Shown: positions 1 to 64,000 of the stretch, piece by piece
Layout of the letters: each line of letters opens with the position of its first letter
Numbering within the stretch: position 1 is the stretch's first letter
DNA from: Crossaster papposus
Taxonomy: Eukaryota > Echinodermata > Asteroidea > Velatida > Solasteridae
Reading direction: 5' to 3'
NCBI GenBank assembly: GCA_037893245.1
Contig: JBAIAA010000441.1
Span: 124,001 to 188,000 of the forward strand
Length of the DNA stretch: 64,000 nucleotides
Program-made: the position numbers and the translations under genes
Notes under the pieces: generated by a model
The model's input: the letters and a program-made list of their open reading frames with translations, nothing else
Database searches by the model: none
What the model was told of the DNA's origin: nothing

Positions 1-35
1 GTGATGTTAAAATAATCCCCGGGTGAACTGGTTAA
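1..35 (+). mobile_element. Right end of a TTAA-type MITE (CCAGTTCGCG family), cut by window edge
   Basis: These bases match the last part of the element seen whole at 714-989, ending in a GAACTGGTTAA terminus. Only the right terminal repeat is inside the window. It sits in an MRE11 intron. Confidence 0.75.
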
Positions 36-280
36 ATGGGGCGTAACCTTTTCATGCAAATTCGACCATTCAAATAGGCATAGCGTCTTCACGCAGTCAA
101 CTACCCATTCAGCAGTCGCGCTGGCCTGCGTTGCATATCTAATTGGCGCTGTTTCACAAAGAAATTTCATGCAAGTGCGTGTATTACGTGTTGATAATGG
201 CAGTTCTGCAAGCGCTGATTGGCTCTCTAGTAAAGCCTGCGAAGAGATATGGAAAAAGACAACCCGCTGGATGCAATTTG

Positions 281-360
281 CAAAGACCAGTGTGCGATCT
301 AGGGAGCTGGACTATAAATCGTGTCGTTAGCGGGCGAACTGTCGAATACACTGGTCTTTG
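281..360. repeat. Small foldback with 13-bp inverted arms
   Basis: CAAAGACCAGTGT at 281-293 is the exact reverse complement of 348-360, enclosing 54 bases. It looks like a tiny foldback element in the MRE11 intron before the first visible exon. No second copy was noticed in the window. Confidence 0.5.
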
Positions 361-392
361 GCAATGACTAACATAGGCCATGTTCGAATTAC

Positions 393-481
393 TTGGCTGC
401 GGCTTAAAATTATGCACAAGTCTATTGTAGCGGCTGCGGCCACATCTCATAGACTCGTGCGTAATAATTAGCCGCAGCCAT
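393..481. repeat. Hairpin-forming foldback, about 32-bp arms
   Basis: Bases 394-425 (starting TGGCTGCGGCT) pair almost fully with 449-480 (ending AGCCGCAGCCA) around a short loop. Only 33 bases separate it from the 281-360 foldback, and it lies about 50 bases upstream of an MRE11 splice acceptor. The rest of 36-528 is unremarkable intron. Confidence 0.55.
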
Positions 482-528
482 ACCAACGCCGCAGGTTTTA
501 AACTGTTAATCTTTTACCTTTGACACAG

Positions 529-3500
529 GTTGACATGATCCTACTGGGAGGTGACCTCTTCCATGAGAACAAACCCTCCAGGAAGGCCCTTCATGGTGTC
601 ATGGCGTTGATCCGCAAATACTGCATGGGGGATCGACCGGTACAGCTTCAGTTCATGAGCGACCAGAGCTTGAACTTTGCTGCCAATCCGTAAGATTAGT
701 TTTTTCCTTTTTTTTAACCAGTTCGCGCCGGAGGACGTATATACACGCACAGCTTTCCCCAGATTCAAAACGGATGATGCATAAACACGTCATGAGCAAG
801 GCCGGAAATGTCTTTCAGCAGCGAGCAAGGCCAGAAATGTCTGTCAGCAGCGTGCAAGGCCGGAAATGCGTGGGTGTGTTTAATTCCCTGGTACCATCGG
901 CCTGAACCCGCCTCGAATCAAGTTTTGTTAAAAATAAATCCCCGCCTCGGCTCGGTGATGTTAAAATAATCCCGGCGCTAACTGGTTAAATGAATAAATG
1001 TTAACCCTAACCATCCCAAATCCGCAGAAACCCTCTTTGTAAATTGCTGGGTTTTGCAGGATTGAGGGTACTTGGAAGTTAATGCATCGGAGGAATTTGC
1101 AGGATTGAGGGCGTTTGGGATTTTTGCCACTGGAGGATAATGCAGGATCCAGGTCATAAGGCCCAAACTAATGTTGGATGATTTTGCAGGATTGAGGTTA
1201 ATACTTGGGTATTTATCCAAATGGGGATTTTAGAGGATGGAGGTTATTTGTTGCATATATTGATGAGTTCATTTGACCATCGACAGGTTTCCCGTCGTTA
1301 ACTATGAAGACCCAAACATCAACGTCGAAATACCCGTTTTCTCCATCCATGGTAACCATGACGATCCAGCAGGGGTAAGCTTCTAAATTTGTGTTTGTCT
1401 CTGCAAGGTCGCTGTCATCGATTTTATCCCATAATTTCCATCAAAAATGAAAACCCTGCTCTCTTTCCACAAATTTAGCCCTGCAGATATCCATCATGGT
1501 GTCATCATTATCTCCTTGATCATGTCCAAAAAGTTAAAAATTGATTTTAGTTCCGTTATATGAATGGGTCCTAAACTCCACAATTGCTGAATCTACCATT
1601 AGGGGATCAAGATTAAAATATTGAGTTGCGGCCTAAACTAATAAAATTGCGACTGCTTTTTTCTTTTCCTTCTTTGTTGCTTACAACTAGCTTGGCAATC
1701 TTTGTGCCTTGGACATATTGAGCGTGTCAGGACTGGTCAACTATTTCGGGAAGTGCAACTCACTGGAAAGCATCGACGTGACGCCACTCTTGATCCAGAA
1801 GGGTACAACAAGGCTATCACTGTACGGAATAGGTGGGTGCGATTGGGATAAGGTGGGCTAATATGGGTACAACAAGGCTGTCACTGTATGGTATAAGGTG
1901 GGTGCGATTGGGATAAGGTGGGTGCGATTGGGATAAGGTGGGTGCGATTGGGATAAGGTGGGTGCGATTGGGATAAGGTGGGTGTGATTGGGATAAGGTG
2001 GGTGCGATTGGGATAAGGTGGGTGCGATTGGGATAAGGTAGGCCCGATTGGGATAAGGTAGGCCCGATTGGGATAAGGTAGGTCCGATTGGGATAAGGTA
2101 GGCTTTAGGTTCAACAAGGCTATCACTGTATGGATTAGGTGTGTGTGATTGGGATAAGGTGGGTTACCTGGGTAACTACAAGGCTATCACTGTAGGCAAT
2201 ACGTGGGTGTTATTGGGATAAGGTCTGCTACATGGGTACAACAAGGCTATCACTGTATGGAATAGGTGGGTATGATTGGGAATAAGGTGGGCTACATGGG
2301 CACAACAAGGCTATCACTGTATGGAATAGGTGGGTGTGATTGGAATAAGGTAGGCTAATATGGGTACAACAAGGCTATAAATGTATGGAATAGGTGAGTG
2401 TGATTGGGATATTGTGGGCTACGGGTACAACAATAATCATAAATAGAAGGCTCTGGTGGTTTTGGCCACTACAGTGACTAAAGGGTTAATAACATTTGCC
2501 GTCGTGATAAATTGACTTTCTTATCCGTGCTGCAGGCTCTATACGAGACGAGCGTATGCACCGCATCTTTGTCAGCAGAAAGATCCGTTTCTATCAGCCT
2601 AAAGATGAGGACAATCCGTGGTTCCACCTGCTGGTCTTGCATCAAAACAGGTGAATAAAACTCAAACCCCCCCCCTTTTTTTACAATTCGCATGTTTCGC
2701 CAAAGTCAAATGTTAAGGAAAACACCTCAAAGTTGCGAGTTTTGCCCAAATTTGCATCCTCTTTCAATTTCACATCCCGGGCGAAGTCGTTAAAGACCAA
2801 ATTCACTGAATTTTGAGCATTTAGATGTGAGTTTGGAAATCTTTGGTTGAAGTCACATTTTGTTTTACTTTGAATGCAAAATCACATCATGCCCTTTCCT
2901 AATGTTGCCTCTGCCAATTTTCGTAACATTTTGCCAAAACTCCTCACGTTATGTCGTTTCAGGACCAAACACGGAGAGACCAATTACATTCCGGAGCAGT
3001 TCCTGCCAGATTTTCTGGATCTGGTGCTGTGGGGTCACGAGCACGAGTGCAAGGTTGAGCCCGCCTGGAACGACCGACAACACTTCTTCGTCACCCAGCC
3101 TGGCAGCAGTATTGCCACGTCACTGTGCCAGGGAGAATCCGTCCAAAAGTAAGAACTGCAGCGGCCTCGTGGTCTAGAGCATTGAATTCGTGGTCTGCGA
3201 TCATTCTGGAGGTTGTGGGTTCGAGCCCAGCCTAGGCTATGGTCCTAGTGGACTAGTTAATACCTATTCCAACCCTACTCGTAGCGTGAAGAGATCAGAT
3301 TATCTTGTCTTGTTTCAGTATGAGGGGCTGGTTCTTCCACACTTTCCTCTAGTAGCCCACACCTTGAGTGGCCTTATTTGCCCTTGTGATGGGAGATCAT
3401 ATCTTGTTTCAGTGTGAGGGGCTGGTTCCTTCACACTTTCCTCTAGTAGCCCACACCTTGAGTGGCCTTTGGCCTTGTGATGGCAGATCATATCTTGTTT

Positions 3501-6500
3501 CAGTGTGAGGGGCTGGTTCTCTATTCCCTCTAGTAGCCAACACCTTGAGTGGCCTTTGACTTGTGATGGCAGATCATATCTTGTTTCAGTGTGAAGGGCT
3601 GGTTCTTCCACACTTTCCTCTAGTAGCCCCCACCTTGAGTTGCCTTCGGTCTTGTGATCGGAGATCATACCTTGTTTCAGTGTGAGGGGCTGGTTCTTCC
3701 ACACTTTCCTCTAGTAGCCCACACCTCGAGTGGCCTTCGGCCTTGTGATCGGAGATCATATCTTGTTTCAGTGTGAGGGGCTTGTTCTTACACACTTTCC
3801 TCTAGTAGCCCACACCTTGAGTGGCCTTTGGCCTTGTGATGGGAGATCATATCTTGTTTCAGTGTGAGAAGCTGGTTTTTCCACACTTTCCTCTAGTACC
3901 CCACACCTCGAGTGGCCTTCGGTCTTGTGATGGGAGATAATACCTTGTTTCAGTATGAAGGGCTGGTTCTTCTACGCTTTTCTGTGTAGCCCACACCTTG
4001 AGTGGCCTTTGGCCTTGTGATGGGCGATTTGTGTTTAAAAAGAAATGGGGGTGGCGATAGTGTCAGAGTTCAATGGTAAGAAGGTAATTAATTAGTGAAG
4101 TAACTAATGAGTTAAATCACAATGCAATTGGTGACCCGAGTTTGTTCTCCCTGCAGACACATCTGTCTCCTGAAAGTGAGAGGTAAGGCTCTTAAGTGCA
4201 CCAAGATCCGGCTGGAGACTGTCCGGCCCTTCTACATGAGGGACATTTGTCTGCAGGACACCGATCTTAACCCGGGCCACGCCGGTATCCAGGACAAAGT
4301 GGAAGCATACTGCTCAGAAAGGGTAAAATAGGAAAAGACGACACTCTCGTTCCTTTTTGAAGGATGTCTTGTCTCCTTTCTCCCGTTTCATTTGCTATCA
4401 ACTGATTATTTGGTCACTTTAAACCTAATGTCCTCGGCATTACTAAGGGAATAAATGTGTGTTCGAGAGGTTTTAATCACTCTGTTTAATACCGCTTGGA
4501 GTCTGGGTGCTGATAATTACCCGAGCCTAAGGCTTCTGCCTCTGTGGCTCTACACGTATGCAATAAAGCGTATTTACTATGAACCAGACTATTACTGCCA
4601 TTGGCAACTTCGTTCCCAGGGTGTCGAGCTGTACGCACCCAACACTACACTACCTGCTCTTACTATTGGAGACGAGGTACGGTTGGAAATAAAGTGAGCC
4701 CTGGGGACGGGTATAATGCGACATCGCTTTGTTGCCAGCTGGTTTTAAACACTTCTAGCCATGTCTTTATTGTCCGTTTAATACCGGCCACATGACGGGC
4801 TCTCGACCAATAGGAATGCCTAAACTGTCCCAGGTATTTATGAATTTGGGTTAATAAACTGAGTTCAGTATATGTTTGTGATTAAGTGATTTGTTTTTGT
4901 TAATTTCAGGTGGAAGGACTGATATCGCTAGCTGAGGATGAACACACGGGAAATCCAAAACAACCTATACTGCCACTCATGAGGTTAAGGGTAAGAATAT
5001 AGAACACACAGGAAATCCAAAACAACCTCTACTACCACTCATGAGGTTAAGGGTAAGAATATTGTGATCTGTCACCACAAAATGAGAGTAAAGTCGCACA
5101 ATGTGATTCGGAGATATGGCCATCCAAAGTCAAAATATGAAGGGGTGGTCAATTTTGAGATTTTGAGTAATTTGGAAAGCCCAAGTCCTCCTCTACATAT
5201 TCTTATTTTTTGGGTGAGATCAGATGATCGAAAAGCTCTTAAATTACGCGATTTGGCGTAGTGTTTGCGTAGTTAGTGTTTTGATTAAAGCCCAATAGTG
5301 GTCTAATTAACACGGTAATTAAATATGCAAATCAGGTTTCGAAATTTAGATATTTTGTTCTTTATACAATAGTTTGTATGTGTGGAAAATTTAATGAAAA
5401 AATGATGATTAGAACATAGCCGTTGCTATGCTCAAACGAACCTTGTCCTGCTTTGTAATCTTTTGCATGTTTAACTCTTTCAGTGCCCATGACATTTAAA
5501 AAGTTTAACCCTAAAATGCCCAACTTCAAGTTTTGTTTTGTTTTTTTCAAAATTCTGTATAAAAAAAAGTAAATAAGTTTTATTCACCAAACTTCATGTA
5601 TCTTGCTCTCAACATCCTCTTCTGGAATATCCAAGTGATTCTGAATCAGAAAAGTAATCCCTTTCGCTGTCCAAATCGGCGAAAATTTCATTGATTTTCT
5701 CTGGAGATAACATGCGCGCTCGTTTCATGGGCGCCGCCATTTTTTCCACAAGACAAAACTCAATGTTACGCCCTCTTGCAAAAAAAATACAAGTCGCACA
5801 TGAATAAAAATGGTACCGGTACCATTAGAAAGAGTGAGAGCGCCCTCTTGTAATAACATGTTTACTCTACCTCGTACATGTACGAGGTTTGGAGATTTTA
5901 AGTACGAACATTACCTCGTACATGTACGAGGTTGGCGATTTCGAACTAACAAATATACCTCGTACATGTACGAGTTTGGCACTGAAAGAGTTAAAGTAAG
6001 TTTTCTCACAAACACGTTTTGTGAAACCCATGACTTTCTAAAGCTCTGTTTCTCAAGAATTTGAAAATACCAATATCTCAATTTTCAATATTTCCAACGT
6101 TACTCTCATTTTGTGGTTACAGGTCACATATAGAAATAGCAAACGGAAGTATTCAAACTTTTAGGTTCATATGACATTTGTTTCCATTAGGTTGACTACA
6201 GTGGGGGATTCGAGACCTTCAATGTGAACCGCTTCGGCCAGAAGTTTGTCAACAGGGTCGCCAACACCAAGGACATCATCCTCTTTCACAAGCGGAAGCT
6301 GCAGCCAGAGAAGAGGGGTGAGTTGGCCTGATTGGATTGGTCGGTGCAGGTCATGTGACCCGTAATGCTTCCTGCGATTGGCCATTTTGTTCATGATGTT
6401 CAGCTGTACAAGCATACTGCCAAAGTAGCCACACCTTGGAATTTTCAAGCATCTACTAGGAAAACGCTAGTAAATATTTGGTTTTATGCATATCAATGGA

Positions 6501-9500
6501 AGTATTTACTAATTTTCAAGTAAAAGGTTGTTGAGCAAATGCTAGTAGTAAAAGCTTTGAGTAAAAGCTTCTACTACATTTTATGCATATACATTCATGT
6601 AAATAAGTAAATTTTCAAGTAAATAGTATTTACTACTTTTTATGCATACGGCCCATGGACTGCAGGAAAAGGTGACACTCGTGATCCAAACATGACTTGT
6701 TTCTTTTCTTTTACTTTGGTTGGAGCAGACAAGAAACCCACTCAAGACATGGCCAACTACTTGAGGCCGGATGCTCTTGACTCTGGGCGGGTAGAGGATC
6801 TGGTCAAACAGTACTTCTCTGATGCGGACGAGGTAAGAAATAAGAGTTGACGGGAATGGGGTTTAGAAACCGTATGTTGAAAAATGGCTTGTTATAATTA
6901 TTATTTATTTCTGGTAAGCCTAGCTCGTAAAGCCTAAAGAAACCTGTAGAGAGATGACAATTAGTTACAGTTTTAGAGGTGGGAGGAAAACCTCAGAAGA
7001 ATATCCTGGGGAAAAACCCACGTAGTCGGGCAGGGACTGAAAACCCAATCCACATTATTGGCCCAGGCTGGATTTGAACCCGGGTCATAGTGGTGAAAGG
7101 CGAGGAAAAAACCGCTACGCCAACCTGACTCCCCGCTTCTTGCATTTAAATTCTGTCTTCAACAATCTTATTTACAATGAAGCTCCCATGGACAAGACAG
7201 TTTTGTAAATGCCATCAGTTACGGGCCATATCTTGAGATCCAATTAAGCTAGACCTAGCATTTTGTTTTCAACACTAGGTAAACACAAATTCTCTGGAAT
7301 TGTAAAAGGTGGGTAACGGTCACCTTAACCCTAAACCCCTAGGCTCTCACACTATAAAGCATACCAAACCCTAGCAAACTTCAACAACTGCACACAGTTC
7401 AGTAATTATTGGTACACTCTACTGAACCTAGCAGTACTAAACCTGCCAAACTCCAACAGTTTGAAGTTCTATTGACTTTGTACAGATGGGTTAGGGTTAA
7501 CTTCAACAGCTCACGCTGGTTAAGTAATTACTGGTACATTGTACTGAACCTAACAGTACTAAACCTTTTTTGTGTGTGTGAAGCACAAGCAGCTAAATCT
7601 TCTGTCTGAGAAGGGTCTTGGCCAAGCCATCCAGGAGTTTGTCGACAAGGAGGAAAGAGATGCCATCTCTGAACTGGTCAAGTTTCAACTGGAAGGAACC
7701 CAGGGACACCTGAAGAACCGCAAGACGTCCGACACCTTCATCCTTGAAGAGGTATTGTTGATGTTTCTTAACTTGAAAACTTGAGATAAACTTCAAGAAC
7801 ACTTTTGGCGGCGAGTTGGACAACTTACTGTTTGAAATGTGGTATTGCGCCCATTAACCAGTTCGCGCTGGATGACGAATATAAACGCAAAGTTTCCTCC
7901 AGATACAAAACGCATGACGCATAAACACGCCACGAGCAAGGCCGGATATGTCTGTCAGCAGCGAGCAAGGCCAGAAATGCGTGGGTGTGCTTCCCGGTAC
8001 TGGCGGCCTGAACCTGCTTCGGATCGAGTTTCGTTAAAAATAATCCCGCGCGTCGGCTTGGTGATGTTAAAATAATCCCGGCGCGAACTGGTTAAGCCAA
8101 ACAAACACCATTGCACAATATTTGTATAATATCACTATTTATTACGAGACAGCCAGACTTGTAAAAATATTTGTGGCCCAAATTAAAATCTTTCAATATA
8201 CCTTTCAATTTTTGTCTTGCAGTTGAAACATTTTAAGGAGGAGAGAAAAAAGATGTCTGAAGCTGACCAGTCCAAGGAAGTCAGAGCGGTAATATTTTTT
8301 CCCTCAAATCCTTTTTGTTGTTGTCGTAAACAACTTTATTTGTGACCAGGTGTACAAAATAGATATCGGGCTTTTAAGTATTTCTACTTTTCCTAGTTTT
8401 TTTTACTTTGTTCTACTATTCCTAAGAATTCCTACTTTTTCATACTTTTTCATACTTTTACTACTTTCCCCTACTTTTACTACTTTCCCCTACTTTCCCC
8501 TACTTTTCCCTACTTTTCCCTATTTCTTTCTACTTTTCCCCTACTTTTCCCCTACTTTTCCCCTACTTTTTCCCTACTTTTTCCCTACTTTTTCCTTCTT
8601 GTTCTAACAGATCTGAAAAATGAAATCTCATTGAATAATTTCATAATGAACGGCAATCATTGAAAAAACCTGACTATTTTCAGACACTGCCCCCAATTTA
8701 TTATGTTTTGTTTGCAATATCGGGCAATGGAGAAGGCCAAGGAGAAGCAACCCCAGCGAGGAGGTGACTACAGCGACAATGACGATAGAGAGATACCCTC
8801 CATTGACTCAGACCCTGTATAGTCCAATCCTAATAACTTGTTGTCTTTGTTCAGGCGATGGAGAAGGCCAAGGAGAAGCGTCTCCAGCAAGGAGGTGACT
8901 ACAGCGAGGACGTTGACCAAGACATAACCTCCATTGACTCAGATCCTGTATAGTCCAATCCTGATAACTTGTTGTCTTTGTTCAGGCGATGGAGAAGGCC
9001 AAGGAGAAGCGTCTCCAGCGAGGAGGTGACTACAGCGACGACGTTGACCAAGACATAACCTTCATTGACTCAGACCCTGTATAGTCCAATCCTAATAACT
9101 TGTTGTCTTTGGTCAGGCGATGGAGAAGGCCAAGGAGAAGCAACTCCAGCGAGGAGGTGACTACAGCGACGACGTTGACCAAGACATAACCTTCATTGAC
9201 TCAGACCCTGTATAGTCCAATCCTAATAACTTGTTGTCTTTGTTCAGGCGATGGAGAAGGCCAAGGAGAAGCGTCTCCAGCGAGGAGGTGACTACAGCGA
9301 CGACGTTGACCAAGACATAACCTTCATTGACTCTGACCCTGTATAGTCCAATCCTAATAACTTGTTGTCTTTGGTCAGGCCATGGAGAAGGCCAAGGAGA
9401 AGCGTCTCCAGCGAGGAGGTGACTACAGCGACGACATTGACCAAGACATAACCTTCATTGACTCTGACCCTGTATAGTCCAATCCTAATAACTTGTTGTC

Positions 9501-12500
9501 TTTGGTCAGGCGATGGAGAAGGCCAAGGAGAAGCGTCCCTAGCGAGGAGGTGACTACAGCGACGACATTGACCAAGACATAACCTTCATTGACTCTGACC
9601 CTGTATAGTCCAATCCTAATAACTTGTTGTCTTTGTTCAGGCGATGGAGAAGGCCAAGGAGAAGCGTCTCCAGCGAGGAGGTGACTACAGCGACGACGTT
9701 GACCAAGACATAACCTTCATTGACTCAGACCCTGTATAGTCCAATCCTAATAACTTGTTGTCTTTGGTCAGGCGATGGAGAAGGCCAAGGAGAAGCAACT
9801 CCAGCGAGGAGGTGACTACAGCGACGACGTTGACCAAGACATAACCTTCATTGACTCTGACCCTGTATAGTCCAATCCTAATAACTTGTTGTCTTTGGTC
9901 AGGCCATGGAGAAGGCCAAGGAGAAGCTTCTCCAGTGAGGAGGTGACTACAGCGACGATGACGATCGAGAGATACCCTCCATCGACTCAGACCCTGTATA
10001 GTCCAATCCTAATAACCTCTTGTCTTTGTTCAGGCGATGGAGAAGGCCAAAGAGAAGCGTCTCCAGCGAGGAGGTGACTACAGCGACGACGTTGACCAAG
10101 ACATACCTTCCATTGACTCGGAAGACAGCGATCACTCGGCTGCACCAGCCCGGGGCCGGGGCAGAGGGCGGGGCAGAGGTCGGGCTCGAGGTCAGGGGTC
10201 CACGGCCCGAGGCAGCCGAGCCAGAGGAGGCAGGGCGGGGAACCAGGGTGGGGGGAGCCGGTCAAAGCAGAGTGTGCTGACGAACAGCTTCCTCCAAGGT
10301 GGGTAAACAAAACGTGGGTTTAGTGGATGTGTAGAAGGTGTATCTTCCATGCAGCAGCTGCAGGCTTTCCAATTTTGTTACTTTTTTGTTAGTTTTTTTT
10401 TTTTATCCTGCTCCTATTCTTTTGTACCTTTTCCTTGAAATTCCTGCGTATTCCTACTTATTTCTACTACTTATTCCTACTTATTCCTAGATTGTTTTAG
10501 AAATATATTCCATTTTTTTTTCAGCAAGTAAACCATCTTCCAGAAATTCCCGTGCATTTGGAGATGTAAGTACTTCTCTGTCCAAACCAAAAAATATTAT
10601 CATTCTTGTCCCAAGTGACTCTGAGAATATTTATTTCCGTTTTAATGTTTTTTTTCTTAATCTTTCAACCTTGCTTTGGGTTTTGGGGGGATAACAATCT
10701 TCTAAATAATTGTATAGTTTTTCTTTTTCTTTTTAGAAACATTGTTGATAATTGCATATCCTCTTGAAATTATGCAAAAACTAATTCCATTTTGCTGGAT
10801 GCCTAGAATCATTGTTTACTTTCAAATAAGTAAGATATTTGTTAATAATTCGGTAGTACAATTTGTCGATATCTGCTGAATACTTTGTAGATTTTTAGTT
10901 TTACCCCAATCTCGCCTCTAGTGAGTGTTATTACATATTTCTTTTTTCTTAATTGGGTTTTATTCCTAAGTGGGTTTTGTGTGTATATTGCAGAGTGGCG
11001 ATTCGGAGAATGAGAGTGTTTCTTCTCGCGCCACTGCCTCGTCCGCTTCATCCAGAAAAACTACCAATCAGAGGTAGAATATTTTTGGTCTCGTCTCGTC
11101 TGAACCAAGTTCAGATAGAGAGTATGCAATTACTATTTCTGAACGTTGTTCGTCTGTCTGTATGTGTCATTTTGGTTAAAGTTGGTCTTACATGCAAACT
11201 CCAATTGCAAATGTTGCTCTGCCCTCGAGATGAGTTTCACAAAATAAATCCAGACATAATTCATTCACTTCCTATATATTTTATTGCCACAATTTATATA
11301 TTATAATTAACTGGACAGTTTAACAGGGGTCCCTATAAGGACTGGTCATGGAGGATTGACCAGACACTCGGTGCATTTGTCCCCTCATCACCCGAAGGTA
11401 TGTGGACCTGTAAAAATACCGGCCGGGCCCGGGCCCTTAAACTGCAAGGTAAACAGCCGGCCTTGCGGGACCCATTTAGACAGGGTGCCGTGTGTCTGGG
11501 GGATCCTTCGTGGCCCGCCTCCCACAGGCTTCTCCTGGAAAACTGCCTAGAATCAGTCTATCGTTATACTTCTATACAATAGTTCTTTCATTCTTTTGAA
11601 ATGTTCTCATTCTTTTCCTTTGTGATAATTGTTCCTTCTGACTCCAAGTTTTTATATTCTCCACAGTTCACTTGATTGTTTGTTATTACTACCTATTGTC
11701 TTATATTTGTACACATTCTTGCCGTGAATATGGCTACTGATGCAGGCACGGTGTTAAACCCTAAACTCACTCACTCACCCAATTGCAAACAAACTTGCTT
11801 CATAGATGCAATATGAAAAAAATTGTAAAACAGGGTAATAATTGCCAAAGTAGACGAGACTCGGGTTTTGAGAATAATGTACATTTAAAGGTAGGATACA
11901 CCATTGGTAATTGCTTGAATTATCATAAATGGGTGGATTTAGGTGGTTGTATTTTATAGTAAATATCGTTTGACTGACCTGACCAAAGTTTTACAATCAT
12001 GGATGCCGAGGAAAGCAAGAAAAACGACGTTTGTTTTCAATTGGCGTTGGGCAGTTATTATTGTTTTTCTTGTTTTTCTTGTTTTTTTTCGCGTTTTTAT
12101 ATTTTTTATTTAATTTTTCGGAACAATTACAGGATTTTAGGCAAAATGATTTTGCTGGATGCCTAGAATCATTATTTACTAACTACGATTTTCGGTAGTC
12201 GCTTGTATTTTGGTTTTACGGCTTTATATGTTCACACAGCCCTTTATCATAGGTCAGAGACCCAGAAACCAGCTGGTGTTGTTGAATAAGGCAAGACAAC
12301 AATAGCACGATTGATTGCTTGGGAAGGTCTCGCGGTGAAATCCAGACCTCAAAAAGCTGCGACGACATGCCGCCATATTGTTTATACACCAAATACTACC
12401 TACTATTTTCGATAGTCGCTTGTATTTCGTGTATACCCCCAAGCTGTTTTGGTTTTACGGCTTTATATGTTCACACATTATTCGGCATGCTTTGAACTAG

Positions 12501-13254
12501 GAATACATGTAACATGAGTTTTTGTTGACCTTTCATGAAAAAATTATTGCTTTTCTACGGCGAAGCGACTATCAGAAATAGTACGGTGGTACTTCGGAGG
12601 GTTAACCAATACACGTATACTGTTTTATTCAAATAGATATTGCACCATTAGCAAATAAGTAGACTGTATGTTTTGAGGGCCTTGATGTGTGATTGTCTAT
12701 TAACGATACACCCCGTCTTAGGTCTTATCGAGAAATCTTCGTTTGTCATGCAGGAGCTCAAAGAGAGGTGCTGTGCAGTTTCTAGACAGCGATGACTCTG
12801 AGGTACGTACGTGTACTGTCTGTCCTATCTGCCCGTAGCCAGTTCGCGCCGGGATTATTTTAACATCACCGAGCCGAGGCGCGGGATTATTTTAAAACGA
12901 AACTTGATCCGAGGCGGGTTCAGGCCGATTGTACCGGGAAGCACACCCACGCATTTCCAGCCTTGCTCGCTGCTGACAGACGTTTACGGCCTTGCTCGTG
13001 GCATGTTTATGCGTCATCCGTTTTGAATCGGGGGGAAAAATTTTATTTTATTTGTGTAATCTTTAAGTCTGCTGGGCTCGAAAACCGGGTAGAAAAGTAC
13101 CCTCGCTAGTTGCAGTGTAGCCCATGGTCCTTGTTTGTATCTGTTCTTTCACTTCAATGTCTTCTTATCCCAGGAGGGAGACGCCTTCGATGATTTCTCA
13201 ACGAGCTCTCAGAAAAACAGGCTCTCAACAGCCAAGAGAGGCAGACGATACTAA
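529..13254 (+). CDS. MRE11: MRE11 double-strand-break repair nuclease (5' partial, 16 exons)
   Basis: Mn-dependent exo/endonuclease subunit of the MRE11-RAD50-NBS1 complex, acting in the nucleus on broken DNA ends. Exons: 529-689, 1287-1374, 1691-1832, 2536-2650, 2963-3148, 4157-4322, 4910-4990, 6191-6317, 6729-6832, 7584-7751, 8223-8288, 10034-10298, 10525-10565, 10994-11073, 12754-12802, 13174-13254. All have AG acceptors and GT donors, the phases match, and the sum is 1920 nt (639 residues plus TAA). Visible motifs, numbered within this fragment: [11 protein letters not shown] (7-17), GNHDDPAG (76-83), LHQNR (165-169), WGHEHE (192-197), QPGSS, then the capping region, a Gly-Arg-rich stretch (about 507-537) and a basic C-terminus. 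Human MRE11 has 708 residues, so about 50 N-terminal residues with the DxH motif lie left of the window. The exon 10 acceptor could instead be at 7590, two codons shorter. Introns carry MITEs, SINEs and exon-edge arrays. Confidence 0.97.
714..989. mobile_element. TTAA-flanked MITE, CCAGTTCGCG family, 276 bp
   Basis: The termini TTAACCAGTTCGCGCCGG and a matching inverted copy end exactly at TTAA on both sides, as expected for piggyBac-type target duplication. The interior holds about three imperfect repeats of a GAGCAAGGCCGGAAATG motif. There is no coding capacity. Other copies are at 1-35, 7854-8095, 12835-13037, 14379-14622, 17272-17527 and 58911-59114. Confidence 0.85.
990..1286. other. MRE11 intron with loose GCAGGATTGAGG repeats
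   Basis: Several irregularly spaced copies of GCAGGATTGAGG or close variants occur between about 1056 and 1200. No gene or mobile element is recognised here. Confidence 0.4.
1801..2440 (+). repeat. Exon-edge array: 64-bp unit copying the end of MRE11 exon 3 and its donor
   Basis: Unit starts are at 1801 (the real exon edge), 1865, 2107, 2170, 2234, 2298, 2362 and 2423 (partial). Each unit contains about 32 nt of exon 3, the splice donor context ATAG/GTGGGT and about 30 nt of intron. Inside the second unit a 20-bp sub-repeat (AAGGTGGGTGCGATTGGGAT and variants) has itself expanded to about ten copies over 1880-2100. The intron therefore contains many GTGGGT decoy donors. Confidence 0.9.
3155..3245 (+). 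mobile_element. tRNA-derived SINE head
   Basis: A tRNA-like promoter is visible: an A-box-like GTGGTCTAGAGCATTG near 3170 and a B-box-like GGTTCGAGCCC near 3220. It is closely related to the longer SINE at 16033-16372. The downstream minisatellite begins where the SINE body would follow. Confidence 0.65.
3290..4035 (+). repeat. Minisatellite, about 90-bp unit, about 8 copies
   Basis: Each unit reads roughly from CTTGTGATGGGAGATCATAT through GTTTCAGTGTGAGGGGCTGG to CACACCTTGAGTGGCC. It lies in the MRE11 intron between exons 5 and 6. Each unit carries a CTTGTTTCAG string that resembles a 3' splice site. Open frames across it on both strands are repeat artefacts. Confidence 0.85.
4940..5062 (+). 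repeat. Tandem duplication of the 3' half of MRE11 exon 7 with its donor
   Basis: Bases 4940-5001 are repeated at 5002-5062 with only a few differences. The copy includes about 51 nt of exon 7 and the full donor GGGTAAGAATAT. The second copy lacks an acceptor, so it is probably not an exon by itself, but it offers a second in-register donor. Confidence 0.9.
5063..6128. mobile_element. TGTGAC-type foldback element, interrupted by a TTAA element
   Basis: The ends are inverted copies: TGTGATCTGTCACCACAAAA at the left and the complement ending GGTCACA at the right. A full relative lies at 23721-24366 (646 bp). The extra length here comes from a nested insertion at 5471-5994. Confidence 0.8.
5471..5994. 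mobile_element. Nested TTAA-type element with CTCTTTCAGTGCC termini
   Basis: TTAA lies at both ends (5471-5474 and 5991-5994), with inverted termini CTCTTTCAGTGCC and GGCACTGAAAGAG. The related element at 23721-24366 shows the uninterrupted site as a single TTAA. Near the right end, the perfect 16-bp palindrome CTCGTACATGTACGAG occurs three times, at 5871, 5915 and 5959. Confidence 0.85.
6960..7134 (-). mobile_element. tRNA-derived SINE (GGGAGTCAGG head), reverse orientation
   Basis: Read on the minus strand it starts GGGGAGTCAGGTTGGCGTAG, with an A box, then a GGGTTCGAATCC-like B box (GGGTTCAAATCC here), then a shared body about GGGTTTTCAGTCCCTGCC. Other copies are at 19524-19567, 43310-43745 and 56307-57987. 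It sits in the MRE11 intron after exon 9. Confidence 0.8.
7379..7565 (+). repeat. Two-copy repeat just upstream of MRE11 exon 10
   Basis: A block of about 65 bp (CTTCAACA ... CAGTACTAAACC) occurs at about 7379-7442 and again at about 7500-7565. The second copy ends only about 18 bases before the exon 10 acceptor. It contains no coding sequence. Confidence 0.7.
7854..8095. mobile_element. TTAA-flanked MITE, CCAGTTCGCG family, 242 bp
   Basis: Bounded by TTAA at 7854-7857 and 8092-8095, with CCAGTTCGCGCTGG and CCGGCGCGAACTGG inverted termini. It lies in the MRE11 intron between exons 10 and 11. Confidence 0.85.
8380..8606 (+). repeat. Pyrimidine-rich CTACTTTTCCC simple repeat
   Basis: Variable units of CTACTTTTCCC-type sequence fill the intron after MRE11 exon 11. 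A weaker version occurs at about 10430-10490. The long open frame here is low-complexity. Confidence 0.8.
8724..10033 (+). repeat. Exon-edge array: ten 131-bp copies of the acceptor and start of MRE11 exon 12
   Basis: Unit starts fall exactly 131 bp apart at 8724, 8855, 8986, 9117, 9248, 9379, 9510, 9641, 9772 and 9903; the true exon starts at 10034. Each unit has 93 nt resembling the exon start ([19 protein letters not shown]...), then a GTATAG, a branch-site-like CCTAATAAC and TTGTTGTCTTTGTTCAG. The cassette is phase 0 at both ends and most copies are open. Those at 9510 and 9903 carry in-frame stops. The first unit lacks a clear acceptor AG. The outermost units (8724 and 9903) share a DDDREIPS-like variant, while inner ones share DVDQDITF. 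Whether any copy is spliced cannot be told from sequence. Confidence 0.93.
10786..10880 (+). mobile_element. Fragment of a GGTAGG-type MITE (right part)
   Basis: TTGCTGGATGCCTAGAATCA, a GTAAGATAT stretch and CGATATCTGC match the right third of the MITE seen whole at 36518-36818. The terminal repeat itself is lost. Confidence 0.6.
11074..11884. other. MRE11 intron, with a SINE-like tail at 11720-11782
   Basis: Mostly undistinguished intron. GC-rich sequence at 11400-11545 has no recognised identity. At about 11720-11782, GCCGTGAATATGGC... through TTAAACCCTAAACTCACTCA matches the 3' tail of the SINE ending at 57987. Confidence 0.5.
11885..12200 (+). mobile_element. GGTAGG-type MITE, right end missing
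   Basis: It starts TTAAAGGTAGGATACACC and follows the family consensus through the GGATGCCTAGAATCATTATT segment, then loses similarity. It lies in the MRE11 intron between exons 14 and 15. Confidence 0.75.
12835..13037 (-). mobile_element. CCAGTTCGCG-family MITE, reverse orientation, truncated
   Basis: The left terminus reads GCCAGTTCGCGCCGGGATT and the body follows the family in reverse. The far terminus is decayed and the TTAA is mutated. It lies in the last MRE11 intron. Confidence 0.75.
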
Positions 13255-13441
13255 CAAGTCAAGGTACCTCAACCAATCAGATTCGTCCTTGTATGAAAAC
13301 CCACCAATCAAATGCCTTGTTTTAAACTGTTTCAAAGTTGTGCATGAAGAATAGTTAGGACTGGGTCGTTTTAAAGTTTACCGAATGTTGGCATTCACAA
13401 AAAACCGGAAGATACCCCTACAAACGTAGTCGCAACCCCAA

Positions 13442-13447
13442 AATAAA
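13442..13447 (+). terminator. Candidate MRE11 polyadenylation signal
   Basis: AATAAA about 190 nt after the MRE11 stop codon, followed by A-rich sequence. It is the first canonical hexamer after the stop that I noticed; the true cleavage site is not shown by the sequence. Confidence 0.45.
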
Positions 13448-13633
13448 TAAAAACTAGAAAAGAAAACTTGGATTGAGTGCAGACCTCCGCCCTAACTGCA
13501 GAAACGTGCCCCCAATGTTAACGGTTCTCTAGTACAGCGCCCTCGATTGGCAAATGTAGCCCAACCGCAAAAATCTCCCAACGTTAAACAAATCGTTCAA
13601 AGCGATCCAGATTCCTGATCTAGATCCAGATCA

Positions 13634-13885
13634 ATCCAATCCAATCTGCATTTGTAAAGCGCCATAAATCTAGTTGCCTATTCCGAGGCGCTGCCAGGAA
13701 CACCGGGGCAAAACCCTTCTCTTAGCGAAGAGTGTTATTGGGTTCTTTTACGTGCATTACACAACGCACGGGACCTACAGCTTTACGTCCCATCCGAAGG
13801 ACGAAGCAATAGTGGTTTAATTGCCTTGCTTAAGGACACACCTGTCGACACCGGGACTCGAACTCACGCTCTGCAGAACAGAAAA
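13634..13885 (-). mobile_element. Probable tRNA-derived SINE, reverse orientation
   Basis: The block contains CATTTGTAAAGCGCCATAAA, ACGTCCCATCCGAAGGAC and CCGGGACTCGAACTCACG. The last resembles a reversed B-box region. It is typical of a dispersed SINE of marine invertebrates. Exact ends are uncertain and there is no second copy in the window. Confidence 0.5.
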
Positions 13886-13959
13886 CCGAGTTCTTAAACA
13901 ATCTTAATTGATGGAATCGTCTCTGACCATCCATAAGCTATCTTCTCCCCTTAATAAAT

Positions 13960-14009
13960 TGGTAGTAAACCATTTCGATATCTGCAAATGGTGTATCCTA
14001 CCTTTAAAA
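13960..14009 (+). mobile_element. Right terminus of a GGTAGG-type MITE
   Basis: GGTAGTAAACCATTTCGATA followed by the AATGGTGTATCCTACCTTT terminus. Only the last 50 bases of the family are present. Confidence 0.65.
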
Positions 14010-14378
14010 CTGTTTTATCAATAAAACGCCAATAAAAAAAATAATTCACGAGACCAACTACTGCATCTTTTATTTTTTTAATTTTTATTTTTCTGATATG
14101 AGATAAAAAGGGTACAATATATGAATGAAAGGAGTTTATAAATAGTCCTTTTATAGCTTTGATTTCAAACCACGAATACATGAATACAATTGTCATTACG
14201 CCATTATTTTTCAGAACCTCGGCTTTTTTTAATTCATGTAAATAAATATTGGTTAATTAGAAGAATACTTGAGAGATATCTATATGTATTGCTGTAAAGT
14301 TCATAGAATTAGTTTTTTTGAATATATTCATTAATCAAATGACATCGTTTAAAATTTGATCAAAGTTAAATAAGTTTC

Positions 14379-14622
14379 TTAACCAGTTCGCCCCGGGATT
14401 ATTTTAACATCACCGAGCCGAGGGGCGGGATTATTTTTAACGAAACTAGATCCAAAGCGGGTTCAGGCCGATAGTGCCGGGAAGCACACCCACGCATTTC
14501 AGGCCTTGCTCGCTGCTGGCAGACATTTCCGAACTTGAACTTGGCGTGTTTATGCGTCATCCGTTTTGAATTTGGGGAAAACTTTGCGTTTATATATACG
14601 TCATCCGGCACGAACTGATTAA
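14379..14622 (-). mobile_element. TTAA-flanked MITE, CCAGTTCGCG family, 244 bp
   Basis: TTAA lies at 14379-14382 and 14619-14622 with inverted CCAGTTCG-type termini. The body is reversed relative to 714-989. Intergenic. Confidence 0.85.
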
Positions 14623-14725
14623 GTGCTTGATATTATTAGAGAATGATAAAACATTGTCAATTCGGCCACATTTCCGGAGAGTAACAATTTTATAGCAACA
14701 ACGTTTTCATATTAACATTTCGATG

Positions 14726-14876
14726 TGTGACCCATCACCACAACATAAAGTAGGAATTTGGTGGCAAGAACAGGAGTTACGAATTGAAATTGTTAGCTTT
14801 GGCTCGCTGTACTTCGAAATGGCGATTCCTGACCTTAAGCTCATTTTATGGAGATGAGGTCACACATTTTGTTTTG
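14726..14876. mobile_element. Short TGTGACC-type foldback
   Basis: It begins TGTGACCCATCACCACAACA and ends with an inverted GATGAGGTCACACA. It is about 150 bp, with a different interior from other TGTGAC elements here. Confidence 0.55.
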
Positions 14877-16032
14877 TTAGGGGGGGGGGGGGGTCTGTTG
14901 TAAAGCACTAAATGCCTTGTAAGTATACTTTGACTGTACATACATAAAATACAATTTTGTTTTAAAGGTCTTTATTGTCATAACAGCAAAACAAATACAA
15001 AACAAACCGGATTTGTGTGACGGGCGTGAAACCAGCGACACACCCCCACGGACGTCGTTGCTATGTGAGATAGCGCCCTCTTTAATCGGCGCACGGAGCC
15101 CAAGCAAATTACGAGTAAATGATAAATGTATGTAGCAATAAAAACTGTTGCACAACATTTTATACATTGTGCGTAATTTAAACAAAAATTAACATAATTA
15201 ACTTCAACAAAAACTTAATCTCTTGTTAATTAAAACAGGCACTTTTTATGTATAAACAAAATTGGGTACAAATTGATCTAGCAAGACAAAGAAAAATGGT
15301 CGTAAAACACAGGTGGCATTAAAACACAAAAGAAACTTTGTTTACAAATATATATTTTTTTAATAGGGGAAAGGGGATAGCATAATTATGTGAGGCGTCC
15401 TCGCAAAATGAAATTGAACTTGGCAGAGGTCGAATATTGGATAATATATTTATACAATTCTCCTTACAATACTGCTTTTTGCACTTCAATAGTTATGGCT
15501 GTTCAAAATATGCATCACATTTCTCGACATGTATTCCTGAAAATCAAAAGATGCAAATAAATTTTACATGATTTTCATACCATTTGTTTTGTAGAAGGCA
15601 TATCAAAAATTACGAATAAATAAATAAAAATAAAAAATAAAAAAAAAATTGAATTTTTGCATTTTTATCCCCTGTGGCCTGTGCCCAGTTCCGTCTCATT
15701 TTGTCAGAACGCCTCGCATATTTCTTCATATTTCTTCACATTTCGTCATTTCTTCAGAATCCATTTTAATTATTGCTTGAACATCATTCCACAACTTTTT
15801 CTTCATTTCGTAATTAAATATCAGTATAAAAATTTATGGAAATTTGTGATTATATTGGAATACATTTTTTGGTAGTTATTCTTTTTTTATAAATATTTCA
15901 TTAACCCTAGCGCGCTATGCTTTACTTTGGGCTAAAGAACCGAGTACTACAGAATACTACTTAGTATTTTGTAGTACTGGGTCTCTCTATGACTGATGAC
16001 TGGGTGTGTAGTGACAGAGTACAGATACTGGA
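14877..16032. other. Intergenic, AT-rich, no gene seen
   Basis: A poly-G run at about 14880-14893 is followed by AT-rich sequence with no coding signal. From about 15940 a repeated AGTACTACAGAATACTAC motif appears and continues on both sides of the SINE to about 16690. Confidence 0.5.
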
Positions 16033-16372
16033 GTGCCGTGGCCTCGTGGTCTGGAGCATTGAATTTGTAATCTGTAGGTAAAGTTACAGGTTGTGGGTTC
16101 GAGTCCGGCCTGGGACTATGGTTTGTGCGCCCTTGGGCAAGGCACTTTGTCACTCATTGCTTCTCCCCACCCAAGAGTAAATGGGTACCTGTGAGGGCCG
16201 AGATGGTTATTGTGGTTGGTTTAGCTGCTTTGCGCCGATATGGCAGCATCGAGCTGTATACTCCCCAGGGAGCTGAGATGGTATTTGGAGTGTTTCATGG
16301 GCCCAATGACATCTCAGGCTTAGAAACACTTGTATTAAGCGCTATATAAATGTGATTTATTATTATTACTAC
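16033..16372 (+). mobile_element. Full-length tRNA-derived SINE, about 340 bp
   Basis: The head has a tRNA-like A box (GTGGTCTGGAGCATTG) and B box (GGTTCGAGTCC). A body follows with GCCCTTGGGCAAGGCACTTT, and the 3' end AAGCGCTATATAAATG runs into an ATT-repeat tail, the usual LINE-mobilised SINE layout. Confidence 0.8.
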
Positions 16373-16689
16373 AGAATACTACTTGGCATGTACCATTTAC
16401 TAATAGGGTGTATTATTTTTTAGTATTTGGGTTTGTAGTCTGTAGATTTCAACCCATATTGTATTTGTAGTTTTGTTTAGCATTTGTTCTTTTTGGCTTG
16501 TTGAGTGTGTTTGGTTCAGATGTACTTAACCTATCTACACCTAGCAGTCCTCAGTACTACATATTACTATGTACAGTATTGGGGGTGAACTTGAAGTACC
16601 AAATACTACAAATTACTACAGGCATTGCACACAAGTAGGTGAGAGTGCTGCATACTTTATTTTACTACGAGTAGTACTTTGTAGTATTC

Positions 16690-17271
16690 GGTGATGTTAG
16701 GGTTAAAGGTCGTACAACTTTATTTGAAACTTGCTGGTCAAGATTCACATGTGCGACGTTGTACCGCGTTATAGTCAAAAGTTGTACGCAAAAAGGATTT
16801 GTTGGCATGGGTTTTTAGTGGCTGTAATAATTACAGTAATGTAACCTGCTTAGGGACAGCAAAGATGTATTGTACATGTACATGTGAATAATGTGTTAAT
16901 GTTTTATTATCATCATTACTGATTGTAAGAAAAAAACACTGCCTATGTACATAGAAAGACACGAGACAATAATAAAACATTTCTTTGTAAAATTTCTATA
17001 GTATTTTTTAGCGCAGGCATTTGACTATATGGACGTTAGTGCGAGTGCATTATGAAATAGACAATGGATGGTTTTAATAACCGAAGTCAAATCAATAATC
17101 TTGTTGGGTGTATTATGTACACATTAGAAAGTGTGTACGATTTATATACACAGATGAACTTTTCAAGGTTTACGTCAGATAAGTTGCGCGCATAGTGGAA
17201 AACAATTATTGGAATGCAGAATTGGCTTATGGTAGTTCGTGTGAGATTTGTATCTGCTGTTGCGGAAGTGT
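16690..17271. other. Intergenic, nothing recognised
   Basis: AT-rich sequence with scattered short inverted repeats. No coding, RNA or transposon signal was found. Confidence 0.4.
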
Positions 17272-17527
17272 TTAACCAGTTTGCGACAGGATTATTTCGA
17301 CATTGACTGGGTCCAGGCACCAGATTGTTTTTCACGAACCTCAATCCGAGACGGGTTCAGGCCGGCATCTGTAGGTAGCACAACCTGATATTTTCAGTCT
17401 CGCTCGCTGCGAGCCAGTCGCTGGCATGTATTTCCGACCTTGCTTGTGACGTGTTTATTCGTCATCTGTTTTGAATTCCAGAATTTGAAATTGTGTGTAA
17501 ACATGGCTTCCTAAACGAACTGCTTAA
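17272..17527 (-). mobile_element. TTAA-flanked MITE, diverged CCAGTTCGCG family
   Basis: TTAA lies at both ends (17272-17275 and 17524-17527). The termini CCAGTTTGCGACAGG and AACGAACTGC are clearly decayed relative to other copies, so this is likely an older insertion. Confidence 0.75.
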
Positions 17528-17965
17528 AAGTGACAGTACAGCTTTTGCAACTATCCAAGAAGTAACCGACCAAATTATTGTTCAAAAACTTACTTGATAT
17601 AAACATATTAATGCCGGACTCCAAACTCCCAATACAATTATTTCATCTGGCATGCTGCATTTTTTGAAGAAAATAATAAAAGAAGTAAAAAAATGCGTCT
17701 CATAGACGCATTTTTGTAAATTTCCATTAGTAATTGATTCAAAAAGCGATATCTTAGAATATTAATCTTGGATATTATATTATAATATTATCTTGGAATA
17801 CATAGCATTCATAGAGCAAACAATTTGTCAGATTAGTTGTCGAACACTATTTTTATATTTTGAGCAATTTTTGCTAAATAAAAATAAATGCACAACTCAC
17901 TGACAAATAGTATATAATATAGAAGCGTTTAAATAATTATTGTTTTAACCAATTGGTCTGTATTT

Positions 17966-18315
17966 GTAGTGCGATCAAGCAAAATCAGTCTGAAGTAGGC
18001 CTTGGTCATTTTGGGGATTTTTGGTCAATCTTTTGTAGCGTACTTCAGGCTCCATTTCAGTGAAAACCCCATGTGAATACGACCTCTGGTTAAAATATAT
18101 TACAACCATTTGAACACCAGCACGTTAAAAATAAAGAAACTGAGAAAATCATGTTTTTGTATCACTTCCCTTCTGAATTTGGTTAAAAGAGTATTTTCCC
18201 CCTTCTGTTTTTGTAAAAAAGTCAATTTTGATTTGTCCACCCCTACGAACAAATTTGGGCCCGATCTCAAAACTAGAATTGCCGAGTTACGACTGATTTT
18301 GCTTGATCGCATCAC
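17966..18315. mobile_element. Inverted-repeat element with GCGATCAAGC termini
   Basis: GTGCGATCAAGCAAAATCAG at 17969 is matched by its reverse complement near 18292-18312. Internal words (GGCC...GGTCA, TGAAAACCCCATG) are shared with the TGTGAC element at 43355-43610, so the two are probably related families. Confidence 0.75.
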
Positions 18316-19145
18316 ATTTTATCCTACCCACTCTAAACCTCTTCCATTCCTTGGCCTAGTCCTCCTCTTGTTTTTCCACCCAACTTCTGAATTCTTTTTT
18401 GTGTTTCTTCTCCCAACCGTGTTATGCATCATGCTGGTATATGTCCCCCTCTATATGTTTGTTTCATGTACACAGCCATTTTGTTTCTGAAGATCTCGAT
18501 AAGATCGAAATATTAGGCCCTCTTAACTTAGTTGATTTGTATATTTTAGGTCGTTCCAGCCAGTAAGCAGTTTGCAGCAGTTTTATTCTTATTTTTTTTT
18601 CTTTTTCATATTTGAGGAATGAAGTGCTGAAATGGTTTTTGTTTGCTGACATATCCACAAACAATGCACTGGTTTTAAACAAACATTGAAATTTGACAGG
18701 GAAAATTCATACAAAAATAATGTTCGAATTAATCAATCATTTTAATATATACATTACATGGTTGCTTTGTGCATACTTATACATTCATTTTTTTAAACTG
18801 GATTGAAACATCTTGCGGGTGATAAAAACTTAGGCTACACCGTCTAGAATCGTCTAGAAGCGTTCAAACTTGACAGAAATACATGTACTCTAAACTTTGG
18901 CCTCGTATGATAGGATTGGTTATTTTTTAAGGCAACACAGTACGTACACAGGCTCTATATTAAGGGACCTAAAACATCTTCTTAAGCTAAACTCATAGAT
19001 GAAGCCGATGTTTCGGAAACACTAAGTTTGTCTGACATCATGTTTTCATGGTTATCTTTGCCCAGTAGATTATAAAATGCTGAAATATGCGACTATATTC
19101 TGGTTCCCGCGCTGCTTTGTGTGAATTAGACACAAAATTGGGAGT
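18316..19145. other. Intergenic / 3' flank of the receptor gene
   Basis: AT-rich with no gene. On the minus strand an AATAAA at 18582-18587 is one possible polyadenylation signal for the receptor, about 560 nt beyond the TAG at 19146. Confidence 0.35.
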
Positions 19146-19337
19146 CTATAAATTTGCATAAACAGACACCTCGGTCTTGACGTTCTCCCTTTCCTGGATG
19201 ATGATTGGCTGCAGCTGGAAGGACACCGTCTTTGGTAGTGGCACTGTTGATAACGAGGATGACGACGCCCTCTTGTGATGAGCCCCGTGGTAGGGGGCGG
19301 TGTCGGAGCACGGTGCTGACGAGGTGTCGGATGGTTG
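19146..19337 (-). other. Open extension beyond the receptor stop codon (63 codons)
   Basis: After the TGA at 19338-19340 the same frame stays open for 63 codons to a TAG at 19146-19148. The extension is Ser/Thr/Pro-rich with basic patches (SDTSSAPCSDTAPY ... KTEVSVYANL), like the cytoplasmic tail before it. It may be tail sequence reached by read-through or alternative splicing, or 3' UTR that happens to be open. Confidence 0.45.
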
Positions 19338-22300
19338 TCATCTGTGGTTGTCCCGACCCTGGTTGTCGGCTGATGACGTTGGCTGGCCGACCGGGGGAAG
19401 AGGCTGTTGACTCTTTCTGTTCGGGAACACCTTGAGTTTGGTCTGCGTGAGAGCGTTCAAACAGTCCGTCCGATATTATACATGTGTATATCTATAATCT
19501 AAGCAAGTTATGACAAGCAAGTTGGTGGAAGGGGAGGAAAGAACCGCTGTGCCAACCTGACTCCCCTAAATTCTTAACGTGTATTACGGGAGGTACCGTC
19601 CTATGTACCCATGGAATCACATCCAGGTTCCGAACATGTCTTAGGATTCTGATAAACCAAACAATCCTGACACGTTCGTTACCTGCTCGGTGTGTTTTCT
19701 CTCCAAAAGATTGTGTAACAGATTTTATGTAAAGTAACAGAGCAGTCTCGAAGTCGGTACCTTTAATGGGAGGAGCAGTCTCAAAGTCTGTACCTTTAAC
19801 ATGAAGGAGGAGGAGAGGCTGGAGACGAGGTGGTTGGAGCCCGAGACATCGTTGAGTTCCCGGCCGCGAGCCAGCACGTCGTCCACCTCCAACCCGCCAT
19901 TGTTGATGCCGCTGCAGCCCGCCACGCCGCTGCTACCACCACCACCACCGCCACCACCACCACCACCACCACCACCTCCGCGGCTGTCGGTGGCAGCGGT
20001 GCCGTTAGAGCCCATCACCGTGGCCGTGCTGTCCATGTCTCTCAAGATGGAGCTGGCCTCTCGGAACTGGCTGATCTGGCTGATCTCGTCTCTCCAGTTT
20101 GGCCGGGGCGAGTCGCGGACCGCCGAGCTCTTCTTGTGCTGCCAGCAGCAGGGGCCAAAATGCTTCTCGTATTCTTCCATGACCTTTACACAGACAAACA
20201 AATGTCGGGATTTCAGAATTGTTTAAGAATCTCTTCTTCAATCCAAAATTCACAATATATTATCTTAACCCTTTGCACTCAGCCACGCGCTACATCTGAC
20301 TTATAAGCTCCTGGGGGTCCAAATATTCCCCTAAAATATAGCCCTATTTGTAAGCTTTCCAATGATACATAATTATATGGGATTTGTACACTGTAAATGA
20401 TATTTGTATATAGAAACTAGCAACACGTACACAATCTTCGAAAACAGGCCTGGGTTTAAAGGGTTAAAGGTGTTAGTAAAAGAGAATATATAGACCAATA
20501 AAAACTGCCATTAGGCAAATACTAACTATATGTCTCTTTTTATTTTATAGATTTCTCATTTGTTTGCCAACCCACCCCACCCCACCCCACCCCTCCCCAC
20601 CCCACCCCACCCCACCCCTCCCCACCCCACCCCACCCCACCCCTCCCCACCCCACCCCACCCCTCCCTGAATAATGACAAATACAGGTTGGATACCGGTA
20701 TGACAATATTTGTCCACCCATTTTGAGTGCCACTCCCTAAAAAAACAGATGTTGTGGGGAAATTAGGGAAAATATTTGAAGGAACTTTGTCCTTGAAGAT
20801 ACAAGCATGTAATTTGGCACACAGTCAGAGTATGTCATGAGAAAGATATTTGGCTATAGGGTCATCGCAGATTTGTACTTTAAAAAAATATAGGTAGAAA
20901 AACAAGCAATTATGGCAGTTTTAAAGATTGCTTGTTAATCTACCCATATTTTTTTTAAAGAACAATCTCATGAAGAATGGCACTAATGACACCAAACTCC
21001 ATGATTTAATCATCAAGACACAATCCCACCATCTATCGGCCATACTCTTGTATTATGCAAAATATTGAATATTTTATTCTTAAGTATATTCGGGATAGCC
21101 CTAAATTCAATCCAGGCCCTAAAACGAGAGAGAATATACTCACCTCTGAACTGCTTATCCCATAGAAGATCAGAATAAGTAGACACTAAATATTTTGCCG
21201 AAGTAAAAACAAGAAGAAATCGTTTTGTTAATATACATGCCTTAAAATGTTGTACAGGGTTGTACACAAAAAATCAACTACTATTCAGAGACCCATACTT
21301 TTGATATATATGGATAGAACATTTTGTTAGAAGGTAAATGATACCAAGAACTTCCAATTCCGTTTTGATCCCAGCGCCATTTTTGTGAACCAGTCATGAA
21401 CTCTAATTAGGATTATCACAGTGAATATCCAAGACCAAATAATCCCGGACCTTCCGTTTTGTACTTTTTAAAAAAGAGCTTTGGGATAAAACAGGGTTAG
21501 GGTTATCTGTAGAAAAATGAAGGGGGACACATACGAGGCCTAGAATTGAAATTTGGGGTTCCAAAACTTTTTGGAAGCGGGGAAAATGAGTGTTTAGCCA
21601 ACGTTTTCATATCTACATGAATGCAAAAGAATGTCCCGTACATTGAGGCATGAATGAAGGTAATTGTCAGGGTTGTAGTCGAGTCCCTGCAAGTCCTTTC
21701 ACAAGTCCCTTTATAAATGCAGTCACAAGTAACTAGATGAACAATGACAAAGGAATGCCTTTGTCAAAGCTAATTTGAATAGCTTGTGATTTGAATTAGA
21801 ACTGAAGGACTTGTGATGGACTTGCAGGGACTTACAGGGACTTGCAGGGACTTGTGATGGACTCGACTACACCTCTGGTTACATTATCAGTTGTAACAAC
21901 AATTACCAATGGATAATGGATTATGCTATTTAGACCAAAATCTGTCGTTCTTATACAAAAATAACTCCCAAATATTGTTTTTTAGGGTAGCTAGACACTT
22001 GGGGAGAAACTGAAATGTCTCCATAGGTGCCACTATCTCCTTATTACCTAAAAAACTTACGCTAATTTGTCTCCCCAAGTGCCTATTTGGAAGAATTATC
22101 GGTCCTAACCAATAAAGTAACAGAAATTCACCGACAGTATAGTAAAGTAAAAGTTACTACACTATCGGTAATTTGTTATTACATTATCGGTTAGTGGTAT
22201 ACATTTTCTGTTGGTAACTACATTATTAGTTTTAACAACTGTGTGTGTGTACGTACCGTTGCTAGAGCAGATACTATCCAGAGGATGTCAAAAACGACAG

Positions 22301-24979
22301 ACTCGAACTCGATGGACAAGGAGGAAAAAATCCACTCGCAGATCTCAATCGGGAGAATTATCAAGCATGCACGAATGTTGGGTCTGGAGAATGGGAATGC
22401 ATAGAATTATTGGTGATAATTTGACCGACCAATAGGCAACATCCCTCAAAAATCGTTTGACCAATCACAGTTCATGATTTTTTAAGATCTGACAAACATT
22501 TTTTTACTTCAGTTTACTGAACACTTTTCGTTGATTTTACTTTAGTTTCACTTGTATGTTTGTCTCGATTCCGTTACCAGTTTTTGTTAAGTTTTGTTAT
22601 GTTAATTGTAAGTCCAACTCCCAATACTATATTAAATATTGAAGCCCAAACAGGGTAATTTGTGGTCATTTCCTAAAGCCAAAGGCGTTACCTACTTGTT
22701 GTAATGCACTAGTTGTAATTGTAATGCAATGAGATAGAACTGGGTAGAAGCCATAACAACTGATTATTATTTTTTTAATAATTGATGTTTGTAAATTGTA
22801 AGATACTACACATAATATAAAGAAAAACTATACCAAAAAATCCAGGACTAAATTGTTTTAAAGGTAAAACTATCGGCATCTTTAATTTTCTCAAATACAA
22901 AACTCGAAACTTTTAATGCCTTTTTTTCCCTCAATATTTCACTTGTTAAACATGTTAATAAATGTGAACTTCCAAAAAACAATAACTTGTCAAAGAGAAA
23001 TGTCTGATTAAAGTACAACAAACCGTATTGTAAGGATACTTTTATTTTCTTCCCTGAAAACCTTCATTTCTATCTCAGCCCCATTTCTGTCTCATTTCGC
23101 CAGAAATGGCCGCACGAAATACAGATAGTTTTGAAATTTGTTGTGCAGATTTTTTTCAAATTAGTTTTTTTTTTAAATGGCCGCACAAAATACAGGTAGT
23201 TTTGAAATTAGTATTTTTTTGGCGGGAAACAATTCCTTGGAAACTAAAACATTTATTGCGTGTACTTACAAGATTTGGCTCATGTAGCAAAGGCACTTTT
23301 TGTCGTTTTTCTTTAAATTGTGGTAGCAGTAAAACGCGTAGAATAAGCAAACAAAATTTGTCTGAAAATAAAACAGAACAAAAAACACGAGTTTATTTTA
23401 AAAAATGGGGAATATATTTCTATCTCATTAATTTGTCGGGGGCAACCATGAAGTAAGTATTGTTGTCTCGTCCTCTTGATTTTTCCTTTTGTCTATGTTT
23501 TTGTCATATTGTTTTGTCATTTTTCGTCTCGGTTCGTCTCCCTTCGTTTCGTTTTGTCATTTTGTCTTGTTTTATTAAGTTTCGTTTCGTTCTTGTTTTT
23601 TTTTTAGTTTTCGTTGTGCCTGTTTGCTAAAGTATTTGTATAATCTGTTAATGTTACTTGATTTGTCCTTTTAATGTTTTTATCTTATAGTTTTATATGG
23701 TATTGTGTTTGTATAATATATGTGACCTGTCACCACAAAATGAGAGTAAAGTCGGAAATATTACAAATTGAGATATTGGTATTTTCCGATTCTTGAGAAA
23801 GAGAGCTTTCTAATGTATAACACTTGGGGTTTTTGCGATAAATACTTTTCACAGCGCTCTAGAAAGTTAGGGGTTTCACAAAACATGTTTGTGAGAAAAC
23901 TTACTTTAAACATCTTAAACAAAACACGCAAAAGATTACAAAACAGGACAAGTAAGGTTCGGTTGAGCATAGCAACGGCTATGTTCTAATAATTATTTCT
24001 TCTTGAAATTTTCCACACATACAAACTATTGTATAAACAACAAAATATCAACATTTCGAACACGTGGTATACTTACGAGAACCTGATTTGCATATTTAAA
24101 TACCGTGTTAATTAGACAACTAATGGACTTTAATCCAAACACTAACTACGCAAACACTTCGCAAAATCGCGTAATTTAAGAGGTTTCGATCATCTGATCT
24201 CACCCCAAAAATGGGAATATGTAGAGGAGGACTTGGGCTTTCCAAATTACGCAAAATCTCGAAATCGACCACTCCTTCATATTTTGACTTTAGATGGCCA
24301 TATCTCTGAATCACATACATGTACATGTAGTGCGACTTTACTCTCATTTTGTGGTGACAGGTCACATATATATTTTTTTTATAATTTCTTTTTTCTTTTC
24401 TAGGTTGATCTGTTTATTCTCGTATTGTTGTTTATTCTTGTATTGGGGTCTGTTTATGCTCATCTTTTGATGACATTTTTTGTAACTGTTGTATTTCCAT
24501 GACAACCTCAGTTCAACTTTTGTAAAAATTTCTAAAGATGTAAAATAAATAAAAATATAATACAATAGTTCCACGGCACCACGAAGTGACGGTTTCGTGC
24601 AGACAATACGTCACTTTGTGTCGAGACCAATTAATTATTTAAACACAAAATTGAACACAAAACCATTCTTAACATGACAAGTTTCTTTTCCAACTTGATA
24701 CAGTTATTTGTCAGTTATATGGTCAATAGCTGATCTATATGAACAAAATAATAGGCAATATAATATATGAAGTTTCTAATCGTTGATTTCTACCTTTTGT
24801 TTATGAACGCATGCTGTGTACTTACCAATCCAATTAATGCTACAGGAACAATGATTGAAAGGGAAATCCCCGAACCGAAGGGAAGAGCACAGCTGGAAAA
24901 CAAAGGAATCAATTAGACATTAATTAGTTTTACAGCTTTGTTTAGTCCGTATTCGATTTGGTACCCTCGATTTTAATTT

Positions 24980-25018
<39 letters not shown>

Positions 25019-28000
25019 CCAATGATTTGACAATAATCAGTTTGGTATAGCTTGATTTTACAGGAATCATTCTTGCATCTTTGATTTGACACAAACTGAA
25101 ATTATGAGGTGATTTTTTTTTGGTTAGGTGAAAACTTACTAGTTTCCTCGGCCGTAATTACTAACGTAAATCCCTGCTGTGCCAGCAACGACAAACAACG
25201 GCGTGATCCAACCAAGGGCTAAAAACTGAGCAACCGAGCCGGATTCTGTCGTTTTGTACGTCATCTGAACAGAAAAGGGACACAAATATCCGAGTTAAAA
25301 AAATTAAATACACAGTCAATGTATTTGTACAATTTGTCAATGTATTTTCTGCAATTTCTTTTACCTGTGGAGACATCTCTTTTATCTTGTGTACAATTTT
25401 TTTACAACTGTCAAAAATTCTCTTCAACTGATTTTGGACCAAATATATATACCCTAACCAAAAACGTAACCAATTTCTATGTTTACTTTGTATAACGGGT
25501 AGGTAAATGCAAGATTTATTAAAAATAATTTTTGAAGCTTGATAACATTTCACTCACTGTGAAATTTGAGGTAAAACACTTTACCTAACAAGGAACGGCC
25601 ACGTTTGGGGCCGCGCCATGTTACAGAGCACATAACAAATAAGTTATGTTTAAATAAGAGCGAGTTTGGTAATGGCGCCTACTCCCCGTCTCACCTTGAG
25701 CACTAATTGCACAGCTTGGGCCAGCATCCAGAAGGAGTAAGACAGGTGAAAGTAATGGAGAAGTAAGGCTACTGCGCGGCAGGCATCCTGGGGAAGTGAA
25801 TTTTGGTAACGATGAATTAAGGCGAAAATTGCAAAAAGTGAACAGACTTCAAGGACTTTTTGTGTAAACCTGTCGGCTCCCAAACCTAATCTACGACCCA
25901 ATTCAACCCAACCCAACTCGACCTATCCCATCCTAACCCATCTCTACCCATTTCACACCATACACCTTAACCCAACCCAACCCAACCCAACCCAACCCAA
26001 CCCAACCCAACCCAACCCAACCCAACCCAACCCAACCCAACCCAGCCCCACCCCAAATCATTGCACACCATGCAGGTCAACCTAGGCCAACCCAATCCAC
26101 GACCCATCCCATCCCAACCCATCCCAACCCATCACAACCCCACCCATTGCACACCATACAGCCCTACCTAAATCTACGACCCACAATTCAACCCGTCCCA
26201 ACCCGTCCCAACCCGTCCCAACCCAACCCAACCCAACCCGTCCCAACCCTGTCCCAACCCTGTCCCAACCCAACCCAACCCTGTCCCAACCCAACCCAAC
26301 CCTGTCCCAACCCAACCCAACCCTGTCCCAACCCAACCCGTCCCAACCCAACCCAACCCTGTCCCAACCCAACCCAACCCAACCCAACCCAACCCAACCC
26401 AACCCAACCCCAACCCAACCCAACCCAACCCCAACCCAACCCAACCCAACCCGTCCCAACCCTGTCCCAACCCTGTCCCAACCCAACCCAACCCTGTCCC
26501 AACCCAACCCAACCCAACCCTGTCCCAACCCAACCCAACCCTGTCCCAACCCAACCCGTCCCAACCCAACCCAACCCTGTCCCAACCCAACCCAACCCAA
26601 CCCAACCCAACCCAACCCAACCCAACCCAACCCAACCCCAACCCAACCCAACCCAACCCCAACCCAACCCAACCCAACCCAACCCAGCCCTATCCCAACG
26701 TGACGTCACACATCTCGCATCTTACCATGTTATCTATTGCGTAGACTCCTGCAACGAGCGTTATATGACCGGCAAAAAGGGTCGCTAGGAAACACATCAC
26801 TACTGAGGCACGATCTGATTCAAATGTTCTGGAGGTGAAAAAGAAGTATATTGGGCAAATAAATCACCTCTTACATTTTATAATATGCCAACATACGGCA
26901 CATTACATTAGCACCAAATAAGCCCCCCCCCCCCCCCCTATTGTTTTCTGCGTCTAACAATTCAAGAATTATCAGAAATGGGTGGATGTAAGGGTAGGAT
27001 ACGCCATTGGTAATTGCTTGAATTATCAGGAATGAGTGGATGTAAAGGTGGGATATACCTTTGGTAATTGCTTGAATTATCAGGAATAGGTTGATGTTAA
27101 GGTAGGATACATCATTGGTAATTGCTTAAATTATTAGGAATGGGTGGATGTAAAGGTTGGATACGCCATTGGTAATTTTTTGAATTATTAGGAATGGGTG
27201 GATGTAAAGGTTGGATACGCCATTGGTAATTTCTTGAATTATTAGGAATGGGTGGATGTAAAGGTAGGATACACCATTGGTAATTGCTTGAATTACCATG
27301 AATGGGTGGATGCAAAGGTAGGATACACCATTGGTAATTGCTTGAAGTATCAGGAATATGGGTGGATGTAAAGGTAGGATATACCTTTGGTAATTGCTTG
27401 AATTATCAGGAATGAGTGGATGTAAAGGTGGAATACACCATTGGTAATTGCTTGAATTATCAGGAATGGGTTGATGTAAAGGTAGGATACACCATTAGTA
27501 ATTGCTTGAATTACCATGAATGGGTGGATGTAAAGGTAGGATACACCATTGGTAATTGCTTGAATTACCACGAATGGGTGGATGTAAAGGTAGGATACAC
27601 CATTGGTAATTGCTTGAATTATCATGAATGGGTGGATGTAAGGGTAGGATACACCATTGGTAATTGCTTGAATTGTCACGAATGGGTAGATGTAAAGGTA
27701 GGATACACCATTGGTAATTGCTTGAATTATCATGAATGGGTGGATGTAAAGGTAGGATACACCATTGGTAATTGCTTGAATTATCATGAATGGGTGGATG
27801 TAAAGGTAGGATACACCATTGGTAATTGCTTGAATTATCATGAATGGGTTGATGTAAGGGTAGGATACGCCATTGGTAGCTGCTTGAATTATCATGAATG
27901 GGTGGATGTAAGGGTAGGATACACCATTGGTAGCTGCTTGAATTATCACGAATGTAGTAAATATCGTTTAACTGACCTGTTAAACAAGAAAAACGGCGGT

Positions 28001-31000
28001 TTTTAACCGGCGTCGGGCAGTGGTTCTTATATTGTTCTTGTTTGTTTCGCAATCGCCGTCCGGAGTTCGCAATTTTTGTATTATATAATTCTATTTTGTT
28101 CAAAACAATAATATAGATCATCTAGCGCAATTATTTTACTGGATGCTTACAATAACTATTAAATTTTAAATAAGTAAGATATTTGTCGATATCTGCAAAT
28201 GGTGTATTCTACCTTTTAAGCTAACTACAAACAGCATCAGTTTTACTCTGTCTACGTAAACAAACATCCTATCAAAAGCTTTTCTCTTTTTACCTATTTG
28301 CATAAAGTAGAAGGCAAAAGGTCGCTGCTATGATAACCATGTATAAAACCATCGAAGCCAGAATAGCATTGGTTAGCTTCCCTCTTGTATTGTACTGTAA
28401 AAGAGAAACAAACAAAAATGGCTCAATATCATTGCTCTGCTAAGGAGGTCGCTAAAAACCAGGGATGTATAGTCGAGTCCATCACAAGTCCTGTAAGTCC
28501 CTGCAAGTCCATCACAAGTCCTTCAGTCCCAATTCAAATCACAAGCTATTCAAATCAGCTTTGACAAAAGCATTCCTTTGTCATTGTTCATCCAGTTACT
28601 TGTGATTGCCTTTTATGAAGGGACTTGTGACTAGCTTCACGAAAGGACTTGTGAACGGACTTGCAGGGACTCGACTACAACCCTGCTAAAAACTAACCAG
28701 TGTTGTATTTTTCAAAGCACTTACGTACTCTAACCCAGTTCTCCCTTCAACCTTGTTCTACAGCTAAAATAACCCATAAGAAAATGTGTCGAAGACAAAA
28801 ATAAACATTAACGATAGTATTTTGTTTGGTTACTTTTTGAATAGCTGCGAAATGTATTTGATAAAAAAATCAAATTCACATCAACTGGATGTGAACTTAG
28901 ATTTTGTGTTGGTCATTATGTACCCGGGATTTCAGGATTTCTTTTCAGATATCCAGGACCATATGTTAGGTAACAGTAATCTGGGCCCAATTCCATAAAA
29001 GCATTCTAACTTAGTATATTACTAGGTTTTAGCAAGATTCCAAATGTCTAGTTGGTTGCTTGCTAGCAATCAACTAAATCGCATCCATAACACCATTCTA
29101 TGAAATATTCTTGCTATTTGCTTGCTTGCAGCTTGCTAGAATTGCGTGGGGGTTTACATAATCGCCAAAGTACATGGTCAGTTTGAGTTAACAATAGGGA
29201 AAGAGTTCAAATCAGGTCATGCTGTGGGTTGTATTGTCAATGCATTCTTCTGTACCGTATTTAAGGTGTGTATATTTGTATCGGCCTAAGCACATGTTTC
29301 AGAAATAGCTAATTCAGAGGGTGTTTCAACTCAAAAAAGGGGAAAGAAGCCTAATTACTCGACTCAGGAAAATCTGTTCCTTGCAGAACGCAGAAACTTG
29401 ACTCTGCGCATAAGGATGTCAATACAAATTCCAAAAAGATAAAAGATTGAAAGTGACTTAGAATGGTGCTAAGGATTTAGACATACCCCAAACCTTTAGA
29501 ATGCTTTTATGGAATTGGCTCCTGGAGTGTTTATTATATAGGGTATAGTGACAAAACGGAGTTCGCTCTGCCGTAAATTGCAGGTAAATGTTGTAGTCTG
29601 GTATGCAGTCATATAACATTCTAGTCCCATGACGTCACCGGCAGATTGTTTTATATGCACATATGTCTCTTGTGGGTAGGCCTCTATAGACGTATCGCGT
29701 AACACCATTAGCCCGTATCGACTTCGAGGCGTGAAGTGAATTCTATCTACCTCTCTGGAAAAGATTGGAATGAGACAGCGACACCAACAACCTTACTGGG
29801 AAACACTGTCCGACATGACGCATCATTGCGTATGCATTGGATTCTGTTTCAAATGTTAAGCAACGGAGGGAGGTTGCAATGCGAAGTGAATGCTAATGAA
29901 AAACCGAGACCTGGGCTTGTCGCCAATGTAGTATGGTAAACTGCAGCGTGTGGACTGCATGCATGCATGAATAACACAAGGACCGTTCATTTTCTCATGC
30001 TGGGCCGATATTATGAAACAAACTTCCTCAGAATATTCGTGACTTTTCCACCCTGCAAGAGTTCAAATGTGCTCTGAAGACCAACCTCTTTTAAGTTGCG
30101 TTCCAGTAGCTCATTCATTCATTTGATTGTCAGGTTGTGTTGTGTGATGTTCACATTTTAGATCATTTGTCTCCTTGTTCTCTTTGTTTCCCTTCTTTTT
30201 CTGCGCTTTGAACATCTCATTTTAATGGTGGATAATTAAGGTACATTAATTTGCTAAATGTTCCCATAGGGAGATAGTTTAGTATAACTGTTACGCTATT
30301 AAGGAGACATTTGCATTAAGGAGACATTTTAATGTCTCCCTAAGGTTTCAACTCCATGAAGGAGAGATATTTTTGATTTTGTTTACAGTCTAGATCGATA
30401 GAGTGGGGTCCAACATGCATTAATATGAAATTTCGTGGAAAAAGTTCTAGGTAAAAACGGGTTAGGTTACAGTAAAGAATGAAAAATGTTGTGCACGTCT
30501 CTATGCAGATGTTTCCCTAATGTACCATTAAGCGTACCATTAATGTACCATTACAGCAGCTGATAATTATATTATGAGTAGATCTTTACTTTTTAATGGG
30601 TTTGGTGATGGTACAATGTATCGTCGTCCACCGCTGTTCCACAGTCTGCGGGGTGTATACGGTCGTTTCGTTTACTATAGTATGGACAGATTTTAACTCG
30701 CGTGCTTTTCACGGCACTTACCTTGCCTATAACGGCAAATGTCGTCAGGTGGGTACAACGACACGTCACGGTGCCGTCCTCGTTAAAGATCGGCTTTTGG
30801 CAACCTTTCAAGTCTTCTTTCCAGACACTGACGGTGACACAAAGAAATATGTATTATGTCTTCAGATAATGTATCGCAATGCATGTATTTTAAAGAAAAG
30901 ATCCTTTGGCGAATTATAGGTTTTCTGCTAATCATAGTTTAATATTGGTTTACTTTACAATTTGTATTAGGTGTGACCATATATAATTGCGTGGACAGTT

Positions 31001-34000
31001 GCATAAATTAAGGTGTAAATATGTGACCCGCTCCCACGAAACCAGACATAAGTGTGTTTTTTGTAAAAGTGAGATATTGTTATTTCTATTTAGTACACAT
31101 CTTCAGCTTTCATTTGGTACCAAAACCACCTTTATACCATACATACTTCCAATTTTATGATGATTTTAAGACTGCCCTGTACACGCGATTCTATGGGAAT
31201 AAACAAATGGAAATAACAATATCTCACTTTTCAACAAAAACACTTATGTCTGGTTTTGTGGGAGCAGGTCACATATTCCGTTAGAATGCAAAAATGTTGC
31301 CATTAGGCTACATAAAAAAAATCGATTGTTTCTCATCAGCGGCCGGGCGATTTTTTTTGTGCCGGGTGGATATTTTTTTATATTTTATATACAAAATATA
31401 AATGTACCGGACGCCCGAAAATTCCGAGATTTTGTATTTGTTTATTTTGTATATGCTGTAAAAACACGCTGTTGAAAGCAATAACAATAACAATAACTCA
31501 CGTTGGAGATGTTCGGCAACCTGACCGAAGTACAGCGGGCCAAGGAAATGTTTTTAGTGGCCATACATGTGCCAGAAGCAAGCCGGGAAAATCTAAATCG
31601 ACGGACAGGAGATCGGAGAAGCCGAGTATAGTTTTAGTAGTGAGAACGGTGTCTGTGTGCCTCTTTCATTAAAAAAACAGGGGTGCTCAAAATTATATGG
31701 GAAAATAAATGAACTTAACTATATTTTTGTGTTTCTACCAACATTATTTGAGCTTTTATTCTATATGAAATGTGTGCATTGGTCAGTTTTGGAAAGTAAA
31801 TCAACGAAAACAATTTGTAATTTAGAAAAAGAATGCCATGTCCCAACGAAGTTTTTGTCAACTAGCGCTTTCGCCCCCGCATACTACGCGAGCGCGCGCA
31901 CCGCGGCGCCCATACTATAACTGGGCGCTGGAAAACGCCTGACGAGCTTCATAAATTTCTGTGTAGGAAAACGCACGGCATTCTGGGTAGCGTACATGGT
32001 TGCCGCGCAGCTGAGCGACGGAAGTAGTAACCTACGTTCACAGATCGCAACAAAAATTATCCAATCAGAGCTGCTGAATGCACATAAGCGCTTACCACCG
32101 CCGCCCAGTTCATCAACATGTACATGTACATGTATATGCGGTGGGCACGAACGAAACCAGCGCGCCTGTAGTTGTATAGTCAGATACCGGTTTCAAAGAA
32201 TCGGCGATATTGTTGTTTGAACATCGGAACTAGACCGGGGCAGTCGCTTGCTATAGCTACGGTGACCAGCTATCGCGACGGTACAATCTAGTGTACAAAC
32301 TAATAGCTTGTACCCAAAGCATGGTACCGTAGCTCAGTTTCTTGAAAAAAATATAAAATATTTGTGTTAAAGCTGTTGTGTAATATGCCTACTAGTATAC
32401 TGAGACCATGGAGGTACACATTTGCATACCATACTTCATGCTGTGAACAAATAAAAAAAGTTCTGACGTACATATTTGTTTGGGTGTATGGACATTTTTT
32501 TTCTATAAAATATAAAATATAAAATGCCCTGACGGACCATTTTTCCAAAAGGGTTCTGATGAGAAACAATTAATTTTTTTTATGTAGCCTTAGGCTAGTA
32601 TAACACGAACAAAATGTGAGTTTTTTTTGCACAAGTTGATATTCTGAGCAGCAAAAGTTCTGGAATCTAAAGAATGGTTTTTGAAACCTGAAAAACTTAT
32701 AGGTCTATGAATGATGTGGATTCTGAGAAAAAAATAATATTCTACGATTTCGATTATGAACCAACAAGGGCATTTTCAAAAGCGCGTCTGCAACTAGAAA
32801 AGATGTATTTTTGAACTTCTCTTGTTGTTTTCTTCAAAATGACATCATGCCAGAAGGAATAATTTCACAGGGAGTAATATCGTTGCATCGAGTTAGCTTT
32901 TGAACCATAATTTTGTTGGCTACTTTCTGGATAGTTGCAGAAGGTACACTGGACCTTTGAAGGTAGACGACCATTTTCCAGATGGGCTTTACCGATTTGC
33001 ATTGCTGTATGTCAAGAATGAACAGGGTGGGTTATGGTTTGATGATTAGGATTAGGGTTAGGGTTAGGGTTAGGGTTAGGGTTAAGGTAAGGGTATTTTT
33101 ATGCTCTTAAAATATTTCTGGGCTCTTACCGATTTAAATCGCTGTATGTGGATTAGGATTAGGATTAGGATTAGGATTTAGGGTATTTGTATGCTCTTAA
33201 AATAGTCTATGGGCTTTTACCGATTTGAATCGCTGTAGTTAAGAATGAACAGGTCGGGTTATGGTTTAAGGGTTAGGGTTAGGGTTAGGGTTAGGGTTAG
33301 GGTTAGGGTTAGGGTTAGGGTTAGGGTTAGGGTTAGGTTTTTGTTATGCTCTTAAAATATTCCTGGGCTTTTACCGATTTCAATCGCTGTTTGTCAAGAA
33401 TGAACAGGTTGGGTTATGGTTTAGGGTTTGGATTAGGTTTACGGTGGGTAAGGGGTAGGGTATTTTTAGCGCTTAAAATGTTCCTTTTTTTTTTTTTTTA
33501 CCGATTTGAATCGCTGTATGTTAAGTAGGAGCAGGAAGAATTAGGCAGCACGTCGGCGTTCTTCATTTGTATCGACACGCTGTCGACAAACGTGTCGGTG
33601 GTCGGGATGGGGAAAATGCTGCAGGATACCAGAACGGAACTGACGTTCTGGGCGTCAATGTGGATCCTGCATATGAAACAATTAACACACAATCATTCAG
33701 TGGGGGCTTATTGAGACACTTGGTGGCAGCAAAACAAAAATCAATCAGTGGGGGTTTATTGAGACTCTTGGTGGCAGCAAAACAAAAATCAATCAGTGGG
33801 GCTTATTGAGACTCTTGGTGGCAGCAGACACGTCGGCTCTTTTCATATATTTACGTCATGTTTGAGCTAATGTGTGCCTGTTCAAAACTACGCGGGTTGC
33901 CGGACCAAATGATTCTGACTATTATTGATGAACATCTAAATACTTAAAACATAGCTGTAAAACTAGCTGTGTAAACAACAAAATACCTATCGTCCCCGAT

Positions 34001-37000
34001 TTGTTTTTGGTTTTGCATAAAATCGAAGCATGCGTTGGCAACAATCAACATCGGGCGTTGTGTCTTTTGAAAAAAGCCGTTGAAATGTTGCAGCATCTAA
34101 AAAGCAATAACCATTTGCGCGTGACCCCAATTTAAATTTGAATAACATCTGGTACACTGACTTGCTCACATAGTCGTGAACCACATAACGACCGAGGATC
34201 GATATTGTGTTTTCCTTTCTTCCTTTACTTAACCCAATCCCCATTGCTTTGCCATTGCACCGTCGATCGAGGACAGAATTCGGACAAGCAAACCGTCGAT
34301 CGAGGATCCTTTGTTCCCTTTGTTCTCTTTTGTGTTTCGATCCTCGATCGTAATGCAAGACAAGAACACACAGCTTGGCACAGTTTAACTTTAAATTCTC
34401 CAGACCAAAGACGCTGTTGCTATATCACGTGATTTGGGGCAAGCCTTACGCGTCATACGCTAGCAACCCCCAGCTCTGGAATGGTCTGGTGTCTTTTTGC
34501 CATTCTCACCCATTGTAAACAATGTGTTGGTGCTGAGCGTCTCTTACGTAACTATGCAAAAGCTTGCCCCGAATCACGTGATATAGCAACAGTGTCTTTG
34601 GTCTGGAGAATTTAAAGTCAAACTGTGCCAAGCTGTGTGAACAAGTCAGTGTACCAGATATTATTTAAATTTAACTCGGGGTCACGCGCAAATGGCTTAT
34701 TGGATGGTTTTCAAATCGCGTACCTCAGTACTTGACCTTTGACACGACCATCGTTTAAAAATGACAATGTTGCATGCTTGACCCAAGTTGGATTGCAATT
34801 TGACTTCAAGTTTTTTAAAAAATAAGACAAGTTTTACAATTTAAGACTATTTTAGAACTGGCATGCATGCTCGCGTGACCCAAATTTGATTGGAATTAGA
34901 CTTTAACTTTGCATATAAGACCAATTTCTCGACACTTTAACCAAACTGACATGGGGCCAATTTCACGGAGCTGCTAAGCACAAAAATTTGCTTAGCACAA
35001 AAACGTCTTGCTCATTAAAAACAAGTTATCAGCCAAAATTCGACGTGTTTTTTATGCTAAGCCAAAAACCAGCTGATTATCAATCAAAAACAATAAAGAT
35101 CACGTAAAAATTTGGTCTGAAATTTGGTCTGTAACCTTGTTTTTACCAAGGGCAAATTTTCATGCTAAGCAATTTGTTGTGCTTAGCAGCTCCGTGAAAT
35201 TGGCCCATGGACGGACTAGGGATTAGTGACTAGTGACAGAAATAGTGATTGCACAGTCTTTTTTTCTAAACTTCGTTTAGGCGAGACACAAATCTCGTTC
35301 AGGAGTGGTCTATGGCCTGGCAACTAAGGTGAAACAAAATCTAACACCTCATTTCTCGTGCAGACAAAATTGAACATTTTGTTTTAAGAGATCACTCACC
35401 GGGAATTTTGCGACTGTGTAGGAAAAAGGCTCATAATTGTCGACGCAAAGACCACAGTTGCAACGCTGGTATTCCTCGTGGTATCTACTTTTTTGTAATA
35501 AAAGGAAAACACGAAACCAACCGTTTGAACTATTGAACGACAATGCTTTCAAATCCAACAAAGATAAAACAAGCAAGATTCTTCAACTCGGAATATGATT
35601 GACAAGTGTATGCATAACGCAGGAACAAACAAAGGCCGAAGCATCTGTTAATTAACTGTGCGGAATTGGTGTAAGGCCTATGCTGAATTCTGGTCCGTGT
35701 GGTGCGAAATACATTACCCTCTGGAGACATGAACACAATGTGTACAATGGAGACAAAACGTCTCCGGATGGTAAATTTCTATAGATGAATAGGTCTCCAT
35801 TGGGAATTTCACGAATTAGATTTTTTGATTTTACTTAAATTACTCAAAAACTAGGATTAGGATGTGGGTTAGGGTTAGTGTTTGGGTTAGGGATAATATA
35901 GGGTATATTGGGACAAAATTTCAACCCAGGAAAAAAGTTATGGTTAAAATGGGAGCATTTTGAAAAACGTGCTCGACTTTCTAACCATTTTGTACACGAG
36001 AACAAAGCCATGTCTCCACAGTGATACAAAAATGCGAATACATGATCCTGTCGGTGTATCATGTGAGGCGTTCTGGCAAAATGAAACGGAACTGGTCACA
36101 TGCCAACGTGGAGAAAATGCAAAGATTTGTTCATATTTTCAATCTTTAATTTGTCTACTACACGTGTTTTAAAATATGTAAGATACAAGGGTTTTTATAA
36201 AGGAAAAAGTTTGGTGTTTTTTTTCTTCACGAATACATATCGAGGCCTGCACGCGCAATCGTATGAAACCGACTTGCACTAATATATTTGGTTGAAGTTA
36301 AAAGTATAAACACAGCGTTGAATGTAAGTAACAATAGTCAAAATGAAAAAGTATTGCCTATCTAGAAACGTGTTTGTATGGGAAGAAATATAAGGCGGCG
36401 TAAATAATGTAGATAAATTATAAAGGGGAGGCCCTATGTGGAAAAAATATTGTTGCGACGTTTCAATTATTGTCACATTCGGGTACACCATGTTAAATTC
36501 TGTCATAATCCACAAGCTTTAAAGGTAGGATACACCATTGGTAATTGGTTGAATTATCAGGAACGGGTGGATTTGGAAGAGGGGGGTTGTATTTTATAGT
36601 AAATATCGTTTAACTGACCTATCCGAAGTTGTATTATCATGGATGCCGAGAAAAGCAAGAAACACAATTCAATTTGTTTGGAACAATTACATGATATCTA
36701 GCGCAATAATTTAGCTGGATGCCTAGAATCATTATTTACTTTCAGATAAGTAAGATGCTTCTTAATAATTCGGTAGTAAATATTTTCGATATCTGCAAAT
36801 GGTGTATCCTACCTTTAAGTTAGTTTATCTTATACCTGAAAGAATTTAACATGGTGTATCCTAACGTGACAATTTAAATATGGATAGCAAAACTCTGTGG
36901 TCGTAATTACTGAAATTGCCTTAAAAAATGAATTATGGACATTTTTAAGTACAGTTTTCCCACTTGGTGGAATGACCCGTTTCCCAATAGGAACGCATGT

Positions 37001-40000
37001 GCCGTGCGCACAAATGTGACCCACCACCCCAAAACCAGGCTGAAGTCGAAATTGTTCATGTTTTTTTTTTATACCATTGGATTAGCGTTTTAAGCTGTAG
37101 TGGACTCAAATAGGTGGTATACTTTTGAAGTTATATCTTTTTGAAGTTAGGAAGTGTCAAGGGATGCTTTTGAGAAAACGAGCACTAAAGTTGTTCATCA
37201 TTATCATACATTATTGAGCAAAAATCAGGAGAAGGCCGATATTATCTAACGAGTTTTAACTAATGATTTATGAAAAAAAAAAGAAAAAAAATAATAATAA
37301 TAAATTGTGCAATGCCGTGGTGGGTCACAAATACACACACAGGAAATGCATCATGGGTCACATGACATATAGACAATCGGTCCAATGAGAGCTCCCAAAA
37401 AATTAGAGGATACCGGCGCCTTTGGATAGAGTGAAAGTGCTATTCAGGATTCACGGGTAAAGTTTTCACTCTGCAGGGGACAATGATCATTAAAAGTACC
37501 TTGATTTGCAAGTGCCGTCCCCGGAATGGTGACTTTAGTTGAGTAGTCGCTAAATTCGACAATGTGTTCTTGATTGCTTGACACCACCTCATAAATTGAC
37601 TCTGTAGACAAAGTCAAGGTTACAAATGTAGGTGTGAACTACACTGTTTAAATTAGTGTTCAAAACTCAACTTGAAGGGATCGTATACGTTAGGTACCGT
37701 AATTAGGAACCCATTGTTTGTTTCAATCCTATATAGTTATAGATATATACCATAAAACTAACCTGTAAAAATCTTATTTCAAAAGGTGGTAGCGATTTTG
37801 AGTTATTGCCGAAAATCTGGAGCCGTTATGTCCACTCACGCAGAAAGAATAATCTGCATTGGAATACACAATCTGAGAAACGTCACTGCAGTAACGCTTC
37901 TCAGATTCAATTTTTTTTGGGATAAAATGTGATAACTTTTTCCATAACCGCAGTACTTCAAAGTGAAAAGTTTCTAAAAATGCATTATACTATCCAAAGC
38001 TGCTGTACTTCTTACCAAGTAAGTTTTTATTGCCAATAATTTTTGGAGTAATTACCAAACGTATACGATCCCTTTAACACTGGACTGTTCCAGATTTGAC
38101 CATAAGCCCTGCCAACCACAAGTTTGTGTACGATTTCTCATAATTACAGCAAAAACAAATGGTGTATACTACAGGGTGTATTGTTTTCACCGCCCATAGA
38201 CTTGAAGTATAATAAGAACTTACGGTAGTTAGTGGTTGATTTTAAGGTGAGCCGTGAGCGTCCCCTGTCGTCCACGTAGGAAGTTATCACGTCCCCGAAG
38301 CTTTCGAAGCTCCCCATGAACCTCAGGAACAAGCCGGCATCTTTGTACTAAAAATCACAACAATAAACCAATCGGAACTCATCAGTTTGTATCACGTGAC
38401 TCGCGTGCAGCCAATAGGCGAACTCAGAATTAGCATTGGAACCGAATCTCTCGGTGCTTTTGCGCTCGTACCAACCACCAACCAAACTGGGTGCTGGGAG
38501 GAATAACCTCGTTCACAAAACAGTTACTTTTGTAAAGGAAGCACCAACTAAAGAAGAAGATACATTTTGGGCATCGATGGGTACTAATCTTTGTGGGGTA
38601 GCCTGTATATGCCTAAGAAGGGAATGGAGACATTTGGAACTGCAGTAGGCATTACTACGGCATTACTTCGCATGTGTGAGATATGCGCCACGGAGGTCCG
38701 AAATTCGGTACTCTCTGGAGACGTGGACACAATAGGGATTTTGGAAGTGAAAAGGTCTCCAAAGGGTAATTTCTATAGATGAATAGGTCTCCACTAGGAA
38801 TTTCACTAATTAGAATTATTTGGATTGTACTTAAATTACTTAAAAACTAGGGTTAGGATGTGGGTTAGGGTTAGTGTTTGGGTTAGGGTATGATATGTGA
38901 CCCAGCACGAGTAAATGAGACACTTGGGGGCAAAAATAAAAATTGAGATTTTTATTTCATTATATAAAGCTAAACAAGCTTTAAATGATGAAATCAAAAT
39001 CTCAATTTTCATTTTGCCTCAAAGTGTCTCATTTACTCGTGCTGGGTCACACATAGGGTATATTGGGTCAACATTTCAACCACAAATAATTGTGGTTAAA
39101 ATGGGAGCATTCTGAAAAACGTGCTCGACTTTCTAACAAAGCCGTGTCTCCACAGTGATACAAAAATGCGAATGAGTGCACGCAGCTAACCCTTCGGCAA
39201 GCGGGTGAACGCGGATAGCTCAGCCGCGCGTTTCCCCCCAGTGGTCGGTTGGCGTCGGCCTGGGGACATCAAGACATCTACGGAGATGCAGTGTTCGTAG
39301 TCAGCTTATTCCTCCATGGTTAAACACTCGACCGTCGTGCTCATCATGTAACTTGAGATACCTCCACACACACAATTCTCGCTCCGTTCTTTTTATAGCT
39401 TCTCCTATAACGCTTGAGAGTGCTTTAGAAAAACTCCTCCAATTCCAACAACACGGTTTTTTTCTTTCTACTTGAATAAATCAGTTTAGCCGCGTCGCGA
39501 TGCAGACGGATCGAGCTTTATATAAAGATATATATGTAGGTGTTGTTCTTTTATCAACCGATAATGTAGTAACCAACGAATAATGTAGTAACCAACCGAT
39601 AACCAACTGACAACGGATAATGTTGTAAACAACGGATAATGTTGTAAACAACGGATAATGTAGTAAACAACAGATAATGTAGTAACCGACGGAGTAACCA
39701 ACTGATAATGCAGTATGACCAACGGATAAGGTAGTAACCAACTGATAATGTAGTAACCAACTGATAATGTAGTAACCAACCTATCATAGTAACCAACGGA
39801 TAATGTGGTAACCAACCGATAATGTAGTAACCAACCGATAATGTAGTAACTAACCGATAATGTAGTAACCGACCGATAATGTAGTAACCGACCGATAATG
39901 TAGTAACCAACCGATAATGCAGTATAACCAACTGATAATGCAGTATAACCAACTGATAATGCAGTATAACCAACTGATAATGTAGTAACCAACTGATAAT

Positions 40001-43000
40001 GCAGTATAACCAACTGATAATGCAGTATAACCAACTGATAATGCAGTATAACCAACTGATAATGCAGTATAACCAACTGATAATGTAGTAACCAACTGAT
40101 AATGTAGTAACCAACTGATAATGTAGTAACCAACTGATAATGCAGTATAACCAACTGATAATGTAGTAACCAACTGATAATGTAGTAACCAACCGATAAT
40201 GTAGTAACCAACCAACCGATAAAGTAGTAACCAACCGATAATGTAGTAACCAACCAACCGATAAAGTAGTAACCAACCGATAATAGTGACCAACTGATAA
40301 TGTAGTAACCAACCGATAATAGTGACCAACTGATAATGTAGTAACCAACCGATAATGTAGTAAACCAACCGATAATGTAGTAAACCAACCGATAATGTAG
40401 TAACCAACCGATAATGTAGTAACCAACCGATAATGTAGTAACCAACCGATAATGTAGTAAACCAATCGATAATGTAGTAAACCAACCGATAATGTAGTAA
40501 CCAACCGATAATGTAGTAACCAACCGATAATGTAGTAAACCAATCGATAATGTAGTAAACCAATCGATAATGTAGTAAACCAACCGATAATGTAGTAACC
40601 AACCGATAATGTAGTAACCAACGGATAATGTAGTAACCAACCAACCGATAATGTAGTAACCAACCGATAATGTAGTAACCAACTGATAATGCAGTATAAC
40701 CAACTGATAATGCAGTATAACCAACTGATAATGTAGTAACCAACTGATAATGCAGTATAACCAACTGATAATGCAGTATAACCAACTGATAATGCAGTAT
40801 AACCAACTGATAATGCAGTATAACCAACTGATAATGCAGTATAACCAACTGATAATGTAGTAACCAACTGATAATGCAGTAACCAACTGATAATGCAGTA
40901 TAACCAACTGATAATGCAGTATAACCAACTGATAATGTAGTAACCAACTGATAATGTAGTAACCAACTGATAATGTAGTAACCAACCGATAATGTAGTAA
41001 CCAACCGATAATGTAGTAACCAACTGATAATGTAGTAACCAACCGATAATGTAGTAACCAACCAACCGATAAAGTAGTAACCAACCGATAATGTAGTAAC
41101 CAACCAACCGATAAAGTAGTAACCAACCAACCGATAAAGTAGTAACCAACCGATAATAGTGACCAACTGATAATGTAGTAACCAACCGATAATAGTGACC
41201 AACTGATAATGTAGTAACCAACCGATAATGTAGTAAACCAACCGATAATGTAGTAACCAACCGATAATGTAGTAACCAACCGATAATGTAGTAACCAACC
41301 GATAATGTAGTAACCAACCGATAATGTAGTAAACCAATCGATAATGTAGTAAACCAACCGATAATGTAGTAACCAACCGATAATGTAGTAAACCAATCGA
41401 TAATGTAGTAAACCAACCGATAATGTAGTAACCAACCAATAATGTAGTAACCAACGGATAATGTAGTAACCAACGGATAATGTAGTAACCAACCAACCGA
41501 TAATGTAGTAACCAACCGATAATGTAGTAATAACCAACCAACCGATAATGTGGTAACCAACCGATAATGTGGTAACCAACCGATAATGTGGTAACCAACC
41601 GATAATGTGGTAACCAACCGATAATGTGGTAACCAACCGATAATGTGGTAACCAACCGATAATGTGGTAACCAACCGATAATGTGGTAACCAACCGATAA
41701 TGTAGTAACCAACCGATAATGTAGTAACCAACCGATAATGTAGTAACCAACTTATAATGTCACACAAATTGACCGATACTGTACCAATAACCGATCTTTT
41801 CTCTTACATAATTATTGGTTAAAACCGATAATGTGATAAATATTAGTGTAGTACATTTTACTACACTATCTGTCATTTTGTGTGACAGTATCGAATCGTA
41901 TCGGTTCATTATCAGTTGCATCAGTTAATAGTCTTCTGCCCAGGGTGCAAAAGTCACTGTTGTGCACCACCATACGGTCCTTAAAGTGATTACATGCCAG
42001 CTTTATTAAAAGTACGACTGGAGTCATCTCTAGCTTTCACGGAAAAGGCCTTGACATTAAATTATTCGAAACACACGCCAGCAGCGGGGTGCGAAATTAC
42101 CCCATCGCTCATGTTTTTGCCGTCGTTCATTAATTATGCAAACCGGCGCATTCTAATCATACGTCCTTGACGCCCGAATTGTTGGAATGTATTATGCATC
42201 GTAGTTACGGCTGCCGTGTCATATCCCAAGAGGTATGTGTTTTTTTATTTTTTAACAAGTCCCAAGGTAAATGAACATCACACTTTTATGGAGATGTACT
42301 TTTGAAGTGCGCCCTCATTAAAGACTCATTTTTTGTTCTTGACGGAATCCTTTAAAATGTACCCCTAACCCTCGTATCTTACTTACTGACTTTTAAATCC
42401 CCCCAAGTCTTTTAACATTTATGCCACTTAATATTAATACGAACCAGGGCCAATTTCATAGAGCTGCTTAAGCGTACAAATTGCTTTTTAAGCACAAAAC
42501 AATCTTGCTTAGTAAAACCAGCTTACCAGCCACAACTCCATGTGATGTATATTATTTGTGATTGGTATCTAGCTGTTGTTTAACTTAGCATAACGATCAC
42601 ATGGAAATTTGGCCCCTAACTCGATTTACCAAGCAAGGGCTTTTGTGCTTAAGCAACTATTTTTGCTTAAGCAGCTCTATGAAATATGCCCAGTACTACT
42701 AGTTAAAAGGGGCCGAGCGTTATTGGCAAATATAAACGAGAAAAGACATGCATAATAAAGTTAAGAAAAACTGACCGGAGTACCAGTCATCGGTAATAAA
42801 GTTTACGTTCCGTTTGGCTGGTAACCTGGTTTTGCTTACTCAGTTTCGTCGGATCACGTACCTGGTTAATGTTTACCCACATGGCAGTAAAACTCCCAGA
42901 ATCCAGAAGATTGTCAACCGATTCCAAGATATTCTATAAATAAGATGCACAAATAATAATACTCTAAAACATTTCTCAGAAAAAGGCCACCGTAGAATGA

Positions 43001-46000
43001 AAACTGCTGTATCGACTCAGTGATCTTGACTTCTTTTTTGTTTCATCTAGAAGAGAGATTCCCCGTCTATCTTAGCTAGTTTTGTTTTAGTTGGATGGAA
43101 CTGAAAATAGGGTGTTCCGAGTTTTCTTGTTGTGACCACCCTGTACTGTGTTTAGCAAAATAGCACAATGGCTATGAGTTGGACATATTGAGTTTATAAC
43201 AATGTTTACAAAGGGGTAATTACTTTTTATTTATATTTTTACTTTATTCAACATCCGACAGCGATATATAGCGCCAATTATAGAATAGATAAATGAGAGA
43301 AAAAAAGTGAAGAAGTTACAGTTTTGGAGGTGGGAGGAAAACTCCAGAAGAATATGTGACACGATCAAGCGGAATGAGTCGGATGTCGGCCTCGGTCAAA
43401 AAATAAGTTTTCTTGTAGTTTTAAAGAGGGCATCTGTACGTTTTAAAACTGAAAACCCCATGTTATTGTTGATACGATGTTTTGTTGTCGAGTTATGTAC
43501 ATTTGTTTAAATACCAAAGAAAAACACAGTTCTGATTAAAACATTTTTGGGATTCCCCGACATCCGACTCATTCTGTGACATCCGACTCATTCCGCTTGA
43601 TCGTGTCACATATTCTTAAGGGGGAAACCCACAGAGTCAGGCAGGGACCAAAAACCCAATCCATTATTGACCCAGGCGGGAATCGAACCCGGGTCACAGC
43701 GGTGGAAGGTGAGGAAAGAACCGCCACTTCGCCAACCTGACTCCCAAGTAGCAAATGTGCAAGTAGGAAGAGTGCCCCAATAATGTTACCATTAAAGTTA
43801 CCATTAAAGATTGTTCCACTAAAAGGGACCTCCGTGAATCGGCAGTGATACTGAGCTTGCATTGACCAAGTTCGATCAAGGAACTATAGTTAACTAGTGG
43901 TAAGTTCGTAGTGTCATTAGGGCATGCGCACTGAAGTTGAAGTGCGAACGACTCTAGTCAAACTATTGACCATTAACTGCCAAACTGGTCCTCTCTGTAC
44001 TGTGCTATCATAAAGCGGCTATTGGTTACCATCGATGCGACCAACCGGATAGGCTGGTCGTGAATAGCTGACTAGACTAGTCCAACCATCGTCGACTAGC
44101 CTGAGTTCGATCAGAGTTTAGTCAAACTATAGTTGACTATAGTCCTTGATCGAACTTGGCCATTGACGTGCCTATATCACGTGTCTATACCACGTGTTTA
44201 TACCTGTATGTAGGTATCCCCGGAATCCAATGAGAGCCCAGTGAGGTTCTTCTTGGTTAAGACCTCGAGCAGGATACCAGCGGCCAGGGCTAGCTGCCCG
44301 GAGTACGCGATGTTAGCCGGCATGGTACCCGTGGCTAGCGCGCTGACTGATGCCTCGAGATCCGCGGTGACCATATTGCTTGCATTCGAAACCTATACGA
44401 ACCAACAGACAAGAACACCAAGAAATACTGCTTTAGCGTATACATACACTGTCATTTTACCTGCTCAACTAGAATTAGAAGCACTCGGTAGAGCGCGGAC
44501 ATCAGCTACCCCAACCGCAAGAATGCGCCCCAACCGCAAAACACCATATTTCCCAATGTTAAAAATCATTAATTCAAAGTAATCCAGATTCCTGATCAAT
44601 ATGAAAATTTAACGGAATCATCTTTGACTCATAAGCTATCTACCCATTATCACGGAAAAACTGAATTCACAATAACGCGAACAAAAAATGAATTCGCCAT
44701 ATCACGGAAACAATTAATTTGCCATAAGGCGAAAAAAACCGAATTGTCATATCACGGAAAAAACTGAATTTGTCATAAGGCGGAAAAACTGAATTCGTCA
44801 TATCACGGAAAAAAATGAATTCAACTTAATATGGAAAAACCGAATTCGCCATAAGACAGAAAAACTGAAAAATGTTCCGTTGCGTGTAGTCACATTGGCC
44901 TGTTTGAAGATAATGTGCCCAACCTACAGATCTCGATGTAAAAAAAAACCTCCAGGATAGCTCATTAAATTAAGCTTTTAAACAACATTTGGATTAATTG
45001 CTTTTTTTATAGTTGCAAAATAGTATACTGTCCCTTAAACGTCTCTGACTAATATCATAAAATTCCTGTGTCGTCCCGTGTTACTGTTGAATCTTTCTAT
45101 TACCCAACCTTTATAATTGACCTAAACAAAATATGAAATGCCCTGTGCTAGCGTCGTCTATTTCAAGTGTGGAGCACTTGTCGACGCAATAGGCCGCAAT
45201 ATTTGACGGTCGCACGCTCGATTCGTGACGACGGTGGCATGCTCGTATAGAGCGCTCATCAGCGGTAGCGCGGCAAGTCAAAACGATACTGCGCTACAAA
45301 GGGTTGGTCGAAAAAATATCCCTTGACATTATTTCCGTTCATCCATCATCAGATATTAGTTTGGTTGGAAAAGGGATAATGGATGGAAAGGTAGGATGGT
45401 TGGAAAGGTAGGATACATCATTGGTAATTGTTATGAATGGGTGGATTTGTGGGGTAATATTTTATAGTGAATATCGTTTAACTGACCAGTCCAAAGTTTT
45501 GAAATCATGGATGCTGAGTAAAGCAAGAAAAACGTCGTTCATTTTTCAACCGAATTGTCGGGCAGTGTTTCATATGTTGTTCTTGGTTTTTTTTTCGCGA
45601 TCGCCGTCCGTCGATCGTTATTTGTTTCTTTTCAATTCGATTTTTTGGAACAATTATTAGATATATCTAGCCCAATCATTTTGCTGGATGCCTTGAATCA
45701 TTATTCACTTTTAAACAAGTAAGATATTTCATAATAATTCGATAGTAAACATTTTCGATATCTGCAAATGGTACCTTTAGAGGAAAAATACAACATTTGC
45801 AAAAATAAAAAATAAATGACAAAATTATCATGAAATATTTTACTGGACTGTTTAGGAATGACAGTCTAAAGCATCCAATACAATCATTGCTTTTGGTACT
45901 GTGTGCTGACATTTTTAGGTATTTTTGTATACATTTCAAACGCTGGTCGGGCGACCAGTGTTGGAATAGAATTGGCTTTTTGTTTAAATACTGCTCATAA

Positions 46001-48784
46001 TTGTCATATTTAGTTATTCAACATTTTCGTTGCAATTGGTTACACACATTGTGAAGAGTACTTAATCCAGCTATAGGCTGATTCTCTGACGACCTTACAA
46101 TTCCCCAACGTTTATAAATTGCTCAGAAGAAAGATATTATTACTGTTTAAAACCAATGCAGGCGTTGGGGGGAAATCCGTTATAATTTGTATTGTTGCGT
46201 CATTTGTAGCATCTTTAAATAGATTCGCAGTGTAGTGCGTCATGAGCTATTTTGGTCGCCGGCGGCTACCTGATCTACAATTTAGACGTCTGGGCGAAAC
46301 GAAAATTGCCAGGGCAGGGAACCAGACTTACCTTGGTATAGAGATCCACAAGGGACTGGAGGGAGCAACCAGTGTAGTTCACTGGTCCCCACACATTGTT
46401 GGCTCCGCATAGTCGCACCGCCGTACCTATACAAAGTCATAACAAAAAAATCGGATTTGAAAATCCCCAATTCGAAAATCTCCCTACCATTACGGCAGTC
46501 TTGTAACCTGACTTCAGTAACGGGTTTTTCTCTTTTTTGTTTACCTGGTTCGCCAGGGGCGCACTCCACGGAGACATTCCGCGCAGATTCAGACACGGGC
46601 CATACCAGGCCGTTCAGTTGCTCTTGGGGGCACGTTTGGCAGCTTGTTTCCAGGAGAACTTGGAATAAAACTGTCCAGAAAAAAACACACATAAAACGAT
46701 TGACACCCTTGTCAGTCAGGTATACAGGTTCAGTAGATAATGGTACATCGTTTAAATAATAACTGGTAGTTGTACAATATACACACGAGCGGCCATTAAG
46801 CCGAATATATTAAAAACAAACGTATACAAAAAACTAGAAAAAGCCATTGCTAGTTTGTATGTATTCAGATTTCGGACCAATATTTCGACCGTGTATAGCG
46901 AACCTTTGTCAAAGGCAAAACGGGATCTTTTTGGCGCCCGGATTTACCCGAGCTACTGCGAACACACCCGGTGTTCTCTCTCTAAATGTAAAGTGGTGAA
47001 AACTCACTTTAAAAAACTCACAAGATTGAAATTGAGATTTTCTGAGTGAAAACAACTCCAGAAAGAGTAAATCTTCACTCTTTTGAGGAGCCATAAAGGA
47101 CAGCCAGTCTTGTTGGCTCCTCCACAGAGCAGTAGTTTTCACTCATATCTGAGTAGTTTTCACTCATTTGTGAGTAGTTTTCACTCATTTGTGAGTAGTT
47201 TTCACTCATTTGTGAGTAGTTTTCACTCATTTCTGAGTAGTTTTCACTCATTTTGAGTAGTTTTCACTCATTTCTGAGTAGTTTTCACTCATTTTTGAGT
47301 AGTTTTCACTCATTTTTGAGTAGTTTTCACTCATTTTTGAGTAGTTTTCACTCATTTTTTGAGTAGTTTCCACTCATTTAAGAGTAGTTTTCACTCATTT
47401 AAGAGTAGTTTTCACTCATTTTTTGAGTAGTTTCCACTCATTTAAGAGTAGTTTTCACTCATTTAAGAGTAGTTTTCACTCATTTAAGAGTAGTTTTCAC
47501 TCATTTAAGAGTAGTTTTCACTAATTTTTGAGTAGTTTCCACTAATTTTTGAGTAGTTTCCACTAATTTTGAGTAGTTTCCACTTATTTAAGAGTAGTTT
47601 CCACTCATTTTTGAGTAGTTTTCACTCATTTTTTGAATAGTTTCCACTCATATTTTGAGTAGTTTCCACTCATTTTTGAGTAGTTTCCACTCATTTAAGA
47701 GTAGTTTTCACTCATTTCTTGAGTAGTTTCCACTCATTTTGAGTAGTTTTCACTCATTTTGAGTAGTTTCCACTCATTTTTGAGTAGTTTTCACTCATTT
47801 TTGAGTAGTTTTCACTCATTTTTGAGTAGTTTTCACTCATATCTGAGTAGTTTTCACTCATTTTTGAGTAGTTTTCACTCATTTTTGAGTAATTTACACT
47901 CATGTTGTGAGTAATTTTTTACCCTCTTTTTTAGTAGTTTCAGTCTCAATTACTCTTTTTGAGAGTAAGCATTTTAATTCCTTCACAGGGTACAGCAAAA
48001 GCAAAACGGTGTACACCATACCTTTAATATTAACCCCAAAACATCCCCGGTCGGTCCCGGTCCCGGCCCCTAAACGGAATAATCAGCGCCTGAGTCAACA
48101 GGGCGATCGTTTCGCTAGCGGCGCACTCCCGATCTTCCCTTCCCTAATTATTTTCTTCCTCCATTTGTGAATCTCTCTTTTAATATCAAGAGGCAGGTAG
48201 TCAAGGGTGTTTGTCCACCGTCTCTGTCAGATTCGGCAAAAAGGAAATGGCTTCGCCTGGGGGATTGTTTTGGCTCTCGATAGCTCCTCTTAAAAGGGGC
48301 CACGAAGTGCATTTTCACACTGTGAATAATATTTTTTTGTTTGCGTTTGAATACGGTAGTGTGTGCAATAATGGGGCCTCCATTTTGACGTCTTCAACCA
48401 GGCACACTCTAAAAATGCTCTCATCTGATTTTTTACCCGTAATCCGAGTTTAATTGGACCTGATTCCTTTTCTGGGTCACAATTGTCGTTTTCCTGATCA
48501 AAATTGACACTTTCTCTTAATCATTTTCCGGGTCATATTGAAGCTGAAATTGTTGGAAAGGTGTGCTTTGTTATAACACCCCAACCCCTATCCCAGCGTC
48601 CCCCGAAAACAGATTACAATTTTTTTTATCCTGAAAAAAAATCTTAATCCAAACGGAAATGTGATTCCAGGTCAAATATAGCCAGATTTTTTTTTAGAGT
48701 CTAAGTTTTTATTATTATTTTGTTATTTTATTAATACATTATTATATATTTTTCATTTTTTTTTTTTTTTTAAGTTTTTTTAGG

Positions 48785-48818
<34 letters not shown>

Positions 48819-48924
48819 TTTTTTTTTTTTTTTTGGGGGGGGGGTTGCCTACTTTTTGCGATATCAAGATCATGAAGCAACACTTACCAATGAACCCCAA
48901 TGACGTAAGAAGAGTCATGCGCAT
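19338..48924 (-). CDS. Adhesion-type GPCR (HRM-GAIN-GPS-7TM), ADGRA-like, 20 coding exons
   Basis: Plasma-membrane receptor. Exons, 5' to 3' on minus: 48888-48924, 46545-46670, 46332-46426, 44204-44392, 42862-42933, 38224-38347, 37500-37601, 35400-35484, 33502-33666, 30722-30827, 28294-28394, 26726-26828, 25695-25787, 25140-25264, 24826-24892, 23270-23361, 22257-22383, 21144-21185, 19794-20183, 19338-19442. Phases agree throughout; 2346 nt, 781 residues. Order: signal peptide (1-24); HRM (about 26-76, GLVWP and WGPVNYTGC); GAIN (about 90-360); GPS ending CRCTHL/TTFAV, cleaving after Leu359; TM1-7 (about 376-612). TM3 (DACRAV) and loop 2 (YCALP) keep the conserved Cys pair, and TM6 has WIF. 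The tail has a 15-Gly run. An AG directly before the ATG suggests a non-coding upstream exon. FAGHITLVAG, HYFHLSYSFWM and SIIVPVALIGL resemble ADGRA, but LRR and Ig domains are absent. Ligand unknown. Confidence 0.93.
19524..19567 (-). mobile_element. Fragment of the GGGAGTCAGG-head SINE
   Basis: Only the tRNA-like head remains, ending AACCTGACTCCCCT on the plus strand. It lies in the last receptor intron. Confidence 0.65.
19737..19800 (-). repeat. Duplicated donor edge of receptor exon 19 (33-bp unit)
   Basis: On the minus strand TTAAAG/GTACAGACTTTGAG is followed 33 nt later by TTAAAG/GTACCGACTTCGAG. Both carry a GT in the same phase. Using the distal donor would add 11 residues (VQTLRLLLPLK) without shifting the frame. 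Confidence 0.75.
20275..20467. mobile_element. piggyBac-like MITE, TTAACCCTTT termini
   Basis: TTAA flanks both ends. The termini are CCCTTTGCACTC and TTTAAAGGG, the CCC(T)n start typical of piggyBac-type elements. It is 193 bp without coding sequence. Confidence 0.75.
20573..20667. repeat. CCCCACC / GGTGGGG simple repeat
   Basis: Runs of CCCCACCCCA and CCCCTCC on plus put closely spaced GGGG runs on the transcribed RNA of the receptor gene, a G-quadruplex-prone tract. It lies in the intron between exons 18 and 19. Confidence 0.85.
20813..21000. repeat. Dispersed foldback-like repeat, also at 51252-51475
   Basis: Shares TTGGCACACAGTCAGAGTAT and AAGATATTTGGCTA with 51252-51475. Internally TATAGGTAGAAAAACAAGCAA is mirrored by TTGCTTGTTAATCTACCCAT. 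It has no coding potential. Confidence 0.65.
21674..21871. mobile_element. TGTAGTCGAG-type inverted-repeat element
   Basis: The ends are TGTAGTCGAGTCC and GGACTCGACTACA. The interior contains variable numbers of a CAAGTCCCTG decamer and the CATTGTTCATC / CTTTGTCA words common to all copies. Other copies: 28466-28679, 50412-50677, 58282-58499. Confidence 0.8.
21990..22085. repeat. Short inverted repeat, relative at about 55273-55330
   Basis: GACACTTGGGGAGA and TCTCCCCAAGTGCC are inverted copies around a TGTCTCC core. A second version, with its flanking ACCAAAATCTGTCGTTCT text, occurs at about 55205-55330. Confidence 0.55.
23721..24366. mobile_element. TGTGAC-type foldback element, 646 bp, TA-flanked
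   Basis: TA/TGTGACCTGTCACC at the left and GGTGACAGGTCACA/TA at the right, with inverted similarity extending inward. It is an uninterrupted relative of 5063-6128. It lies in the receptor intron just downstream (minus sense) of exon 15. Confidence 0.85.
25968..26690. repeat. CCCAA pentamer satellite
   Basis: Near-continuous (CCCAA)n, in the second part interrupted by CCCTGT units in a higher-order pattern. All six frames stay open over long stretches only because of the pentamer. The minus-strand transcript carries (UUGGG)n and the array ends about 36 nt beyond the receptor exon 12 donor. Confidence 0.95.
26960..27958 (+). repeat. 54-bp minisatellite grown from the left end of a GGTAGG-type MITE, about 18 units
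   Basis: Each unit is the first 54 bp of the MITE family: AAAGGTAGGATACACCATTG, then TAATTGCTTGAATTATCA and ATGAATGGGTGGATGT. The remaining MITE body follows at 27959-28222. Because 54 is a multiple of three, open frames of almost 200 codons occur on both strands; they are not genes. Confidence 0.93.
27959..28222 (+). mobile_element. Body and right end of a GGTAGG-type MITE
   Basis: It follows the family from AAATATCGTTTAACTGACCTG to the terminus AATGGTGTATTCTACC. The left terminus is the expanded array 26960-27958. Confidence 0.8.
28466..28679. mobile_element. TGTAGTCGAG-type inverted-repeat element
   Basis: TGTATAGTCGAGTCC at the left and GGGACTCGACTACA at the right, with the shared CATTCCTTTGTCATTGTTCA interior. 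It lies in the intron between receptor exons 10 and 11. Confidence 0.8.
28983..29523. mobile_element. Inverted-repeat element with CCATAAAAGCATTCTA termini, 541 bp
   Basis: CCAATTCCATAAAAGCATTC near the left end is mirrored by GAATGCTTTTATGGAATTGG near the right end. The interior shows no coding frame. Confidence 0.75.
29524..30721. other. Receptor intron, nothing recognised
   Basis: No exon, RNA or clear transposon end was found. Short GGAGACATT / AATGTCTCC inverted words near 30300-30345 may be element debris. Confidence 0.4.
31022..31273. mobile_element. TGTGACC-type foldback, 252 bp, TA target duplication
   Basis: TA/TGTGACCCGCTCCCACGAAA at the left and the inverted copy ending GGGAGCAGGTCACA/TA at the right. 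The arms run for about 70 bases each, so the element could fold along much of its length. Confidence 0.85.
31305..32590. mobile_element. Non-autonomous DNA element with AGGCTACATAAAAAAAAT termini, 1286 bp
   Basis: AGGCTACATAAAAAAAATCG and GTTTCTCATCAG at the left are matched by CTGATGAGAAACAATTAA and the inverted terminus at the right. The interior has no transposase-like frame. A GC-rich patch lies at about 31870-31935. Confidence 0.75.
32987..33545 (-). repeat. Exon-edge array: end of receptor exon 9 with donor, about 5 copies, with TTAGGG tracts
   Basis: The plus-strand motif TTTTACCGATTTGAATCGCT recurs at about 32989, 33128, 33217, 33371 and 33498. The last is the real donor end of exon 9 (33502). 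Between copies lie GAATGAACAGG, GGTTATGGTTT and telomere-like GGGTTA tracts, the longest at about 33268-33340. Each copy retains the GT of the donor on the minus strand, so four decoy donors lie downstream of the real one. Confidence 0.88.
33697..33830. repeat. 48-bp tandem repeat, 3 copies, upstream of exon 9
   Basis: TCAGTGGGGGCTTATTGAGA units start at 33697, 33745 and 33793. In the minus sense they lie just before the acceptor of receptor exon 9. Confidence 0.85.
34105..34701. mobile_element. Long foldback with CCATTTGCG termini, itself interrupted
   Basis: CCATTTGCGCGTGACC at the left is mirrored by the right end GTCACGCGCAAATGG. Long arms include GGTACACTGACTTG and CTCCAGACCAAAGAC. Compared with 53460-54023, about 190 bases (about 34176-34366) with repeated CGATCGAGGA words are inserted near the left arm. 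Confidence 0.8.
34955..35206. mobile_element. GGGCCAATTTCA-type foldback element
   Basis: GGCCAATTTCACGGAGCTGC at the left and GCAGCTCCGTGAAATTGGCC at the right are inverted. The subterminal GCTTAGCA / TGCTAAGC words recur inside. Other copies: 42447-42691 and 63694-63938. Confidence 0.85.
35713..36027. mobile_element. GGAGACATG-type element
   Basis: CCTCTGGAGACATGAACACA at the left and CATGTCTCCACAGTGATAC at the right are inverted over about 12 bp. The interior contains GGGTTAGGGTTAGTGTTTGG. Other copies, both interrupted: 38707-39161 and 56026-58036. Confidence 0.75.
36518..36818 (+). mobile_element. GGTAGG-type MITE with both ends, 301 bp
   Basis: Inverted termini TTAAAGGTAGGATACACC and GGTGTATCCTACCTTTAA, both with TTAA at the edge. 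It is shorter than other copies because part of the CGATCG-rich centre is missing. It serves as a reference for the family in this window. Confidence 0.88.
37015..37329. mobile_element. TGTGACCC-type foldback
   Basis: TGTGACCCACCACC at the left and GGTGGGTCACA at the right. The interior is unlike the other TGTGAC elements except at the termini. It lies less than 200 bp from receptor exon 7. Confidence 0.7.
37672..38077 (-). mobile_element. GGGATCGTATACG-type MITE, 406 bp
   Basis: AAGGGATCGTATACG at the left and CGTATACGATCCCTTTAA at the right. It shares its whole interior (TCTGAGAAGCGTTACTGCAG and others, reversed) with 59277-59667 and 62694-63074. It sits between receptor exons 6 and 7. Confidence 0.87.
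38707..39161. mobile_element. GGAGACATG-type element interrupted by a TGTGAC foldback
   Basis: It matches 35713-36027 on both sides of a 158-bp insertion at 38896-39053. The family words GGATGTGGGTTAGGGTTAGT and CACAGTGATAC are intact. Confidence 0.8.
38896..39053. mobile_element. Nested TGTGACCC foldback, TA-flanked
   Basis: TA/TGTGACCCAGCACGAGTAAA at the left and the inverted GTGCTGGGTCACACA/TA at the right. The arms include AAAATTGAGATTTT and AATCTCAATTTT and cover most of the element, making a near-perfect hairpin. Confidence 0.87.
39162..39544. other. Receptor intron, nothing recognised
   Basis: GC-rich at first (about 39190-39300), then ordinary sequence leading into the 19-bp satellite. 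No exon signal on the minus strand. Confidence 0.4.
39545..41757. repeat. 19-21-bp satellite (GATAATGTAGTAACCAACC), about 2.2 kb
   Basis: Units of 19 bp (GATAATGTAGTAACCAACC) mix with 20-bp and 21-bp variants (GATAATGCAGTATAACCAACT). A large-scale repeat is visible: the CCAACCGATAAAGTAG landmark series near 40206-40330 recurs about 850 bp later near 41056-41210. Minus-strand open frames of 620-754 codons are by-products. It lies in the receptor intron between exons 5 and 6. Confidence 0.95.
41758..41887. mobile_element. TGTCACACAAA foldback abutting the satellite
   Basis: TGTCACACAAATTGACCGAT at the left and TTTTGTGTGACA at the right are inverted. The interior holds AACCGATAATGTGATAA, a word very like the satellite unit, so the satellite may have grown from such an element. 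Confidence 0.65.
42447..42691. mobile_element. GGGCCAATTTCA-type foldback element
   Basis: GGGCCAATTTCATAGAGCTG at the left and CAGCTCTATGAAATATGCCC at the right, with TTAAGC subterminal words. It lies about 170 bp from receptor exon 5. Confidence 0.85.
43310..43745 (-). mobile_element. GGGAGTCAGG-head SINE interrupted by a TGTGAC element
   Basis: On the minus strand the SINE head, B box (CCCGGGTTCGATTCCC) and body are present, but the body is split at AGAATA by 43355-43610. It is the third recognisable copy of this SINE. Confidence 0.82.
43355..43610. mobile_element. Nested TGTGACACG foldback, TA-flanked, 256 bp
   Basis: TA/TGTGACACGATCAAGCGG at the left and CCGCTTGATCGTGTCACA/TA at the right. 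The arms continue through GAATGAGTCGGATGTC, and part of the right arm is duplicated (CATCCGACTCATTC twice). Confidence 0.88.
43866..44160. mobile_element. Inverted-repeat element CCAAGTTCGATCAAGG, 6-bp flanking repeat
   Basis: CCAAGTTCGATCAAGGA at the left and CCTTGATCGAACTTGG at the right, flanked by CATTGA on both sides (43860-43865 and 44161-44166). It lies about 40 bp from the donor of receptor exon 4. Confidence 0.75.
44648..44885. repeat. Irregular repeat of CACGGAAAAACTGAATTCGCCATA
   Basis: About six units alternate ATATCACGGAAAAA and ATAAGGCGAAAAA around CTGAATTCG. It lies in the intron between receptor exons 3 and 4. Confidence 0.75.
44886..45401. other. Receptor intron, nothing recognised
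   Basis: AT-rich with one GC-richer patch at about 45170-45290. No exon or transposon terminus identified. Confidence 0.4.
45402..45779 (+). mobile_element. GGTAGG-type MITE, nearly complete
   Basis: It starts AAAGGTAGGATACATCATTG, keeps the central CGCGATCGCCGTCCGTCGAT palindrome-like block, and ends GATATCTGCAAATGGTACC with a small deletion in the terminal repeat. Confidence 0.82.
47140..47925. repeat. GAGTAGTTTTCACTCATTT minisatellite, about 35 units
   Basis: Units of about 22-24 bp alternate TTTTGAGTAG, TTTAAGAGTAG and TTTCTGAGTAG spacers between TTTTCACTCA cores. Sequence just left of it (46990-47060) has inverted GAGTGAAAAC words. It lies in the first coding intron of the receptor. 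Confidence 0.92.
47926..48887. other. Receptor first intron; simple repeats only
   Basis: GC-rich words at about 48045-48080, then AT-rich DNA with a TTATTA tract, a poly-T run and a poly-G run between about 48750 and 48845. The poly-G lies about 45 bases from the exon 1 donor. Confidence 0.5.
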
Positions 48925-49177
48925 CTGTTGAAATCAAATGACAAAAAAAAACATATAGTAAGTCCAAGCGTTAACAGAGCGTGTATCCATGGCGCGCAAG
49001 TAATCTATGGACCTTAGCCAAATCAATGCGCTAAAGTGCCTTTAATGTCCCCGGAGGCAAACATTAAAGTTCTGCTGATGCATCATGATGGCGATGTTTT
49101 TTATGGTTATCATGGTTATGGTAACCCATGAATGTAAGAAGAATAAGCTCCATTTATGATTTTAAATTACATTGTGG

Positions 49178-49262
49178 GGCGCTGGGGTCCAATGGTTACG
49201 GTGTTCGACTCGTGCGCGATATTGGTACACGGCCTCGAATCCCGCCACGGGAATGATGGTGC
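49178..49262 (+). mobile_element. tRNA-like SINE head
   Basis: GGGGTCCAATGGTTACGG resembles a tRNA A box and GCCTCGAATCCCGCC a B box about 45 bases later. The arms do not pair well enough for a working tRNA. Confidence 0.5.
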
Positions 49263-49905
49263 TTGTGTTTTTGGAAAAGGTCGTTATTGAGGGCGCTGTA
49301 ACCATATATATCAACAAAGTATTATGTAACTAAGATTGAATTTGTAAGGGGGGGGGGGGGGGGGGGCTGGTGTAAACCAAATTTGAATAAAATGGCGGAT
49401 GTATTGTTTGTGTGCAATTCGAAATTTCAAATTGATTGTAGGGGGGCGAGTACATCCAAAAGAAAGTGTTCTTATACCAAGCCGTGTACAATTTGACACG
49501 TATCTTGTGATCATAAGAAAGATAACATGCAAACGTAACGTGCACCCATTAACCTTGTGTCCACCACCCCCGTCTCACGCACCGCCCTCTGTCGATAGCA
49601 AAGCCAACGGTATAGTCTCCGTCGTTTACTTGCAATTAAGCGCTTCGTGCCTGATCTCGCTATAGCAACGACACGCGCTGGGCCAATTGACATTACAAGA
49701 ACAAACAGCCGGCAAAAACCTTGCTACAAAATGAACTATTTCTAATAATCTAATAACAGCGCAGATGTAGGTATAGATTCGAGTCATCCCTTAACATTAC
49801 AACATGCTTAGCAGTGGTAGAAGATTGTAGTCGGTATGAGCCAAAACAAAAAGCTACCTCAGTTCATTCCCCCCCCCCCCTTCCCTTTTCCCATACAACC
49901 TATAC

Positions 49906-50159
49906 AAAGGTATGATGCACCATTGGTAATTGCTTGAATTGTCAGGGATGGGTGGATTTAGGGGGTTGTATTTTATATATTGTTTAACTGAATTTTTCAT
50001 TCTAAAATTAAATTTTTCGGAATAATTACAGGATATCTAGCGCAATCATTTTGCTGGATGCCTAGAATCAACATTTACTTTCAAATGAGTAAGATATATT
50101 TCTTAATAATTCAGTAGTAAATATTTTTGATATCTGCAAATGGTGTATTCTACCTTTAA
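49906..50159 (+). mobile_element. GGTAGG-type MITE, internally deleted
   Basis: It begins AAAGGTATGATGCACCATTG and ends GGTGTATTCTACCTTTAA. Most of the central CGATCG region is missing. Confidence 0.82.
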
Positions 50160-50353
50160 GCAGTGGTTCTTATGTTGTGTTTTTTTTTTTGTTTTTTTTC
50201 TGATTCAACTTTTCGGAACATCTACAGGATATCTAGCGCAATCATTTTGCTGGATGCCTATGATTGTTATTTACTTTCAAATAAGTAAGATACTTCGTAA
50301 TAATTTGGTAGTAAAAATGTTCGATATCTGCAAATGATGTATCCTACCTTTAA
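50160..50353 (+). mobile_element. Second, partial GGTAGG-type MITE directly adjoining the first
   Basis: It resumes in the middle of the family (GCAGTGGTTCTTATGTTG) and runs to GATGTATCCTACCTTTAA, so two right halves stand in tandem. This points to unequal recombination or insertion at the shared terminus. Confidence 0.78.
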
Positions 50354-50411
50354 TGACCAGCATCGACGCTAACCAACATATATTTCATTTAATTTCATCT
50401 TTATCAAGGGA

Positions 50412-50677
50412 TGTAGTCGAGTCCATCACAAGTCCCTGCAAGTCCCTGCAAGTCCCTGCAAGTCCCTGCAAGTCCCTGCAAGTCTATCACAAGTCCTCCA
50501 GTTCCAATTCAAATCACAAGCTATTCAAATCAGCTTTGACAAAGGCATATCTTTGTCATTGTTCATCCAGTTACTTGTGACTGGCTTTATGAAGGGACTT
50601 GTGACTGGCTTCACGAAAGGACTTGTGACTGGCTTCACGAAAGGACTTGTAAAAGGACTTGCAGGGACTCGACTACA
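50412..50677. mobile_element. TGTAGTCGAG-type element with expanded CAAGTCCCTG
   Basis: TGTAGTCGAGTCC and GGACTCGACTACA termini. The left arm has five consecutive CAAGTCCCTG-type decamers and the right arm several GGACTTGTGACTGGCTTC units, more than the other copies. Confidence 0.82.
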
Positions 50678-50754
50678 ACTCTGTCTTTATCTCTCAATCC
50701 AGAACCGTTATGTGTAATTTAGGCAAATATACTAAAATGTTGGTTATATAATAC

Positions 50755-51070
50755 ATTTGTAATTGAGTAATTGAATAATTGATTAATTGAGTAATTGAAT
50801 AATTGAATAATTGAGTAATTGAATAATTGGACAATTGAGTAATTCTTCTTCTAGGGTATGATATCCAAACAAAACAAAGCAAATCTGATCATCATTAGAT
50901 CTCAAAACTACTGCCAAGCAGTCATCATTCCCTTGTTGGGTCACCTTCTTCAGGCCTTGAATGCCATTCGGAGCTCAGTGGATCAAGAGAGAACAGTCAG
51001 TTGAGTAATTGAATAATTGAGTAATTGGATAATTGAATAATTGAATCATTGAGTAATTGAATAATTTGTT
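50755..51070. repeat. AATTGAGT / AATTGAAT 9-mer simple repeat, two blocks
   Basis: GAGTAATTGAATAATTG units fill about 50760-50845 and again about 51000-51065, separated by about 150 bp of other sequence. Confidence 0.85.
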
Positions 51071-51251
51071 TTTAATTAATTTAATTTAATATATTTAAGT
51101 ATTTATTGGTCTATGTATTACGTGCTTTATGTGACGAGGCAAATTTCCTTGAAAAACAATAATAAATTGAATTAAATTGAATTGAATCTGTAGTACTCGT
51201 CAGACAGATTGGTGTGAAGTAAAAGGTGTTGAAACAAATGATAAAAACATG

Positions 51252-51475
51252 AACTTGGCACACAGTCAGAGTATGTCGTGAGAAAGATATTTGGCTAAAT
51301 GGCCATCGCATATTTGTCCTTTGAAACAAATTTATATAGGTAGAATAACAAGCAATTTATAAAATGTTCAAAATGGCTGCGATTGTGTGTGATTCTACGT
51401 ATTGTATTAAAAACCAATTATGCGATGGCCCAATAGCTAAATATCGTTCCCATGACAAAATATGACTTTACAAAA
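51252..51475. repeat. Dispersed repeat, second copy of 20813-21000
   Basis: ACTTGGCACACAGTCAGAGT and GAGAAAGATATTTGGCTAAA match the other copy. The right end TTATGCGATGGCCCAATAGC is an inverted version of the left part. Confidence 0.62.
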
Positions 51476-51479
51476 TGTC

Positions 51480-52226
51480 AAGCTTTTATCATCAATTGAA
51501 CAATTCTATCATTTTTTTTACACCAAATTGCCTGACAATAAATGTAAAACCGATATTTACCGGTATTTAACAAGTTAGGCCAAGTAAAAGTTTTTAAAAG
51601 GCCTTTCTTTAACAGCAAAATAACAAAAGGTTTTCTACTCATTTTTATTAAGTATTAAAAACAAGAGATAGTCTGGCTCCCAGACCCAAAACAATGTTGC
51701 TCTCGCCACTAATAACGCGAGCGCGGAAAAGTGGGGGAAAAATCAATACGTCCAATGTCGATAAAATGTGACAGCTTACCAGCAACATGAGCGAAATTAT
51801 TATGCAAATTATTATCCTCTAACACAAACAACCTCTAAAAAGGTTGTTGTATGGATGTTTATATCCTACTTTTCAATGCTATTTTCGGTAAAACATATTT
51901 TCGTTCAAAACGCATTTTGTCACACAATTGAGCCGTATTTCTGGCCGCATGAGGGCGCTGTAAGACGCCATTTTCTGGGTACCCAACACAGGCAAAATTG
52001 CGTTTATTGGAGTAGTTTTAGTAACTTTACTTTATATAAAAATTAAATATTAGAAAGAAAAACAATTTGGAGCTGTAAGAATATTTAAACTGACGTGAAT
52101 TATCTCCTAATCACTTTTAATTATACCCCCAAATACCGTGAGCACTCTACGTTCAATAATAGGGCCTGCGCTTCCAAGACGTAATATCTCATTAATTAAA
52201 ACATTTCAAGGCCGCACCGCCACAGA
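51480..52226. other. Intergenic, nothing recognised
   Basis: No gene or clear repeat terminus. Several GAGGGCGCTGT-like words occur here and at about 49288. Confidence 0.35.
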
Positions 52227-52815
52227 TTAAAGGTAGGATATACCATTTCCAGATATCAAAACAATTTACTACCGAATTATTAAGAAATATTGTTTACCTT
52301 TTTGAAAATAAATTATTATTCTAGGCATCCAGCAAAATGATTGCACTAAATATCCTGTAGATGTTCCCCCAAATTAAATGTTATAAATAAAATCGCGATC
52401 GCCAGACGGCGATCGCGAAAAAAACAAGAACAACATAAAAACAACTTTTTGCAATGCTTTTTTTCAGCATCCATGATTCTGAAACTTCGGACAGGTCAGT
52501 TAAACAATATTTACTATAGACCATGCGCCCTCTGTTTACATCTATAATTCAAATGTTCCTGGCAATATGCGTACACATCGTGTTTTGCATAACATTTGGT
52601 TGAGGAGTGACGCCACAGGTCAGACCACCTTTGAATTATGTGACCTCCTATGTCGCCTCTTAACCAAATTTATGTAAAACACGATGCGTGCGCATATTGA
52701 CGGGCACATTCGAATATAGATGTAAACAGAGGGCACGTGGTCTATAAAATACAACCTTCCAAATCTACCCATTCATGATAATTCAAGCAATTACAATGGT
52801 GTATCCTACCTTTAA
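52227..52815 (-). mobile_element. GGTAGG-type MITE, reverse, interrupted by a palindromic element
   Basis: TTAAAGGTAGGATATACC at the left and GGTGTATCCTACCTTTAA at the right, with the GCGATCGCCAGACGGCGATC centre. The element 52519-52742 is inserted at a TATA in its left (reverse) arm. Confidence 0.88.
52519..52742. mobile_element. Nested palindromic element, 224 bp, TATA-flanked
   Basis: GACCATGCGCCCTCTGTTTA at the left mirrors TAAACAGAGGGCACGTGGTC at the right, and inverted similarity continues almost to the centre. TATA stands on both sides. The uninterrupted family copies show a single TATA here. Confidence 0.85.
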
Positions 52816-53198
52816 AGTAGGATACACCATTTGCAGATATCAAAAGAGTTTACTAGCGATTTATTAAGAAACATCTTACTTATTTGGGAGTAAAATGATT
52901 GTAAGCATCCAGCCAAATTATTGCGCTAGATATCCAATAATTATTTCAAAAAAAATTGAATTTTATAAACAAAAAATCACGATCGCCAGACGGCGATCGG
53001 GAAAAAAACAAGAACAACATAAGAACCACTGCCCGACGCCGGTTGAAAACAAACGCTGTTTTTCGTGCTTTTCTCAGCATCAATGGTTGTATAACTTTGG
53101 ACAGGTGAGTTAAACGACATTTACTATTTAATACAACCCACCAAATCTACCCACTCATGATAATTGAAGCAATTACCAATGGTGTATCCTACCTTTAA
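52812..53198 (-). mobile_element. GGTAGG-type MITE, reverse, sharing a TTAA with its neighbour
   Basis: A full-length copy starts within the TTAA that ends the previous one and runs to GGTGTATCCTACCTTTAA at 53198. The two copies stand head to tail. Confidence 0.87.
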
Positions 53199-53459
53199 TG
53201 TGGGGGTGGATAAAACTCACAACTCACAAGTTACAAGTATGTCAAAGTATTGAATTGTAGCCTGATGGAAATATTGGGTTTACCGGAAACGCCCAAATAG
53301 TAATTGGGAATGTGTGACTCATCATTTTTGACAAGATTAAAGAGGTGGTAGCAATATTGGTGAAAGTAGAGTGATCATGGATGAGTGATTGGATAAAAGA
53401 TATTTACTATAAAATACCACCCCCAAATCCACCCATTCATGATAATTCATGACAATTGA

Positions 53460-54023
53460 CCATTTGTGTGTGGAATTTGAATAATATCTGGTACACTGAC
53501 TTGTTCACACAGCTTGGCGCAGTTTACATTTAAATTCTCCAGACCAAAGACACTGTTACTATATCACGTGATTCGGGGCAAGCCTTATATACCCAGCACG
53601 ATATGTGGCAGAGGGGTACCCCCCCCCCCCCCCCCCCCTCTTATCCCCATACCTTATACACACTCAACACTATTGTAACCTAACCCATCCCCCCTTCAAA
53701 CCTAAAAGGAATTCCTGAGATTCCGGGAACACAATGGTCAACACAAAAGAGGGGGGGTTTTCTCTGCCACATTTTGTGCTTCATATGAAGCCTTACGCTA
53801 GCAACGCCCGGCTTTGGAATGGTCTGGTGTCTTTGTACCATTCTCAACTAATGTGAACAATGTATTGGTGCTGAGCGTCTCTAACGTAACTACACAAGAG
53901 TTTGCCCCGAATCACGTGATATAGCAACAGTGTATTTGGTCTTGATAATTTGAAGTCAAACTGTGCCAAGCTGTGTGAACAAGTCAGTGTACCAGATATT
54001 ATTCAAATTCCACACGCAAATGG
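53460..54023. mobile_element. Long foldback with CCATTTGTG termini, itself interrupted
   Basis: CCATTTGTGTGTGGAATTTG and its inverted copy CAAATTCCACACGCAAATGG bound the element. The arms carry CTGGTACACTGACTTG and ATATCACGTGATTCGGGGCA. It is related to 34105-34701. Confidence 0.83.
53588..53787. mobile_element. Innermost insertion with GATATGTGGCAGAG ends, 8-bp target duplication
   Basis: AAGCCTTA is repeated at 53580-53587 and 53788-53795. The element runs TATACCCAGCACGATATGTG ... CTCTGCCACATTTTGTGCTT. An 8-bp duplication suggests a hAT-type non-autonomous element. A reverse copy is at 60473-60659. A poly-C run occurs at about 53621-53638. Confidence 0.8.
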
Positions 54024-54238
54024 TCAATTACCAATGGTGCATCATACCTTTAAACAAACATGACACAACGCAACTCCAAACGCCCCTTCGAACGTGCCGT
54101 TTCCAAACAGCTGGAGTATCGCACGCGCACATACTCAAACTCGCACACAGCCGTTGCTATAGATGGAGAATGACAATGCATCTTAACGGCAAATTGCTGT
54201 TGTTTCCGCCATTAGTTCCATCTGTGTGTGTTTTTTTG

Positions 54239-54282
54239 TTCCTCTCCTGTTTGAGGTTGGGGGGGGGGGGGGGGGGGGGGGT
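54239..54282. repeat. Poly-G tract
   Basis: Over 20 consecutive G at about 54259-54281, a slippage-prone tract in a region otherwise without repeats. Confidence 0.85.
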
Positions 54283-54464
54283 GGGGAGCTTGGCTCCTTG
54301 GCTCGTCTCGGCTCGATCGACACTCGAGCATACTGATTGCAACAGCAGAGAGGAATTTCATGCATGTTTGCCCACTCTCCAATTCGCAAGCACGTACACA
54401 AAGGAACAAAAACAGCGCAAGAGTTGGGAGTGTTCTGTTAGAGATGCAGACGATGTTTTCTCCC

Positions 54465-54477
54465 GTCGCCTAGCAAC
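54465..54477. promoter_or_regulatory. RFX-type X-box motif
   Basis: GTCGCCTAGCAAC fits the X-box pattern GTNRCC-N-RGYAAC. It lies within a larger imperfect palindrome CCCGTCGCCTAGCAACGGG, about 5.5 kb upstream of the receptor start codon. The surrounding 54060-54530 is one of the few non-repeat, GC-richer stretches on this side and might be the receptor promoter or first exon. That is a guess; single motifs occur by chance. Confidence 0.3.
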
Positions 54478-54539
54478 GGGCTGTCATCATACATAACCTT
54501 GGAGGATCGCGCGGGGGCTGCATCTTTCGGTTTCCCACT

Positions 54540-56025
54540 ATTTTATTTTTTATTAAAGATGAAAGAGATAAATATGAAGGAAAAAACCAAAAAAACGGGT
54601 GATGGGTGGAATTGAATTAGGTTCCTAAGGGAACAATCGTGCGACCTCGTTCGGTCTGAGCTTACCGGCTTTTAGCGTTCAGTCTTATTTGCGGCGGGAA
54701 TAACTGGGTCGCAGGAAATAATTATGTGGTAAAAGACTTTATAAACTACTTGGACAACCCAATTTTTTTTTTCAAGATTCGTTTTACTGTCTAAGTAGAG
54801 CGCTTGATTGTTAAAAGTATTGACCTGCTCTGGATTATAGAAATTATATATTGCTCACCATTACGAATTTATTGATCTATTCGTATTCAAACATCACTAT
54901 GTATTTTTAGTGATTATTAAACATTGGTGTCATTGGTGTGTTTTATGGACTCCATGCGGAAGTACCCCTCGACGGCACGAATGGAAGGGTTGGGGAGTCA
55001 CTATCGACGGCATCAGTGCCTGGGTGGGAGGGATCGCGAACGCGTTACATCTAATCTAGTACTAGGCCGTCGGCCTAGGGGGTTGGTCGGTCGGGAAATG
55101 AGTGAAATTAATGCTCATGGTGATTTTTGGCAAGGTATCGTAGAGATGTACACAAACTTAAAACAGTCCTAACTACCCTAACCCTTTTCTCTAAGATCTT
55201 CGAAATTTATGCTATTTCGACCAAAATCTGTCGTTCTAGGACAAAAATAACTCCCAAATATCGGGTGTTTTTTTTAGGGTAGCTAGACACTTAGGGAGAC
55301 ACTGAAATGTCTCCCTAAGTGCCACTGTCTCCTTATTACCTAACTTAAGCTAATATGTCATAATATGTTCTTTTTGTTTAAAATGTTGATATTGTCTACA
55401 ATACTGGAACGGCTGGAGCAGAGTCTAATTTACAAGGCACCTATAACTCGTATGCGGGCATGGATGTGAGCAAGTGACGTCATGCACGGAGTGCCTGGCT
55501 TATAGCCTCAATCGAAGCCGCCACCGCTCACGCTGCAATTCTATCCAACATTTACCAACTCTTAGATGTGCATATCATGCCAAAAATTACTCCTCTCGGT
55601 AATCTGATACCCGTGGCCAAATATTTAGACCTTAGGTTGACGGCGTATACCAACACTGTCCGTCCGATCGGATTTCATTATTGTTCTCTTTTCCAGCCAG
55701 CGGTAAATTCAGATAGGCCTACATAACATTTTATTGATTAGGAAGTCACGTCAAAAACTAACAAACTGCATATACGAGGAAAAAATATTCAGTTACGGCG
55801 CTCCGTTCTGCCTCGTGCCAAGCCGACCGGCAATAAATCAAATCCCGGACGAGTCAAGCGCATAAATATGCAGGAACCGGCCCTGCCGCCGGCAGTTGAA
55901 GATTAATTTCGGCGATTTTTATTTGTAGAATGAGTTTTTTCAAAAAATGCCTGTGGCACACTTTTGATATCAGTGCCATGTTGCTATGGGCCGTGTAGAG
56001 GCGTGTATACAATGGTGCAAAATAC
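54540..56025. other. Intergenic, no gene seen
   Basis: No coding region with homology or splice structure. A short repeat shared with 21990-22085 lies at about 55205-55330. Confidence 0.4.
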
Positions 56026-56352
56026 GGTACCCTCTGGAGACATGAACACAATGTGTACAATGGAGACAAAACGTCTCCGGTGGGTAAATTTCTATAGATG
56101 AATAGGTCTCCACTGGGAATTTTACAAATTAGATTTTTTGATTTTACTTAAATTACTCAAAAACTAGGAGTAGGATGTGGGTTAGGGTTAGTGTTTGGGT
56201 TAGGGTATAATATAGGGTATATTGGGTCGAAATTTCAACCCAGGAAAAAAATTATGGTTAAAATGGTAGCATTTTGAAAAACGTGCTCGACTTTCTAACC
56301 ATTTTGGGGAGTCGGGTTGGTGTAGCGGTTCTTTCCTCGCCTTCCACCACTA

Positions 56353-57751
56353 CACTCTAAAAACTGAAGTGTTATAAATAAATCCCTAAGTGTTAGATTT
56401 AGCACTATCCAGGTGCTTCCTGAGGGACTGCACCTCAAGTGCCATTTCAGCACTTGATGAAGTGTCAGCATTGCAGCACTATCTAAGTGCTGTGAAAGTG
56501 CTACCAATACAGCACTAATATAGTGTTGATTTAAGTCCTTTGTAGCACCATCTTGGTGTACATCCAGCACCCCAAGGTGCAATCCATACAGCATTTGATG
56601 AAGTGTCAGCATCCCAGCTAACCAAAAAACGTTCCATGAACGTTCTTACAACGTTACGGTAATGTTTCCGGAACGTTTGGAAAAAAACGTTGCGGGAACG
56701 TAAATGTGTGGAGTTCTCTTGACGTCCTTTGAACGTTACAAAGAAACGTTGTGAAATAACATTCGTACAACATTCAATGCACATTGGCAAGATACAAAAA
56801 TCTACTGTTGAACACTCTAATTATGTACATGTACATATTCACTGCGTGTACAGATTACGTAATACTACATTAACTTATTGCACATTGCAATTACACATAC
56901 ATACAATAATAACCTATTCCTATTAGATATTACCTACTGAACACTTACTACAAACTTAGCTATTGCCGTTGTTAGTTTTATAGTTCGCTTTGTTGTCCAC
57001 GAAAAAGTCACAGCAAATTTTTATGAATAATGTCAACATTTGAATACGAATAAAATGTAATGCGATTTTTTTCTCACTATTTGCCCAAAAATCAAAATTC
57101 AATCGAGGAATCGTTTGAATAATTACATATCATGGTCAAAAAAGTGAATTGTTGGACTAAATACCACAATTTAACATCGACTATTGTGAACACACATTTC
57201 CTCCCTTCTGATTGGTCAGTTGCTGTAGGTAAATTTCCTAATCGATACAGCACCAATGAAGTGCTAATATAAGTCCTTCCTAGGCGTTACTTTTAAATGG
57301 GCGGGGCAGTGGGGGCAGGGCGGGGTGGTTGGGGGCAGTGATTTTTCATGAAGTTAGTTGACACAAGGACCAATTTTTGGACAAATTTAAGATAGTTAGG
57401 TCCTTGTGCAGACTTACTTTATTGAACAGAGAAATGACAAATTCAAAAGGATGTCTCTTCAAATTAGCCTTTATTTTTTACTTGATCCCTCGAAGCAACA
57501 ACCATGTCAAAAGTTTAGACAAAACAATACGTTTATCGAGGTAAAACCAAACAAATATCCTATGTTTTAGATGTTTTAGATGTTTTAGATGTTTGTGTAT
57601 TAAAGCACTTTGAAGTGCTAGAATAGCACCAATTATGGTGTTGGAAATGAACGCCTCCAAGTGTTATTATAGCACTATCTTAAAACTTAAAGTGCTGAAT
57701 TTATGTAGCACTTGGATAGTGCTAGGTTTTAACACTTCAGTTTTTAGAGTG
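56353..57751. mobile_element. TA-flanked DNA element, CACTCTAAAAACTGAAGTG termini, 1399 bp
   Basis: TA is duplicated on both sides (56351-56352 and 57752-57753) inside a SINE site that reads CCACTATGACC elsewhere. The inverted termini run over 20 bp. Both ends are full of AGCACT/AGTGCT words. There is no transposase frame, so it is non-autonomous. Confidence 0.88.
56611..56790. repeat. AACGTT-rich insert inside the TA element
   Basis: From CCCAGCTAACCAAAAAACGT the sequence is dominated by AACGTTC / GAACGTT words, unlike the AGCACT-rich host. It is probably a separate dispersed repeat inserted in it; its exact right end is unclear. Confidence 0.55.
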
Positions 57752-58281
57752 TATGACCCGGGTTCGAATCCGGCCTGGGCCAATATGTGGATTGGGTTTT
57801 CAGTCCCTGCCTGACTCCGTGGGTTTTTCCCCAGGATATTCTTCTGGGGTTTTCCTCCCACCTCTAAAACTGTAACTTCTTCACATTAATTGTTGAATGA
57901 AATAAACAATTGTTGAATGAACTTTGTTCCCGCCGTGAATATGGCCATTGATGCTGGTACGGCGTTAAACCCTAAAAACTCACTCACTCTAACCATTTTG
58001 TACACGAGAACAAAATTAATGTCTCCACAGTGATACAAAAATGCGAATCCATGTACAGAATAGTTATGGCCCAACATTATCCAAAAAAATCACTGAATGT
58101 AAACTGATGTATATTATATTTTTCTTATAGCGGATAGGCCATTTGGGCTGACACAATAGACCAGTTTTTTAATAAATTCAAATTCATGCACGCACGCGCA
58201 TGAATAGGCCGGGAGGCAAGAAGCGAAATCGGCCCATTGAAAATGTAATGGGGTCCAATAAGATTTGTCATTGTACAGAGA

Positions 58282-58499
58282 TGTAGTCGAGTCCATCACA
58301 AGTCCCTGCAAGTCCCTGCAAGCCCCTGTAAGTCCCTGTAGGCCCCTGCAAGTCCATCACAAGTCCTTCAGTTCCAATTCAAATCTCAAGCTATTCAAAT
58401 CAGCTTTGACAAAAGCATTCCTTTGTCATTGTTCATCCAGTTACTTGTGACTGCCTTCACGAAGTGACTTGTGAACGGACTTGCAGGAACTCGACTACA
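58282..58499. mobile_element. TGTAGTCGAG-type inverted-repeat element
   Basis: TGTAGTCGAGTCC and GGAACTCGACTACA termini with four CAAGTCCCTG-type decamers and the shared CATTCCTTTGTCATTGTTCA core. Confidence 0.82.
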
Positions 58500-58910
58500 A
58501 CACTGTCATTTTCTCTCAGTTTCTGCAGGAGTTGTGATATTTGAAATCGGAAACGTGCCTGAAATCGTCGTAGGTATTACTTTCTAGTCTAAGTGGTTTT
58601 TTTGGGGGGACTATACAATCAAAACTTCGACAAAATAGTTCGTCCTGTGCGCGCGAGGTCGAGTGAAAATTAGCATGGCTCCTTTCCTGCGGACGAGTCT
58701 AAAGAATACTGACTTCTTAGGGTTACCATCCACCACGTTGCGAGCAGAATCACAGGCCTTGAAATCTATCTCGGGGTTGACGAAGGGTTGAAACGGGGTT
58801 GAAATTTCAAGTGTGAAACGCTGCATTTAAAAAAATTCGGCCTCAACCTCGAGATTTGTCTAGTGTGAAAAGAGCTAAAGGGGTTGAGTTCAAGTGGGCG
58901 TAGGGTTTCC

Positions 58911-59114
58911 TTGACCAGTTCGCGCCGGAGGACGTGTAAACACGTCACGAGCAAGGCCGGAAATGTCTGTCAGCAGCGAGCAAGGCCGGAAATGTAATGG
59001 GTGTGCTTCCCGATACCATCGGCTTGAACCCGCCTCACGGATCGAGTTTTGTTAAAAATAATCCCGCGCCTCGGCTCGGTGAATGTTACATTAATCCCGG
59101 CGCGAACTGGTTAA
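58911..59114 (+). mobile_element. TTAA-type MITE, CCAGTTCGCG family, 204 bp
   Basis: TTGACCAGTTCGCGCCGG at the left (one base off TTAA) and CCGGCGCGAACTGGTTAA at the right. The interior has two of the GAGCAAGGCCGGAAATG repeats. Confidence 0.85.
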
Positions 59115-59276
59115 CCTTCGATCGCTGGTTTGCACGTTGATTTATTGCTAAACACTGGTTGGAAGACCCATTACTACACAAAATTAAGAATGCTTATTAA
59201 CGATTACCCAAAAAAAATTGGTTTAAAAATTTTTCAACAACGTAACGCTATACAAAATACTTGGTGTGTACTACCT

Positions 59277-59667
59277 TTAAAGGGATCGTATACGTTTGGT
59301 AATTACTCCAAAAATGTATGGCAATAAAAACTTACTTGGTAAGAAGTACAGCAGCTTTGGATAGTATAATGCATTTTTTGAAACTTTTCACTTCGAAGTA
59401 CTGCGGTTATGGAAAAATCACTTTTTATCCCCAACAATTTGAATCTGAGAAGCGTTACTGCAGTGACGTTTCTCAGATTGTGTATTCCAATGCAGATTAT
59501 TCTTCCTGCGTGGACGTAACCGCTCCAGATTTTCGGCAATATCTCTGAATCGCTACCACCTTTTGAAATGAATTTTGTACAGGTTAGTTTTATTGTATAT
59601 ATCTATAACTATATAGGATTGAAACAAACAGTGGGTTCCAATTACCAAATGTATACGATTCCTTTAA
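59277..59667 (+). mobile_element. GGGATCGTATACG-type MITE, TTAA-flanked, 391 bp
   Basis: TTAAAGGGATCGTATACG at the left, CGATTCCTTTAA at the right. The interior includes TCTGAGAAGCGTTACTGCAG and AGCGGT-type words in both orientations. Confidence 0.88.
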
Positions 59668-60472
59668 GAAAAGAATTCATTCCGGATGACGGATCAATTC
59701 AATTATGTCCTTACATGTAATACGTTTACAGGGGGAAAAATAGAACCGTATCCCATCTCAAGATGTTTTTCCTGTCTATAACTTGAATAGACTCTAGATA
59801 GACACGAGTCCGGATGTGCATATAAATAAAACGAAGACCACTCCGTGGACCTTGAATGTTGTCCTATTACTGTTAGTTACGTTATGTCTGCGCAGTACCT
59901 CAAGGTAGTTGAATTTGCTTAATATAGGGAGGACAATCTTTCAATCAATTTTTATATCTTTACGGAAAAATAATTTTTCCCTCCTTTTCCCCCCTCTAAT
60001 CTCAAGGATAAAATGTGGAGCGGAGAATACACAAAGAGCCAAGCAGAATTTTGTATTAATTATTATTATTATTATTATTTTTTTATTTTTTATTTTTTTA
60101 TATATTAATTTGGCCTTAGACGCAGACTACGCCTGTATGTTATGTATTTATTATATTTCTTTACCCAGGGTGTGCCCAAACAGTTTTAAAATGGTTTTTA
60201 TTGGGGCTCTGCACATACCTTATTAAATAAAGTTACATTAAAAGTCGTCAACAAAACCGTACATCTGTTAAAAGGACAAATATCAACATTACATAAAGGG
60301 TATAATGGCTGAGGAACACGCCAATACCAGCATTATATCTGGCGAAGCGCGCAGCGCCGAGACCAATTATCGCTGGTATTGGAGTGTTCCAGAGATGTCA
60401 AATCCAGGCCCTTCTAGTAAAGAGAATGTGAACAAAAAATACTGAGAACAATAAGGCTACAATGTAAATGCA
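59668..60472. other. Intergenic, AT-rich
   Basis: An ATT/poly-T tract at about 60056-60110 and an AATAAA near 60226 stand out. No gene is recognised. Confidence 0.4.
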
Positions 60473-60659
60473 CCATATGAAGCATGATATGTGGCAGAGA
60501 AAACCCCCCCTCTTTTGTGTTGACCATTGTGTTCCCGGAATCTCAGGAATTCTGTTTAGGTTTCAAGGGGGGTGGGTTAGGTTACAATAGTGTTGAGTGT
60601 GTATAAGGTATATAGGGATAAGAGGGGGGTACCACTCTGCCACATATCGTGCTGGGTAT
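60473..60659. mobile_element. Second copy of the GATATGTGGCAGAG element, reverse
   Basis: CATATGAAGCATGATATGTG through CACATATCGTGCTGGGTATA is the reverse of 53588-53787. Flanking 8-bp repeats are not evident. Confidence 0.78.
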
Positions 60660-60789
60660 ATAACGGCACCGCACAATGCCGCAGTGTGAACTATAAAGTA
60701 TTCATATACACACTGTGTTCGTTTGGTTGACACAGTGATACAGTACTGTTGTGTTTGTTTACTTGATAATAGACAGCAATTGTGTTCAA

Positions 60790-61280
60790 TATCATTGTGT
60801 TGGTAATGATGAGTTATTGTGTTGGTAACGATGAGTTATTGTGTTGGTAATGATGAGTTATTGTATTGGTAATGACGAGTTATTGTATTGGTAATGACGA
60901 GTTATTGTATTGGTAATGACGAGTTATTGTATTGGTAATGACGAGTTATTGTGTTGGTAACGATGAGTTATTGTAATGGTAACGACGAGTTATTGTGTTG
61001 GTAACGATGAGTTATTGTATTGGTAATGACGAGTTATTGTGTTGGTAATGACGAGTTATTGTAATGGTAACGACGAGTTATTGTGTTGGTAACGATGAGT
61101 TATTGTAATGGTAACGACGAGTTATTGTGTTGGTAACGATGAGTTATTGTATTGGTAATGACGAGTTATTGTGTTGGTAATGACGAGTTATTGTAATGGT
61201 AACGACGAGTTATTGTGTTGGTAACGATGAGTTATTGTATTGGTAACGACGAGTTATTGTGCTGGTAATGATGAGTTATT
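60790..61280. repeat. 22-bp minisatellite GAGTTATTGTATTGGTAATGAC, about 22 units
   Basis: Units vary at TGTATTGG/TGTGTTGG/TGTAATGG and ATGAC/ACGAC/ACGATG. Larger blocks of several units recur in the same order. Confidence 0.93.
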
Positions 61281-62693
61281 GTCTAACAAGCCATTACCGG
61301 CTAGTATTGTCGTGCAGGAACAATGGTAATACATCACGCCTGGATTTTACTACACATTAATACACGTATACAACAACATTTACACAAAAATACAAACAGA
61401 ATATTTAATGACGTACAAGAATATTTACAGGAATACAAAACATTTAGGCCTATACCGAGGTAAGTCGTACATAAACGTTAAGGGATTACTCAGACAATTG
61501 TAATTTATCCCCGAGAACCTGCACTCGATTCTTCTTGGAATCCAGGGATGGATCGATAACATTTGATAAAGAAATCTGAACTTCTCGGTACCAAACACTG
61601 ACTAGTCAAGCCACGGACTCTCGTGTAAGTGTTTTCCCAAGTGCATTTGTATACGGTTGTTTCACAATCCGCGGCCATCTTGAATTGCGGGGCTGCTGAT
61701 CAAAGTATATTTCATTGCGAAACAAAATGGAAAGCTAGATCCGCCCGTGTGACAACGCTATTCACTGAAAGTGTAGTAGGTTGAGCTTATTCAATTCAGT
61801 TGCTGTAATCTTATAGACTAATCAGGCGACAGCCATTTATTTGCAGTAGCATCATCAGGCTGCGCTTGCGCGTGTCGTTTGTTCAGGTAGTCTACGCACT
61901 CCAAATTCATGAATTATTCAGTAGTTGCATTGATCACTGTACAACACTTGGGTTCTAGGTGTTTTTTTCCCCCTTAAATTAAAAATACTTCCAAGATATC
62001 AATTTGACTAGGAAAAACGAGGTGATCTACAGCAGGATTCGAACCAGGGATCTTTGATCCATAGCCCATCCCACTATCCACTACACTATGTATAGCAGCT
62101 CGACAACAGCTGTTCTTTAAAGTGATTTAATGTACCTAGTTTACAATGCTGTTAAGTCATGTTTTATTCCGATGAATAAACATAACTTCTCATCCAAACT
62201 CTACTGAATAATTCATGATTTTGACTCATCCACCTACGAAAAAAACTGGGCTCCCTCGACCAATAGGGTCGTCAAAATGTGCGTGCGCGACTGATTAAGA
62301 ACGCGTACATACAGACGCGTCCGGTGGCGGTAACAAAAATGTCTTCTATTTGTGTTCCATCACGGATTAGTCTATACGATCCCACTGCCCGATTCACACG
62401 TCAGAAACGTTAGTATAGCTTCTCTCTATATCTAGAACGAGCCAAACAATAACACGAACGTTCGTCCCATGGTGTCTTATGTAATTTATAATTACATGTA
62501 TGTAATTTGAAACACCGTGTTATATGCGTGGGTTATTCATGCAGCAAGAGACGTAATTGCCAAGCGTGTTCGTATATACGGCTCTGACAATTTGACGTTA
62601 ATTATAGCGGCGCTAGCATTACCACCCTATTGGTGACGACGAGACCAAAGGGAGATGGTGTTATCCATACACAAGACAAGTCATTAAAGGGAT
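61281..62693. other. Intergenic; a tRNA-like pseudo-element at about 62030-62100
   Basis: On the minus strand ATAGTGTAGTGGATAGTG and CTGGTTCGAATCCTGC resemble tRNA A and B boxes, but the acceptor and T stems do not pair, so this is a SINE or tRNA relic. A CGGCCATCTTGAATTG word at about 61671 resembles a YY1 site. No gene. Confidence 0.4.
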
Positions 62694-63074
62694 CGTATAC
62701 GTTTGGTAATTACTCCAAAAATTATTGGCAATAAAAACTTACTTGGTAAGAAGTAAAGCAGCTTTGGATAGTATAATGCATTTTTGGAAACTTTTTACTT
62801 CGAAGTTCTGCGGTTATGGAAAAAGATATGACTTTTTATCCCCAAGAATTTGAATCTGAGAAGCGTTACTGCAGTGACGTTTCTCAGATTGTGTATTCCA
62901 ATGCAGATTTAAAGTCTCCTGCGTGGACATAACCGCTCCAGAATTTCGGCAATATCTCAAAATCGCTACCACCTTTTGAAATGAAATTTTTACAGGTTAG
63001 TTTTATGGTAAATATCTATATAGGATTGAAACAAACAATGGGTTCCAGTTACTAAATGTATACGATCCCTTTAA
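62694..63074 (+). mobile_element. GGGATCGTATACG-type MITE, TTAA-flanked, 381 bp
   Basis: TTAAAGGGATCGTATACG at the left and CGATCCCTTTAA at the right. It is closely similar to 59277-59667. Confidence 0.88.
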
Positions 63075-63227
63075 TGTACACCAAATAAATGACTAGGACG
63101 TCGGGCATAAGGTATACAATTAGGATGTTTTTTTTTCTTAACACTATATTTGTGCAACTGACTACTCTCTAAATTGATGAAAACTGACATCCTTTTTGGT
63201 TAATTATAACTAAAAGTGCCCTTCCTC

Positions 63228-63586
63228 TTAAAGGTAGGATACACCATTTGCAGATATCGAAAATATTTACTACCGAATTATTAACAAATATTTTACTCAT
63301 TTTGAGCGTAAATAATGATTCTAGACCTCCAGCAAAATGATTGCGGTAGACACCCTGTAATTATTCCGAAAATTGAATTTTATAAAGAAATATTTGCGAT
63401 CGGCGGACGGCGATCGCGAAAAAACAAAAATTACATAAGAATAACTGCTCGACGTTTTCGTGCTTTTCTCGGCATCCATTATTTTAAAACTTCGGACAGG
63501 TCAGTTAAACGGTATTTACTATAAAATACAACCTCCAAATCCACCCATTCATGGTAATTCAAGCAATTACCAATGGTGTATACTAT
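63228..63586 (-). mobile_element. GGTAGG-type MITE, reverse, right terminus decayed
   Basis: TTAAAGGTAGGATACACC at the left, the GCGATCGGCGGACGGCGATC centre, then CAATTACCAATGGTGTATAC where the terminal repeat breaks off. Confidence 0.83.
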
Positions 63587-63693
63587 GTAGTACGAACCAT
63601 TTGCAAACATAAAAACAATATATATACTGAATATGAACTTAATTAATACTTGGCTGTATTCAGTCTCAGACATTCTGTAAAATCACAGCATCT

Positions 63694-63938
63694 GGGGCCA
63701 ATTTCATAGAGCTGTTAAGCACAAAAATTTGCTTAGCACCAAAAAGTCTTGCTCAAAAATAACGGGTTGCCAGCCAAAACTCCATGTGCATTTCATGCTA
63801 AGCAAAAACCAACTGAATATAAGTCAGAAACAATATATGTTACCTACAAATTTGGTTTGTAACCCTGTTTTTGACAAGGAAGAATTGTCATGCTAAGCAA
63901 ATTGTTGTGCTTAATAACAGCTCTATGACATTGGCCCC
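63694..63938. mobile_element. GGGCCAATTTCA-type foldback element
   Basis: GGGGCCAATTTCATAGAGCT at the left and AGCTCTATGACATTGGCCCC at the right, with GCTTAGCA and TGCTAAGC inside. Confidence 0.85.
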
Positions 63939-64000
63939 TGGTGTGATGTGGTTCACAAGAAAAGTCAATTTTGTATCAATTTTAAACGATTGCCAGCCAG

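Follow-up and report, generated by a model that had tools for sequence, protein, structure and literature searches.

Tandem copies of exon edges in genes of the starfish Crossaster papposus and their frequency relative to nearby intron

In the gene sample analysed here, the intron next to roughly one in twenty-five exon edges contains tandem copies of that edge. Exon edges of this sample are copied about as often as the minisatellite-rich background of the genome leads one to expect, which corrects the view, put forward in the first-pass annotation of the same DNA, that splice junctions are a hotspot of tandem duplication. The arrays are most probably (with a probability of about 0.8) 'mirages' in the sense in which this term is used in amphioxus, i.e. 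minisatellites that arose in place where a tandem duplication by chance took in an exon edge.

Genes of the window and arrays at their exon edges

The window, i.e. the whole stretch of 64,000 nucleotides analysed in this study, originates from contig C441 of the 1.02-Gb genome. The gene on its forward strand (529..13254) encodes MRE11, with 17 exons inside the window and the protein start upstream of it. The product (658 aa, without an internal stop) begins at about residue 52 of the human protein and its top PDB match is MRE11 (9ulo, E 1.7e-176); a search of the genome for a second locus or second haplotype of MRE11 gave no other match below E 0.05. On the reverse strand (19146..48924), 19 exons of an adhesion GPCR gene were mapped. 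Its product contains the Pfam domains 7tm_2 and GPS, as well as a GAIN match (E 3.4e-05) that is below the cut-off of this domain, and its reading frame calls for one further exon between exons 15 and 16, which was not located there. The two genes have 33 (MRE11) and 37 (adhesion GPCR) edges, giving a total of 70, which replaces the approximately 34 junctions used previously as the denominator. MRE11 exons 7 and 12 and the receptor exon 19 donor of the first-pass annotation correspond to MRE11 exons 8 and 13 and the adhesion GPCR exon 18 donor, respectively, in the numbering used here.

Copied edges were searched for by local alignment of the 50 + 50 nt around each edge to its surroundings, with a match of at least 8 nt required on each side. 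By this rule, tandem copies were found at 4 of the 70 window edges when a range of 2,500 nt was searched, and at the same four with a range of 330 nt. With plain TRF, no more than 2 of the 70 edges fall within an array, and thus the count is method-dependent.

Three of the four arrays belong to MRE11 (forward strand). The exon 3 donor array (1801..2433) is built of seven copies of a 64-bp unit (approximately 32 nt of exon and 32 nt of intron); the real donor follows position 1832, six more copies come after it, and a 20-bp donor-like array is nested within them at 1889-2099. At the exon 8 donor (4940..5062) there are two copies of a 62-bp unit, with the real donor after 4990 and the decoy after 5052. 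The acceptor array of exon 13 (8723..10131; 131-bp unit, approximately 93 nt of exon and 38 nt of intron) comprises nine decoy acceptors, the real one at 10034 downstream of them, and an additional partial first copy, without an acceptor, at 8723. The fourth array (32950..33540, reverse strand) is located at the donor of adhesion GPCR exon 9, where five copies lie amid TTAGGG-like (telomere-like) repeats; the real donor follows 33502 and four decoys are recognizable by motif, three of them also by alignment. The copy at the donor of adhesion GPCR exon 18 (19740..19799, reverse strand) is real, yet fails the 8-nt rule, as its two tandem copies of approximately 27 nt include only about 6 nt of exon. 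In exon 4 of the same gene, a 13-bp array of three units begins at the donor.

These results agree in large part with the first-pass annotation, in which five edges were described as tandemly copied together with their splice sites, in units reaching from coding sequence into the intron. The arrays are real and straddle the exon edges, and the copy numbers given for MRE11 exon 3 (7), MRE11 exon 8 (2), GPCR exon 9 (5) and GPCR exon 18 (2) were reproduced. The five edges become four under the 8-nt rule, the GPCR exon 18 donor being the remaining one, and the 11 copies (with the original) counted at MRE11 exon 13 resolve into ten with an acceptor (the real one and nine decoys) plus the partial copy.

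Very long minisatellites also occur in the introns of the GPCR gene and upstream of it: a 19-bp unit repeated 113 times (39555-41760), a 5-bp unit 143 times (25969-26699), a 21-bp unit 37 times (47131-47918) and a 22-bp unit 22 times (60794-61282). TRF arrays of a period of at least 15 occupy 7.8% of a 224-kb stretch. A short recurring element with ends like AAAGGTAGGATACACCATT, found by eye in both orientations, is dispersed over the window (near 11890-12730, 13990, 27960-28210, 36520-36820, 45400-45780, 49910-50350, 52220-52830 and 63230-63570) and is perhaps MITE-like; related sequence forms a 54-bp array of 18 units at 26966-27954.

Frequency of copied edges and copied intron

The window was compared with a sample from elsewhere in the genome, consisting of 84 exons in 74 clusters (80 of the myosin head family and 4 metallophosphatases). 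Edges of these exons were positioned by an automatic rule, which placed 152 of 168 and dropped 16; 133 of them were non-redundant. Several loci were excluded before counting, i.e. L003, L005 and L008 (contig C8, apparently bacterial), L004 (apparently not a split gene) and L009-L014 (COX1 and mitochondrial). Contig C8 (5.3 Mb; L003, L005, L008, L009, L011, L012) carries bacterial-looking COX1 and phosphatase genes with long open frames and is probably a bacterial symbiont or a contaminant in the assembly. The mitochondrial genome was found as contig C1841 (16,330 bp). When aligned with human COX1, its COX1 follows the echinoderm code: AAA falls on Asn at 7 of 10 positions (Lys 2, Glu 1), ATA on Ile at 16 of 24, TGA on Trp at 15 of 16 and AGA on Ser at 4 of 8. 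The 16S rRNA, ND2 and ND1 genes are on the opposite strand from COX1, an inversion typical of starfish.

Chance similarity was ruled out as the source of the edge copies, since none appeared when the flanks of the 152 placed edges of the other sample were shuffled ten times each (1,520 trials). Evenly spaced window positions lay in such arrays in 103 of 499 cases (20.6%; 2,500-nt range). For the matched control, the range was set to 330 nt and each position was weighted by copy number. Under these conditions, 5.7% of the window edges were copied, compared with 5.1% of intron positions lying 30-252 nt from an edge (59.6/1,177.6; raw 184/1,302). The copy-weighted value for all intron of both window genes was 7.3% (176.9/2,431.9; raw 754/3,009), and the raw count for exon interior was 11/312. 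In the sample from elsewhere, three donors and a single acceptor had copies, i.e. 4 of 133 edges, against 2.2% of copy-weighted intron (57.9/2,670.9; raw 129/2,742; P = 0.33). Pooling both sets gave 8 copied edges of 203 (3.9%; 95% CI 1.7-7.6%) versus 3.1% of copy-weighted nearby intron, with P = 0.28 in a test that assumes independent positions and a fixed control rate, and with an interval compatible with an up to approximately 2.5-fold enrichment. The rate is that of two genes of one window and of 84 exons, nearly all of one protein family (myosin head). Enrichment at splice sites was therefore rejected: a single method applied to edges and controls gives no detectable difference, and the excess over random placement reported in the first-pass annotation is not borne out.

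Strength of the decoy sites and turnover of the arrays

Splice sites were scored with weight matrices built from the window's own edges. At MRE11 exon 3, 11 of the 12 in-register decoy donors match or exceed the real donor's score of 7.0, while at exon 8 the decoy and the real donor have the same score (9.9). Four of the nine decoy acceptors of exon 13 are above the real acceptor (11.8) and the remaining five are at 10.2; at GPCR exon 9, three of four decoy donors equal or exceed the real donor's 8.0. Taken together, 19 of the 26 decoys of these four window arrays score at least as high as their real site, and so many, but not all, copies retain splice signals that are usable as judged by score. 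The decoy of GPCR exon 18 is weak (2.9 versus 6.9 for the real donor). Extension of MRE11 exon 3 or exon 8 to the next decoy donor adds an in-frame stop, and full-length MRE11 therefore depends on the exon-joined copy.

The exonic 93 nt of the MRE11 exon 13 unit are in phase, and seven of its nine decoys have no internal stop; a unit whose own frame is open, as in these seven, reads through into GTA TAG. Per-site variation among the decoys amounts to 6.2% in the exonic part (3.4, 5.9 and 9.3% at the three codon positions, respectively) and 2.1% in the intronic part, so the exonic part is not constrained more tightly than intron. The role of a cassette exon was rejected for this unit, as its would-be donor CCTGTATAG scores -1.3, compared with a minimum of 4.0 among real donors, and its exonic part is the more variable of the two.

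The four copied edges of the sample elsewhere differ in age and state of preservation. The myosin acceptor L063 is a fresh duplication offset by 129 nt, without a mismatch in the 100 nt around the edge; partial matches, but no close second copy of the locus, were found. The duplication at the donor L064 is old and diverged, GTAAGT of the donor reading GTTTTT in the decoy. The donor L036 has a decayed run of short units, and the donor L037 an old decoy that is present on both of the near-identical contigs C125 and C238. L036 and L037 are at the threshold score of 18 and by eye both resemble decayed copies. Over approximately 0.8 kb, C125 and C238 are nearly identical in the exon and show many small differences in the intron, which suggests that they are probably uncollapsed haplotypes.

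Two further arrays were encountered when 160 kb of flanking contig was scanned, and they were excluded from the rates as products of scanning. The first is located 47 kb beyond the window, in an FGFR-like kinase gene (C441:234300-235600; Pfam PK_Tyr_Ser-Thr, E 3.8e-08; FGFR1 as the top PDB match). At the end of one of its exons, the 3' part and the donor are present in four copies of 139 bp each, an array of 3.9 units at C441:234644-235191. Another copy of this gene lies 21 kb further on (C441:255050-256300); in place of the long array it has a 21-bp donor-derived unit repeated 27 times, together with a degenerate second copy of the 139-bp unit. In the first gene, decoys score 8.8, 8.8 and 9.7 against 11.6 for the working donor, and in the second 3.8 (26 short units) and 6.1 against 8.8. 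The two genes, which may be tandem paralogues or joined alleles, are identical at 359 of 369 and 378 of 397 positions on the two sides of the array (95-97%), yet carry quite different arrays at the same donor, and thus array structure can change faster than the flanks diverge.

Origin of the arrays and comparison with known systems

The proposed origin of the arrays as mirages comprises the following steps. Local tandem duplication, presumably by slippage or end joining, would include an exon edge about as often as it includes neighbouring sequence. The copy joined to the exon would stay a working splice site and the exon would be left intact, while the remaining copies would become intronic, be spliced out, and diverge, grow in number or degenerate as intronic minisatellites generally do. 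The spliceosome would take the exon-joined site and ignore the decoys. An edge duplication would thus be tolerated, since it leaves one junction intact and the exon-joined site is the one used. Tolerance of duplications that keep one good site had been raised in the first-pass annotation, and this idea fits, as the exon-joined copy retains a good site.

The same annotation also raised slippage at GT-rich donors and repair at R-loops as possible causes, which, along with transcription-linked breaks, would make splice junctions a mutational hotspot of tandem duplication. Small arrays do start at or near donors (the 20-bp array of MRE11 exon 3, the 27 21-bp units of the second FGFR-like gene and the 13-bp array of GPCR exon 4), and copies were found at 6 of 100 donors and 2 of 103 acceptors in the pooled set, so that both boundary types are affected. 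By unit, TRF leads one to expect only 1.07 window edges; against this value, the 4 edges found by alignment give P of approximately 0.02 (Poisson, by hand), which favours the earlier claim but mixes two detection methods, whereas the 2 edges found by TRF itself give P 0.29. By coverage, 11 window edges are expected and 2 were found. The hotspot is nevertheless improbable in view of the single-method comparisons described above, both within the window and elsewhere, and of the offset profile of the 34 window donors, which has 1-4 matches per offset and no peak at the edge. GT-rich donor slippage and R-loops are not needed to account for the numbers observed.

It is considerably less probable still that the copies are retained for a function, as alternative donors or acceptors or as cassette exons regulating the gene. 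The strong decoys of MRE11 exons 3 and 13 and the mostly stop-free, in-phase unit of the latter would suit such a role, but the higher variation of the exonic part, the poor would-be cassette donor and the stops met on the way to the next decoys of exons 3 and 8 argue against it, as do the FGFR-like decoys, all below their working donors, and the decayed decoy of L064. The least likely reading is that the arrays are assembly artefacts of repeats or heterozygous haplotypes. In its favour, both haplotypes seem to have been kept at some loci of the assembly (C125 and C238), and the FGFR-like pair, which lies on a single contig, might represent two alleles assembled in tandem. An artefact is unlikely, however, because in most arrays the copies have diverged from one another by several per cent and one decoy is common to two near-identical contigs; MRE11, moreover, is without a second locus below the E-value given above.

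The mirages of amphioxus were described in Adh3, the globins BflGb6 and BflGb9, and TnC, with similar imperfect ones in PGBD5 (PMC3087553, PMC3902484). According to these reports, their units, which measure 10-72 bp in Adh3 and 150-160 bp in the globins, cross the exon-intron boundary at both donors and acceptors, many but not all copies retain AG/GT, copy number varies between haplotypes and splicing is undisturbed (PMC3087553, PMC3902484). The starfish arrays share the tandem unit across the boundary, the occurrence at donors and acceptors, and the partial retention of splice signals (here by score). The host differs, being an echinoderm and not a cephalochordate, a trait that is common to the published cases compared but not a defining one. 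Further differences from what these sources describe are three affected edges in one gene (MRE11), nested donor-only arrays, and a rate with matched controls.

In humans, two alleles of CBS are comparable, i.e. 844ins68, a 68-bp duplication of the intron 7/exon 8 junction, and the 31-bp VNTR c.1444_1467+7(16_21) (PMC2630376), whose notation, as we read it, covers the exon end and 7 intronic nt. These are polymorphic alleles of a single gene, whereas the starfish arrays occur in several genes. A further comparison is with intron gain by tandem genomic duplication, exemplified by potato RdRp (PMC4974935), which likewise links tandem duplication to splice-site sequence; the duplication there yields a new intron, while in the starfish the edges of existing introns are copied and a new intron was not observed. 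A literature search (mostly not group-specific, with sea urchin and echinoderm queries included and few subscription papers covered) found no earlier report of duplicated splice junctions in echinoderms. With the present results, which include a rate and matched controls, junction copies of the kind reported from lancelets, and paralleled by the two human CBS alleles, are extended to this group.

Copies of splice junctions can mislead gene predictors. The origin of the arrays is ordinary and their use lies in the question of splice-site choice: since 19 of 26 decoys score no lower than the real site, how splicing would ignore them becomes the question. MRE11 exon 3, with about a dozen equally or better scoring donors behind the real one, and exon 13, with nine similarly scoring acceptors before the real one, suit tests of first-come, exon-definition and distance models. 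From the sequence data, we tentatively suggest, at somewhat less than even odds, that duplicated junctions may constitute a standing load of this genome, in which approximately one edge in 25 has decoys, often of the same strength as the real site, and the exon-joined site would be reliably picked by the spliceosome even past a dozen equal competitors. If this is true, such genomes would provide a natural library for finding what, beyond site strength, decides splice-site choice, as well as a steady raw material for new exons and introns.
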